Assembly (NCBI RefSeq): GCF_026151205.1
Contig: NC_087082.1
Coordinates: 14,667,365-14,727,364 of the forward strand
DNA length: 60,000 nucleotides
Direction of reading: 5' to 3'
DNA from: Bolinopsis microptera
Taxonomy: Eukaryota > Ctenophora > Tentaculata > Lobata > Bolinopsidae
The notes under the pieces are model-generated. The model saw nothing but the letters and a program-made list of their open reading frames with translations. It ran no database searches and had not been told where the DNA came from. The translations under genes and the position numbers were made by a program. Of the stretch, positions 1 to 60,000 are shown piece by piece; position 1 is the first letter of the stretch; each line of letters starts with the position of its first letter.

Positions 1-2367
1 AGGAACCTAGAACAAAATAACAGATAACAAATTGTTATAGATAACACACAATCCACTGACAATCCTACATATTCCTACCATCTGTTATACTAGAGAGTCA
101 TCAGAGTATTAAACTCCTTCACAAACACAACAAACAAAACGGAATTTGTATCGACAGAAACCTAAATTTGTCAGTTTTTGTGACCACAGTAATCTAAATT
201 AGTGACCACAGTAAACCAAATACCGACTTCACACAAGGCTCTTGTCTCTCTAACAAAGTAAAGAAGTGAGTGGTATGAGTGTGGTAAATACTGAGTTTTA
301 AATCTGGTCTCCGTTCCTATTGGAGCTGAGACAAGGTGCTTTAAAACGCAAAATGATTAGTGCAGGGAAGTTTATAATTTGTATAAAATGTGCCGTCTGA
401 AATTGTTTAAATAGTTATTAATAAAATGCTAAGTGTGCTCTGCTTTAACAAACTCAACATTGTTATATGTTGAGTCATTTGCTTTAAATTGACCTTGATT
501 AGGTGCAACATTGTAAAATGAAATGTGACTCGCAGCTAGAACTCGGCTGTTTACCCTATCAAATGTTGGTGTTTTTAGTTTCCTAACTGCAGCAGGACTG
601 TTTTTTACAGTCAACTCGTCCTAAAACATTCCAACTATGAAGACAACTTGGCACTACTAAAATAAGAAGAATAGAAGTTTAACCAAAAAGGGAGCAAATT
701 GTAAAGTTGAGGTTTAGAGCTGGGAACCAGACCTTTACCATTTCAGATGAGGTTTTTGGTTGGGGTAAGGATTTGGGGTACAACTTGGGTTTACAAGTTA
801 TAACTTGTAGTTAGGGTTAGGATTGGGGATACTGGATGGAGTTGTCCAAATAATTCAGCGTTTGCAAGATAGGACCTCTGAAAAGGGTTTTGACTGAGGT
901 TTTACCTTTTGAATCCCGACATTTCCGAGCTTTCCGATCTGGCGTTGTTCTTTGGGTTTAAGAGGGCTCGGTTCAGAAAGTCCCTTGGGGTACATAACGT
1001 TAGGATCACGTGGTGTCCATATATGGTGATATAACCATGGTAACAGTTACCATAGTTACCATTGGTAACTATACCATGCATAGCAACGATACTGATTTGT
1101 ACTGATAGAAGTTATCGAGAGAGAGAGAGAGAGAGACTGTATCGGGAGGGATAGAGACAGTTCACAGTTGTTAGATAAGATAAGAAATAGAGATAACAGG
1201 TTGTTACCAGGTGTAATGTGTTTGGTACCTTAAACAGAAGTAAGGCTATCTTAGTTCCGTATGCCATACGAACTCCTCTAGTATAGAGTTAAGTTTAAAT
1301 TGATTAAGAGATTGTTTTTCTAAACTAAACAAATTCAACTAATTAAGAGGTATTGATTAAGCAAGTGGATGTAAGAAGCACAGAGTCACTAATCACTATG
1401 GTTACTAAAGTAACTATGGTTACTACAGTCACTATGGTTACTAAAGTAACTATGGTTATTAAAGTAACCTGTAACAATCGTGTTACTAATCAAGTGCAAA
1501 GTTGATAATATAGTTACTAAGATTTCAAATCAAGCAAGTGCGAGGGTTTAAATGGTTACCAAGGTAACCTTAAACCTGCAGCGCAGAGTTACCATGGTTT
1601 TAATGGTTAACAAGTGCGAAGTTCCGTGAGGACTAATCAGTAGTCCTCACAGTGTTTCAGATCAAGTACATGCAGTTTTAAAAGCTGATAATGTTATATG
1701 AAGTAAATCAAGTGTACATTAAAGGGCGTGAATTTTAAATGATATTTGATAACATATGTCAAATATAGCATCAATATGTGATGAGTGTCTTAAACACGTG
1801 TGTTAAAAACAGAGTGAGAAAAACAAATTGATTCACAGTCAGGGTGATATACTCTCAGGAAAGTTCTAAACAAAACACAGAGTTTCAAGTATGAGGACCA
1901 CAGCTGGAAACGAACAAACAAACCGGAGACTTTACAACAAAACTCTAATAATGTTAAGAAGTTAAGACTAGTAGACTGTAGAGTATTCCGTGTAATAACA
2001 CACACACAAAGGTATCACACAGACAGCATGTGTGTGTAGAGTGTTTGATAGAATTCCTGCCAGCGACACACATCATACCCATTAAATACGTGATATACGT
2101 GATATCAGATATCAATATATTATTGCCCAAAGGGACCAGATTAAATTTGAATACAAAAGAACTTCCGTGAATTATGCAGTAATAATATTATATAGTAATA
2201 TTATGAACTTATAGCATAGTATTTGATAAGCAAGGAGCGGTTGCTCAATATGATTGTATCAATTTCATAATTATAATGGGACTACGGTCGTAGTGATAAT
2301 CACGTTTCCCGTGATGCCCATATTAGGTAGTCACGTGTAAGGTAACCTCTAAGAACTCTCTATTTAC
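1..2367. other. no supportable gene; palindromic short repeats
   Basis: No frame with coding character or matching splice pair convinced me. It holds GTTACC/GGTAAC palindromic motifs (about 1030-1080 and 1380-1610), a GA microsatellite (about 1118-1135) and AT-rich unique DNA. It is either the gene's last intron or 3' flank. Confidence 0.6.
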
Positions 2368-2441
2368 CTCCATGTTAAGTTTTCCAACTTCTCTCTGTTG
2401 TTTCTCGGTATCTTTGTCGAAGTCTGGGATCTTAACTTTAC
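2368..2441 (-). CDS. tail exon, charged
   Basis: Strong acceptor TTTGTTTCAG entering in phase 1 and donor GAG/GTAAAT leaving in phase 0. Encodes [20 protein letters not shown] then KLNME, a charged, probably helical stretch. The next exon is not clear and may lie outside the window. If the donor is skipped, the frame runs to a stop 15 codons on. Confidence 0.65.
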
Positions 2442-5400
2442 CTGAAACAAAAACAACTGTCAGACGACGAAGAACAAATGTTAACTTATTGCTGCAAATC
2501 TATCAATTCTTGAAAATTCTCTAACTTTTCTCCCGGACCAGTGTACCTGAGGGCTGGTCAGTAACCTAGCAACAGTAACCTAGCAACAGTAACCTAGCAA
2601 CAGTAACCTAGCAACAGTAACCTAGCAACAACCTGAGGGCTGGTGAGACGAATCTGAGGACTGCTGACGGGTGAAATATTTCACTAAAGAGAAACCCAGA
2701 ACCACACTAAGAACAGTGAACCCGAGCATGGGCAGAGCTCCTCCTGGCAAACCTGCCTCCAAAACCATTGTAACTAAATACAAGCTAATCGACCAGAGTT
2801 TTCTCCAAGTTACAAAATACGAGAAAAGTTGAGAAGTTTGAGGAACGATGTAACAAAGGCTATTCGATAGGAGCTGGAGTGTGTTAACATGAGATGTAAT
2901 ACACAGTGTATGTAAAGCTTTATTGCAGTCACACGTAGGTATTATGAAATTATCTTCCGATGTAATTTGTAATCTCATCATTATTCATTATATTACAACT
3001 AACTGTAAACGTTTTTATTTTGCTTTTGCAACTATGTCATTTCAGGTCAGGAACTCCTTTTCAAAGATTTACGGGTAGATAACATGGGCATAAGTAACGT
3101 AACAAACATGGTAATGTGTAAAGTGGTCAAACCACATAGTTTCAACTCCTCACAACCACGCAGTTTTTAAAGGACAAGTGATTTTAAACTAATTTCACAA
3201 CTACAATTAAATACATATTTTATTGAGGATCTAATGATGTAGTTTAACGAAGATTTCAAGCCTTACGTTGTGTGTTTCCCTTCGTGTCCAAAAGCATTAT
3301 ATGATTAACAAATTATGTTACCATAAGGTTAAGGTTACTGCAAGGTATTGGGGATAAGTTAGGGCGATGGTAAGAGTAAGGTTTGGGTAAGTACTAAGTG
3401 TTGGAGTTAGAAGTGAGAATCAGGGCCAAGAGAAATGCCACCAAGGGTACGGTCTGAGCTACTACTACTGCTGAGGTTTGGTAATGTTTAGTCGCAGGGT
3501 TGATGCTAAACTGAAGGAAGTTGGCACTAACTCTAAAGAGGAACTGCGAACCCTGATGCGGGACAGGGATATATGGAGGGGTATCTAGCGTAGATCGGAC
3601 TTAGTTCCGACATAGTTGTAGTAGTAGTTGATGCTAAATTTGGGGGCATATGTTTATAAATATTCGTGTTACCAAAACGAATCCTTGAAAAGTGCTGTAA
3701 CTAAAATAATATGCTTCAAAATCCACTCTTTTCTAGAGCACCTCCACTATTATACTATTATACTACACAATAAATAGAAATCCTGGAATAATAATGCCAA
3801 TAAAACTAATGATAAACTATAATGCTGTTTGTTAGTTTGTCCGGCTGTTTGTGCTGTTGTTCTTACCGACATCCATTCCTCCATCAGCGCTTAATTCGTC
3901 GTGTCCTGCAGAAATAATACATCTTGGTAACCATGGTTCTGGTTCTATTACATTGTTCACAACGATGATCTTTCTTTTTGACAAAAGCAAAATGGAAACA
4001 GTACAGTCGTCAAGCTTTCAACGTGTTTAATACAAAATGTAAACCTATGCTGAGCTATGCTTCAGTAATTTAACTTGATATTTAATGCTATTGCTTCGAC
4101 AAGCTTTCGTAACAGTGCAATGTGCAAGGAGTAGGACGACCAACTACCAGTCACCATAACAACTGGTAACAAACTGGTCACCATAACAACTGGTCACAAA
4201 CTCGACAGTGTATACTACAAAATAGTTACTAAAACAGCAAACGGGGCTTCGGGCTATTCGCTAAATATGCAGAATTCCAATGACCATCATAATTCGGGCT
4301 ACTGGTTTAAAATATAAAATGCAACGATCACTCCTCGGTATAATTCAGTGTGTGTGACTCGGAAAAAGTCTCCTGTGCTTCTCGAACAGTTCAATTTCAA
4401 ATATACAACTGCTTCATTTCCAAATTCCAAGCAATGTAATAAATTGATAAATAGTTATATTGTGCTGCAAGAATTATTAAATAAACTTAAATGCTTCAAA
4501 TCAAAATCTCAAGTCGTACGAAGCGGCAAAGACTGGGGCACGTGAAGTTGCGCGGCGTTAAATAAACCCTAATTTCAGCGTATCATCCGGTATTAATCAG
4601 ACAAAACATCCTCCCGAATTTACCTTTGTTTAAAACCTTAATTGCGTGGCGCGGTGTGTGTGACTCACCAATACTGTTGAAGATAAAGTTTTTAGGTTGT
4701 GTGTCTTTAGGAGTAGATGATCGGGAGGAGGGTACATTGAACCACTGGATAAGGGAACCTACATTCCTCCCCGTAACTAACATTCTTTAGAGGGGACAGG
4801 GAGGGTAAAGACTAAAGTACTGGTACAACAACTATCACGTGATAGTTTTAAACTAATTACAGCACTAAAAATCTATTACATTTATTGAGAATTATGTAAT
4901 GTAACGTGATGGAAATATTTTAAACGGGCATATCCTGTCCAAACCCATGATGCACTACTGACTACATGAAGAATTCGTTGTAACTTTGTTTGAAAAGCAT
5001 TGATAATGTGAAATATTTGAGAAAACTGGAAAATAAAGGAGAATCTACTGTTTCTACTAAGCGGAGGAGAGTCCACAAATGGGAGGAAGTAGAGGTTATA
5101 AAACAGAAAGTAAACTGCAGACCATGACCAGTAACAGACTATTTGTCACACTGCAGACCATGACCATGACCAGTGCTATTTGTCACACGATGTTTGACTG
5201 CAGGTCGGGGAACTAGTGGTGAAGCTAGTTAATTAATTAAAGAACAGGTTACCCGATAAGGCTGTAAACCAGCGGGCATTTGTACAGGGTAATCACCACA
5301 CAATGGGACCGTATTGGGGCCATGCTCTTGGAGCCTTATTTTAACTGTGATCTGATATAATGTGATAAAATCATGAAATTGAAAAATCTGAAGAACACGA

Positions 5401-8400
5401 CACGACTTATGATAAAATGTCTCGGCTGTAACGATACACCTCACCTAAAGCTCGTACTCAACGAGATGGAAATATTCAACTTGATAATAGTAATGTGGTA
5501 ATGTTCAGATTTTTCGCTATAAATAACGGTAAAATAACGAGACTAAAAGTAACATGGTCACGTCGTAAGGTAATGTACTATTAGCATGAAATACAGAAGA
5601 TAACGATTTACGCGATAAGATTATTAGATTTTCTAACGCCTGTAACTGTGCCGTTTCAAGCTTTTTATTTAAAACTTGAGTTGCTACAATTAGCAGAGTG
5701 AGACATGGCTCCTGATTCAAATATAGCGGGGTTTGGGAACGGGGGGAGAAAGGGGGTATCAGGTAGCGGGTAACATGATGTAATGGGGACTCTCTGCAGA
5801 CAACCACAGATTAGAGGGACATTAAAGGGGCAGTCTGTAATGCAGTGTAAACAAGGTTCCGGGGTATTGAGGTACAAACCTAGAGGATTTACAAACTTAG
5901 AGGATCAATAAACTTGAAGCATCAACAAGCTTGGAGGAAACAAGCCTAGAGGAAACAAGCCTAGAGGATCAACAAGGAACAAACTGTACGACAAGAACGA
6001 AAAGGGAGAAAATTTAGAGTTCATGAAACTCTGCTAGAAGCTATATATGGATTAAACAAAACTACATCAAAATAACTGAAGAAAGATACAACTATATATA
6101 TGAAGATCAGGAAACTGAGACAAATATTAAAACCACAGTAAAAACCACGGAATATTTACGGAGAATACCCGCAGCAGTATATTACTTTCCATTGTGTTTG
6201 AAGTGTACACTACAACTACTGTCTAGTGTCTACTACTACTACACACTACCCTGTAGGCTGTACCAGCTGCAATTAGTAGCTTTATCTCATTATACTCTGG
6301 TACTCTGCTCTACAATCAAACGGCCGGGTACTCTGCAAATATAACGCTATTGTACCTCACAGACCCACCACACACAGTACATGATGTTAGAGCAGGACTA
6401 CAATTTGTTAGGGCATTACTATTATTATGTGTACACACAGACTCAGGCTAATACAAGCTTATTATTGGAGAGAGGAGGAGGTCTAATGTTTTATTGGAGG
6501 AGGATGTCTACTGTTTTAATATTTTAGAGGAGGGAGGAGCGAGTGGGAAGCTAGTAAATAAGTAAACAGGAGCTGAGCAAATGGTTTAGAAATAAGGAAG
6601 CTGAGTGGTGGAAAGGAGCGATTTAGTAATAATCACTGCAGACGATAGAATTGTGCATACTGTGCAGTGTGCAGTGCAGTAGTGATAGGCTTGCTTTTAT
6701 CTCTCTACCAACTAACAGGACACTACTACAGAGCAGTTTGGGGTTAGAAGATGTCTGCACGAAACTAGGACAATGAAAAGAAAAATGGGTCGGTAAATAT
6801 CAAAGAGCACAAGTCAAACGTCTTCCATCGCTGAATCACTAAGAGACATGACGTGATAACACAAACAGAACTGACTGAGAACATGACTGACTATGAAGCG
6901 TGTAGAGGAAACTAACTAAGGTAGTAGCAGGATGAGCAGTCTGCACCTCAAGGTAGTCATGTGGTCATCACTATAACCTGCACTGTTTTTATTGTGGTCA
7001 CGCTACATCCCCCGCCACACTGCTGGAAATTGTAGTAATAGAGACTTAAGACGGCAGATTGGAGCAACTCATTGGTCGAGATGAGGCGACCAAAGCGAAC
7101 TTTCTACAGCGGTGCAGGGGCAAACTGTCATCATGCCTTCTACAGGTGTATTAAGATAGTGCTATTTTTATTTAGTCGCAAAGTACAAACGATATTACAA
7201 AACTGTTGCACAAGTACGACTGTGATGAGTACCGGGCTGACAAAGAAACCACAAATAAAGAGGGAGGCTAGAAGTGGGGAGGCTAGCTCTGGGACTGATA
7301 ACACACAATAGTGGGGGGCTCTCTTACTAACATATCGTACTATTACAGCTCTCCCTCTCTCTGTTAGAAACCTTATAGTTCCTTTAAAGCTTTAATACAA
7401 CTGGACATCTCAGGAGATGTGGTGGTTAAGAGGCGACTACTCAGAACCTGAATTGCTCCGTTTCCAGACTCAGACTGATAACAGCTGAACAAGTGAACTG
7501 CAGACAAATACTTCAGATCTGACATCTCACTACAAATAAAGCAAATAAAGCAGGATCAGACTGCCCAGAATGCTCCTCTAATGGGAACCTTACAGTAGAC
7601 GGGAACCTCCCCCGACGTTAAACTGTGGGGGACCCTGAACGGTGAGGAGCCCTGGACAGAGGGTTCAGGGTCTTGCAGACACACCCTGGCACAAACTGTA
7701 AAACTGTAATTTAATTTCAGAGACGGCAACAAATAGCATGTTATTACAGATATTGGGTTACTCTCTCTGTCTCTCTCTGTCCCGCGCAATGCCCTAGGGT
7801 GAACAAACTGCAGCCTCACAAAACAATAGCATGAGTAACAACATGTCAAATTCACGCTCAACGTAAAGGCGGTGCATATTCATAGTTTCAAATTACAATA
7901 TCACTCTGGTAGTACAGTGTAAACTAATAATAATAATGGTGGTAATGTAAGATCTGTAGCGAGGGAGCACAGTGAAGAATAAAAAGTCGAAGAACACTGC
8001 CTGTAATACTAAAGTACAAAGAACCAACAAGAAGCAGCAGAACAGTGTACCGTGTACAGTGTACAATGTACAGTGTACACTGTATATCATACTGGAATAT
8101 CCAATATATCCAGGGTACAATGTACATGAAGCACCACCAACGATCCTAAACACAACATGCTACTGAACAACAAATTTCAGTCCTCCTGACAATGCTATAA
8201 TAAGACGTAATGTTTATAAGTAGCGAGTTAGCTAATAGAGTGATGATGATGATGATGATTTGTTGTTAAGCATGAGGTAATGGTGGGACGAGTCGGGGTG
8301 TAATCGCTCTAGTTGTTATCAGACACGTGTAATCGCTCTAGTTGTTATCAGACACGTGAAATTGTAATGCAGGATCACAACACATCATAGAGATGAGAGA

Positions 8401-11400
8401 GAGAACAGTGGGAGGGGGGCCAGGGGGAGGGGGGGGAGCCTTTGATAACTCTTCGCTGAGACTCATTTTTATTATTTCCAGTATCGCAACATTTATCGAC
8501 TCAACGTCCGTTTCTATCCTACATTATGCATTTGTAAGAGAGAAGCATTTTGGCTCACACAACTCGTAAAAAGCTCTAGTCACACACCAGTCAGTCACAC
8601 ACACGCGATGCAGGTTTCCGCATGATCGGATCACGGATCACGGATCACAAAGTCTAGAACTCAGCCGCTCTGTCCATAATCACACCGCGCGCTGATTATC
8701 GCTCTCATAATTCCAGACTACGTGCATTAAAACCTGAGCCCTAAACCTGAGCCCTAAACCTGAGCCCTAAACCTGGGCCTTAAACCTGGCCCCTAAGGTA
8801 AAGTTCAACACCCACTAAGGTAGTATACTTAGGTTTATAGAGAGTTCGTTATATTTTTACGCCGTATAATTCGCATTATGGTCGCACACCCCCACAAATA
8901 TGACACGTTATTTCAGGATAATGTTCGCACAGCCCCACAAATATCACACGTTATTTCAGGATAATGTTCGCACAGCAAGTATTCAGCAGCTCCCGCCTAC
9001 AATCTACTCTAGCACCAGAGAGGGGCTGAGTGTGCACTCCCTGCTGCTAGAGTAGTCGCTCACTCACCGATGCTGACATTGGATCCCTGTTTGGCCTGGA
9101 ATTTCTCGAACTCTGCCTGGGAGAGTGTCACGGAGACAATGTCCCCCTCCTGGGTGGACGAGTAGCGCACACCTTCAAACGAGCCCATTCCTTTGAGTGC
9201 CTCGAACGAGGCTGTGTCCACGTTCAGGACTACCTCGGATTCTTCCGATGCTTCCGATGCTTCTGATGCTGGGGCTGATTTTAAACTCATGTCAAATGTG
9301 CTGATTTTATACTCATGTCAAATGTGCTTGTAATAAAGGTTTGTTTTCAAAATTAGAAAAGCATTAGCAAGTGCGTTTGAAATTAAATAATATATCATCA
9401 ATGTGCTTCGACTATTATCCTGTGCTTTTTTTGTGCCAAATGTTTCCAATCATGGAAATCGCAAATTATCGCACATTATCGCACACAAACACACACGAAC
9501 ACACGCTCACACAGACAAATTCGTACCTTGGCCGGAAGCAGCTTTAGCTTGGTTAGCTTGGAACTGCTGCCACTGAGCCTCACTCAGCTTGAATGTCATT
9601 TTACCACCGCTACCAGTAGTGGGCTTTACATCAATACCAGCAAATGAGGACTTCATCATGCTGTATTGGTCAGTCGTCAGGTCTATCACATAGTAACCAC
9701 CTTGGAGACACTTAGTTACTACATGGGAAACACTTGGTTACCAAATTGAGTATACATACACGCACATTGACGATACTTACGCATTTAAAACACTTAGTTA
9801 CCACCTTAGAAACACATAATTACCACCTTAAAAACACATAGTTACCACATTGGAGAAACTTAGTTACCAATTTGATAATATATACGCACACATTGAGAAT
9901 ATTCACGCATTTAAAACACTCAGTGACTCAGGTGTCACTTTGGAAACACTTAGTTACCACTTGGAAACACATAGTAATGATCTTGAGAATACTCGAGTCT
10001 ATCACAAAAATGTTCACTCAGTCACTCATCACTATTTGAGCTTTCTTGTCTCTTTCACCATCCCAAAAAGGGCTCACCCAAACAGAAACACTCACACATT
10101 TAAACACTCTCACACACACTCACTCGAATCTCTAGATACGGAGATTTGTCCAGGTTCGCTGCTACTTTCGGACTGAGAACCAGGGTTAGCTTGGTTAGCT
10201 TGGAACTGCTGCCACTGGGCCTCACTCAGTCTGAAGGTCATTTTACCTCCGCTACCAGTAGTGGGTGTTACATCGATACCAGCAAATGAGGACTGCATCG
10301 ATTTGTACTGCTCAGCTGTTAGGTTCAGCACATAGTAACCACCTTGGAGACACTTAGTTACCACAACTTGAATACACTTAGTTACCAAATGGAGAATACA
10401 TACGCACGCTTTAAAAATATTCACGCATTTAAAACACTTAGTTACCACTTTGGTAACGCTCAGTTACCAAATTGAGAATACACACGCACGCTTTGAGAAT
10501 ATTCACGCATTTAAAACTCTTAGTTACCACCTTGGAAACACTTAGTTACCACCTAAGAAACACTTAGTTACCACTTGGAAACACATAGTGATGATCTTGA
10601 GAATACTAGAGGCTATTACAAAAATGTTCACTCAGTCACTCATCACTATTTGAGCTTTCCTGTCTCTTTCACCGATCACCATCACAAAAAATGGCTCACC
10701 CAAACGGAAACACTCACACACTTAAACACTCTCAAACACACTCACTCGAATCTCTAGATACGGAGATTTGTCCAGGTTCGCTGCTACTTTCGGACTGAGA
10801 ACCAGGGTTAGCTTGGTTAGCTTGGAACTGCTGCCACTGGGCCTCAGTCAGTCTGAATGTCATTTTACCACCACTACCAGTAGTGGGTGTTACATCGATA
10901 CCAGCAAATGAGGACTGCATCGATTTGTACTGCTCAGCTGTTAGATTCAGCACATAGTAACCACCTTGGAAACGCTTAGTTACCAACTCGTTTAAAACTG
11001 TTTCACTTTGCACAAGTACGTGCGTAAAGAAATTTGCTTTGACTAAAAACGGGAACAATTAAGTCTTTGGTAACACTTAGTTACCAAATCGCTAATCGGT
11101 AACACATAGATACCGCCTTGGTAACACTATAGGTCATCACCTTGGTAACATAGAGCAGCTACATTGAGAATACTTGGTAACCACAATGAAATTATTTACA
11201 AACCAAACTAAGAACCTATAACCAACTTGAGAATTCTCACGGCAAATACTTGTTCTCTCATCACTAATTGAGCATTTTTTGTTTCCTTCACCAACAAAGG
11301 CTCACTTAGACCAAAAATAAAACACTCACACGTTAAAAAACACTTTTATAACTTATACCCACGATTGTGCAAAATTGTGCGGAAAACACTTTTATACAAA

Positions 11401-14400
11401 TTTTGATACTCATGGGGCGGCCCATTTGTTAAAAAGAAATTTTGATACTCATGGGGCATGGGTCAGGTATGTCCCACCCGTTAAAAAGAAATTTTGATAC
11501 TCATGGGGCGGCCCACCCTCTGAAAATGTTTTTGATACTGATGGGGCATGGGTCAGGTATGTCCCACCCGTTAAAAAGAAATTTTGATACTCATGGGGCG
11601 GCCCACCCGTTAAAAAGAAATTTTGATACTGATGGGGCATGGGTCAGGTATGTCCCACCCGTTAAAAAGAAATTTTGATACTCATGGGGCATGGGTCAGG
11701 TATGTCCCACCCGTTAAAAAGAAATTTTGATACTCATGGGGCGGCCCACCCGTTAAAAAGAAATTTTGATACTGATGGGGCATGGGTCAGGTATGTCCCA
11801 CCCGTTAAAAAGAAATTTTGATACTCATGGGGCATGGGTCAGGTATGTCCCACCCGTTAAAAAGAAATTTTGATACTCATGGGGCGGCCCACCCGTTAAA
11901 AAGAAATTTTGATACTCATGGGGCGGCCCACCCGTTTAAAAGAAATTTTGATACTGATGGGGCATGGGTCAGGTATGTCCCACCCGTTAAAATAAAATTT
12001 TGATACTCATGGGGCGGCCCACCCGTTAAAAAGAAATTTTGATACTCATGGGGCGGCCCACCCGTTAAAAAGAAATTTTGATACTCATGGGGCATGGGTC
12101 AGGTATGTCCCACCCGTTAAAAAGAAATTTTGATACTCATGGGGCGGCCCACCCGTTAAAAAGAAATTTTGATGCTCATGGGGCGGCCATGAAAAAAAAA
12201 CACCCTCTGAAAATGTTTTTGATACTGATGGGGCATGGGACAGCTATGTCCCACCCCACAAAAATTTGATTGATACTCATGGGGCATGGTACATGAAATC
12301 CCACCAATATTTTCTTCTTGATACTGATGGGGCGGCCCACCCTCTGAAAAAAATATTTTGATACTGATGGGGCTTGGGACAGGTATTTCCCACCCCATAA
12401 AATTTTTATTGATACTCATGGGGCATGGTACACGAAATCCCACCAATGTTTTCTTCTTGATACTGATGGGGCGGCCCACCCTCTGAAAAAAATATTTTGA
12501 TACTGATGGGGCATGGGACAGGTATTTCCCACCCCATAAAATTTGTATTGATACTTATGGGGCATGGTACACGAAATCCCACCAATGTTTTCTTCTTGAT
12601 ACTGATGGGGCGGCCCACCCTCTGAAAAAAATATTTTGATACTGATGGGGCATGGGACAGGTATGTCCCACCCCCTAAAAATATCATTGATACTGATGGG
12701 GCATGGGTCAATATGTCCCACCCCCAAAAAAAATTAGTGATACTCAAGGTCCACCATACAATAGGTTATCACCTTGGTAACACAGAGCAGCAACATTGAG
12801 AATACTTGCTAACCACAATGAAGTGACTTACAAACTAAACTAAAAACCTTTAGCCACCTCGAGAATTCTCACGTCAAATACTTTTTCTATCTCATCGCCA
12901 TTTGAGCATTTTTGTTTCCTTCACCAAAAAGGGCTCACTCCAAACAAAACAAATACACCCACAGACTAAAAAACACTTTTATACCCACGATTGTGCAAAA
13001 TTGTGCGGAAAACGACTGAAAGTGCGAACACAAGCGGAATACGGTCGATAGTGTGATTCCGCAACCGCCACATTTATATGTTGCCTGGCACACACTCACT
13101 CGAATCTCTAGATACGGAGATTTGTCCAGGTTCGCTGCTACTTTCGGACTGAGAACCAGGGTTAGCTTGGTTAGCTTGGAACTGCTGCCACTGGGCCTCA
13201 GTCAGTCTGAATGTCATTTTACCACCACTACCAGTAGTGGGTGTTACATCGATACCAGCAAATGAGGACTGCATCGATTTGTACTGCTGAGCGGTCAGGT
13301 TCAGCACATAGTAACCACCTTGGAGACACTAAGTTACCAAATTGAGAATACACACGCACGTTTTGAGAATATTCACGCATTTAAAACACTTAGTTACCAC
13401 CTTGGAAACACTTAGTTACCATCTTAGAAACACTTAGTTACCACCTTGGAAACACTTAGTTACCATCTTCCTTAAAACTGTTTCACTTTGTACGAGTACA
13501 GAGAGTAAAGGTGCGGGTAAAAAAAGTGCTTTGACTAAAAATGGGAATATTTTAGTCTTTTAAAAACACATAGATACCGCCCTGGTAACAATAGGTTATC
13601 ACCTTGGTAACACAGAGCAGCAACATTGAGAATACTTGCTAACCACAATGAAGTTACTTAGAAACTAAACTAAGAACCTTTAACCACCTCGAGAATTCTC
13701 ACGTCAAATACTTTTTCTATCTCATCGCCATTTGAGCATTTTTGTTTCCTTCACCAAAAAGGGCTCACTCCAAACAAAACAAATACACCCACAGACTAAA
13801 AAACACTTTTATACCCACGATTGTGCAAAATTGTGCGGAAAACGACTGAAAGTGCGAACATAAGCGGAATACGGTCGATATAGTGTGATTCCGCAACCGC
13901 CACATTTATATGTTGCCTGACACACACTCACTCGAATCTCTAGATACGGAGATTTGTCCAGGTTCGCTGCTACTTTCAGACTGAGAACCAGGGTTAGCTT
14001 GGTTAGCTTGGAACTGCTGCCACTGGGCCTCACTCAGTCTGAAGGTCATTTTACCTCCGCTACCAGTAGTGGGTGTTACATCGATACCAGCAAATGAGGA
14101 CTGCATCGATTTGTACTGCTGAGCTGTCAGGTCTAGCACATAGTAACCACCTTGGAGACACTTAGTTACCAACTTGGAAGCGCTCAGTTACCAAATTGAG
14201 AATACACACGCACGCTTTGAGAATATTGACGCATTTAAAACACTTAGTTACCACCTTGGAAACACTTAGTTACCATCTTTTTTAAAACTGATTCACTTTG
14301 TACGAGTACAGAGAGTAGAGGTGCGGGTAAAAAAAAGTGCTTTGACTAAAAATGGGAATATTTAAGTCTTTCAAAAACACATAGATACCGCCCTGGTAAC

Positions 14401-17400
14401 AATAGGTTATCACATTGGTAACACAGAGCAGCAACATTGAGAATACTTGCGCTAACCACAATGAAGTTACTTAGAAACTAAACTAAGAACCTTTAACCAC
14501 CTCGAGAATTCTCACGTCAAATACTTTTTCTATCTCATCGCCATTTGAGCATTTTTGTTTCCTTCACCAAAAAGGGCTCACTCCAAACAAAACAAAAAAC
14601 ACCCACAGACTAAAAAACACTTTCATACCCACGATTGTGCAAAATTGTGCGGAAAACGACTGAAAGTGCGAACATAAGCGGAATACGGTCGATATAGTGT
14701 GATTCCGCAACCGCCACATTTATATGTTGCCTGACACACACTCACTCGAATCTCTAGATACGGAGATTTGTCCAGGTTCGCTGCTACTCTCAGGCTGAGA
14801 ACCTTGGCCGGAAGCAGCTTTAGCTTGGTTAGCTTGGAACTGCTGCCACTGGGGTTCAGTCAATCTGAATGTCATTTTACCACCGCTACCGGTGGTTGGC
14901 TTTACATTGATGCCAGCAAATGAGGACTGCATCGATTTGTACTGCTGAGCTGTCAGGTTCAGCACATAGTAACCACCTTGGAAACGCTTAGTTACCATCT
15001 TGGAAACGCTTACCATTTTGGAACCTTTAAAAAAATACTCACCACGTTAAGAATTCCCACGTCACTTACCCTCAAATATTATCGTCATACACAGTCATTC
15101 GTGATTCTTTAATTATAATAAAAGGGTCCACTACAAGATAAAAACTAACACTCGAAAACATTCACATGTAGATGAATATATGTTTCAACAGACATGCTCA
15201 CACACACACACACACACACACAGACATACAGACACACAGACAGACTCACTAGCATCTATAGATACGGAGATCTCATTTTCGCCGGGCGGACTGCTATCCT
15301 TAGCTTGGGAACCAGCTTTAGCCTGGTTCTCTTGGAAGATGTTCCACTCAGCTGGGCTCAGCTGGACGTTGTAACTTCCGTCAGCGCTGGCAACAGGGGC
15401 CGGGGACAGGTTGATACCCGCGAACCCGTTAGAGAGTTGAATCATCTTCCACAGTGGGGCAGGGATGTGCAACATGTAGTCTCCACCTTAAGGGGTTGTG
15501 TAAGACGGAGCAGGTGGGGGCAGGGGAGAGAGAAATGTGCGGTGATTGTGCTTCTTGGGTTAGAGGTTTCCTTTTTAATTATTTTATCTTGCTTTAATTG
15601 AATTTGCTCTATCTAATGCTTCTATTTTTTGAGTAAAACAGAGAGGGCAGAAAGGTGCTTCAAAATCTCACAAAAAAGATAACGGTAACTAAATAGACCA
15701 AAATCTTGGTCTTTTTTCTAGGAAAACGTTTTCTTAAATAGCTCAAGCAGACGTAGAAATTGCCTGGCAAGAAAGTTCCAGATCAAAAATCAACTAAAAG
15801 CTAAAAGCAAGAGATGCAACAATAATTTTAAGGATTCAAGTTTCAACATATCAAATGAGAGGAAACAGTTGGGTGATCGATCAATCACATCACGTGATAA
15901 TAAGCATTGAAAGCAATTATTCGGGTAATCAGGTCTTTACAAAATTGAGAATCTAGTACAAGCATCTAGCTGCCTATCAGGATCTAGCAGCTAGCTGCCT
16001 ATCAGGATCTAGCAGCTAGCTGCCTATCAGGATCTAGCAGCTAGCTGCCTATCAGGATCAAGCAGCTAGCTGCCTATCAGGATCTAGCAGCTAGCTGCCT
16101 ATCAGGATCTAGCAGCTAGCTGCCTATCAGGATCTAGCAGCTAGCTGCCTATCAGGATCTAGCAGCTAGCTGACAATCAGGATCTAGCAGCTAGCTGCCT
16201 ATCAGGATCTAGCAGCTAGCTGCCTATCAGGATCTAGCAGCTAGCTGACAATCAGGATCTAGCAGCTAGCTGCCTATCAGGATCTAGCAGCTAGCTGCCT
16301 ATCAGGATCTAGCAGCTAGCTGCCTATCAGGATCTAGCAGCTAGCTGCCTATCAGGATCTAGCAGCTAGCTGCCTATCAGGATCTAGCAGCTAGCTGCCT
16401 ATCAGGATCTAGCAGCTAGCTGCCTATCAGGATCTAGCAGCTAGCTGACAATCAGGATCTAGCAGCTAGCTGCCTATCAGGATCTAGCAGCTAGCTGCCT
16501 ATCAGGATCTAGCAGCTAGCTGCCTATCAGGATCTAGCAGCTAGCTGCCTATCAGGATCTAGCAGCTAGCTGCCTATCAGGATCTAGCAGCTAGCTGCCT
16601 ATCAGGATCTAGCAGCTAGCTGCCTATCAGGATCTAGCAGCTAGCTGACAATCAGGATCTAGCAGCTAGCTGCCTATCAGGATCTAGCAGCTAGCTGCCT
16701 ATCAGGATCTAGCAGCTAGCTGCCTATCAGGATCTAGCAGCTAGCTGCCTATCAGGATCTAGCAGCTAGCTGCCTATCAGGATCTAGCAGCTAGCTGCCT
16801 ATCAGGATCTAGCAGCTAGCTGCCTATCAGGATCTAGCAGCTAGCTGCCTATCAGGATCTAGCAGCTAGCTGCCTATCAGGATCTAGCAGCTAGCTGCCT
16901 ATCAGGATCTAGCAGCTAGCTGCCTATCAGGATCTAGCAGCTAGCTGCCTATCAGGATCTAGCAGCTAGCTGCCTATCAGGATCTAGCAGCTAGCTGCCT
17001 ATCAGGATCTAGCAGCTAGCTGCCTATCAGGATCTAGCAGCTAGCTGCCTATCAGGATCTAGCAGCTAGCTGCCTATCAGGATCTAGCAGCTAGCTGCCT
17101 ATCAGGATCTAGCAGCTAGCTGCCTATCAGGATCTAGCAGCTAGCTACCTATCAGGATCTAGCAGCTAGCTGCCTATCAGGATCTAGCAGCTAGCTGCCT
17201 ATCAGGATCTAGCAGCTAGCTGCCTATCAGGATCTAGCAGCTAGCTGCCTATCAGGATCTAGCAGCTAGCTGCCTATCAGGATCTAGCAGCTAGCTGCCT
17301 ATCAGGATCTAGCAGCTAGCTGCCTATCAGGATCTAGCAGCTAGCTGCCTATCAGGATCTAGCAGCTAGCTGCCTATCAGGATCTAGCAGCTAGCTGCCT

Positions 17401-20400
17401 ATCAGGATCTAGCAGCTAGCTGCCTATCAGGATCTAGCAGCTAGCTGCCTATCAGGATCTAGCAGCTAGCTGCCTATCAGGATCTAGCAGCTAGCTGCCT
17501 ATCAGGATCTAGCAGCTAGCTACCTATCAGGATCTAGCAGCTAGCTGCCTATCAGGATCTAGCAGCTAGCTGCCTATCAGGATCTAGCAGCTAGCTGCCT
17601 ATCAGGATCTAGCAGCTAGCTGCCTATCAGGATCTAGCAGCTAGCTGCCTATCAGGATCTAGCAGCTAGCTGCCTATCAGGATCTAGCAGCTAGCTGCCT
17701 ATCAGGATCTAGCAGCTAGCTGCCTATCAGGATCTAGCAGCTAGCTGCCTATCAGGATCTAGCAGCTAGCTGCCTATCAGGATCTAGCAGCTAGCTGACA
17801 ATCAGGATCTAGCAGCTAGCTGCCTATCAGGATCTAGCAGCTAGCTGCCTATCAGGATCTAGCAGCTAGCTGCCTATCAGGATCTAGCAGCTAGCTGCCT
17901 ATCAGGATCTAGCAGCTAGCTGCCTATCAGGATCTAGCAGCTAGCTGCCTATCAGGATCTAGCAAATATAGCTAAGTAGCTGCTAGAGTATCTGCTGAAC
18001 GTACTGGCTTGCAGAGACACTGAGATACTGTCATCTCCTTCCTGGTTGATCTTCTCCTGGTTGTCGTTGAACTGCTTCATCTGAGCCTCGGTCAGCATCA
18101 GAGTGTAGATACCACCATTTTGTTGGGGAGAAGCGGTGATTCCTTCGAATCCTCCGTTCTTCATCAGGGTCTCGTAGTGTTGTTTGTGGAACTTCAGGAT
18201 GTAGTTGCCACCTGATATTGCGGAAATATTGTTCGGGCGGACTAGCAAATTAAGATAGTTGTAATGCAAGTGCAATGCTGCAGGGGGGAGCAACTGTGAT
18301 GACTAGATAATGAGGTAGACTAGATAATGAGACCCTTATCTAATAGGTAGACTAGATAATGAGACCCTTATCTAATAGGTAGACTAGATAATGAGACCCT
18401 TATCTAATAGGTAGACTAGATAATGAGACCCTTATCTAATAGGTAGACTAGATAATGAGACCCTTATCTAATAGGTAGACTAGATAATGAGACCCTTATC
18501 TAATAGGTAGACTAGATAATGAGACCCTTATCTAATAGGTAGACTAGATAATGAGACCCTTATCTAATAGGTAGACTAGATAATGAGACCCTTATCTAAT
18601 AGGTAGACTAGATAATGAGACCCTTATCTAATAGGTAGACTAGATAATGAGACCCTTATCTAATAGGTAGACTAGATAATGAGACCCTTATCTAATAGGT
18701 AGACTAGATAATGAGACCCTTATCTAACAAGGATCGTTAAAAGAGTGTTATCTACGTACTGTTATCCCTGGTGATGTTAACACCCTCTACAACTGGTTCA
18801 GCAGGCTTGTTCTGGTTGTCTTGGAAGATCTGCCATTGAGCAGCATCTAGGGACACAGTGTAGCTACCGTCAGCGTTAGGTGCAGGGTTGGGTGTTGGGG
18901 CGATTCCAGCGAATCCGTTGTTAGCTTGGATTATATTCCACAATCCAGCGGGGATTGAGAGGATAAACCTTCCACCTTATAAACGGGAACGGTTAAATAA
19001 ATATAAATTAATTAAATTTGACGAAACTTTCAGGAAATCTAAGTTTGACCCATATCTATAATCTCTGAAATTTCTGTGCAATTCTAAGAAGAATTACGTG
19101 AGTTATTAAAGGGTTGCGTGTGGGTAGTTACTTTTGGGCCACCCTATAGTTATTGTATTACAGGGGGAATGTTAGAGGTTAGAGATCATTGCACGGCTGT
19201 AATTTGAGAAATGTATAAAGATGATGAGCTGAGGTGTTTTTCTTGGCACAATCAAAGTTCAGAAACAGTTCAAATGTACAAATGTACAAATGTACAAATG
19301 TACAAATGTACAAATGTACAAATGTACAAATGTACAAATGTACAAATGTACAAATTTCTGGCTACGGATCAGAGAAATATATAAAATGAAACATGTAAGA
19401 CTGAGTAATCTGTTAGTAGGGGGCTTGGTATACCGCAAAAAGATCATTAAATCAATTCGGAGGGTACAATTTGATACAACGAGAATTCCATGAAGAGTAG
19501 AAATTTCATGGAAATTCTACCATAAACGGTAGAATTTGGAAGAGCAGCGAACAAAAGTACTGTTAAACTGAAGAATGACGATGTCATTTCACAAACTAGA
19601 ATTGTGCTTGTAGAACTTAAAATAAGGAAAATGCTTTTAAAACCAGATTAAGATGTAGGAATTAATAATACCCCTGCTAAAGAAACATAGGATCACCCAG
19701 TTTTTAGGTTCCAAGAGCTGAAAAGACAAAATAGAGGATAATTTCTGTTACATAAACGTACTAGCATCCTGTGCAACTGAAATGTTGTCTCCTGAAGCAG
19801 GAGCACCGGCAGGAGCACCGGCAGGAGCACCGGCAGGTGCACCGGCAGGTGCAGCGGCAGCTGGGGCTGGTTGAGCAACTGCTGGCTTCTTCTGGTTGTC
19901 TTGGAAGATCTGCCATTCAGCAGCATTAAGCGAGACAGTGTAGCTACCGTCAGCTCCAGGAGCAGGGTTGGGTGTGGGGGTGATTCCAGCGAATCCGTTG
20001 TTTTGCTGGATAATCTTCCACATTCCAGCGGGAATTCGGAGAACAAACTTTCCACCTGTTTGGTGTGGGTTACGGTATAAATCTTTACAATAAAACAATT
20101 CATAAGTTAAGGGCGCATGCAGGGTCATTAAATAGTTGGGAAGAACATTGAAGTTCTAAAGAAGGATAAAATGGAAACGTAGGGCGCGTTTTGTAATTGT
20201 AATTTCGGTTTATTGAACCGGCGTACAATCCAAGAACACCAAATATTCGTGTTGGAAAATTAATTTAGTTGTGCTTTCAATCATATAGCAGTTATTTTGA
20301 ACAGTAATTTAGATCAGTTGTGCTACAATGAGGATACTTTAATAGAGTGATAATTGGAGTTAAATATTGTTTAGAAATTTATAAGGTTGATGAAACATAT

Positions 20401-23400
20401 TGTGGGGTTAGTTGTATTTTAAAGAACGAGCAGGTTTTAGCTGAAATAAGAACGAGGAAATGCTGTCAGAATCATGGGGTTAGTTGTATTTTAAGGACAA
20501 GCAAGTAGCTGAAAATGGAGGAAACACTCCGATAGCAACAGCTACGTGAGTGTTTGAAGGTGTATAGTTGCATCAGGAGGTTATTGCAAACGAGGTGGCT
20601 TTAAAGAAGTCAGCTCGTATAGAGTGAAGCTGGTGTATTATTACTGCTGTATCCATGGTAACCTACTAGGATCTTGTTGTACGGAAATGTTGTCTCCTGG
20701 CTGATCAGCCCTCACTTTCTCAGCTACAGAATCGCCCACTGGGACCAACATGGAGGGTTTCTTCATGTTGGCCTGGAAGATCTCAAACTGAGCAGGGGTC
20801 AACTTAACAGCTCTGACACCGTCAGCGCCAGGGGCAGGGTTGGGGGTTGGCTTGATTCCCTCGAACCTCTCGTTAGTTTGAAGGACTGTCCACATTGATC
20901 CGGGGATCATCAGGATGTAGTTTCCACCTTCAAGGTTGTGAGTTGAAGAGGATGGAACATGACATGCAAGACATGCTGTAATATTATTTCGCCGCGCGCT
21001 TCTTCATCGAATTAAATTTCACAAACTTCACATTTTGAATTAATTAGTAATAACACAATTAATTTTCTAGATAATTATAACTAAAGGACGTACTGCGGTC
21101 CTGCTCTACAGAGATATCTGATGCAGATGGCTGTTCTCCAGCAGGTTGTGCTGGGGCAGGGACTGGGGCCTTCTTCTGGTTCTCTTGGAAGATCAGCCAC
21201 TGGGCAGGGGTTAGCTTCACGGTGAAACTACCGTCTTCGTTAGGTTTAGATTGTGGGGCAGGTTTGATTCCTTCAAATCCGTTGTTTTGCTGGATGACAA
21301 TCCAGAGCGATCCGGGGATACGTAAAATGTAATTACCACCTTCGGAATGAATGCTACATTAAGAAAACATTATTTACTCAAACTTTATCGAGTACACTCA
21401 TGCAGAGTATTCCATATTTTGAGGATTTTAATTTAACTTCGAAAAGTTTGAAGTTGTTAGAGTAACCTTCAGGAAATTATCAATTAACAAAACAAAACCG
21501 TTAGAGGTTAGAATAACTGAACAGAGCAAGAAGTGAAACATTTCAAAAGGAAATATCACTGCTTAAGATGTGAAGTATTCTTTGACTTGAAATGAGTAGG
21601 AAAGAAAGAATAACTTATTTATCTATAAGAAGGATAATACAGACTATGCTTTTCAAGTTGCTACAACATACTGGGATCCTTTGAAGCTGTTACACTGTCA
21701 TCATCTGGTGCTTGTTCAGGAGCAGGAACTGGGGCCTTCTTCTGGTTCTCTTGGAAGATCAGCCACTGGGCAGGGGTTAGCTTCACGGTGAAACTACCGT
21801 CTTCGTTAGGTTTAGATTGTGGGGCAGGTTTGATTCCTTCAAATCCGTTGTTTTGCTGGATGACAATCCAGAGCGATCCGGGGATACGTAAGATGTAATT
21901 ACCACCTTCGGAATGAATGCTACATTAAGAAAACATTATTTACTCAAACTTTACCGAGTACAGCCATGCAGAGTCCATATTTTGAGGATTTTAATTTAAC
22001 TTCGAAAAGTTTAAAGTTGTTAGAGTAACCTTCAGGAAATTATTAACTACAAATTGATACGGGTAGAGTTGAATATTTAACAAAAACATAGAGAATATAC
22101 AGGCTGCTACGAGCCAGTTTGAGGTCAGAATAACTGAACAGAGCAAACAGGCTTCTAGGAGCCCGTTTGAGGTTAGAATGACTGAACAGAGCAAACAGGC
22201 TGCTAGGAGCCAGTTTGAGGTTAGAATAACTGAACAGAGCAAACAGGCTGCTAGGAGCCCGTTAGAGGGTAGAATAATTGAACAGAGCAAACAGGCTGCT
22301 ACGAGCCAGTTTGAGGTTAGAATAACTGAACAGAGCAAACAGGCTGCTAGGAGCCCGTTAGAGGTTAGAATAACTGAACAGAGCAAACAGGCTGCTAGGA
22401 GCCAGTTTGAGGTTAGAATAACTGAACAGAGCAAACAGGCTGCTAGGAGCCAGTTTGAGGTTAGAATAACTGAACAGAGCAAACAGGCTGCTAGGAGCCC
22501 GTTAGAGGTTAGAATAACTGAACAGAGCAAACAGGCTGCTAGGAGCCAGTTTGAGGTTAGAATAACTGAACAGAGCAAACAGGCTGCTACGAGCCAGTTT
22601 TAGGTTAGAATAACTGAACAGAGCAACCAGGCTGCTACGAGCCAGTTTGAGGTTAGAATAACTGAACAGAGCAAACAGGCTGCTAGGAGCCCGTTAGAGG
22701 TTAGAATAACTGAACAGAGCAAACAGGCTGCTAGGAGCCCGTTAGAGGTTAAAATAACTGAACAGAGCAAACAGGCTGCTACGAGCCAGTTTGAGGTTAG
22801 AATAACTGAACAGGGCAAGAAGTGAAACATTTCAAAAATAAATATCACTGCTTAAGATGTGAAGTATTCTTTGACTTGAAATGAGCAGGAAAGAAAGAAT
22901 AACTTAGTTGTCTAATGTCTATAAGAGAGATAATACAGACTATGCTTTTAGGGTTGCTACAACATACTGGGATCCTTTGAAGCTGTTACGCTGTCATCAT
23001 CTGGTGCTTGTTCAGGAGCAGAAACTGGGGCCTTCTTCTGGTTCTCTTGGAAGATCTGCCATTGGGTAGTTGTCAGCTTCACGGTGTAGCTGCCATCAGC
23101 ATTAGGTTTGGGGTTGGGTGTTGGTTTGATACCCTCGAATCCGTTGTTTTGGATGATGATCCGCCACATTGCAGCAGGGATTTGCAGAACGAACTTACCA
23201 CCTTTGGGACAAAGTTATAATTAACACAAATAATTGACCAGCTCTTACAGAGACTGTGTACGAGAAGTTAAAGCAGTCATGCCTAATTCTAATGCTGACA
23301 ACTTATTTTACCCAAAAATACTCGGTGGTACATAACTGTAACTTTTATAAATGGCATTTCTTTACATGTTACAATAACAGTATTGTACATTCCAAGGTAC

Positions 23401-26400
23401 TCATTTGATAGTTTTGTTAATAAAAAGATACATTCGTTGTTACAGATTTCACAAGAGTGAAGATGAACAGATACAATATAAAAATGGGATGCCAAAGGAG
23501 CTTCACATTTCGCATCTGTATCTGATGTATCTGAAAATAACGATATTTGAAAGCCAGCAACTGGCTCAAAGATAGAGGAATATGTTAAGCTGTGGTGCTG
23601 AAAGAGTAAACGTACTGATCTCCTTAGTTAAAGAGATATCTACAGATGGTTCTTTTCCAGGTTCAGGTTCAGCTTGAACAGGAATTGCGGGTTTCTTCTG
23701 GTTCTCTTGGAAGACCTTGAACTGAGTTGTAGTCAGTTTCACAGTGTAACTGCCATCAGGATTAGGTTTGGGGTTGGGGGTTGGTCTGATTCCCTCAAAT
23801 CTCTTGTTTTGTATTAAGATTGTCCACACAGTTGCAGGGATTTGTAAAACGTATTTACCACCTTGAGAGGATTAGCAAATTACAACACGATTCTAATTTA
23901 AGATTCTCCACAAGAAAACATGTAGGCTCTTTTTAGCTGACATGTACGGTTTTAAAAGTAAATTTTGTTGAAAGTTGTTGTTTCAGCCGAAATTAACATG
24001 AATATAAACGTCGCGAAAGACATGCTTCATGTTAGAAGATAACTTTAGAAAGAAACGTGAAAAAAATTCCCAGAGAAAATATGTTAGCAAAAATTTGTAC
24101 TGTTGTGATTCTTCCCAAAAATGTTTTCATTGACTAAACATGGCTGCAGTTGACCAAGATAAATTTCATTCCAATTCAGGTAAAAGCAGGCACATGCTGT
24201 GAGAGTGTGATGGTCGCTAAAACGCACTGGGTTCCTGGGTCACGGACACACTGACATCGGTCTGTTCAACTAAAACAGGAATTGCGGGCTTCTTCTGGTT
24301 CTCCTCGAACACTTTGAACTGAGTTATAGTCAGTGTCACAGTGTAGCTGCCATCAGGATTAGGTTTGGGGTTTGGAGTTGGTTTGATTCCCTCAAATCTC
24401 TTGTTTTGTACCAGAATTATCCACAAGGTTGCAGGGATTTGTAGAATATACTTACCACCTTCAGTGAAAACGAATACTTAGTAAGAAATACATTTCAAAT
24501 CAGTGCCAGGTTTATCGATGTGTTACGAGTTTTGAAATAAACAAAGGGTAAAGCTTTTCAAAGATTAAAACTTTTGAACCAAAAAGTCATACAAAGTACA
24601 TACGTCGACCGTCGTAGGAAAATGTGATGAAAAATGAGTGGCTGTTTGTTTAAAAAGTAAGAATGTAATTCTTTGGAAGATCCAAATTACTACTTTTAAA
24701 AGTGATTGAAGGAAAAAAAAGCTTGACTTAAAATTAAATTCTGAAAAGCCTTAGATATTTTCTAAAGGCACATTCATGTCAAATGAGTGACATGCAAAAT
24801 GAGACATATTCTTTTCCGAAATAAGAAGTTTTGACGGCGGCCTAAACTTACTGGGCGCTTGTGTTACGGAAATTTCTACTCCGGTCGGCTTTTCTTCTGG
24901 TTCTTGTCCAGAAGCAGGTTTTGCAGGTTCTGCTGGAACAAGAACTGCAGGTTTCTTCTGGTTTTCTTGGAAGACCTTCCACTGAATAGTGGTCAGCGTC
25001 ACAGTGTAAGTGCCATCAGGATTAGGTTTGGGGTTCGGAGTTGGTTTGATTCCCTCAAATCTCTTGTTTTGTACCAGTATCGTCCACAAAGTCGCAGGTA
25101 TTTGTAGAATATACTTACCACCTTCAGTGAAAACGAATACTCAAAAACAATTTCAAAAATACTTCCAAGACGTATATGAAACGGTAATAAATTTTTGATT
25201 AATTAAAGGGTAAATCTTTTGAAACAGTAAAAATTTTAAAGTAAAAATTCATACATAGATAAGAGCATACGTCGTAAGGAAATTTGTTAAAATGTAAAAA
25301 ATAAGATCCAATTATTTGGAAGATCCAAACTGCTATCATTAAAGGCGATTTCAAAAAATAACTTGACTAAAAGGTGAAAACTACAAAAACCAAGTTTTTG
25401 TATGAAAAGTCATGCTAAATGAGTGGAATGCAACATAAGGCACATTTTGTTTCGAAATAAGAAATTTTGACGGCGGCCTTAACTTACTGGGCGCTTGGGT
25501 TACGGTAATATCTACTCCGGTCGGCTTTTCTTCTGGTTCCTGTCCAGGAGAAGGTTTTTCAAGTTCTGCTGGAACAGGAACTGCAGGCTTCTTCTGGTTC
25601 TCCTCGAACACCTTGAACTGAGTCGTAGTTAGCGTCACAGTGTAGCTGCCATCAGGATTGGGTTTGGGGTTTGGAGTTGGTCTGATTCCCTCAAATCTCT
25701 TGTTTTGTACCAGTATTGTCCACAAAGTCGCAGGTATTTGTAGAATATACTTACCACCTTCAGTGAAAACGGATACTTAATACAAGTCTCAAAATGCTAC
25801 TAAGTTTATCGAACGGTAATACATTTTGGATTAATTATAAAGAGTAAAAATTTTGAAGTAAAAAGTCATACATAGAACATACGTCGTAAGGGAATTTGAT
25901 AAAAATGTAGAAAAATACGATCCAATTATTTGGAAGATCCAAACTGCTATCATTAAATGCGATTTCAAAAAATAACTTGCCTAAAAGGTGAAATTTAAAA
26001 GGTGAAAACTACAAAAACCAAGTTTTTGTATGAAAAGTCATGCTAAATGAGTGAAATGCAAGATAAGGCACATTTTGTTTCGAAATTAGAAGTTTTGACG
26101 GCGGCCTTAACTTACTGGGCGCTTGTGTTACGGTAATTTCTACTCCGGTCGGCTTTTCTTCTGGTTCCTGTCCAGGAGAAGGTTTTGCAGGTTCTGCTGG
26201 AACAGGAACTGCAGGCTTCTTCTGGTTCTCTTGGAAGACCTTCCACTGAATAGTAGTCAGTTTCACAGTGTAACTGCCATCAGGATTTGGTTTGGGGTTC
26301 GGGGTTGGTTTGATTCCCTCAAATCTCTTGTTTTGTACCAGTATCGTCCACAATTGTGCAGGTATTTGTAGAACAGTCTTACCACCTTCAGTGAAAACGA

Positions 26401-29400
26401 ATACTTAAAAAACAGTACTAAATATAAGGGGTTACAAATTTTGGGATAATTAAAGGTCATTACAAAGAACATACGTCGTAAAAAAGAATGGTTGTTTGTT
26501 GAACAAATACGAAAAAAATTCCTTGGAAGATTCAACCTGCTTCTTTTAAAGGAGATTTGAAAAAAGAATTCGATTAAAATGTGAAATAAGAAAAAACTTG
26601 TAAATTTTCTGTAGGAAAAGTCACATTTTTGATGAGTATCATCCACAAAGTTGCAGGTATTTGTTAAACTGGGTTACCACCTTCAGTGAAGATGTATAAG
26701 TTAACAGTCACAGCTGTACGTGTAAAGGATGTGGGATTATTTAAGTGTAAAGCTTGTCAAAGACTAAATCTATACAGAATTCAGGTGAACAAAATATTTG
26801 TTTGTTAAAGATATTATTTAAGCATGCACAGCTGCTTAAGAGATAACGAATGAAATATATTAAAAAGTCGAACGTTCGAAGTAAAGAATTAATTAAAGGG
26901 AAGGTCATGACGAGTAAATTTAATATTCGATGCAAAAAAGTGAAAGTCTGAGCAAAAAGGTCATTTTCGATACAATATTTTGAAGAGGAAGATGTGTTAC
27001 TATGGCAAAGACGTACTGGGCTCTTTTGTTACGGTTATTTCTTCTGTGGGTTTATCTTCAGGTTTTTCAGGTTCCTTTCCAGGAGCAGATTTAGCAGGTT
27101 CAGGTTCTGCTGGAACAGGAACTGCAGGCTTCTTCTGGTTCTCTTGGAAGACCTTCCACTGAATAGTGGTCAGTTTCACAGTGTAGCTGCCATCGGGATT
27201 TGGTTTGGGGTTCGGAGTTGGTCTGATTCCCTCAAATCTCTTGTTTTGTACCAGTATCGTCCATAATTGTGCAGGTATTTGTAGAACAGTCTTACCACCT
27301 TTGGAAAGTCAACCACGGTAATGACTTCATTTTGTTATACATATTTTTCTAAGATTATGTTTCAAATTTCCCGGACAAACTTATTGTCTTTGGGGAAGAG
27401 TCTCACACACGTGAAGATGTCGCACGTGCGCAGAACGCACGTGCACAGAAAGGCACTACGGGGATCACGCAATGCCAGTAACATGCTTAAAAGATAAATG
27501 TGTTCTATAATTTAGTTAAAATTTCAAACCTGAGTAAAAAGGTTATGAATTTGGATAAGATTTAAGTTGCAACTTTTTCACTGTGCAACATTAACATGCT
27601 TTAAGTTGGAATGTGTGTACAGTAGTATAGTAAAGGGGATGCAAAGGGCATTTGAAAGCCAGAAACTGGCTTCGAGGTACAGGAAGATGATAACTGATAA
27701 GTTGGTAGAAGGGTTGCTTCTAAACGTACTGGGATCCTTAGTTACAGAGTAACATGCCTGCATAAAATCTGCAGACTTATAAAAGACGGAAACGTCTCAT
27801 GGAGATCTTTATATAAAGTAGAAAAATTCGGTAATCTGCCGATGCACATCTGGGGCACACCTCGGGCACACCTCGGGCACAAACTCGGGCACATCTCGAG
27901 CACATCTCGGGCAGAAACATTTGAAAATTTGAATCATGAGATGCTGTATTACGAAATCTGCCTATTACATTAAAATTTAAAATGATTGTCGATATAGAAA
28001 TGATAAAACAGTGTTAATTTTCACTGCTGGGGTTGCATGAAGAAGTGAATACATTTTTTAAAAGAAAACAAAAGTTCATTCCAAAACGTCAACGAAGACT
28101 GGTGTGAATGGGAAAAGGATCGTGCTTTGTCTCATTAACAAGCTGACTTTACGTACTGGGATCCTTAGTTACAGAGATCTCATCTGCTGGTTTATCAGCT
28201 GGTTTATCAGCAGGTTGATCAGCTGGCTTATCAGCTGGCTCTTGTCCATTATTTTTAGGTTCTGCTGGAACAGGAATTGGTGCCTTCTTCTGGTTGTCTT
28301 GGAAGATCTGCCACTGTTTAGGGGAGAGCTTCACAGTGTAACTGCCATCAGTATTAGGTTTAGGATTGGGTGTTGGCTTGATTCCGTCAAATCCTTTGTT
28401 TTGGATGATGATCTTCCACATTGCAGCAGGGATTTGCAAAACAAACTTACCACCTTGAAGATGTTATCGCGTTACTACACAGTAGTACTAGTTATAAGTA
28501 CACAATTGCAAATAGCAATGCTTTTAAAATAAACATATTAACCATGCAAGGACATCGGATCTGATAATGGTGCTGATATCGGAGTAGCGCGAATGGTAGA
28601 TGGCTTATTTTTGAGAAAGAGTTTGAAGTTATAGCGATCAGCACTAACAACTTTCACATAAACATACTTTAAAATAACTGAGCAAAAGTAACATGCCTAC
28701 ATAAAATCTACAGACTGAATGGTGAAAACGGCTCGCGGAGATTTTTAATCTTTATATAAAGTAGCAACATTTGAAAATGTGAATCACGAATTGCTGTCTA
28801 ACGAAATCTGCTTATTTCGTTAAAATATAAAATGATATTCGATCGATGAAATACTACATGAAGTATGAGCAAGGCATGTGAAACAGTTCACTGTTGGGGT
28901 TGCATGAAGAAGTGTATAAATTTAAGTTTTTTAGAAAGTAAAAGTTCATTCCAAAACGTCAGAGGATCGTGCTTTGTCTCATTAACAAGCTGAATTTACG
29001 TACTGGGATCTTTAGTTACAGAGATCTCATCAGAGGGCTTATCTGCTGGCTTATCAGCTGGTTTATCAGCTGGCTTATCAGCTGGTTTTTCAGCTTCAGG
29101 TTTAGTAGCTTCAGGTTTAGCAGCTTCAGGCTTGGCAGCTTCAGGCTTGGCAGCTTCAGGCTTAGCAGCTTCAGGCTTAGCAGCTTCAGGCTTAGCAGCT
29201 TCAGGCTTAGCAGCCTCAGGTTTTGGTTCTTCGGCTGGTGCAGCATCATGAGCTTTGATCAATTTCTTCATGTTCTCCATGAAGATGTTGTAATGAATTG
29301 GGTTCAGCTTGAGATTGTAGCTTCCGTCCGAAATAGGATATGGGTTAGGTGTTGGTTTGATTCCTTGGAACGCATTGATGGTTTTGAGGATTCTCCACAT

Positions 29401-32400
29401 GTTTCCGGGAATGTTTATGAGATATTTACCACCTAAAAACAAGTTTGTGAGAGCTAGATACAACATTTATTCTTGACATTAATTTCACGGTTTAAATTCG
29501 AATTAGAATATTCAATTTTACAGTCATTTAATTTGAATTTCACAGTTATTAATCTCGTTCAAGCATTGAAAATGATGGTTGAAGAATACTTTAGTTTAAA
29601 CGTACGGTCTTTTTGGATGCGGATATGATCAAGGACCAATTGAGCTGGAGCTTTTTCTTTTTTCACAGCTGGTGCCGGCTCTTTCTTCTGAGCTGGAGTT
29701 TTCTCATCTTTAGGAGCCGGGGCAGGTTCGTCTTTGCTAGCTGGTTCTGGCTCTTGTTTTGTTTTAGGGGCCGCTTCATTTTTCAGAGTTGGTGTTGGCT
29801 CTTGTTCTGTTTTGGGGGCCGACTCTTCTGTAAGTGATGGAGTTGGCTCTTGTTCTGTTTTGGGGGCCGACTCTTCTGTAAGTGATGGAGTTGGCATATC
29901 CTTTGTTTCAGGAACAGACTCTTCTGCGAGCTGAGGAACATTTGAAGGTTTCTCAGAAGATGGTTCCTTTCCAGGCTCAGTTGCTGGGACAGGAATTGCG
30001 GGTTTCTTCTGGTTATCCTGGAAGATCTGCCACTGGGCAGGGGTAAGCTTCACGGTGCGACTGTCATCAGCATTGGGCTTGGGGTTGGGTGTTGGTTTGA
30101 TTCCCTCAAATCTCTTGTTTTGAATCAGTATCGTCCACAACGGTGCAGGTATTTGCAGGACAAACTTACCACCTTGAATGAAAATGATTAGTTAAAAGGA
30201 ATGATTTTCAATGGTTTCTTCATTTAATGACTCATGCATGAAGATGGATGCGATAATCTATATCTATATATAGAGCTAAATGATTCAGAACTTTATACAA
30301 ACCTGCAATAATTAATCGTGGACTCAAAGAAGAGTAACACAACATATAAAACGGGGATGTTTAAGCCTAGCAACGATTAAAAAAAACTGACTTAGTAACG
30401 ATGGATGCATGTAGGAGGAGTAAAATAATTTGTACAACGGGGATTATTGAGAGTAACAACGGTAAAAAACTTACTGCAGTAACAATGGATGCATGAGAGA
30501 AAATAAGAAAATAAGGAAGAAACAATTCGGCAGGTTAATCGGGCTCTTAGGAAGCAAAAGGACGACTTGCAAATTCCTCATGCGAGGTAACGTGAGAGGA
30601 CTGTAAACATACTGGGATCCTTCTCTACGACGATGTTATCTCCGGGTTGGTCAGAGGGCACTTTCTTGGGAACGGAATCGTCTACTGGAACCAACATAGC
30701 AGGTTTCTTCATGTTGTTCTGGAAGATCTGATACTGTCGAGGGTTGAGTTTCACAGTGTAGCCGCCGTCAGGGTTAGGTTGAGCATTGGGAGTAGGTTTG
30801 ATTCCTTTAAACCGTTCGTTGGTTTGCAGAGTTTTCCACAGAGACGCAGGGATTTGTAAGATGTAGTGTCCACCTTTGAGATAAATTGGTGTCTAATGCA
30901 TGCGAGTACTATAACAGGTCATTTTAATTCATAACAAGACACAGTAAGACTTCATCTCCTGATGGAGAAGCGAAGGAAACGAAAAGGCATGTTCAATAAT
31001 GCAGCTGGAGCAAAAAAACTTAACTAAGTGATCAAGGAAAAAAACTAAGGCGGTCATAACAATGCTTAGACATACGGAAGTCTTTCTCTATTTTAATCTT
31101 TTCATCAGGTTTTTTCTTCGGTGCAGGAGTAGATTCCTTAGGCTCCTTTCCAGGAGCAGGTTTCTCAGGTTCTTGTCCAGGAGCAGGTTTTGCAGGTTCA
31201 GGTTCCTTTCCAGGAGCAGGTTTTGCAGGTTCTGCTGGAACAGGAATTGCGGACTTCTTCTGGTTCTCCTCGAACACCTTGAACTGAGTTGTAGTCAGTT
31301 TCACAGTGTAACTTCCATCAGGATTGGGTTTGGGGTTCGGAGTTGGTCTAATTCCCTCGAATCTCTTGTTTTGTACCAGTATCGTCCACAATGGAGCAGG
31401 TATTTGTAAAACAGTCTTACCACCTTGGATGAAGACAAATAAATTCGAATACCTCTGGTCGATTGATAGTAATACATCAGTTACCAGTACTACTGGTAGT
31501 AACATGCTACTGATAAAAGAAGACTTTACCGGTCGGAACATACCGGTTTAGTCCTTTAAAAAGTATAAAGATAAGATGCCGCAGATGATTGTGATACAGA
31601 TGAACTTTAACATTCGATGTTGAAAAGGTATCAAAACAAGAAACTTTTATTATTAGGAAACTTGGGCTGTTTTTAATTGTTATAAGCTAAAGTAGGTATT
31701 ACTGTTGTCTAATGTAGAAGGTAGATTTAAGTTTAAAAGTGATACAAAGGACATTCGTCGTAACAAAGGTGAGTCAGTTTAGGAGCAAACTCAAAGATGC
31801 CAGTTAAAATAGTGCAATGTTTCCTAGAAAGAAAGGTTCAAAGTTATGAAATTTCTCCTAGGAAAGGTCATGTCAAGGGAGATAAAGCTATTGAAACGTA
31901 CTGGGCTCTTTTGTTACGGTAATCTCGTCTACAGGTTTCTCCTCCGGTTTTTTAGGTTCCTGTCCAGGTTTTGCAGGTTCTGCTGGAACGGGAATTGCGG
32001 GCTTCTTCTGGTTCTCCTCGAACACCTTGAACTGAGTTGTAGTCAGTTTCACAGTGTAGCTGCCATCAGGATTAGGTTTGGGGTTCGGAGTTGGTCTGAT
32101 TCCCTCAAATCTCTTGTTTTGTACCAGAATCTTCCACAATGGTGCGGGTATTTGTAGGACAGTCTTACCACCTTGAGTGATAACAAATACGTAAGTATGC
32201 TGCAATTCTCGAGTTTACTCATGTTGTTATCATATTAAAGTTTAAACTATCAATATGCTGCACAAAGTTAAAGCAAAACTGTTTTCTTATCTATATAAGA
32301 ATAGAAATGGGGATAATAAATGCTCAAAAAGTTTGTGATCAGTGAAAAATGAGAGTCGAAGATGCAGACTGCTCCATTTAAAGTGAAATATTTGAAATGG

Positions 32401-35400
32401 GAATTGGACAGCTCGAAGTTTAAACAGCATATTATAAATGATGATTCTTGTTCGGAAAATATCATAGCAAGTGATTAAACGCTTAAATTATCATTCTGGA
32501 TGCAATCTACTTTAAGATGGAAAGTTTAAACAGCGACTAAAACGTACTGGGCTCTTTTGTTACAATTATTTGGTCTACAGGTTTCTCCTCCGGTTTCTCT
32601 TCAGGTTTTTTAGGTTCCTGTCCGGGAGAAAGTTTCTCAGGTTCAGGTTCCTTTCCAGAAGCAGGTTTTGCAGGTTCTGCTGGAACAGGAATTGCAGGTT
32701 TCTTCTGATTCTCCTCGAACACCTTGAACTGAGTTGTGGTCAGTTTCACAGTGTAGCTGCCATCAGGATTGGGTTTAGGGTTTGGAGTTGGTCTGATTCC
32801 CTCAAATCTCTTGTTTTGTACCAGAATCTTCCACAATGGTGCGGGTATTTGTAGAACAGTCTTACCACCTTGAGTAATAACAAATACTTATACATTTATA
32901 TCTGTTTCCATTGTAATGTTTTCACAGAAACCATCTAAATGTTGCAGAAAAAGGTAGCTATGTTCAACAAAGATGGATAAGACCTAAAGCATTTGATTTC
33001 AATATTGAAGATACAAATTATTTTTAAGATAAGAACATAGCAAATGCTTGAAAAATTATGGAACAGAACATAAGTGCAGCAGTAAAATTGTCGATGCAAG
33101 AATAAACAAAGTAGATAGGATTATTTGATTTGGGACTTTTTAAGGAGAATAGTAAAAATCTTTTATAGGGATCGGTGTGTTAAAAAGGGAGCCACCGCTC
33201 GATTCTGAAATATCAGACTCATAGAAGTCACTGCTTTCAAAACTTAACACACAATCAGGAAATTTGAAAGTGAAATTGTATTGCTTCAAAACTCGAAGTA
33301 TTTCGTTTTTGACAGAGAACATATCATGACATTTAAGTAAAACAGTTATATTATCATTCTGGATGCAAATCTACTTTAGGATAGGATGTTATCATTGCAG
33401 CTAAAACGTACTGGGCTCTTTTGTTACGGTAATTTGGTCTACAGGTTTCTCCTCCGGTTTCTCTTCAGGTTTTTTAGGTTCCTGTCCGGGAGAAAGTTTC
33501 TCAGGTTCAGGTTCCTTTCCAGGAGAAGGTTTTGCAGGTTCTGCTGGAACAGGGATTGCAGGTTTCTTCTGGTTCTCCTCGAACACCTTGAACTGAGTTG
33601 TGGTCAGTTTCACAGTGTAGCTGCCATCAGGATTGGGTTTGGGGTTTGGAGTTGGTCTGATTCCCTCAAATCTCTTGTTTTGTACCAGAATCTTCATTAA
33701 TGGAGCAGGTATTTGTAGAACAGTCTTACCACCTTGAGTGATAACAAATACGTAAGTATGCTGCAATTCTCGAGTTTACTCATGTTGTTATCATATTAAA
33801 GTTTAAACTATCAATATGCTGCACAAAGTTAAAGCAAAACTGTTTTCTATATAAGAATAGAAATGGGATAATAAATGCTCAAAAAGTTTGTGATCAGTGA
33901 AAAATGAGAGTCGAAGATGCAAACTGCTCCATTCAAAGTGATTCACGATGAAATAGTTGTAATGGAAATTGAATAGCTCGAAGTGATGTTTTTTTGTTAG
34001 GAAAATATTATGGCAAGTGAGTAAAACGGTTAAATTATCATTCTGGATGCAAATCTACTTTGGGATTGAAAATTTTCACTGAGACTAAAACGTACTGGGC
34101 TCTTTTGTTACGGTAATTTGGTCTACAGGTTTCTCCTCCGGTTTCTCTTCAGGTTTTTTAGGTTCCTGTCCAGGAGCAGATTTTTCAGGTTCCTTTCCAA
34201 GAGAAGGTTCCTCGGGTTCAGGTTCCTTTCCAGAAGCAGGTTTTGCAGGTTCTGCTGGAACAGGGATTGCAGGTTTCTTCTGATTCTCCTCGAACACCTT
34301 GAACTGAGTTGTGGTCAGTTTCACAGTGTAGCTGCCATCAGGATTGGGTTTGGGGTTTGGAGTTGGTCTGATTCCCTCAAATCTCTTGTTTTGTACCAGA
34401 ATCTTCCACAATGGTGCGGGTATTTGTAGAACAGTCTTACCACCTTGAGTAATAACAAATACTTATACATTTATATCTGTTTCCATTGTAATGTTTTCAC
34501 AGAAACCATCTAAATGTTGCAGAAAAAGGTAGCTATGTTCAACAAAGATGGATAAGACCTAAAGCATTTGATTTCAATATTGAAGATACAAATTATTTTG
34601 AAGATAAGAACATAGCAAATGCTTGAAAAATTATGGAACAGAACATAAGTGCAGCAGTAAAATTGTCGATGCAAGAATAAACAAAGTAGATAGGATTATT
34701 TGATTTGGGACTTTTTAAGGAGAATAATAAAAATCTTTTATAGGGATCGGTGTGTTAAAAAGGGAGCCACCGCTCGATTCTGAAATATCAGACTCATAGA
34801 AGTCACTGCTTTCAAAACTTAACACACAATCAGGAAATTTGAAAGTGAAATTGTATTGCTTCAAAACTCGAAGTATTTCGTTTTTGACAGAGAACATATC
34901 ATGACATTTAAGTAAAACAGTTATATTATCATTCTGGATGCAAATCTACTTTAGGATAGGATGTTATCATTGCAGCTAAAACGTACTGGGCTCTTTTGTT
35001 ACGGTAATTTGGTCTACAGGTTTCTCCTCCGGTTTCTCTTCAGGTTTTTTAGGTTCCTGTCCGGGAGAAAGTTTCTCAGGTTCAGGTTCCTTTCCAGGAG
35101 AAGGTTTTGCAGGTTCTGCTGGAACAGGGATTGCAGGTTTCTTCTGGTTCTCCTCGAACACCTTGAACTGAGTTGTGGTCAGTTTCACAGTGTAGCTGCC
35201 ATCAGGATTGGGTTTGGGGTTTGGAGTTGGTCTGATTCCCTCAAATCTCTTGTTTTGTACCAGAATCTTCATTAATGGAGCAGGTATTTGTAGAACAGTC
35301 TTACCACCTTGAGTGATAACAAATACGTAAGTATGCTGCAATTCTCGAGTTTACTCATGTTGTTATCATATTAAAGTTTAAACTATCAATATGCTGCACA

Positions 35401-38400
35401 AAGTTAAAGCAAAACTGTTTTCTATATAAGAATAGAAATGGGGATAATAAATGCTCAAAAAGTTTGTGATCAGTGAAAAATGAGAGTCGAAGATGCAAAC
35501 TGCTCCATTCAAAGTGATTCACGATGAAATAGTTGTAATGGAAATTGAATAGCTCGAAGTGATGTTTTTTTGTTATGAAAATATTATGGCAAGTGAGTAA
35601 AACGGTTAAATTATCATTCTGGATGCAAATCTACTTTGGGATTGAAAATTTTCACTGCGACTAAAACGTACTGGGCTCTTTTGTTACGGTAATTTGGTCT
35701 ACAGGTTTCTCCTCCGGTTTCTCTTCAGGTTTTTTAGGTTCCTGTCCAGGAGCAGATTTTTCAGGTTCCTTTCCAAGAGAAGGTTCCTCGGGTTCAGGTT
35801 CCTTTCCAGAAGCAGGTTTTGCAGGTTCTGCTGGAACAGGGATTGCAGGTTTCTTCTGATTCTCCTCGAACACCTTGAACTGAGTTGTGGTCAGTTTCAC
35901 AGTGTAGCTGCCATCAGGATTGGGTTTGGGGTTTGGAGTTGGTCTGATTCCCTCAAATCTCTTGTTTTGTACCAGAATCTTCCACAATGGTGCGGGTATT
36001 TGTAGAACAGTCTTACCACCTTGAGTAATAACAAATACTTATACATTTATATCTGTTTCCATTGTAATGTTTTCACAGAAACCATCTAAATGTTGCAGAA
36101 AAAGGTAGCTATGTTCAACAAAGATGGATAAGACCTAAAGCATTTGATTTCAATATTGAAGATACAAATTATTTTGAAGATAAGAACATAGCAAATGCTT
36201 GAAAAATTATGGAACAGAACATAAGTGCAGCAGTAAAATTGTCGATGCAAGAATAAACAAAGTAGATAGGATTATTTGATTTGGGACTTTTTAAGGAGAA
36301 TAATAAAAATCTTTTATAGGGATCGGTGTGTTAAAAAGGGAGCCACCGCTCGATTCTGAAATATCAGACTCATAGAAGTCACTGCTTTCAAAACTTAACA
36401 CACAATCAGGAAATTTGGAAGTGAAATTGTATTGCTTCAAAACTCGAAGTATTTCGTTTTTGACAGAGAACATATCATGACATTTAAGTAAAACAGTTAT
36501 ATTATCATTCTGGATGCAAATCTACTTTAGGATAGGATGTTATCATTGCAGCTAAAACGTACTGGGCTCTTTTGTTACGGTAATTTGGTCTACAGGTTTC
36601 TCCTCCGGTTTCTCTTCAGGTTTTTTAGGTTCCTGTCCGGGAGAAAGTTTCTCAGGTTCAGGTTCCTTTCCAGGAGAAGGTTTTGCAGGTTCTGCTGGAA
36701 CAGGGATTGCAGGTTTCTTCTGGTTCTCCTCGAACACCTTGAACTGAGTTGTGGTCAGTTTCACAGTGTAGCTGCCATCAGGATTGGGTTTGGGGTTTGG
36801 AGTTGGTCTGATTCCCTCAAATCTCTTGTTTTGTACCAGAATCTTCATTAATGGAGCAGGTATTTGTAGAACAGTCTTACCACCTTGAGTGATAACAAAT
36901 ACGTAAGTATGCTGCAATTCTCGAGTTTACTCATGTTGTTATCATATTAAAGTTTAAACTATCAATATGCTGCACAAAGTTAAAGCAAAACTGTTTTCTA
37001 TATAAGAATAGAAATGGGGATAATAAATGCTCAAAAAGTTTGTGATCAGTGAAAAATGAGAGTCGAAGATGCAAACTGCTCCATTCAAAGTGATTCACGA
37101 TGAAATAGTTGTAATGGAAATTGAATAGCTCGAAGTGATGTTTTTTTTGTTATGAAAATATTATGGCAAGTGAGTAAAACGGTTAAATTATCATTCTGGA
37201 TGCAAATCTACTTTGGGATTGAAAATTTTCACTGCGACTAAAACGTACTGGGCTCTTTTGTTACGGTAATTTGGTCTACAGGTTTCTCCTCCGGTTTCTC
37301 TTCAGGTTTTTTAGGTTCCTGTCCAGGAGCAGATTTTTCAGGTTCCTTTCCAAGAGAAGGTTCCTCGGGTTCAGGTTCCTTTCCAGAAGCAGGTTTTGCA
37401 GGTTCTGCTGGAACAGGGATTGCAGGTTTCTTCTGATTCTCCTCGAACACCTTGAACTGAGTTGTGGTCAGTTTCACAGTGTAGCTGCCATCAGGATTGG
37501 GTTTGGGGTTTGGAGTTGGTCTGATTCCCTCAAATCTCTTGTTTTGTACCAGAATCTTCCACAATGGTGCGGGTATTTGTAGAACAGTCTTACCACCTTG
37601 AGTAATAACAAATACTTATACATTTATATCTGTTTCCATTGTAATGTTTTCACAGAAACCATCTAAATGTTGCAGAAAAAGGTAGCTATGTTCAACAAAG
37701 ATGGATAAGACCTAAAGCATTTGATTTCAATATTGAAGATACAAATTATTTTGAAGATAAGAACATAGCAAATGCTTGAAAAATTATGGAACAGAACATA
37801 AGTGCAGCAGTAAAATTGTCGATGCAAGAATAAACAAAGTAGATAGGATTATTTGATTTGGGACTTTTTAAGGAGAATAATAAAAATCTTTTATAGGGAT
37901 CGGTGTGTTAAAAAGGGAGCCACCGCTCGATTCTGAAATATCAGACTCATAGAAGTCACTGCTTTCAAAACTTAACACACAATCAGGAAATTTGAAAGTG
38001 AAATTGTATTGCTTCAAAACTCGAAGTATTTCGTTTTTGACAGAGAACATATCATGACATTTAAGTAAAACAGTTATATTATCATTCTGGATGCAAATCT
38101 ACTTTAGGATAGGATGTTATCATTGCAGCTAAAACGTACTGGGCTCTTTTGTTACGGTAATTTGGTCTACAGGTTTCTCCTCCGGTTTCTTTTCAGGTTT
38201 TTTAGGTTCCAGTCCGGGAGAAAGTTTCGCAGGTTCAGGTTCCTTTCCAGGAGAAGGTTTTGCAGGTTCTGCTGGAACAGGGATTGCAGGTTTCTTCTGG
38301 TTCTCCTCGAACACCTTGAACTGAGTTGTGGTCAGTTTCACAGTGTAGCTGCCATCAGGATTAGGTTTGGGGTTTGGAGTTGGTCTGATTCCCTCAAATC

Positions 38401-41400
38401 TCTTGTTTTGTACCAGAATCTTCATTAATGGAGCAGGTATTTGTAGAACAGTCTTACCACCTTAAGTGATAACAAATACGTAAGTATGCTGCAATTCTCG
38501 AGTTTACTCATGTTGTTATCATATTAAAGTTTAAACTATCAATATGCTGCACAAAGTTAAAGCAAAACTGTTTTCTATATAAGAATAGAAATGGGGATAA
38601 TAAATGCTCAAAAAGTTTGTGATCAGTGAAAAATGAGAGTCGAGGATGCAAACTGCTCCATTCAAAGTGATTCACGATGAAATAGTTGTAATGGAAATTG
38701 AATAGCTCGAAGTGATGTTTTTTTGTTAGGAAAATATTATGGCAAGTGAGTAAAACGGTTAAATTATCATTCTGGATGCAAATCTACTTTGGGATTGAAA
38801 ATTTTCACTGCGACTAAAACGTACTGGGCTCTTTTGTTACAGTAATTTGGTCTACAGGTTTCTCCTCCGGTTTCTCTTCAGGTTTTTTAGGTTCCTGTCC
38901 AGGAGCAGATTTTTCAGGTTCCTTTCCAAGAGAAGGTTCCTCGGGTTCAGGTTCCTTTCCAGAAGCAGGTTTTGCAGGTTCTGCTGGAACAGGGATTGCA
39001 GGTTTCTTCTGATTCTCCTCGAACACCTTGAACTGAGTTGTGGTCAGTTTCACAGTGTAGCTGCCATCAGGATTTGGTTTGGGGTTTGGAGTTGGTCTGA
39101 TTCCCTCAAATCTCTTGTTTTGTTCCAGAATCTTCATTAATGGAGCAGGTATTTGTAGAACAGTCTTACCACCTTAAGTGATAACAAATACGTAAGTATG
39201 ATGCACTCCTCGAGTTTACTCATGATGTTATCAAATTAAACCATCAATATGCTGCAAAAAGTTAAAGCAAAACTATTTTTATTATAAGAATAGAAATGGG
39301 GACAATAAATGCTAAAAAAGTGTGGGATCAGTGAAAAATGAGAGTCGAAGATGCAAACTGCTCCATTTAAAGTTAAATATTTGAAATGGGAATTTGACAT
39401 CTCGAAGTTTAAACAGCATATTATAAAGTGATGATTTTTTGTTAGAAGAAGTCATGGCAATTGAGTAAAACACCTTAATTATCATTCTGGATGCAAATCT
39501 AGGATGGAGAGTTTTCACTGCAGCTAAAACGTACTGGGCTCTTTTGTTACAGTAATTTGGTCTACAGGTTTCTCCTCCGGTTTCTCTTCAGGTTTTTTAG
39601 GTTCCTGTCCAGGAGAAAGTTTCTCAGGTTCAGGTTCCTTTCCAGAAGCAGGTTTTGCAGGTTCTGCTGGAACAGGAATTGCGGGCTTCTTCTGGTTCTC
39701 CTCGAACACCTTGAACTGAGTTGTGGTCAGTTTCACAGTGTAGCTGCCATCAGGATTGGGTTTGGGGTTTGGAGTTGGCCTGATTCCCTCGAATCTCTTG
39801 TTTTGTTCCAGAATCTTCATTAATGGAGCAGGTATTTGTAGAACAGTCTTACCACCTTGAGTAATAACAAATACGTAAGTATGATGTAATTCTCGAGTTT
39901 ACTCATGATGTTATCACATCCAACCATCAATATGCTGCACAAACTTAAAGCCAAACTATTTCAATATAAGAATAGACAATGGGGATAATAAATGTTCAAA
40001 CAGTGTGGGATCAGTGAAACATGAGATTCGAAGATGTAAATATTTGAAATGGGAATTTGAAATCTCGAAGTTTAAACAGCATATTATAAAGTGATGATTT
40101 TTTTGTTAGAAGAAGTCATGGCAAGTGAGTAAAACAGTTATATTATCATTCTGGATGCAAATCTACTTTAGGATAGAATGTTATCATTGCAACTAAAACG
40201 TACTGGGCTCTTTTGTTACGGTAATTTGGTCTACAGGTTTCTCCTCCGGTTTCTCTTCGGGTTTTTTAGGTTCCTGTCCGGGAGAAAGTTTATCAGGTTC
40301 AGGTTCCTTTCCAGGAGAAGGTTTTGCAGGTTCTGCTGGAACAGGAATTGGGGGTTTCTTCTGGTTCTCCTCGAACACCTTGAACTGAGTTGTAGTCAGT
40401 TTCACAGTGTAGCTGCCATCAGGATTGGGTTTAGGGTTTGGAGTTGGCCTGATTCCCTCAAATCTCTTGTTTTGTTCCAGAATCTTCATTAATGGAGCAG
40501 GTATTTGTAGAACAGTCTTACCACCTTGAGTGATAACAAATACGTAAGTATGATGTAATTCTCGAGTTTACTCATGATGTTATCACATCCAACCATCAAT
40601 ATGCTGCACAAAGTTAAAGCAAAATTGTTTTTAATATAAGAATAGACATGGGGACAATAAATGCTCAAAAAGGGTGGGATCAGTGAAACATGAGATTCGA
40701 AGATGCAGACTGCTCCATTGACTTACAATGAACTAATCGTAATGGATATTTAACAGCTCAAAGTGTAAACAGCATATTATAAAGACGTGTTAATTTTTGT
40801 TCGGAAAATATCATTGCAAGTGAGTAAAACGCTTAAATTATCATTCTGGATGCAAATCTAGGATGGAAAGTTTTCACTTCAGCTAAAACGTACTGGGCTC
40901 TTTTGTTACAGTAATTTGGTCTACAGGTTTCTCCTCCGGTTTCTCTTCAGGTTTTTTAGGTTCCTGTCCGGGAGAAAGTTTCTCAGGTTCAGGTTCCTTT
41001 CCAGAAGCAGGTTTTGCAGGTTCTGCAGGAACAGGAATTGCAGGGTTTCTTCTGGTTCTCCTCGAACACCTTGAACTGAGTTGTAGTCAGTTTCACAGTG
41101 TAGCTACCATCAGGATTTGGTTTGGGATTCGGGGTAGGTCTGATTCCCTCAAATCTCTTGTTTTGTTCCAGAATCTTCATTAATGGAGCAGGTATTTGTA
41201 GAACAGTCTTACCACCTTGAGTGATAACAAATACGTAAGTATGATGCATTTCTCGAGTTTACTCATGATGTTATCACATCCAACCATCAATATGCTGCAC
41301 AAAGTTAAAACAAAATTGTTTTCAATATAAGAATAGAAATGGGAATAATAAATGCTCAAAAAGCGTGGGATCAGTGAAAAATGAGATCCGAAGATGCAGA

Positions 41401-44400
41401 CTGCTCCATTCAAAGTGATTCAGGATGAAATAGTTGTAATGGAAATTGAAAAGCTCAAAGTGATATTTTTGTTAGGAAAATACTATGGCAAGTGGGTAAA
41501 ACGGTAAAATTATCATTCTGGATGCAAATATAATTTGGGATTGAGAATTTTCACTGCGACTAAAACGTACTGGGCTCTTTTGTTACGGTAATTTGGTCTA
41601 CAGGTTTCTCCTCCGGTGTCAATTCAAGTTTCTCCTCCGGTTTCTCTTCAGGTTTTTTAGGTTCCTGTCCGGGAGAAAGTTTCTCAGGTTCAGGTTCCTT
41701 TCCAGGAGAAGGTTTTGCAGGTTCTGCAGGAACAGGAATTGCAGGTTTCTTCTGGTTCTCCTCGAACACTTTGAACTGAGTTGTGGTCAGCTTCACAGTG
41801 TAGCTGCCATCAGGATTTGGTTTGGGGTTTGGAGTTGGTCTGATTCCCTCAAATCTCTTGTTTTGTTCCAGAATCTTCATTAATGGAGCAGGTATTTGTA
41901 GAACAGTCTTACCACCTTGAGTGATAACAAATACGTAAGTATGATGCATTTCTCGAGTTTACTGATCATGTTATCACATCCAACCATCAATATGCTACAC
42001 AAAGTTAAAACAAAATTGTTTTTAATATACCTTAGTACACAATATTTATACATCACAATATTTATACGAATTTCGATTTTTCGTATAAAATTTATGTCGT
42101 ATAAAATTTATGGGTTATAAATTTTGTGTCGTTTTCAAGCCGTATGTTGATCAAGTTATCAAGAAACTAGGACTCCCAGAAAATCAAAAGGCACTCTTAA
42201 TATGGGATGATTTCCGTGGTCATACTGCATCTAATGTACAGAACCTATTGCCATCATTGAATATAGTTGCTAGTGATGTACCTAAGAACCTCACCCATTT
42301 GCTTTCTCCTCTTGATCTGACGGTAAACCGTACATTGAAACGAATCGAGCAAGATGACAGTGCAGAATATATCAGTGCTGAGATTACTAGATGTCTTCAG
42401 ATTTCTCCGCGAATAGATGACATTAAAGTTAACACAGGAAAGCCTATTCTACGAAATTTGCACGCAAAGACTATCACGAAAGCGTTTGCTTACTTTCAGG
42501 GACCAGAAGGCAAACAAAACATTCTGCAAGGGTGGAAAGCTGCAGGAATTTGGAAAGCAGTAAGATCATTAAGAGACGCACAGAACATAATGGACACTAA
42601 TGGCTTAGTGGATCCGTTTTCTCGTCTTACACTGATTGATTAATTTCTATATTTCTATTTTCTAGTCACTAAACGGATTTTTTTCTGTTCTTTGGGAGAT
42701 TGATGCAATCGTATAAAATTAATGCCGTATAAAAAATATCCGTACAAAACTCGTGACGTACAAATATTCTGTACTAAGGTAGATGGGTATAATAAATGCT
42801 CAAAAAGTGTGGGATCAGTGAAACATGAGATTTGAAGATGCAGACTGCTCCATTGACTTACAATGAACTAATCGTAATGGATATTAAACAGCTCAAAGTG
42901 TAAACAGCATATTATAAAGACGTGTTAATTTTTGTTCGGAAAATATCATTGCAAGTGAGTAAAACGCTTAAATTATCATTCTGGATGCAAATCTAGGATG
43001 GAAAGTTTTCACTGCAGCTAAAACGTACTGGGCTCTTTTGTTACGGTAATTTGGTCTACAGGTTTCTCCTCCGGTTTCAATTCAGGTTTCTCCTCCGGTT
43101 TCTCTTCAGGTTTTTTAGGTTCCTGTCCGGGAGAAAGTTTCTCAGGTTCAGGTTCCTTTCCAGAAGCAGGTTTTGCAGGTTCTGCTGGAACAGGAATTGC
43201 AGGCTTCTTCTGGTTCTCCTCGAACACCTTGAACTGAGTTGTGGTCAGTTTCACAGTGTAGCTGCCATCAGGATTTGGTTTGGGGTTTGGAGTTGGTCTG
43301 ATTCCCTCAAATCTCTTGTTTTGTTCCAGAATCTTCATTAATGGAGCAGGTATTTGTAGAACAGTCTTACCACCTTGAGTGATAACAAATACGTAAGTAT
43401 GATGCATTTCTAGAGTTTACTGATCATGTTGTTATCGAATTAAACCATCAATATGCTGCACAAACTTAAAGCAAAACTGTTTTCAATATAAGAATAGAAA
43501 TGGGAATAATAAATGCTCAAAAATTGTGGGATCAGTGAAAAATTAGATTCGAAGATGCAAAATGCTTCATTCAAAGTGATTCACGGTGAAATAATTGTAA
43601 TGGAAATTAAACAGCTGGAAGTGTAAACAGTATATTATAAGGTGAACAATTTTTGTTCGGAAAATATCATTACAAGTGAGAAAAACGCTTGAATTATCAT
43701 TCTGAATGCAAATCTACTTTGGGATGGAAAGATTTCACTGCAACTAAAACGTACTGGGCTTTTTTTAACGGTAATTTGGTCTACAGGTTTCTCCTCCGCA
43801 GCAGTTTGAAGATGCAAACTGCTTCATATAAATTGATTTAAAATGACTTACAAATTTAGTGCAACGTAAAAAAGATAATTTTGGATGCAGTTTACATTAC
43901 AACCATTTCGCGTATTGGTTTCATAATCACTACCAAGGACATGAAAAAAGCAGCCCCCCCCCCCCCCCCCCCCCCCCGGCCCCTCCCCATTCCGTTTCAC
44001 CAAACCAGAATGAAATAAATGTATAAGTTCTGTGCTTTAATATTGTTAGAAAAACAGCTGGAAAGATTAAAGGTTGCTAAAAGAAACTGAGGGATGACCT
44101 GAAAGAAGAATAAAATAGGTTACTTTATGTATTATTAAAGCAAACAGCCTCTTTTTAAAGTGAAGCTGTTAGTTCATTCCTGACAGGACCAAGATGAAAA
44201 TATTAGCTGAAAGTTGGAATAAAATCCTAAAAGGATTCAATCGAACTATAGATGAAAGTAGCTGGTGAAAAAGTAACTAGAAGGAGTTCATTCACTAAGT
44301 GGGCTGCCGGAAAAAAAAATGTTAACATCCGTTAAGACGTACTGGGCTCTTTTGTTACGGTAATTTCGTCTACAGGTTTCTCCTCCGGTTTTTCAGGTTC

Positions 44401-47400
44401 CTGTTTCTCAGCAGGTTTCTCAGCAGGTTTCTCAGGAGCCTTCTCAGGTATGAGTACTTCCAGAGGCAAATTAGCAGGTTTCTTTACATTGTCCTGGAAC
44501 TGTTGCCACTGAGTGCTAGTAAGTCTAACAGTGAAGCTGCCGTCAGGGTTCTCCTCTGGCTTGGGAGTCGGTCTCATGCCGTCAAACCTGCTGTTGATCT
44601 GCAGGATCTTCATCAAGGAGACAGGAATTTGCAGGCAGTATTTTCCACCTTAAAATATAAACAATTGGTGTCGACAATAATTTCATTTTAGTGGGACAAT
44701 TTTGATTCGCAGTCATGACGTTGTTCATTGAGAAAACAGACGTTCCTAAAAGAGAGGCTGCACTAAGACGGTTCAAAGTTTTAATGATAGAAAAAAACCA
44801 AGGTCAGCCTAAGTTCGTTGTTATGGTGTTATCAAGATGAACTTCTTCTTTTAAAGGAAAATCCATGACTGGACTTAAGGAAAAAATGAGAGGAAACGAA
44901 GGATAAACTAAAAAATGCTGAGAAGAAGAAGCAGATGGCAGATATCCAGTAAACGTACTGGGTTCTCTCTGAACGGAGATGTTATCTTTAGGTTGATTGG
45001 CCGGGGCCCTTCCGGTGTTAGGTCGCTCAAGAGGAGCTAGATTGGCGGGCTTTTTCATGTTCTCTTGGAACACCGTCCATTGAGTGGTGGTGAGTTTCAC
45101 CGTGTAGCTGTCATCAGGATTAGGCTTTGGGTTTGGAGTTGGGTTGATTCCCTCGAACCTTTTGTTTATTTTGAGGATCTTCATCATAGGAGCTGGTATA
45201 TGCAGAACATATTCTCCACCTTGAAAAGTATAACATTGGGATGAAGATACAACTCGTGAAATGATGGTGGTGAAATTTTGGAACAGTTAGTTCCGTGTTT
45301 AACAATTTTTGTATACTCTTAATCTAAATTAATCGTCATAAGTGCTTTTAATCGATAATTACTGATAATGCTTTATATTGAAAGGAATCATGTGCTTTGA
45401 AATTAATAACTGTTCTTCAATAACTGCACTGGAGATTTACCTCTTCTCACTTTTACAGTTGCAGTAATCTAATTAAGTTTGTGCTTTTCTAAATTGTTTA
45501 AGGTTGTAATTTGGAAATTTATTTCTGATGGTTGAAAAATCACACGAAACACATAGATTATATATTAGGAAGAGATAGTTAAGGTGGCAGCAACTTAAAC
45601 ATACTGGGATCTTGAGTGACGGATATGGTGTCATCAGCTGGCTTATCTGCTGGCTTATCTGCAGGCTTATCTGCTGGCTTATCTGCTGGTTTATCAGCTG
45701 GCTTTCCAGTTTCAGGTTCTGCTGGAACTGGAATTGGTGCCTTCTTCTGGTTGTCTTGGAAGATCTGCCACTGTTTAGGAGAGAGCTTCACGGTGCGACT
45801 ACCATCGGGGTTCGATTTAGGGTTGGGTGTTGGTTTGATTCCGTCAAATCCTTTGTTTTGTTGGATGATCTTCCACAATGGAGCAGGGATTTGTAGGACG
45901 AATTTACCACCTTGAGAACACAGTAAATTAAATAATATTAATGGCGTATAATGTTATGTAAAACTAAGGACAAGTTAATTATATTATGTAGTCATGCAAA
46001 ATTCAAATGGTGACAACTTAAAGTTGTCACCCAACGCGAAGTAAACGTAGATATCAACGCTACGTAATAAAGTTCTTAAAGCTTTAAAGGGTTTCAGTTT
46101 ATAGATTGCAACATTAACGAGTAATAGGTCAAAATATGGATGACGGAAGTTCTGAAGAGGATGTAATATAGTGCTCAAAGTATATCAAATTGATGATTGT
46201 AAGTTGGAAACAGGAAAAATTTTAGCCAGAATCTGGCTCAGAATTGATAATAAATATTGCTGCATGATGACAATTTGAAGAGATGACAATTTGAAGAGAT
46301 GACAATTTGAAGAGTTTTTGATTAAAAACGAAGAGAAGCTGGTGCTGAGAGATCTGCTTGTAAACGTTAAAACGTACTGGGGTCTTTAGTTACAGAGATC
46401 TCATCAGTAGGCTTATCTGCTGGCTTATCAGCTGGTTTATCAGCTGGTTTATCAGCTGGCTTATCAGCTGGCTTTCCAGTTTCAGGTTCTGCTGGAACAG
46501 GAATTGGTGCTTTCTTCTGGTTGTTTTGGAAGATCTGCCACTGTTTAGGGGAGAGCTTCACGGTGCGACTGCCATCAGGATTCGATTTAGGGTTGGGTGT
46601 TGGCTTGATTCCATCAAATCCTTTGTTTTGTTGGATGATCTTCCACATTGGAGCAGGGATTTTCAGGACAAACTTACCACCTTAGACGAAAACAAACTTA
46701 GATACAAAATACAAAATGGTAAATTATTACTGCAGATATTTTTCTCACCTTCTAATCAGAAGCGTAAGAATTCTGAATCACTTACTCGTAATTACTAATT
46801 ATATTTTACGTTACAACCGCAAAAAAAACTGTTTACCGTACCTTAAAGTGCTGCATCACGAATACATACTGAACTATTTGTTCCAAAATCACCCGAATCA
46901 AAAACCCAGCACAGCACACCCTAGTGTGCCCTAAATAGCACACCCTAAATAGCACACCCTAAAAAGTGTGCCCTAAAAAGTGTGCCCTAAATAGCACACC
47001 CTAAATAGCACACCCTAAAAAGTGTGCCCTAAAAAGTGTGCCCTAAATAGTGTCCCACACTTACTTGGGTCCTGAGTGACACTAATAGAAGAATCGTCAG
47101 CGGGCTCCTCGGGGGCAGCCTGTGGTTTATTTTGGTTATCCTGGAAGATCTTGTACTCCTCCGGGCTCATGTTGATCACGTAATCACCGTCTGTAGAAGG
47201 AGAAGGATTAGCAAAATATTGGGGTACAACCCTAAGTCAAAGTAGTTTTTTACTGTTAGATACTTTTCTTTGTTTCTTCTCCGAAGTATCCCCTTGCAAA
47301 GGAGTCCTAAATAAACTTTAAAACACTACAAGACTTTAAGACACTACAATTGTGACAACCACCCTTCCCCCTAGAAGCTTCAAAGCTCCACATCAAACTT

Positions 47401-50400
47401 ACTAGGCTCGGTTGTAGGTTGAAGTTTGAGTCCGTTGAAGAATCCGGCAGTCTTGAACTGCTCGAATTGAGCTGGAGTCAGCTTCAGACTGTATGCTCCA
47501 TCTCCTGTGAGGACATGTTTATTTAACAAAGGATAAATATGTGCATTGTGCATATGAATAATCTTTTTAGATATGAAATGAAATGTGCTCAGTTCTCTAG
47601 CAGTTTTATTTACTGGTCTGTGGTATTTTGTACGCTATTCCTTAGTTACAATGCGGGTCTACAAAATCTATTTGGCAATTTTACAACTCTCTGAATAAAA
47701 CAGTCTAATAAAATAATGAGCGTGTTAACACTTAACAGTCTCAAATTTTTTTAAACAGCTTCCCCCTTACATTTAGACAGCTTCTCAGTGGGGGAAATTA
47801 TTTGTGGACGGTATTCCTACCGGAAGTGGTAGGGTTCAGTCCGCCATTAAAGGTGGAATATGTGACTTGGAAGGGCTGTGATAGGGCAAGGAATATTGCA
47901 ACTCCTTGATTGGTTGCTGTTTTAAAACTCTATTGAAAGGTGTCCGGGAACTAGATAACTAATACAGGTGACTTAAGTAAAAATGAACTTAAGTTTTCTG
48001 AGTTGACAGGTGATATAAATGAACTTAAGTTGGTACAGGTTGATGTTTACGGTGTGAGGTGGACTGTCTGGGAAACTAGGGAATGTGAAATGTCTATATC
48101 TATAGTATAAAGTATAGGATGTTAGAATAAAATATCAAGCTCGACAATAATACTGAAATGCTTCTCTGCTAGTGATGCTACTATGCTCAACATTTAATTG
48201 CAATTTAAAATATATAAAATGCTTTTTATATATCCATGATTTGTTAAATATCAAATAATAATAATTCCAAAATCTTGAAAGATCCCCTGTTGGAAATGTT
48301 GGTGTACAGTACCTGTAGCTCCAAGGTTAACTTGGAAGGTGCTCCATTCAGCACTGGTCAGCTTGATATGGTAATTGCCTCCAGTGCCGATATCGTGCGA
48401 CACGTTGAGGCCTCTAAATGCTCCAATAGTGTTCAGGATATCGTACTCATTAGGCTTCGTTATTAGTATATACCCACCGCCTTGCAGGTGGCATGCTTTA
48501 GTAATATATTTAAAGTGCTGTTAAAACATTTAGGATGCAAATACAATAAGTAAAAAGTTGAGCTAATATATCATTCAATTTGCATAAAAACAACTTTCAT
48601 CCATCAGGGTATTCGTCAAACTATACCAAAACCACTTGGAACACTGCCAAAAACTGAAAATTTCCTTTTGAAGAAGGTACCTGGCTGAGCCTGGACATTA
48701 ATCTGCTGCATAATGGTCTGGGTATACACCATCTTCATGTTTATCTGCATCTGCTGCCACTGGGTCCTGTCCATCACTATGGTGAACCTTCCATCGGGGC
48801 CTTTGGTGGCCTTCACATTCATACCGCTCAGGGCTTGGTTTGATTGCATGGTAGTCCATTGTACTTCAGACATGATGAGGTGGTAGGACCCATCTAATAA
48901 ACAAATAAATGCTATAACATAGATGTTTTCATTCCAATAATTCGGCAATGCATCGTTGATAGTGTACAACGTTTCGGCTGCATTATGCGTATAAATGCAT
49001 TATCATTTTTTTGTATTCAAGTATTCAAAATATTTTGCTTAACATATGCTTATCTTGCAGAAATATATTATAACGGATTCAGAAGAGAAACGAAGAATTG
49101 GTAATGCTTTTAAACTTGCAATGCAGTAAAATAACAGAAACACACCTGGTGCCTTTGTAAGAGCGTCTTGATCAACACCTTCTGGTAAAAGTACACCACT
49201 TTCTGGCTTAGAGTCTGGTGGGGAGCGGGTTTAAGTAATTTTGTGATAATTTTGTGAATCGTTATTGAAACACACGTAAATTAGGCATGCAAAAGTACTG
49301 AAAACTTTAATCACGAATATAAATGAAGCACGAGTTGATTTCGCGATTAATTATTTTATCATGACTGTACAAGTATACCCAATTCTTGTGCTAACACCCA
49401 CATGCATCATGCTACACAGAACTTTAAGACAGCGAGTTTTTGACTAGAAAAAGCATCAAGCAACGAATATTCGGCAACAAATAAATCAGAGGTCGTCAAA
49501 ACATCATAATATAGTTATTAGTTATGACAACAGAATTTTGAGCATGCAGAAATTTCTCAATATTTTGATAAGATCAAGGGGTTCCAAAGCAAAGGACATT
49601 ATATGATGTTGAGACGAAGCCATACAATTGCTTTTAACCTTCAGTCTGTTTGGGAGCCTCAGGCTTTGCTTCGGGTTTTTCTTGTGGTTTCTTAGAGACA
49701 GGTTCTTCGGCAGGCTTTTTCTCAGCAGGCTTTTTCTCTTCAGGCTTGCTGTTCAGAGGCTGCAAAGTTGATGGAGGGGCTTCTAATTCTGGTGCTGTTT
49801 CCAATTGGAGATCATCAGCTTCCAGATCTATCACAAGGTCTTCCATGGAGAATTCTTCAAGGTCGATTTCTTCTGGCTTATCCTCTTTTGGGGCATCCTT
49901 AGGGGCGTCTTTAGGAGCGTCCTTAGGGGCAACAGGCTTCTTATCAACAGCTACAGGAGCTTTCTGCACAGCTTCCTTTCTATCCTCTTCAGCAGTAGGG
50001 AGAGAGTCTTCAGGTTCTTCTGGTAAATCTTCAGATTCTAAGAGTTCTGGCTGAGCAGCAGATTTTGGTGCAGCCTTTGGCTCTGCAGGTTTAGGTGCAG
50101 CTGGCTCTTCCTTTTTGGGTTCAGGTATGGGCTCTTCTGCTTTCTTTGGCTCTTTCTTCTTCTTCCATGCAGGTTCCTTTGGTTTTTCTTCAGCTGGTTT
50201 TTCTTCTGGCTTCTTCTTCTCGTCAGCAGTTTTCTCCCAAGGTTTTTTGGGTTTTGATGGAGCCTTTTTCTCTTCTGGTTTAGGCTTATCTTCAGCTTTG
50301 GGAGCGCTATCCTTAGGAGCGTCCTTAGGAGCAACAGGCTTCTTATCAACAGCTACAGGAGCTTTCTGCACAGCTTCCTTTCTATCCTCTTCAGCAGTAG

Positions 50401-53400
50401 GGAGAGAGTCTTCAGGTTCTTCTGGTAAATCTTCCGATTCTAAGAGCTCCGGCTGTACAAGCTTAGCAGGCTCAGGGGCCAGTGAAGCAGGTTTCTTATC
50501 TGCTCCTGGAGCTTTCTGGACAGCTTCCTTTCTATCCTCTTCAGCAGTAGGGAGAGAGTCTTCAGGTTCTTCTGGCAAATCTTCTGATGCTAAGAGCTCT
50601 GGCTGAGCAGCAGATTTTGGTGCAGCCTTTGGCTCTGCAGGTTTAGGTGCAGCTGGCTCTTCCTTTTTGGGTTCAGGTATGGGCTCTTCTGCTTTCTTTG
50701 GCTCTTTCTTCTTCTTCCATGCAGGTTCCTCTTCGGTTTTTCTTCAGCTGGTTTTTCTTCTGGCTTCTTCTTCTTCCATGCAGGTTCCTTCTTCTCCTCT
50801 TTCTTCTCGTCAGCAGTTTTCTCCCAAGGCTTTTTAGGTTTTGATGGAGCCTTTTTCTCCTCGGGCTTAGGTTTCTCTTCAGCTTTAGGAGCTTCTTCTG
50901 GCTTAGCTTCAGGTGCTGGAGCACTATCCTTAGGAGCAGCCTTAGGAGCAGCCTTAGGAGCACCAGCTTCAACAGGTTTCTTATCTTCCTGAGGAACTGA
51001 AGGAACATCCATAATCAATAGGTCGAAACAATAAACATCACTATTTACATTTACGGCGCTCGTTCTAAAATTGTGATACAAAATGATGCGAATACAAAGC
51101 AACAAATTCGTAAGTTGAGTAACTCAAATAAGCTAAAAATGAAGTAAACAATTCAACAGCCACTAAGTACACTGGTGCGAACATTTGTAGCAGCGTAATC
51201 AATTCTCAGATTCATTTTCTACGCTTATAAACGAATTTGGTCTCACGTTGTAATTCATGTGATACCATCAGAGCTCATCTTAAGCACATTAACAATCTAA
51301 ACATTACCAACTAGGGCCTATAAATTCTTAAGAAGTAGAGCCGACCTTACAATGGGTATAAAATTATGGTTTTAGAGATCAGAGAAACCTGGAATGCATT
51401 GGATAATTCGTGCCAATTAATGTTATCACACAAGAAGCCCAACAACATTGAAAAAGATTGAACCCGCTACCTAACCATTTGTATCATTAAATCCCTCCTT
51501 CTGATGAGGAAAACCCATCTTGCTTTTACTACTCCTATTTACTACAGCACGTACCTTCTAGGGTGAGTTCATCATCCAAGGTGTAACCCTCGGGTTCTTC
51601 GAAGGAAGAAGCAACGTTGATCTTTCTCAGATCTCTTTCATTGGACCGATGTCACAAGTCACGTTACCTGAGATTTACATTAGATAATCTAATATATCTA
51701 CTAACTGGAAACCACCAAACTTTGCTTCATAACCACTGATGACTGAATATTCTGTATAAGAAGTTAATACGCGCTTGATAGTGTTGAACAGCTACGTCTC
51801 CAATACATATGCTGTGCTTATTGGATTAGAATGTTGTAAAACACTAGTAGAATGTGCAGTTATAGTAGCACATGTAGTGCATCCTCTCGATTCTAATGCA
51901 TTAAATGGTATCAGAATGTTAAGAATTCCTTCTCCAAAATTGAGCTCAATAGAATGCGCTCTCAAACGTTAGATGAACAAGGAGGTGAAGTTTGTACTCA
52001 GTACTGTGATTCAGGTGTAGCAGTGTAGTGTTACACCCCAGTTCCATGGCCGGATATTATGCCAAATTATTAGACGGAGGTCCATTTCCCGTAGATCATC
52101 TCCGGAGATGATTCTCCGGCTCTGTCTACTGTATTAGACGGAGATGAAGCTCTCCGGGAATTTCTCGGAGATTAATTCATACAGAATCAACAAAATTACC
52201 GTAGATGGTCTCCGGTCGTGGAACTGCAAACCGGAGAAATATCCGGAGAAATATCAGTAGACGATCTCCGTCTAATAATTTGGCATAATATCCGGCCATG
52301 GAACTGGGGTGTGAAACGCTACTACATGCTCTTATATTAATACATGCTGTTATTTTACCCGTATATTTGGTTCTAGAATTTGTCGTTCTACTAAGTGAAG
52401 AAGCTACCAGAACTTTCTTTTAATTGAATGGTAGTGCAAGTTTAAGTATACTTGAACTTTCTTCTTGATGAATGGGACTAATCCAAGTTTAAGTAATTAC
52501 TACCAGATCTTTCTGTTATTCAATGGAACTGGTGCAAGTTTAAGTATTTATTGCACATGCCATAGCTGTAACTTATCTTACTTTTCTCAACAAATGATGA
52601 TTTCTGTACATTAACTAGAGGAACTGAAAATAGATTAATTATCCAATTATAGAAAATTCGCTTCGACGGTCGAAAATTTCATTAATTATACTTAATACTC
52701 TAATAGAATGTTTCCCTGAAATCTGATGTGTCATTCTCCCCTTTAAAAAAGGACCCGTAGAAACTTTTTCAGTTCAAGAAGCTTTCTTTGTTTTACCCAT
52801 GACCCAAAATAAGAGTCGGAGGTTTAATTACCTATAAACCTGCTAAAGGTAGTTACTGGATACCCTGACCAAATGTTATTAATTATACTACACAGTTATA
52901 GACACAGACTACAAGCTGCCTGCGTGAAAGGTTCTTTGCTCCAATTGAACAAACTAAAGATAGCTGAAGATTGTGTTAGCGATAAGATTATTATCTTTTT
53001 TGTATTACGTCGTCTACACTTTCAAATTAAATCAGCAGTAAAAATGAGATCGGAACCACGATGAAATTGAGACTAACAAGGGTTGTCAATTCTCCATTAT
53101 GAGAGTGAAGTTTGTACGAACCGGTAGTAACGACTGTTCCACGGGCACCATGTTGCAACACAACCTTCAGAACGTCCTTCTTGTCAGTCTTAGCGAGCTC
53201 CCTAAGTTAGAAAAAGAGTAATAATGAAATCAATAGCTCTTCAAATAGCTCAACACAGTACTGATAATAAAGCTGCCGAGCTACAATAGCAATTCTGATT
53301 TATAACTGTCACATCTGCTGAGCAGTCGAGCACTTGCTTGAAAAACGAACAGAAAGTAAGTAGTTTAGCGGGTAACGAATACTTAAATAATCTATCATTC

Positions 53401-56400
53401 TGGAATATGGAATTGAGCATGAACAACAAATACAAATTAGTAAAACAACAATTAAAAGGATGTCTTCTCTCTATGTTTAGCCTGAACCAGTACAAAGACA
53501 CAGGCCACGCCAGCTGGTAAAGATATTAATCTCATATAAGCAGGGTTATACACGCTAGAGTCGCCATAAGACATGTTTCGTTTACAATGTATACCATGAG
53601 GCTGCCATAAAATGTGATTAAGTGATACGTTAAACACGAGCTGGGCTCGCGTCTGGCTGTCTCACGTGCAGCCACGCGTAGCGGAGTATATGAATATCCA
53701 TTACAATGCCCATTGTATTCATGTGATTTGTAGGACAAATCAGTTAATAAATAACTTACTTCTTGACTTCCCTAATCTTGCTAGGGTTGTTAGGGAAGCA
53801 GATCTTGAGGTATTGATCTATCTTGTCAAGATCGAACATCTCGACTCCTTCGATAGTCACTTGATCGTCAATCATCTTCATCCTCAGCAAGTACACCTCG
53901 GCGGTCTTCTGCAGATTAACAGGATTCAACGTTCAGAGTTATAACGGGAATAGCTTAATAAACACGGAAAAAGAGACGGAATGTGACGATCTAACGGTTT
54001 TAAATTGTAAGAATAAATATCATTAGGTCTAATATCTATAATACTTCAGGGAGATTTGAATTATGTATTACCTGTAAGTTTTTATAAGCTTATAAAAACT
54101 TACAGGATCAATAAAGTTTATAAGTTCAAGAAAATTAATAAAAACTTACAGGATGTGTGATCTGCACGTTGATGACCTCAGCAATGCCGGATTCCTTGTT
54201 GGGTTCAGTGCTGAGAACTCTGTACACCTCAGTAGGTTCAGCAGCAGAAACCAGAGGTCCCTGGCACTTGAGGTTCAGCTCTACTGGAACCTTGTCAGAT
54301 TCCTTCAGGAGCATCTTCAGGGACAGTAACTTGGCGGGGTAGTCCTGAAATATTACGTCCCGATTAGAAAATAAAATTATAAGTATGCCTTATGATAGAT
54401 TGAGCATGACTCACTTAAAAAGTTAAAAGGTAACGCTATTTGATAAGGTTGTCTATCTTCCAAATATAAGGTCCCCTATCTACCCACCTTAGCGTTAAGC
54501 TTCTTCCTAGCATCAGCAGGAGCATCCACACTTTCCACGTTAACTTGACCGTCAACAAATCTCAGGATGAAGTAGAGAGACTCTGTGGAGCCTTGAGGAG
54601 TCAGTTGAAGCTTGATCAGTTCAGGATCTCCGTCGTTGTTGCACCTGGACAGATGTCAGCATGTTATAGTGTACTACTGTTATCAAATCAATGCTCAGAG
54701 CCACTTTAAATTTACACAGATTTGATACCAAATCTATAAATAATTCACGAATTGGTCCTATACAAGATCCGCGGGTGATCATACGCGGATGATGGGATCT
54801 GGGACAATACTTACACGTATTCCATGACACTGACATTAGCCTTGCCGTCAGAGGAAGCAGTACAGTTCTCGGGAGTCATCCTCAGAACAACCTCACAAGG
54901 GTTGGGGTCCTCAGGGGACAGCTTGAACCTGACTACCATGCTCTGCTCGGCGGACGAGTGTTGCAGTCCCATGTTTCCAAGGTCAGCCTGCAAATACAAC
55001 TTGTCACTAATCGTACAAATATCGTGAATAGTTTCGTATTGCAAGATCTAATAGATGGGTCAATGAATAAATGATTCAGGAAAACTTTGATTATGCAACT
55101 TTTTTTTAAAAGCTTGCTAAACAAGAACAACAAAATTTTGTGATTTAAACTTACATCAGCTGGTAAGTCTTCTTGTTCGACAGAGAGTTTTCCATCAATG
55201 AATCGAAGGACAAAGAATATACCCTCAGATCCATCGGAAGGATCCAGTCTGAGTCTGATGTACTCTGGGTCTCCGGTTGGTGAGCACTTAAAGTCAACAA
55301 CATCAGCTGTAGCCTGCTTATCACCGATAGCGGCGCATTCATCACCGAGAATACCGATCTTCACAACACACGGGTCCTTGGCAGGGTCCAGTTTGAACCT
55401 AACCACAAGTTCCTGCTCGGTGGGTTCTGCAGGTTCAGTTGGAGCAGCGGCTGTTGGTTTAGCTGGGGCATCCTGGCTAACACTGAGGTCGCCATCCTTG
55501 ATAGAGCAGGTGAAGAACAGAGAAGGTTTTCCTCCCTTGGGGGTAAGCTCAAGCTTGATCTCGGTTGGTTCACCGTTTCCGTCGAATTTGGAGCTGACAA
55601 CCTTGACATCTGCCTTCTTGTCGCCGGTGGCAGTGAGTTTGCCGTCCTTGATGACCATCTTGACTTCACAAGGTTCCTTGTCATCAGGAGACAGCTTGAA
55701 CCTGACTAAGAGCTCTTGTCCCTCGTCTTCTGGTTCCTCGCCGGGTACCATGGTGACTGTTGGTACACCTTCCTTGAAGGCTACAGTAAATTTCATGGGC
55801 TTGTCCTTTCCTTTGGGGGTCACATCAATGACAGCAGATAAGGGTGTGCCTTTGTCGTCATATTTGAAGTCCACAAGGGTTACAGTTGACTTGTCATCAG
55901 ATGTAGCAGTACAGGTCTTGCCGTCAGGGAAGTTAAGAGTGACTTTAGAGGTATCAGTATCTTTGGGTCCGAGTTTCATGTTGAGTTCGACTATTCTTTC
56001 AGGAGTCAATCCGGGAATAGTGAGTTGAAGAGAACCATCCTTGCCTCTCTTAAGGGGCATAGGTTGGCCACCGTACTCAATGTTTACAAGGTCAATAACA
56101 CCATCTCCGATTTTGAAGGTGAGATACATAGGTTTGTCACATCCCTTAGGGGTTACGGCAATGGTGACTAGCTCGGGATCTCCCTTCTTGTCTTTGAGTA
56201 CCTTGGTGACTTTGCAGTCGGAGGTACCGTTGAGCACTTCAGCGAGGCAGTCTCCTTTTCCGTACTTCAGTTTAACTTCATGGGTCTTACCGTCCTGGAG
56301 ATTAATCGAAATGATAGCTTCTTTTGCTCTCTTTTCCTTGGGGTTAAGCTTCTTGCGGATAGGATCAGCATCAGTAAGATAGAGGTAAACATTGTTAGGA

Positions 56401-59400
56401 TCAAGATCAGACTTACTCATGCTCATGACACCATCTTTAATGTCGAAGACAAAGTTCAGAGGTGAACGCTTGCCCTGTGGAGTAAACGCAACGTGAATTT
56501 TGGATGGCTTTTTGTTTTCATCAACCTCAATCTTGTCAAGCTTCACTCGACCGTCACGAGGGTTGGTTACTTCAGCTTTGACCTTCTCGCCCTTAATGTT
56601 AAGTTTCAACGATGTGGGTTGTTTGGCAGATGGGCTGTTAAAGAAGTTAATGATGATGTTCTGTTCCTCATCAAGGTTAACTTTAGCAACGTTCCTCTTG
56701 ATAGCTTCAGTTACGGATATATCCAAATCCAGACCAGGGAAGTCCATCTCTCCTCCCTCAATACAACGCAAGATAGCCTGCATGGTTTCTTCAGGAAGAT
56801 CAGACAGAAGTTTTTCTTTTCCAGTCAATCCAGTAGGTTTCTTCTCCTCAGGTTTCTTCTCCTCAGGTTTCTTCTCCTCAGGTTTCTTCTCCTCAGGTTT
56901 CTTCTCCTCGGGTTTCTTCTCCTCGGGTTTCTTCTCCTCAGGTTTCTTCTCCTCAGGTTTCTTCTCCTCAGGTTTCTTCTCCTCAGGTTTCTTCTCCTCA
57001 GGCTTCTTCTCCTCAGGCTTCTTCTTAGCATCTTCTACGGCCTTCTTCTTGGCATCTTCTTCAGTCTTATTTTTAGCGTCTTCTTCAACCTTCTTTTTAG
57101 CGTCTTCTTCAACCTTCTTTTTAGCATCTGCGTCAGCTTTCTTCTTGGCTTCTTCATCGGCCTTCTTTTTCTCTGCTGCTGCGGCTTTCTTTTCTTCCAT
57201 CTTTTTCTTGGCATCAGCTATTTTCTTTTCTTGTGCAGCTTTCTTTGCGGCCTTGGCTTCTTCATCAGCCTTCTTTTTGGCGTCTCTAGCATCTTGAGCA
57301 GCCTTTTTGGGGTCTACTTTAGACTTGACTTCCTCAGCTGGCTTGGTTTCGACAGGTGCGGCATCCTTAACTTGTTTCTTCTTGTCAGCATCAATGGAAG
57401 GTAATCCAGAACCATCATCCATAGGGACTTCCTCCATGGGCAAGTCCTCCGATTCAAGAACGGATGGTTTGTCAGCTGGAGCAGAATCCTTTGGCTTACC
57501 AGCTACAGGTGCGGCATCCTTAACTTGTTTCTTCTTGTCGGCATCAATGGAAGGTAATCCAGAGTCGTCATCCATAGGGACTTCCTCCATGGGCAAGTCC
57601 TCTGAATCAAGAACAGATGGTTTGTCGGCTGGAGCAGCAGCTACAGGTGCGGCATTCTTGACTGGGGCCTTCTCATCCATATCAATACTTGGGATTCCGG
57701 ACATGTCATCCATTGGAATATCTTCAGATGGGAGATCAGCTGATTCGAGACCGTCTCCAGGTTTGACAGATTTCTCAACAGGCTTTTTCTGGTCCATTTC
57801 TACAGATGGTAATCCATTTTCTTCAACAGGAACGTCTTCTCCTTCAAGAGTAAGACCAGGTGCTGCTTCATGAGCAGGTTTCTTGACGTCCTCACCGACG
57901 GAAGGAATATCTCCTGATTCATCATCCATGGGAACATCTTCGCCACTGAGATCGGTAGATTTTGGCTGCTGGACACCTTTCTCGACGGGTTTCTTGTTGT
58001 CCTCCTCTACTGAAAAATCACCAAGGTCTTCGTCAGGAAGATCTTCTCCATCCATAGTGATTGGCTCAGACAGATCTCCTGAAGGAGCAGATCGTGGAGC
58101 AGATCCAGATTTTCGTGGAGCAGAGTCTCCGGTGGTAGGTTTATCTCCAGCAGGAGTATCGTCACCTGGGGCCCTGCTTCGGTCAGTGCTACTGGGACTA
58201 TACTCGCTTGGCTTGTAGTCAGTGTTACTGGGACTGTACTCGCTTGGCTTGTAGTCGGAGGTAGAAGGAGTGTAGGTGCTTGGCTTGTAGTCAGTGCTAC
58301 TGGGACTGTATGAGCTTGGCTTGTAGTCGGTGGTAGGAGGAGTGTAGGAGCTTGGCTTGTAGTCGGAGGTAGAAGGAGTGTAGGTGCTTGGCTTGTAGTC
58401 AGTGCTACTGGGACTGTATGAGCTTGGCTTGTAGTCGGAGGTAGAAGGAGTGTATGAGCTCGGCTTGTAGTCGGTGGTAGAAGGAGTGTAGGAGCTTGGC
58501 TTGTAGTCGGAGGTAGAAGGAGTGTAGGTGCTTGGCTTGTAATCAGAGGAGTAGGAGGAAGTAGAGGTGGAGTAGGAGCCTGGCTTGTAGTCAGAAGATC
58601 GCTTGGTGGATGAAGACTCGTACTTGGAAGTGGAAGTGGTGTAAGAAGAGTCTCTTGGCTCGGTCTCGTATCTGGTGGAGGTGGTACTGTGAGCAGTAGG
58701 TCTGGAAGTGTGACTGGAAGTGTTGTAACTAGAAGAGTACTTGGATGGCGAGTAGCTCAGAGGAGTGTAGTATTCTCTAGGAGCCGACTTGGTGGTCTCA
58801 TTAGTAGTGTATTCTGTTGTTGACTTGATGTTCGATACACCTCCGGGACCAGCGCTGTATCCCTCTGTTCGCTTCCTGTCGTACGTGCTTCCTCCTGCGG
58901 AGCTTCCGCCTGCAGTGTCTAGACTAATACCCACTCCATATCGGTCAGCAGCAGAGGTTCTTCCGCCTGCAGTGTCTAGACTAATACCCACTCCGTAACG
59001 GTCAGCAGCAGAGGTTTGGCCGTGAGCGTACTTTGGTTCTCCGTACAGGTCGGAGGTGTTTGAAGTTGAGGATTTGGTCGTGTAAGTGGTTTTGGTAGTT
59101 GAGCTGCTGGAGTTGGCACCGCCTGCTGCGTCTCCATCAGTTCCATATCCACTTTTATACTGGTATCCTGACCCTGAAATGGAAGTGATAATTAGTGGGT
59201 AGTATACATTTTGCAAAGTAGGCATTTTATATAAATATTAAATATATACTAGAACCCAAATGATACACAATACATAATCGAAGAGAACAAATTAAACACA
59301 GAGAGAACAAATTAACGAGGGAAAAAGAAGAACACGGTCTACAGATAATGTATCTATGGACTACAATCTGTTTGATGGAATAAACAGGGAAGACCACGGT

Positions 59401-60000
59401 AATAACAGTTACCACGGTAACAGTTACCACGGTAACAGTTAACAAGTTCACAAGATAAAAGTCGTATCCCTGTAAGTTAGTAAGTTGTATTGAGTTGTAT
59501 TTTCGAAACCCAACAGATGGTTAGATATCGAGAGTTAGATTAAGTTTAAATTGAAGTCTAAAGAAACGCCTCCTAAAAAGGAGGTAAGTGCTTGTACACT
59601 GTACAATGTACAATGTCTATTGTATAATGTACAATGTACAATGTCTATTGTATAAATACCCGTTTATTGAAAATGAGCTTGGTTAGATCAGATGGTGTGG
59701 CATGCAAATCAGGTAACCCACAAGATAACAAACCATGGGGATAGCGACGATAACCAGTGTGAAGCCAAGGGAGATCCTCATAATGGAGGTAAGTTCTCAT
59801 GGCCTGTCGATCTGAATGTCTCTCTGAAGGCATACTTGTTCCGTACACCTCGAAGTAACGTTGGTAAAGATACTTGGCGTACTCAGGCTCGTCCATGTCC
59901 TTGATGTCACCGGAGTAGTGAGCAAGGGCCAGAGCGCGGGGTCCTCCTACTCCTGCTCCACTTCCTCCTTCAGCACTGATCAGCCTGAGGTCCCTCTCTG
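2368..60000 (-). CDS. giant modular repeat-protein gene (partial, 62 exons traced)
   Basis: All traced exons lie on one strand and join in consistent phases, so I treat them as one gene. Its 5' end is beyond base 60000 and its 3' end is uncertain. Order of parts: unrecognised N-terminal exon; Ser/Thr/Tyr-rich DYKPS repeats; acidic and Lys/Glu/Pro low complexity; about eight copies of an 80-residue beta module (B); more low complexity; 48 copies of a module of two hairpin-helix halves (A); short tail. From 49214 to 3867 every exon starts and ends in phase 1, and lengths are multiples of three except one. Most donors are GTACGT, GTATGT, GTAAGT or GTGAGT. Most module A acceptors are AAG followed by GTGG. 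I recognise neither module as a named family. A structural or elastic role is inference from repeat architecture only. Some exons could belong to alternative isoforms. Confidence 0.85.
2560..2631. repeat. 14-base tandem repeat (AGTAACCTAGCAAC)
   Basis: About five copies, flanked on both sides by CCTGAGGGCTGGT. The stop codon of the candidate membrane-tail exon lies within it. Confidence 0.9.
2622..2752 (-). CDS. candidate alternative last exon with membrane segment
   Basis: Acceptor GGAGGCAG gives phase 1 and [20 protein letters not shown] then [10 protein letters not shown], ending SGCC and TAG. About 20 hydrophobic residues followed by Lys/Arg suggest a membrane anchor with a short tail. 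The acceptor has a poor pyrimidine tract, and the exon at 2368-2441 competes for the same upstream donor. Probably an alternative 3' end, or chance. Confidence 0.3.
3867..3905 (-). CDS. 39-base tail exon
   Basis: Acceptor ATTTCTGCAG and donor G/GTAAGA, phase 1/1. Encodes [14 protein letters not shown], a short acidic stretch. It agrees with the reading phase leaving copy 48 whether or not the 36-base exon is used. Confidence 0.65.
4669..4704 (-). CDS. candidate 36-base tail exon
   Basis: A long pyrimidine tract (TACCCTCCTCCCGATCATCT...) and AAAG acceptor precede it. The donor G/GTGAGT follows. Phase 1/1, encoding [13 protein letters not shown], which ends like the previous exon (NVSIG). The fit of both phases is the main support. 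It could be chance. Confidence 0.45.
4705..9067. other. large tail intron, no gene seen
   Basis: Open frames here are short and lack paired splice sites or family resemblance. Contents: degenerate CCTAGAGGA-type repeats (5870-5970), TGTACA runs (8042-8117), a GAT run (8242-8259), a 30-base duplication ending CAGACACGTG (8297-8357), G-rich sequence (8410-8440), CCCTAAACCTGAG repeats (8730-8785), and a duplicated block with GATAATGTTCGCACAG (8880-8975). Confidence 0.6.
8730..8790. repeat. 14-base tandem repeat with CCCTAAAC core
   Basis: About four copies of CCTGAGCCCTAAAC, decaying at the right. It resembles a telomere-type CCCTAA motif but is too short and too irregular to be telomeric. Confidence 0.8.
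9068..9274 (-). CDS. module A copy 48 (last copy)
   Basis: Phase 1/1, 207 bases, donor GTGAGT. Starts with Ser/Glu/Ala repeats ([14 protein letters not shown]), then [20 protein letters not shown] and [18 protein letters not shown]; ends NVSIG. Divergent but keeps both halves. Three acceptors in a row, TCAG/CCCCAG/CATCAG, are all in the same frame, so the exact start may vary. Confidence 0.85.
9527..9700 (-). CDS. module A copy 47
   Basis: Phase 1/1, 174 bases. [40 protein letters not shown], then only AASGQG before a GTACGA donor. It lacks the ISVxxxPS ending. Confidence 0.9.
9700..9960. repeat. intronic repeats copying the exon acceptor junction
   Basis: On the minus strand this intron carries several copies of TTTCTAAGGTGGTAACTAAG-like sequence. 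The true junction of the next exon is CCAAG/GTGGTTACTATGTG. Similar runs lie at 10343-10570, 13319-13465, 14151-14270 and 14977-15010. Confidence 0.8.
10124..10342 (-). CDS. module A copy 46
   Basis: Phase 1/1, 219 bases; almost the same protein as copy 45 (TEAQW becomes SEAQW). Spacing 622 bases. Confidence 0.92.
10746..10964 (-). CDS. module A copy 45
   Basis: Phase 1/1, 219 bases; [20 protein letters not shown]. The 2.1-kb intron before it (in gene order) holds the 39/52-base array. Confidence 0.92.
11405..12747. repeat. two-state minisatellite, 39- and 52-base units
   Basis: All units begin GATACTCATGGGGC or GATACTGATGGGGC. The short unit continues GGCCCACCCGTTAAAAAG. The long unit adds ATGGGTCAGGTATGT before CCCACCCG. 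The two types alternate irregularly. From about 12210 a diverged set (TTTTCTTCTTGATACTGATG) follows. It lies in the intron between copies 44 and 45; long open frames on both strands are by-products. Confidence 0.92.
13100..13318 (-). CDS. module A copy 44
   Basis: Phase 1/1, 219 bases; [20 protein letters not shown]. It lies 832 bases from copy 43, whose intron it shares. Confidence 0.92.
13932..14150 (-). CDS. module A copy 43
   Basis: Phase 1/1, 219 bases. [40 protein letters not shown], linker [13 protein letters not shown]. Part of a 0.82-kb exon-plus-intron duplication series. Confidence 0.92.
14746..14976 (-). CDS. module A copy 42
   Basis: Phase 1/1, 231 bases. [20 protein letters not shown], then [20 protein letters not shown]. 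It opens the 3' subfamily, in which the first-half Trp is Tyr and linkers are Ser/Glu-rich ([15 protein letters not shown]). Confidence 0.9.
15195..15245. repeat. CA microsatellite
   Basis: Eleven or more CA units, then CAGACA variants, directly past the donor of copy 41. Confidence 0.9.
15250..15486 (-). CDS. module A copy 41
   Basis: Phase 1/1, 237 bases, donor [44 protein letters not shown]; linker [24 protein letters not shown] microsatellite lies directly past its donor. Confidence 0.9.
15961..17963. repeat. 25-base satellite, about 80 copies
   Basis: The unit is GATCTAGCAGCTAGCTGCCT followed by ATCAG. Every unit contains the perfect 12-base palindrome GCAGCTAGCTGC except where the variants TGACA (five sites) or TACCT (two sites) replace TGCCT. 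Copies are otherwise nearly identical. It fills the intron between copies 40 and 41. Confidence 0.97.
18005..18211 (-). CDS. module A copy 40, between two satellites
   Basis: Phase 1/1, 207 bases. [40 protein letters not shown], linker [18 protein letters not shown]. Divergent: both halves lack the Trp. The exon sits between the 32-base array and the 2-kb 25-base array. Confidence 0.88.
18300..18727. repeat. 32-base minisatellite, about 13 copies
   Basis: The unit GACTAGATAATGAGACCCTT plus ATCTAATAGGTA contains TAGATAA and its complement TTATCTA eight bases apart, so each unit can form a small hairpin. Copies are almost identical. It fills the intron between copies 39 and 40. Confidence 0.96.
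18760..18975 (-). CDS. module A copy 39
   Basis: Phase 1/1, 216 bases. [37 protein letters not shown]; short linker [15 protein letters not shown]. Its donor lies about 30 bases from the 32-base minisatellite. Confidence 0.9.
19271..19352. repeat. 9-base tandem repeat (CAAATGTAC-type)
   Basis: About nine copies of CAAATGTA(C), each with a TGTACA palindrome at the junction. Intronic. Confidence 0.95.
19762..20055 (-). CDS. module A copy 38 (Ala/Pro/Gly linker)
   Basis: Phase 1/1, 294 bases. [39 protein letters not shown]; linker with four APAG units in place of charged PEVK-like residues. Ends VAQDAS. Confidence 0.9.
20667..20927 (-). CDS. module A copy 37
   Basis: Phase 1/1, 261 bases, donor [43 protein letters not shown]; linker [20 protein letters not shown]. 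Sister of copy 24. Confidence 0.9.
21094..21339 (-). CDS. module A copy 36
   Basis: Phase 1/1, 246 bases. Same core as copy 35 ([20 protein letters not shown]), different linker: [20 protein letters not shown], ending DRS. No Met in the exon. The upstream intron is also shared with copy 35 (GAATGAATGCTACATTAAGA next to the exon on the plus strand). Confidence 0.9.
21672..21905 (-). CDS. module A copy 35
   Basis: Phase 1/1, 234 bases. [55 protein letters not shown], linker [16 protein letters not shown]. It has no internal Met, so a start-to-stop search would miss it. Core near-identical to copy 36. Confidence 0.9.
22095..22815. repeat. 48-base minisatellite, about 15 copies
   Basis: Unit: AACTGAACAGAGCAAACAGG, then CTGCTAGGAGCC(A/C)GTT and GAGGTTAGAAT. 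Because 48 is a multiple of three, long repetitive open frames run on both strands. They have no splice context and lie in the intron between copies 34 and 35, so I do not call them genes. Confidence 0.95.
22968..23201 (-). CDS. module A copy 34
   Basis: Phase 1/1, 234 bases, donor [26 protein letters not shown]; linker [20 protein letters not shown]. The linker is shared with copy 35. Confidence 0.92.
23616..23861 (-). CDS. module A copy 33
   Basis: Phase 1/1, 246 bases. [20 protein letters not shown]; linker [20 protein letters not shown]; ends TKEIS rather than TKEPS. Confidence 0.92.
24228..24458 (-). CDS. module A copy 32 (very short linker)
   Basis: Phase 1/1, 231 bases, donor [26 protein letters not shown]; linker reduced to [19 protein letters not shown]. 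Confidence 0.92.
24852..25121 (-). CDS. module A copy 31
   Basis: Phase 1/1, 270 bases. [20 protein letters not shown]; second half [20 protein letters not shown]; linker [17 protein letters not shown]. Confidence 0.92.
25488..25757 (-). CDS. module A copy 30
   Basis: Phase 1/1, 270 bases. Starts [20 protein letters not shown]; second half [15 protein letters not shown], the Phe/Glu type, unlike the Trp/Gln type in copies 29 and 31. Confidence 0.92.
26116..26385 (-). CDS. module A copy 29
   Basis: Phase 1/1, 270 bases, donor [26 protein letters not shown] core; linker [18 protein letters not shown]; ends TQAPS. Closely related to copies 30 and 31, including the intron just past the donor. 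Confidence 0.92.
26638..26683 (-). pseudogene. truncated module A exon remnant (5' end only)
   Basis: Acceptor CTGAAG and the first residues GGNPV, a stop codon, then [10 protein letters not shown] survive. Second half, linker and donor are missing. The reverse case to the remnants at 43750 and 27725. Confidence 0.65.
27017..27298 (-). CDS. module A copy 28
   Basis: Phase 1/1, 282 bases. [20 protein letters not shown] core, [20 protein letters not shown]; linker [20 protein letters not shown]; ends ITVTKEPS. Confidence 0.92.
27725..27752 (-). pseudogene. truncated module A exon remnant (3' end only)
   Basis: Only SVTKDPS and the GTACGT donor context remain, matching the end of copy 27. No module core precedes it. 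The flanking intron also resembles that of copies 26-27 (CATGCCTGCATAAAATCTGC). A duplicated block whose exon was deleted. Confidence 0.65.
27843..27912. repeat. short tandem repeat (CTCGGGCACA-type)
   Basis: Six irregular units of 11-13 bases: GGGCACACCT, CGGGCACAAACT, CGAGCACATCT. Intronic. Confidence 0.8.
28157..28453 (-). CDS. module A copy 27 (PADK/PADQ linker)
   Basis: Phase 1/1, 297 bases. [20 protein letters not shown] core, [16 protein letters not shown]; linker [17 protein letters not shown]. Related to copies 4 and 5. Confidence 0.92.
29004..29432 (-). CDS. module A copy 26 (PEAAK linker)
   Basis: Phase 1/1, 429 bases. [20 protein letters not shown], second half [20 protein letters not shown] (His-Tyr in place of Gln-Trp). 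Linker of about eight PEAAK pentapeptides and four PADK units, probably extended or helical. Confidence 0.9.
29606..30172 (-). CDS. module A copy 25 (longest linker)
   Basis: Phase 1/1, 567 bases. Core [20 protein letters not shown] and [15 protein letters not shown], then about 110 residues of linker: 16-residue repeats of the type [16 protein letters not shown], then [20 protein letters not shown]. Ends RIQKDR at a C/GTACGT donor. The whole linker stays open in one frame. Confidence 0.9.
30613..30873 (-). CDS. module A copy 24
   Basis: Phase 1/1, 261 bases. [40 protein letters not shown]; linker [20 protein letters not shown]. Closest to copy 37, 10 kb away, so sister copies are not always neighbours. 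Confidence 0.9.
31076..31423 (-). CDS. module A copy 23
   Basis: Phase 1/1, 348 bases. [10 protein letters not shown] core; linker alternates [11 protein letters not shown] and PGQEPEKPA, then [19 protein letters not shown]. The donor GTATGT follows a C, so the junction codes Arg instead of the usual Ser. Confidence 0.9.
31902..32171 (-). CDS. module A copy 22 (short linker)
   Basis: Phase 1/1, 270 bases. [10 protein letters not shown] core; linker only [17 protein letters not shown]. Shows how a PEVK-like linker differs from the others by whole blocks. Confidence 0.92.
32548..32868 (-). CDS. module A copy 21
   Basis: Phase 1/1, 321 bases. [10 protein letters not shown] core with a short-type linker ([20 protein letters not shown]) and IIVTKEPS. 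It is a hybrid of the long and short types, and the intron at its acceptor matches the 1.58-kb blocks. Confidence 0.92.
33412..33732 (-). CDS. module A copy 20 (short-type exon of 1.58-kb block)
   Basis: Phase 1/1, 321 bases; [10 protein letters not shown] core. First of the four short-type copies counted from the left. Confidence 0.93.
34096..34443 (-). CDS. module A copy 19 (long-type exon of 1.58-kb block)
   Basis: Phase 1/1, 348 bases; [10 protein letters not shown] core and long linker, as copies 15 and 17. Confidence 0.93.
34987..35307 (-). CDS. module A copy 18 (short-type exon of 1.58-kb block)
   Basis: Phase 1/1, 321 bases; [10 protein letters not shown] core. Same protein as copies 16 and 20, spaced 1,576 and 1,575 bases from them. 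Confidence 0.93.
35672..36019 (-). CDS. module A copy 17 (long-type exon of 1.58-kb block)
   Basis: Phase 1/1, 348 bases; [10 protein letters not shown] core and long linker. It lies 1,577 bases from copy 15 and 1,576 from copy 19. Confidence 0.93.
36563..36883 (-). CDS. module A copy 16 (short-type exon of 1.58-kb block)
   Basis: Phase 1/1, 321 bases. [10 protein letters not shown] core, linker [20 protein letters not shown]. Protein identical to copies 18 and 20. Confidence 0.93.
37249..37596 (-). CDS. module A copy 15 (long-type exon of 1.58-kb block)
   Basis: Phase 1/1, 348 bases. [20 protein letters not shown]; long linker with [18 protein letters not shown]. Protein identical to copies 17 and 19. 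Confidence 0.93.
38140..38460 (-). CDS. module A copy 14 (short-type exon of 1.58-kb block)
   Basis: Phase 1/1, 321 bases. [10 protein letters not shown] core. Small differences from its sister copies: linker [20 protein letters not shown]. Confidence 0.92.
38825..39172 (-). CDS. module A copy 13 (last exon of the 1.58-kb block series)
   Basis: Phase 1/1, 348 bases. The linker is the long type with [20 protein letters not shown]. First half reads PLMKILEQ, unlike the other long-type copies (PLWKILVQ), so the block edge or gene conversion lies here. Confidence 0.92.
39535..39855 (-). CDS. module A copy 12
   Basis: Phase 1/1, 321 bases. [10 protein letters not shown] core; linker [20 protein letters not shown]. 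Its intron shares the ATTATCATTCTGGATGCAAA motif found before most neighbouring exons. Confidence 0.92.
40204..40524 (-). CDS. module A copy 11
   Basis: Phase 1/1, 321 bases. [10 protein letters not shown] core; linker [20 protein letters not shown]. One of the standard 321-base PEVK-like copies. Confidence 0.92.
40894..41215 (-). CDS. module A copy 10 with 1-base frameshift
   Basis: All splice signals and both halves are intact, but the length is 322 bases, one too many. An extra G at 41043-41045 (GCAGGG where sister copies have GCAGG) shifts the frame right after EENQKKP, so the linker reads out of frame to a stop. Either a consensus error or a disabled copy. Skipping it would keep the gene in frame because its neighbours are phase 1. 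Confidence 0.8.
41571..41915 (-). CDS. module A copy 9
   Basis: Phase 1/1, 345 bases. Core as copy 8 with [10 protein letters not shown]. The linker carries the same extra block with a change ([12 protein letters not shown]). The pogo-like element sits in the intron upstream of it. Confidence 0.92.
42030..42779 (+). mobile_element. pogo/Tigger-like DNA transposon, internally deleted, in an intron
   Basis: The ends are inverted repeats of about 27 bases (left CCTTAGTACACAATATTTAT; the right end agrees at about 24 of 27 positions on the opposite strand). They are flanked by TA at 42028-42029 and 42780-42781, the target duplication of the Tc1/mariner/pogo superfamily. Further inverted repeats of GTATAAAATT(T/A)ATG lie inside. 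The paralogous introns of neighbouring modules run across this point without the element. Length 750 bases, far below an autonomous pogo element of about 2-3 kb. Confidence 0.88.
42110..42643 (+). pseudogene. C-terminal fragment of a pogo/Tigger-like transposase
   Basis: An open frame of 177 codons with [16 protein letters not shown], which carries the second catalytic Asp of the DDE/D domain, and [16 protein letters not shown], which carries the third acidic residue in the PLD context typical of pogo/Tigger/jerky proteins. The DNA-binding part and the first catalytic Asp are absent, so it cannot be a working transposase. The frame is still open, so the insertion may be fairly young, or the deleted copy was spread by a full-length relative. 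Confidence 0.85.
43029..43373 (-). CDS. module A copy 8
   Basis: Phase 1/1, 345 bases. First half [20 protein letters not shown], second half [24 protein letters not shown]-like linker with an extra [13 protein letters not shown] block; ends ITVTKEPS. Confidence 0.92.
43750..43797 (-). pseudogene. truncated module A exon remnant (3' end only)
   Basis: Only the linker end survives: [14 protein letters not shown] followed by the usual GTACGT donor. One base is lost in the conserved TTACGG context and there is no module core upstream. The surrounding intron matches the introns of copies 8-12. It looks like an exon deleted between its start and linker, and would not be spliced as a normal module. 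Confidence 0.7.
43954..43977. repeat. poly-C tract of 24
   Basis: An uninterrupted C run followed by GGCCCCTCCCC. On the minus (gene) strand it is poly-G inside an intron. Length may be uncertain in the assembly. Confidence 0.9.
44343..44648 (-). CDS. module A copy 7 (PAEK linker)
   Basis: Phase 1/1, 306 bases. [20 protein letters not shown] and [20 protein letters not shown]; linker with [20 protein letters not shown]. First-half Trp replaced by Met, as in many copies downstream. Confidence 0.9.
44959..45219 (-). CDS. module A copy 6
   Basis: Phase 1/1, 261 bases. [20 protein letters not shown], then [20 protein letters not shown]. Linker [20 protein letters not shown] resembles the linkers of copies 24 and 37 more than its neighbours. 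The usual first-half Trp is Met. Confidence 0.9.
45605..45910 (-). CDS. module A copy 5 (PADK linker)
   Basis: Phase 1/1, 306 bases, donor GTATGT. Core [18 protein letters not shown] and [14 protein letters not shown], with a PADK linker one repeat longer than in copy 4. The length difference is a multiple of three, as expected of an in-frame linker repeat. Confidence 0.9.
46258..46316. repeat. 17-base triplication (GACAATTTGAAGAGAT)
   Basis: Three copies in a row within the intron between copies 4 and 5. Confidence 0.85.
46378..46680 (-). CDS. module A copy 4 (PADK linker)
   Basis: Phase 1/1, 303 bases. Starts [20 protein letters not shown], second half [20 protein letters not shown], linker with about five PADK repeats, ending ISVTKDPS. 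Near-identical to copy 5, so a recent duplicate. Confidence 0.9.
46920..47055. repeat. 14-base repeat alternating CACACCCTAAATAG and TGTGCCCTAAAAAG
   Basis: About nine units in two versions that occur in pairs. The CACA/TGTG alternation makes the array partly self-complementary. It abuts the donor of copy 3's second half (47065). Confidence 0.88.
47065..47190 (-). CDS. module A copy 3, second half as its own exon
   Basis: Phase 1/1, 126 bases, acceptor TTCTACAG and donor GTAAGT. It encodes [20 protein letters not shown], a short acidic linker, then SISVTQDPS. The intron between the halves lies at EPS/NGDY, the same position as the inter-module introns at EPS/GGKY. Confidence 0.88.
47403..47504 (-). 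CDS. module A copy 3, first half as its own exon
   Basis: Phase 1/1, 102 bases, acceptor CTCACAG and donor GTAAGT. It encodes [18 protein letters not shown], then [15 protein letters not shown]. It holds only the first hairpin-helix half, with the FxGxK feature that ends first halves elsewhere. The missing second half is the next exon. Confidence 0.88.
48313..48480 (-). CDS. module A copy 2
   Basis: Phase 1/1, 168 bases. Starts [20 protein letters not shown], with second half [19 protein letters not shown]. There is no linker, so this copy shows the minimal module, about 55 residues. The acceptor is CTGCAAG and the donor GTACTG. Confidence 0.85.
48681..48893 (-). CDS. module A copy 1
   Basis: Phase 1/1, 213 bases. 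First half [20 protein letters not shown], second half [19 protein letters not shown]. Both carry the half-unit pattern G-x-[YF]-x-[VIL]-x-[LIM]-x4-W-x2-[MF]-Q-x-N. It is divergent from later copies, has no proline-rich linker and ends INVQAQPG. Confidence 0.85.
49146..49214 (-). CDS. small linker exon
   Basis: Strong acceptor CCGCTCCCCACCAG and donor GTGTGT, phase 1 at both ends, 69 bases. It encodes [20 protein letters not shown] then KAPG. It joins the acidic exon to the first module A copy. No domain visible. Confidence 0.75.
49639..50996 (-). CDS. Lys/Pro/Glu-rich acidic exon with internal frameshift
   Basis: Acceptor CCTTCAG (phase 1) leads to [12 protein letters not shown]. The body holds two long copies of a block with [31 protein letters not shown] and [18 protein letters not shown], plus [17 protein letters not shown] three times. 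Late in the exon is [20 protein letters not shown]; it ends EAPKQTE at donor G/GTTAAA (weak). The 1,358-base length is off frame: near 50733-50741 the first copy reads KPKRNLHG where the second reads KPKEPAWK. The difference is two extra bases, or equally one missing base. Probably disordered and acidic. No family recognised. Confidence 0.8.
51555..51667 (-). CDS. small acidic exon with apparent 1-base frameshift
   Basis: The acceptor is TCTCAG at 51668-51673 and the donor GTACGT follows 51555, leaving phase 1. The first part reads [12 protein letters not shown] in the expected frame, then meets TGA. The rest, [20 protein letters not shown] followed by LTLEG, is open one frame away. The 113-base length is one short of a multiple of three. 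LTLEG leading into PxxDKKPV matches LTLEGEDVP in the 4-kb exon, so the second part is surely coding. Either a base is missing near 51628, or the acceptor lies further in. Confidence 0.6.
52033..52312. mobile_element. MITE-like element with perfect 47-base terminal inverted repeats
   Basis: 52033-52079 and 52266-52312 are exact inverted copies, starting ACACCCCAGTTCCATGGCCG and ending TTAGACGGAG. The flanks extend the symmetry imperfectly (GTAGTGTT against GTAGCGTTTC). The interior is rich in TCTCCGG and GTAGA(T/C) motifs and codes for nothing. I could not settle the target duplication, so the superfamily is open. It lies in an intron of the giant gene. Confidence 0.85.
53122..53201 (-). CDS. 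module B-like exon (middle of copy 8)
   Basis: Acceptor TAACTTAG fits phase 2. It encodes [20 protein letters not shown] then GTVVTT. I end it at donor G/GTTCGT (phase 1), because this joins smoothly to the next exon. A second donor, CTT/GTTAGT near 53078, is possible and would leave phase 0. End uncertain. Confidence 0.6.
53760..53908 (-). CDS. module B-like exon (end of copy 7, start of copy 8)
   Basis: Acceptor CTGCAG at phase 0, donor AA/GTAAGT leaving phase 2; 149 bases fits. It reads [20 protein letters not shown], which closes a module like [15 protein letters not shown] does, then [20 protein letters not shown], which resembles [20 protein letters not shown] at the start of copy 2 in the 4-kb exon. 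Confidence 0.85.
54071..54106. repeat. 36-base perfect palindrome containing the nearby splice donor
   Basis: Each arm reads CCTGTAAGTTTTTATAAG. The donor of the adjacent exon is CCT/GTAAGTTTTTATT (54150 downward), so the palindrome repeats the donor on both strands about 45 bases into the intron. Confidence 0.93.
54150..54344 (-). CDS. module B-like exon (first part of copy 7)
   Basis: Phase 0 at both ends (195 bases), with acceptor TTTCAG and donor CCT/GTAAGT. It encodes [20 protein letters not shown] and later [20 protein letters not shown]. It is a divergent B module that lacks the usual GDPE motif. Its donor sequence is copied in a palindrome inside the following intron (54071-54106). 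Confidence 0.85.
54488..54644 (-). CDS. module B exon (second part of copy 6)
   Basis: It enters in phase 2 after GTCCAG and leaves in phase 0 at GTGGGT. It completes the previous module: [33 protein letters not shown], then [14 protein letters not shown]. The motif [12 protein letters not shown] parallels [12 protein letters not shown] and [12 protein letters not shown] in the 4-kb exon, which confirms the family. Confidence 0.88.
54815..54987 (-). CDS. module B exon (first part of copy 6)
   Basis: Acceptor TTTGCAG leads into phase 0; donor GTAAGT leaves phase 2, and the 173-base length fits. It encodes [16 protein letters not shown] followed by the B-module start [20 protein letters not shown] and [16 protein letters not shown]. 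The Cys in PCEV is shared with copies 4 and 5 in the upstream exon. Confidence 0.88.
55155..59173 (-). CDS. 4-kb exon: DYKPS repeats, acidic modules, charged helix, EEKKP run, five B modules
   Basis: The acceptor is TTTCAG at 59174-59179 (phase 1) and the donor GTAAGT follows 55155 (phase 0), giving about 1,340 residues. In order: a Ser/Thr/Tyr/Gly region with a duplicated [17 protein letters not shown]; ten DYKPS motifs spaced 12 residues apart; about six acidic units of the type [25 protein letters not shown]; a long Ala/Lys/Glu stretch ([18 protein letters not shown] repeats) expected to form a charged helix or coiled coil; twelve EEKKP pentapeptides; then five B modules of about 80 residues, each ending in a pattern like LTPKGxxxxLxFxxxIKDGxLSV. 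No signal peptide is visible because the start is elsewhere. The DYKPS repeats superficially recall adhesive or filament proteins, but I see no homology that would name it. Confidence 0.9.
56835..57025 (-). repeat. EEKKP coding repeat, 15-base unit
   Basis: Twelve pentapeptides in the 4-kb exon. DNA units differ only by silent A/G and T/C changes, so they expanded recently in frame. Confidence 0.93.
58190..58560 (-). repeat. DYKPS coding repeat, 36-base unit
   Basis: Ten units of 12 residues: [36 protein letters not shown] and similar. Units alternate in an A-B-C pattern, pointing to duplication of multi-unit blocks. Confidence 0.93.
59390..59445. repeat. GTTACCACGGTAACA tandem palindromic motif
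   Basis: Three copies in the first intron of the window. The same motif family occurs at about 1030-1080 and 1380-1610, near the other end. Confidence 0.8.
59590..59652. repeat. TGTACA-rich tandem repeat
   Basis: Units of AATGTACAATGT(C/A)TATTGTATA. A similar cluster is at 8042-8117. Confidence 0.85.
59734..60000 (-). CDS. unrecognised exon at right edge (5' side open)
   Basis: This is an open minus-strand frame of about 89 codons running off the window. It contains Gly-rich [20 protein letters not shown], then a Tyr/Arg-rich stretch ([35 protein letters not shown]). The GC-rich third positions look coding. I end it at a GTTTGT donor because that leaves phase 1, matching the next exon's phase-1 acceptor, but the donor is weak and the end may be wrong. 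No family recognised. Confidence 0.6.

Follow-up and report, generated by a model that had tools for sequence, protein, structure and literature searches.

The minus strand of the window, meaning the whole 60,000-nucleotide stretch of Bolinopsis microptera DNA analyzed here, carries 48 copies of one domain between positions 9,068 and 48,893, of which 47 are in single exons and one is split over two exons. We read the array as part of a lineage-specific giant modular structural protein that may work like a titin spring or scaffold, an assignment that is tentative and falls somewhat short of even confidence. We infer a cell location, a partner and a force-bearing role for the array protein, with an intracellular, cytoskeletal location slightly favored. 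An iterated profile, seeded with one core and run against six frames of the window, found 51 stretches, every one on the minus strand and 49 of them above 15 bits; the stretches at 11,120 and 26,663, which scored below 15 bits, were left out of the domain count. Forty-seven stretches were near full length (47 to 115 bits), and those at 47,505 and 47,212 are two halves of one domain, so the total is 48, the same count that a sequence-only reading of this DNA had given. The array divides into subfamilies along its length, many central copies are near-identical, and Gly, Phe and Asn positions are conserved in the domain. The features of the array region are as follows.

9068 to 48893, minus strand: array of 48 predicted beta-beta-alpha-beta-beta-alpha domains on phase 1-1 exons, with P/E/K/A-rich linkers between them.
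9063 to 9274, minus strand: last exon, its start read by eye; after a diverged core it reads GSNVSIGE and ends at an in-frame stop (9063 to 9065).
32869 to 39172, minus strand: block of about four two-exon units, each ~1,576 bp with introns.
40992 to 41219, minus strand: core exon with a shifted linker frame and no in-frame strong donor; an assembly error or a decayed copy.
47065 to 47190, minus strand: second half of the split domain plus linker, read by eye; partial match at 47212 to 47126, donor found.
47403 to 47504, minus strand: half-domain exon of 102 bp, phase 1-1, read by eye; strand 2 and helix of half 1, then strand 1 of half 2; partial match at 47505 to 47452.
49146 to 49214, minus strand: short exon of 23 residues, read by eye; probably encodes strand 1 of the first domain.

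The exon of the first core begins at 48,893 and that of the last core extends to 9,068. The profile found no more cores in positions 1 to 9062 or in the next 10 kb beyond the window, and no kinase domain was noticed when the flanking open reading frames past the array end were read by eye. A further exon past 9063 is possible, since a strong donor overlaps the stop region.

Of the 49 stretches, compared in all three phases, 45 have a strong donor past the core in phase 1, against 2 in phase 0 and 8 in phase 2, and all 44 occurrences of the acceptor AG/GTGG are in phase 1. Exon lengths divisible by three result from listing phase-1 sites only and are no evidence. The stretches without a strong donor are those at 48,891 and 48,484, which have weaker GTAC donors by eye, at 41,219, where the linker frame is shifted, and at 9,704, where the donor is weak. 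The earlier description of one module per exon was nearly right, in that an exon holds five of the six secondary-structure elements of one domain, but it also holds the first strand of the next. Because the first strand comes from the exon before, the domain measures about 65 residues with an intron inside it, and the core of roughly 55 residues proposed earlier was too short. In 41 of the 42 domains joined, the turn that links strands 1 and 2 keeps one length, and the linker length varies; therefore, the hairpin is part of one domain and the linker separates neighboring domains. The short exon at 49146 to 49214, which has the turn APDGS where other domains have DPSG, is joined, by eye, through its phase-1 donor (G/GTGTG) to the acceptor TTATTAG/AT at 48,893. 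In the split domain, a phase-1 intron interrupts the half-2 turn, at a site homologous to that of the usual half-1 intron; the other copies have the intron in half 1 only.

The two halves of the domain look homologous in sequence, and the two similar beta-beta-alpha halves described earlier were borne out. With three domains left out beforehand, local hhalign of half 1 versus half 2 gave a probability of 92 and a score of 28.1, which 0 of 200 shuffles reached; the global probability was only 23. The earlier strand and helix calls also agree with an AlphaFold2 model (pLDDT near 90), which covers the exon register and has the order beta-alpha-beta-beta-alpha-beta. From that order it follows that the domain register is beta-beta-alpha twice, this register being taken from the constant turn and from contiguous copies at C1 and C7, two other loci of the genome considered below. 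The domain is predicted to be a permuted alpha/beta plait, with weak PDB matches. Parts of its fold are probably already known, as the exon-register model weakly resembles ferredoxin-like alpha/beta proteins: the PII protein 1hwu_E, with the best Foldseek E (0.012; prob 0.96, query TM 0.49), and the ACT domain of aspartokinase 2hmf and papillomavirus E2 1by9, both at the best Z of 5.4 (rmsd 3.8 over 70 and 3.1 over 65, respectively), all weak matches. The model aligns over its whole length with PII/GlnB, ACT, E2 and RRM structures, but no match had an E of 0.001 or lower, Z stayed well below 8 and identity was about 10%; the window domain further differs in its strand order, circularly permuted in the domain register, and its internal sequence repeat. 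The DCoH-like fold is beta-beta-alpha-beta-beta-alpha in SCOP, and the window domain, modelled in the exon register only, would have an equal order of elements in the domain register.

The module was unrecognized by sequence, as had been reported, with no consistent match in Pfam, NCBIfam or PDB profile searches. Among 36 array members, no Pfam family matched more than 3 (best E, 0.005), the best NCBIfam match (E 0.028) occurred in 1, and a PDB profile search with the domain gave a best E of 0.44 to an unrelated chain. No PII, ACT, RRM or E2 family was among the Pfam or NCBIfam matches listed for 36 members each, and Pfam found no Ig or FN3 modules in the 36 members and P0001. PC4/PUR-type single-strand binders were considered for what we take to be a similar hairpin-helix with Trp; they gave no Pfam match at E up to 1 in the 36 members (HMMER filters drop most weak matches), and the lack of a PC4 or DCoH entry among the 50 structure matches listed is not evidence against either. 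Sub-threshold Pfam matches were set aside, among them Phytase-like (0.012 to 0.014), Peptidase_M24_C (0.005 to 0.021), DUF6146 (0.0065) and PT (0.0072) in one member each, NESP55 in three members (best 0.084), RecT (0.015) and Fuz_longin (0.1) in relatives, and FemAB_like (0.01 to 0.03) and LRR_TTSS (0.026) in flanking exons. Extensin matched the low-complexity part of P0001 (E 0.0006) but scored 20 bits where the cut-off is 105, and gelsolin, a first guess, has no part in the final reading. A bacterial origin was rejected, the one match in 84,980 genomes, in a search that reaches close relatives only, being 26 residues in an unrelated open reading frame. No Rfam family reached its gathering threshold in the window, and a literature search that covered few subscription-journal papers gave no recognized description of the domain.

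Three other loci of the same genome carry the domain, in at least 8, at least 17 (C7) and at least 2 copies. The profile of the window copies matched those of C1, C7 and C1b with probabilities of 99.2, 96.7 and 96.9, where the best of 60 shuffles each was at most 2.1; the C7 copies had been chosen, before this comparison, by a profile that included the window copies. The C7 and C1b profiles matched each other weakly (39.6, with shuffles up to 24.2). In a tree with few columns and many weak forks, which is compatible with a single origin of the C1 copies, the window copies and the C7 copies form separate groups, and the copies of the two loci are only distantly alike. WSC and SRCR domains are usually extracellular. 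The C7 array lies downstream of a WSC domain (E 1e-6), two SRCR domains (E 1.3e-7 and 1.5e-12) and a Ser-rich stretch, so that the domain family is common to both loci and its company differs. This position of the C7 relative, the remaining sequons and a possible signal peptide at the N-terminus stand against the titin-like reading. The exon before the C1 array reads MSWKDRQKT, lacks a hydrophobic start and is full of PxWKxxLKK motifs; with polybasic and polyproline stretches and no hydrophobic start, this C1 relative appears to be intracellular, as does the small C1 locus. The PxWKxxLKK exon may resemble actin-binding motifs such as those of phostensin and taperin and the DFRxxL of myosin light chain kinase. 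Nothing in the PDB matched it at E up to 1, nor did anything in the rest of the genome at E up to 0.1, in a search that also missed the window's own WK exon.

The cores are under purifying selection. Among 36 cores the median dN/dS was 0.14, and 298 of 300 pairs were below 0.5, counting pairs with dS between 0.05 and 1 and dropping identical pairs and those outside that range; in the six cores of the 3' subfamily, all 15 of 15 pairs were below 0.5. Within the ~1,576-bp units, the 864-bp parts are 99.3 to 99.9% identical and the 712-bp parts 98.3 to 99.9%. The linkers, rich in Pro, Glu, Lys and Ala, range from 8 to 125 residues in 42 exons (44 were measured, of which two end without a trailing strand). 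About 60% of linker residues are P, E, V or K (63% with other trimming), a composition that alone does not show elasticity, and aromatic residues, Ile, Leu and Met together make up only 4%. Composition analysis of the array counted 1 Cys in 4,166 residues, and sequons were fewer than in shuffles, yet present (9 against 16.4, SD 3.6).

Upstream of the array lie further exons of what is presumed to be the same gene, the N-terminus of which was not found.

49639 to 50996, minus strand: P/E/K-rich exon that contains the motifs KPWEKT and PAWKKK; its start is approximate, and the reading frame breaks once, near 50,720.
54479 to 56681, minus strand: second, all-beta domain in six copies, five in one exon (55155 to 56681) and the sixth over two open reading frames within 54479 to 55047.
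55155 to 59173, minus strand: very long exon, start by eye; Y/S/T/P-rich 12-residue repeats, acidic repeats and PEEKK repeats, then five beta domains.

The exon at 49639 to 50996 joins the exon at 49,214 in phase 1 and is similar to the PxWKxxLKK exon before the C1 array. The very long exon holds about ten of the Y/S/T/P-rich repeats, acidic repeats of 10 residues and about 12 PEEKK repeats, and from strand, order and common SEDLP repeats we infer that it belongs to the array gene. Its Y/S/T/P-rich repeats recall, we assume, the decapeptides of mussel foot protein. The beta-domain model rests on 5 alignment rows; a single-sequence search found the domain nowhere else and missed one of its six copies. 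The locus adds an alpha/beta and an all-beta domain family, neither with a Pfam match over cut-off or a convincing PDB match. Consistent with a structural protein are the PEEKK repeats and second folded module upstream, the phase 1-1 exons and the selection on the cores.

Titin/connectin strings together many small folded modules and disordered P/E/V/K-rich segments, encoded by symmetrical exons, and the window gene likewise has a giant array of small modules and PEVK-like segments on symmetrical exons. However, its modules are alpha/beta where those of titin are Ig or FN3, its PEVK-like linkers lie between domains where titin's PEVK is one block, no kinase was noticed in the flanks read by eye, and Pfam found no sequence relation of the domain to titin. 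If splicing unites all the exons in a single giant structural protein, filament-like in shape, the alternation of small folded modules with disordered PEVK-like segments would act as an entropic spring, and the domains could act as spacers or offer docking sites to a partner repeated at regular intervals. The notion that the genome has no Ig giant was dropped, as runs of I-set immunoglobulin domains exist (for example, C9 at 9.20 to 9.25 Mb), and therefore other giant modular proteins may do the work of a spring.

The array might instead belong to a secreted structural or adhesive protein of mucus, tentacle glue or mesoglea, in which the domains cross-link and the Tyr/Lys/Ser/Pro repeats are sticky. 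The C7 relative downstream of WSC, two SRCR domains and a Ser-rich stretch, and the roughly ten 12-residue repeats upstream, point that way, although WSC/SRCR and the C7 array are only presumed to be one gene; no signal peptide was seen in a sequence lacking the N-terminus, there is almost no Cys, and the C1 relatives look intracellular. One study of colloblast candidates cuts both ways, reporting that ctenophore-specific genes are over-represented among them but that they are not enriched in low-complexity sequence (PMC6278862). On balance we regard secretion as unlikely. A rigid, non-elastic scaffold or ruler in the cilia of the comb plates or in the cortex, each domain docking one polymer unit, would suit the giant size, near-identical central copies, conserved Gly/Phe/Asn positions and subfamilies, but linkers of 8 to 125 residues are unlike a strict ruler, and we judge it slightly less likely still. 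Finally, the frame-shifted core exon (41,219), the shifted frame near 50,720 and the very recent tandem duplications could mean that the exon array is in flux and in part pseudogenic, or is a set of short genes, rather than one functional protein. Such frame shifts could also come from a noisy long-read assembly, and one phase is kept, with donors in 45 of 49 stretches, acceptors in 44 of 44 and low dN/dS, which makes this very improbable.

Should the titin-like structural reading be true, the architecture of titin was matched with unrelated parts in an early animal lineage, and convergence of ctenophore contractile or ciliary systems would be testable with one gene. One published survey reports ctenophores to be without a connectin/titin-type protein ("connectitin") (PMC12198301). 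A bolder and rather unlikely proposal is that ctenophores, which on that report have no titin lineage, made a giant spring of their own from scratch: a beta-alpha-beta exon of ~35 residues with phase-1 introns would have duplicated to give the circularly permuted alpha/beta plait, which then spread to 48 copies between PEVK-like linkers, in a number still changing. Whatever the function, the internal repeat of the domain, its intron places and its recent tandem growth are all readable at this one locus.

A profile begun with one core and iterated on the six-frame translation of the window matched 51 stretches, none of them on the plus strand. Forty-nine of these scored above 15 bits and 47 were near full length, while the stretches at 47,505 and 47,212 are two halves of one additional domain, giving a total of 48, the same number that a sequence-only reading had counted. 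The core exons are symmetrical. When all three phases were compared, a strong phase-1 donor followed the core in 45 of 49 stretches (phase 0, 2; phase 2, 8), and the acceptor AG|GTGG occurred 44 times, always in phase 1. Purifying selection acts on the cores, with a median dN/dS of 0.14 among 36 cores and values below 0.5 in 298 of 300 pairs, only pairs with 0.05<dS<1 being kept and the remainder dropped. In a 3' subfamily of six cores, all 15 pairs were likewise below 0.5. Two exons are shifted in frame:
40992-41219, minus strand: core exon whose frame differs from that of its sister copies, through assembly error or decay
near 50,720, minus strand: P/E/K exon with a shifted frame, through assembly error or decay

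The usual intron lies at the first hairpin turn, such that the ISVTKDP strand closes one exon and GKYVLQIP begins the next. The spacing from strand to turn glycine is constant in 41 of 42 joined domains and one residue shorter in the remaining one, whereas the distance between the second helix and the ISV strand that follows ranges over 8 to 125 residues in the 42 of 44 measured exons that end with a trailing strand. The hairpin is therefore internal to a single domain, and it is the linker that separates one domain from the next. The repeating unit has the order beta-beta-alpha-beta-beta-alpha, which upholds the two beta-beta-alpha halves proposed earlier; its length by the constant hairpin spacing is ∼65 residues, however, and not the ∼55 first claimed. 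This domain register is seen more directly in contiguous copies from relatives in the same genome. An exon on contig C7 carries RFRLELEDNTKDQTTLTLTKEEF together with the remainder of the domain uninterrupted, with phase 1 at both ends as read by eye, and the first copy on contig C1 has both strands within a single ORF.

The two halves resemble each other. We aligned them separately (33 distinct first and 33 distinct second halves out of 42 joined domains, three others being omitted), and local hhalign gave a probability of 92 and a score of 28.1 over 22 columns. Scores from 200 column shuffles averaged 7.5 and peaked at 17.4, and no shuffle had a probability above 29. Global alignment lowered the probability to 23 (score 23.6, 31 columns), and it is thus the second strand and helix that carry the match. 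The domain at 47.5 to 47.1 kb has, as read by eye, a phase-1 intron in its second hairpin turn, homologous to the usual intron site. The simplest history would be the duplication of a ∼35-residue exon with phase-1 introns at both ends.

The module had been described as unrecognised, and the database searches bear this out. Each Pfam family matched at most 3 of 36 members (best E value, 0.005), the best NCBIfam E value was 0.028, and Foldseek found no PDB match at an E value of ≤0.001 for an AlphaFold2 model built from 36 of the 45 listed window exon translations. That model (mean pLDDT 82, core about 90, pTM 0.68) runs strand-helix-(weak strand)-strand-helix-strand. Because it was made in the exon register, its last strand belongs to the next domain and here occupies the place of the absent first strand. 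The top three Foldseek rows were PII proteins (E values of 0.012 to 0.016, probabilities of 0.93 to 0.97, query TM of 0.47 to 0.49), with aspartokinase and other alpha/beta proteins ranking under them. VIA-align 2 gave a best Z of 5.4, under the tool's telling level, with both aspartokinase 2hmf (rmsd 3.8 over 70) and E2 1by9 (rmsd 3.1 over 65). From these comparisons, we read the domain as a putative alpha/beta plait, which would be circularly permuted in its natural register.

The array appears to have grown recently. A two-exon unit of ∼1,576 bp recurs at 32.9 to 39.2 kb, its 864-bp parts being 99.3 to 99.9% identical and its ∼712-bp parts 98.3 to 99.9%, introns included. Copy number therefore probably differs between individuals; gene conversion would give the same near-identity. 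Introns also hold tandem repeats:
15961-17964: long minisatellite between core exons, 80 units of 25 bp, 98% alike
18308-18727: long minisatellite between core exons, 32 bp x 13
22099-22818: long minisatellite between core exons, 48 bp x 15
11398-12744: satellite-like repeat with GATACTCATGGGGC units and 39/52/91-bp periods, filling one intron in the 3' part of the array

The genome searched comprises 264.65 Mb in 232 contigs. The chromosome number of ctenophores studied is n = 13, and the Bolinopsis microptera genome is given as about 254 Mbp (PMC10232365) and that of Mnemiopsis as 247.97 Mb (PMC11797021). Two ionotropic glutamate receptors encoded in the genome searched match the Mnemiopsis leidyi receptor ML032222a best among PDB entries, and the window thus derives from a ctenophore, probably a lobate. 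Protein searches revealed a second locus at 20.446 to 20.454 Mb of C1. Its copies, used as queries, led to a third at 15.488 to 15.494 Mb of C7 and a fourth at 4.09 Mb of C1 (C1b). By profile counting these hold at least 8, 17, and 2 domains, respectively, counts from protein searches being lower bounds. Separately built group profiles gave 99.2 for window-C1, 96.7 for window-C7, 96.9 for window-C1b, 98.4 for C1-C7, 97.2 for C1-C1b, and only 39.6 for C7-C1b; 60 shuffles per pair gave ≤3.0, except for C7-C1b (up to 24.2). When 60 distinct cores were placed on a tree, one branch (96/89) set the window copies apart from the rest and another (100/98) did so for the C7 copies, which argues that growth took place mostly inside each locus. 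No such branch unites the eight C1 copies, which may still have a single origin. Among 84,980 prokaryote genomes, a search able to pick up only close relatives gave a single match, due to chance. Within the C1 array lies an inverted pair of long ORFs (L002:431-4508; C1:20.4484-20.4525 Mb) with a reverse-transcriptase match under the Pfam cut-off (E value, 2e-5), which we take to resemble a Penelope-like element. Directly upstream of the 17 C7 copies are a WSC domain, two SRCR domains, and then a Ser-rich stretch (L015:5818-8272; C7:15.4838-15.4863 Mb), and the C7 array is possibly a secreted relative.

The linkers are 60% P/E/V/K (63% under another trimming); Cys occurs once in 4,166 residues. 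KPWEKT and PAWKKK motifs mark an exon that is in phase with the window array, and the exon preceding the C1 array has MSWKDRQKT and PxWKxxLKK repeats. Upstream, on the same strand as the array, an exon inside a 1,434-residue open frame contains 12-residue repeats, PEEKK repeats, acidic SEDLP repeats, and a domain of 86 to 94 residues in five copies; the exon is presumably part of the array's gene.
54479-56681, minus strand: the same domain, predicted all-beta, in six copies in all, the sixth divided between two ORFs

The all-beta domain model has a pLDDT of 91.6, from five rows only. The domain had no Pfam match at E values up to 1 and no Foldseek E value under 0.35; its best Z, 5.3, was with a chloroplast NDH supercomplex chain and rhizavidin. 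Elsewhere in the genome none was found at E values up to 0.1 by a single-sequence search that missed 1 of the 6 window copies. Further upstream, in L005 and at 59648-59998, are exons rich in Ser/Gly/Tyr and in Tyr (YSGSYSGSGSYSG; DYPLIGTLYEGQYSYLLPKGYSNHKDYLEHL); they had no Pfam match above the cut-off and may be the N-terminus or an adjoining gene.

As to function, we tentatively favor a titin-like structural spring or scaffold. What is shown is the module, together with its number, linkers, and conservation; we infer the union of the modules into one protein, its elasticity, its place, and its partner. Points against such a spring are the WSC and SRCR domains that precede the C7 array, an N-terminus of the array protein that was not found, and runs of I-set domains elsewhere in the genome. 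A separate ctenophore spring would matter because connectitin is, according to a statement in a 2025 paper, missing from ctenophores (PMC12198301). The search that showed the I-set runs gave 145 matches, all on contigs C1 to C13, and one exon run on a single strand (C9:9199324-9247933) is a candidate giant immunoglobulin protein.
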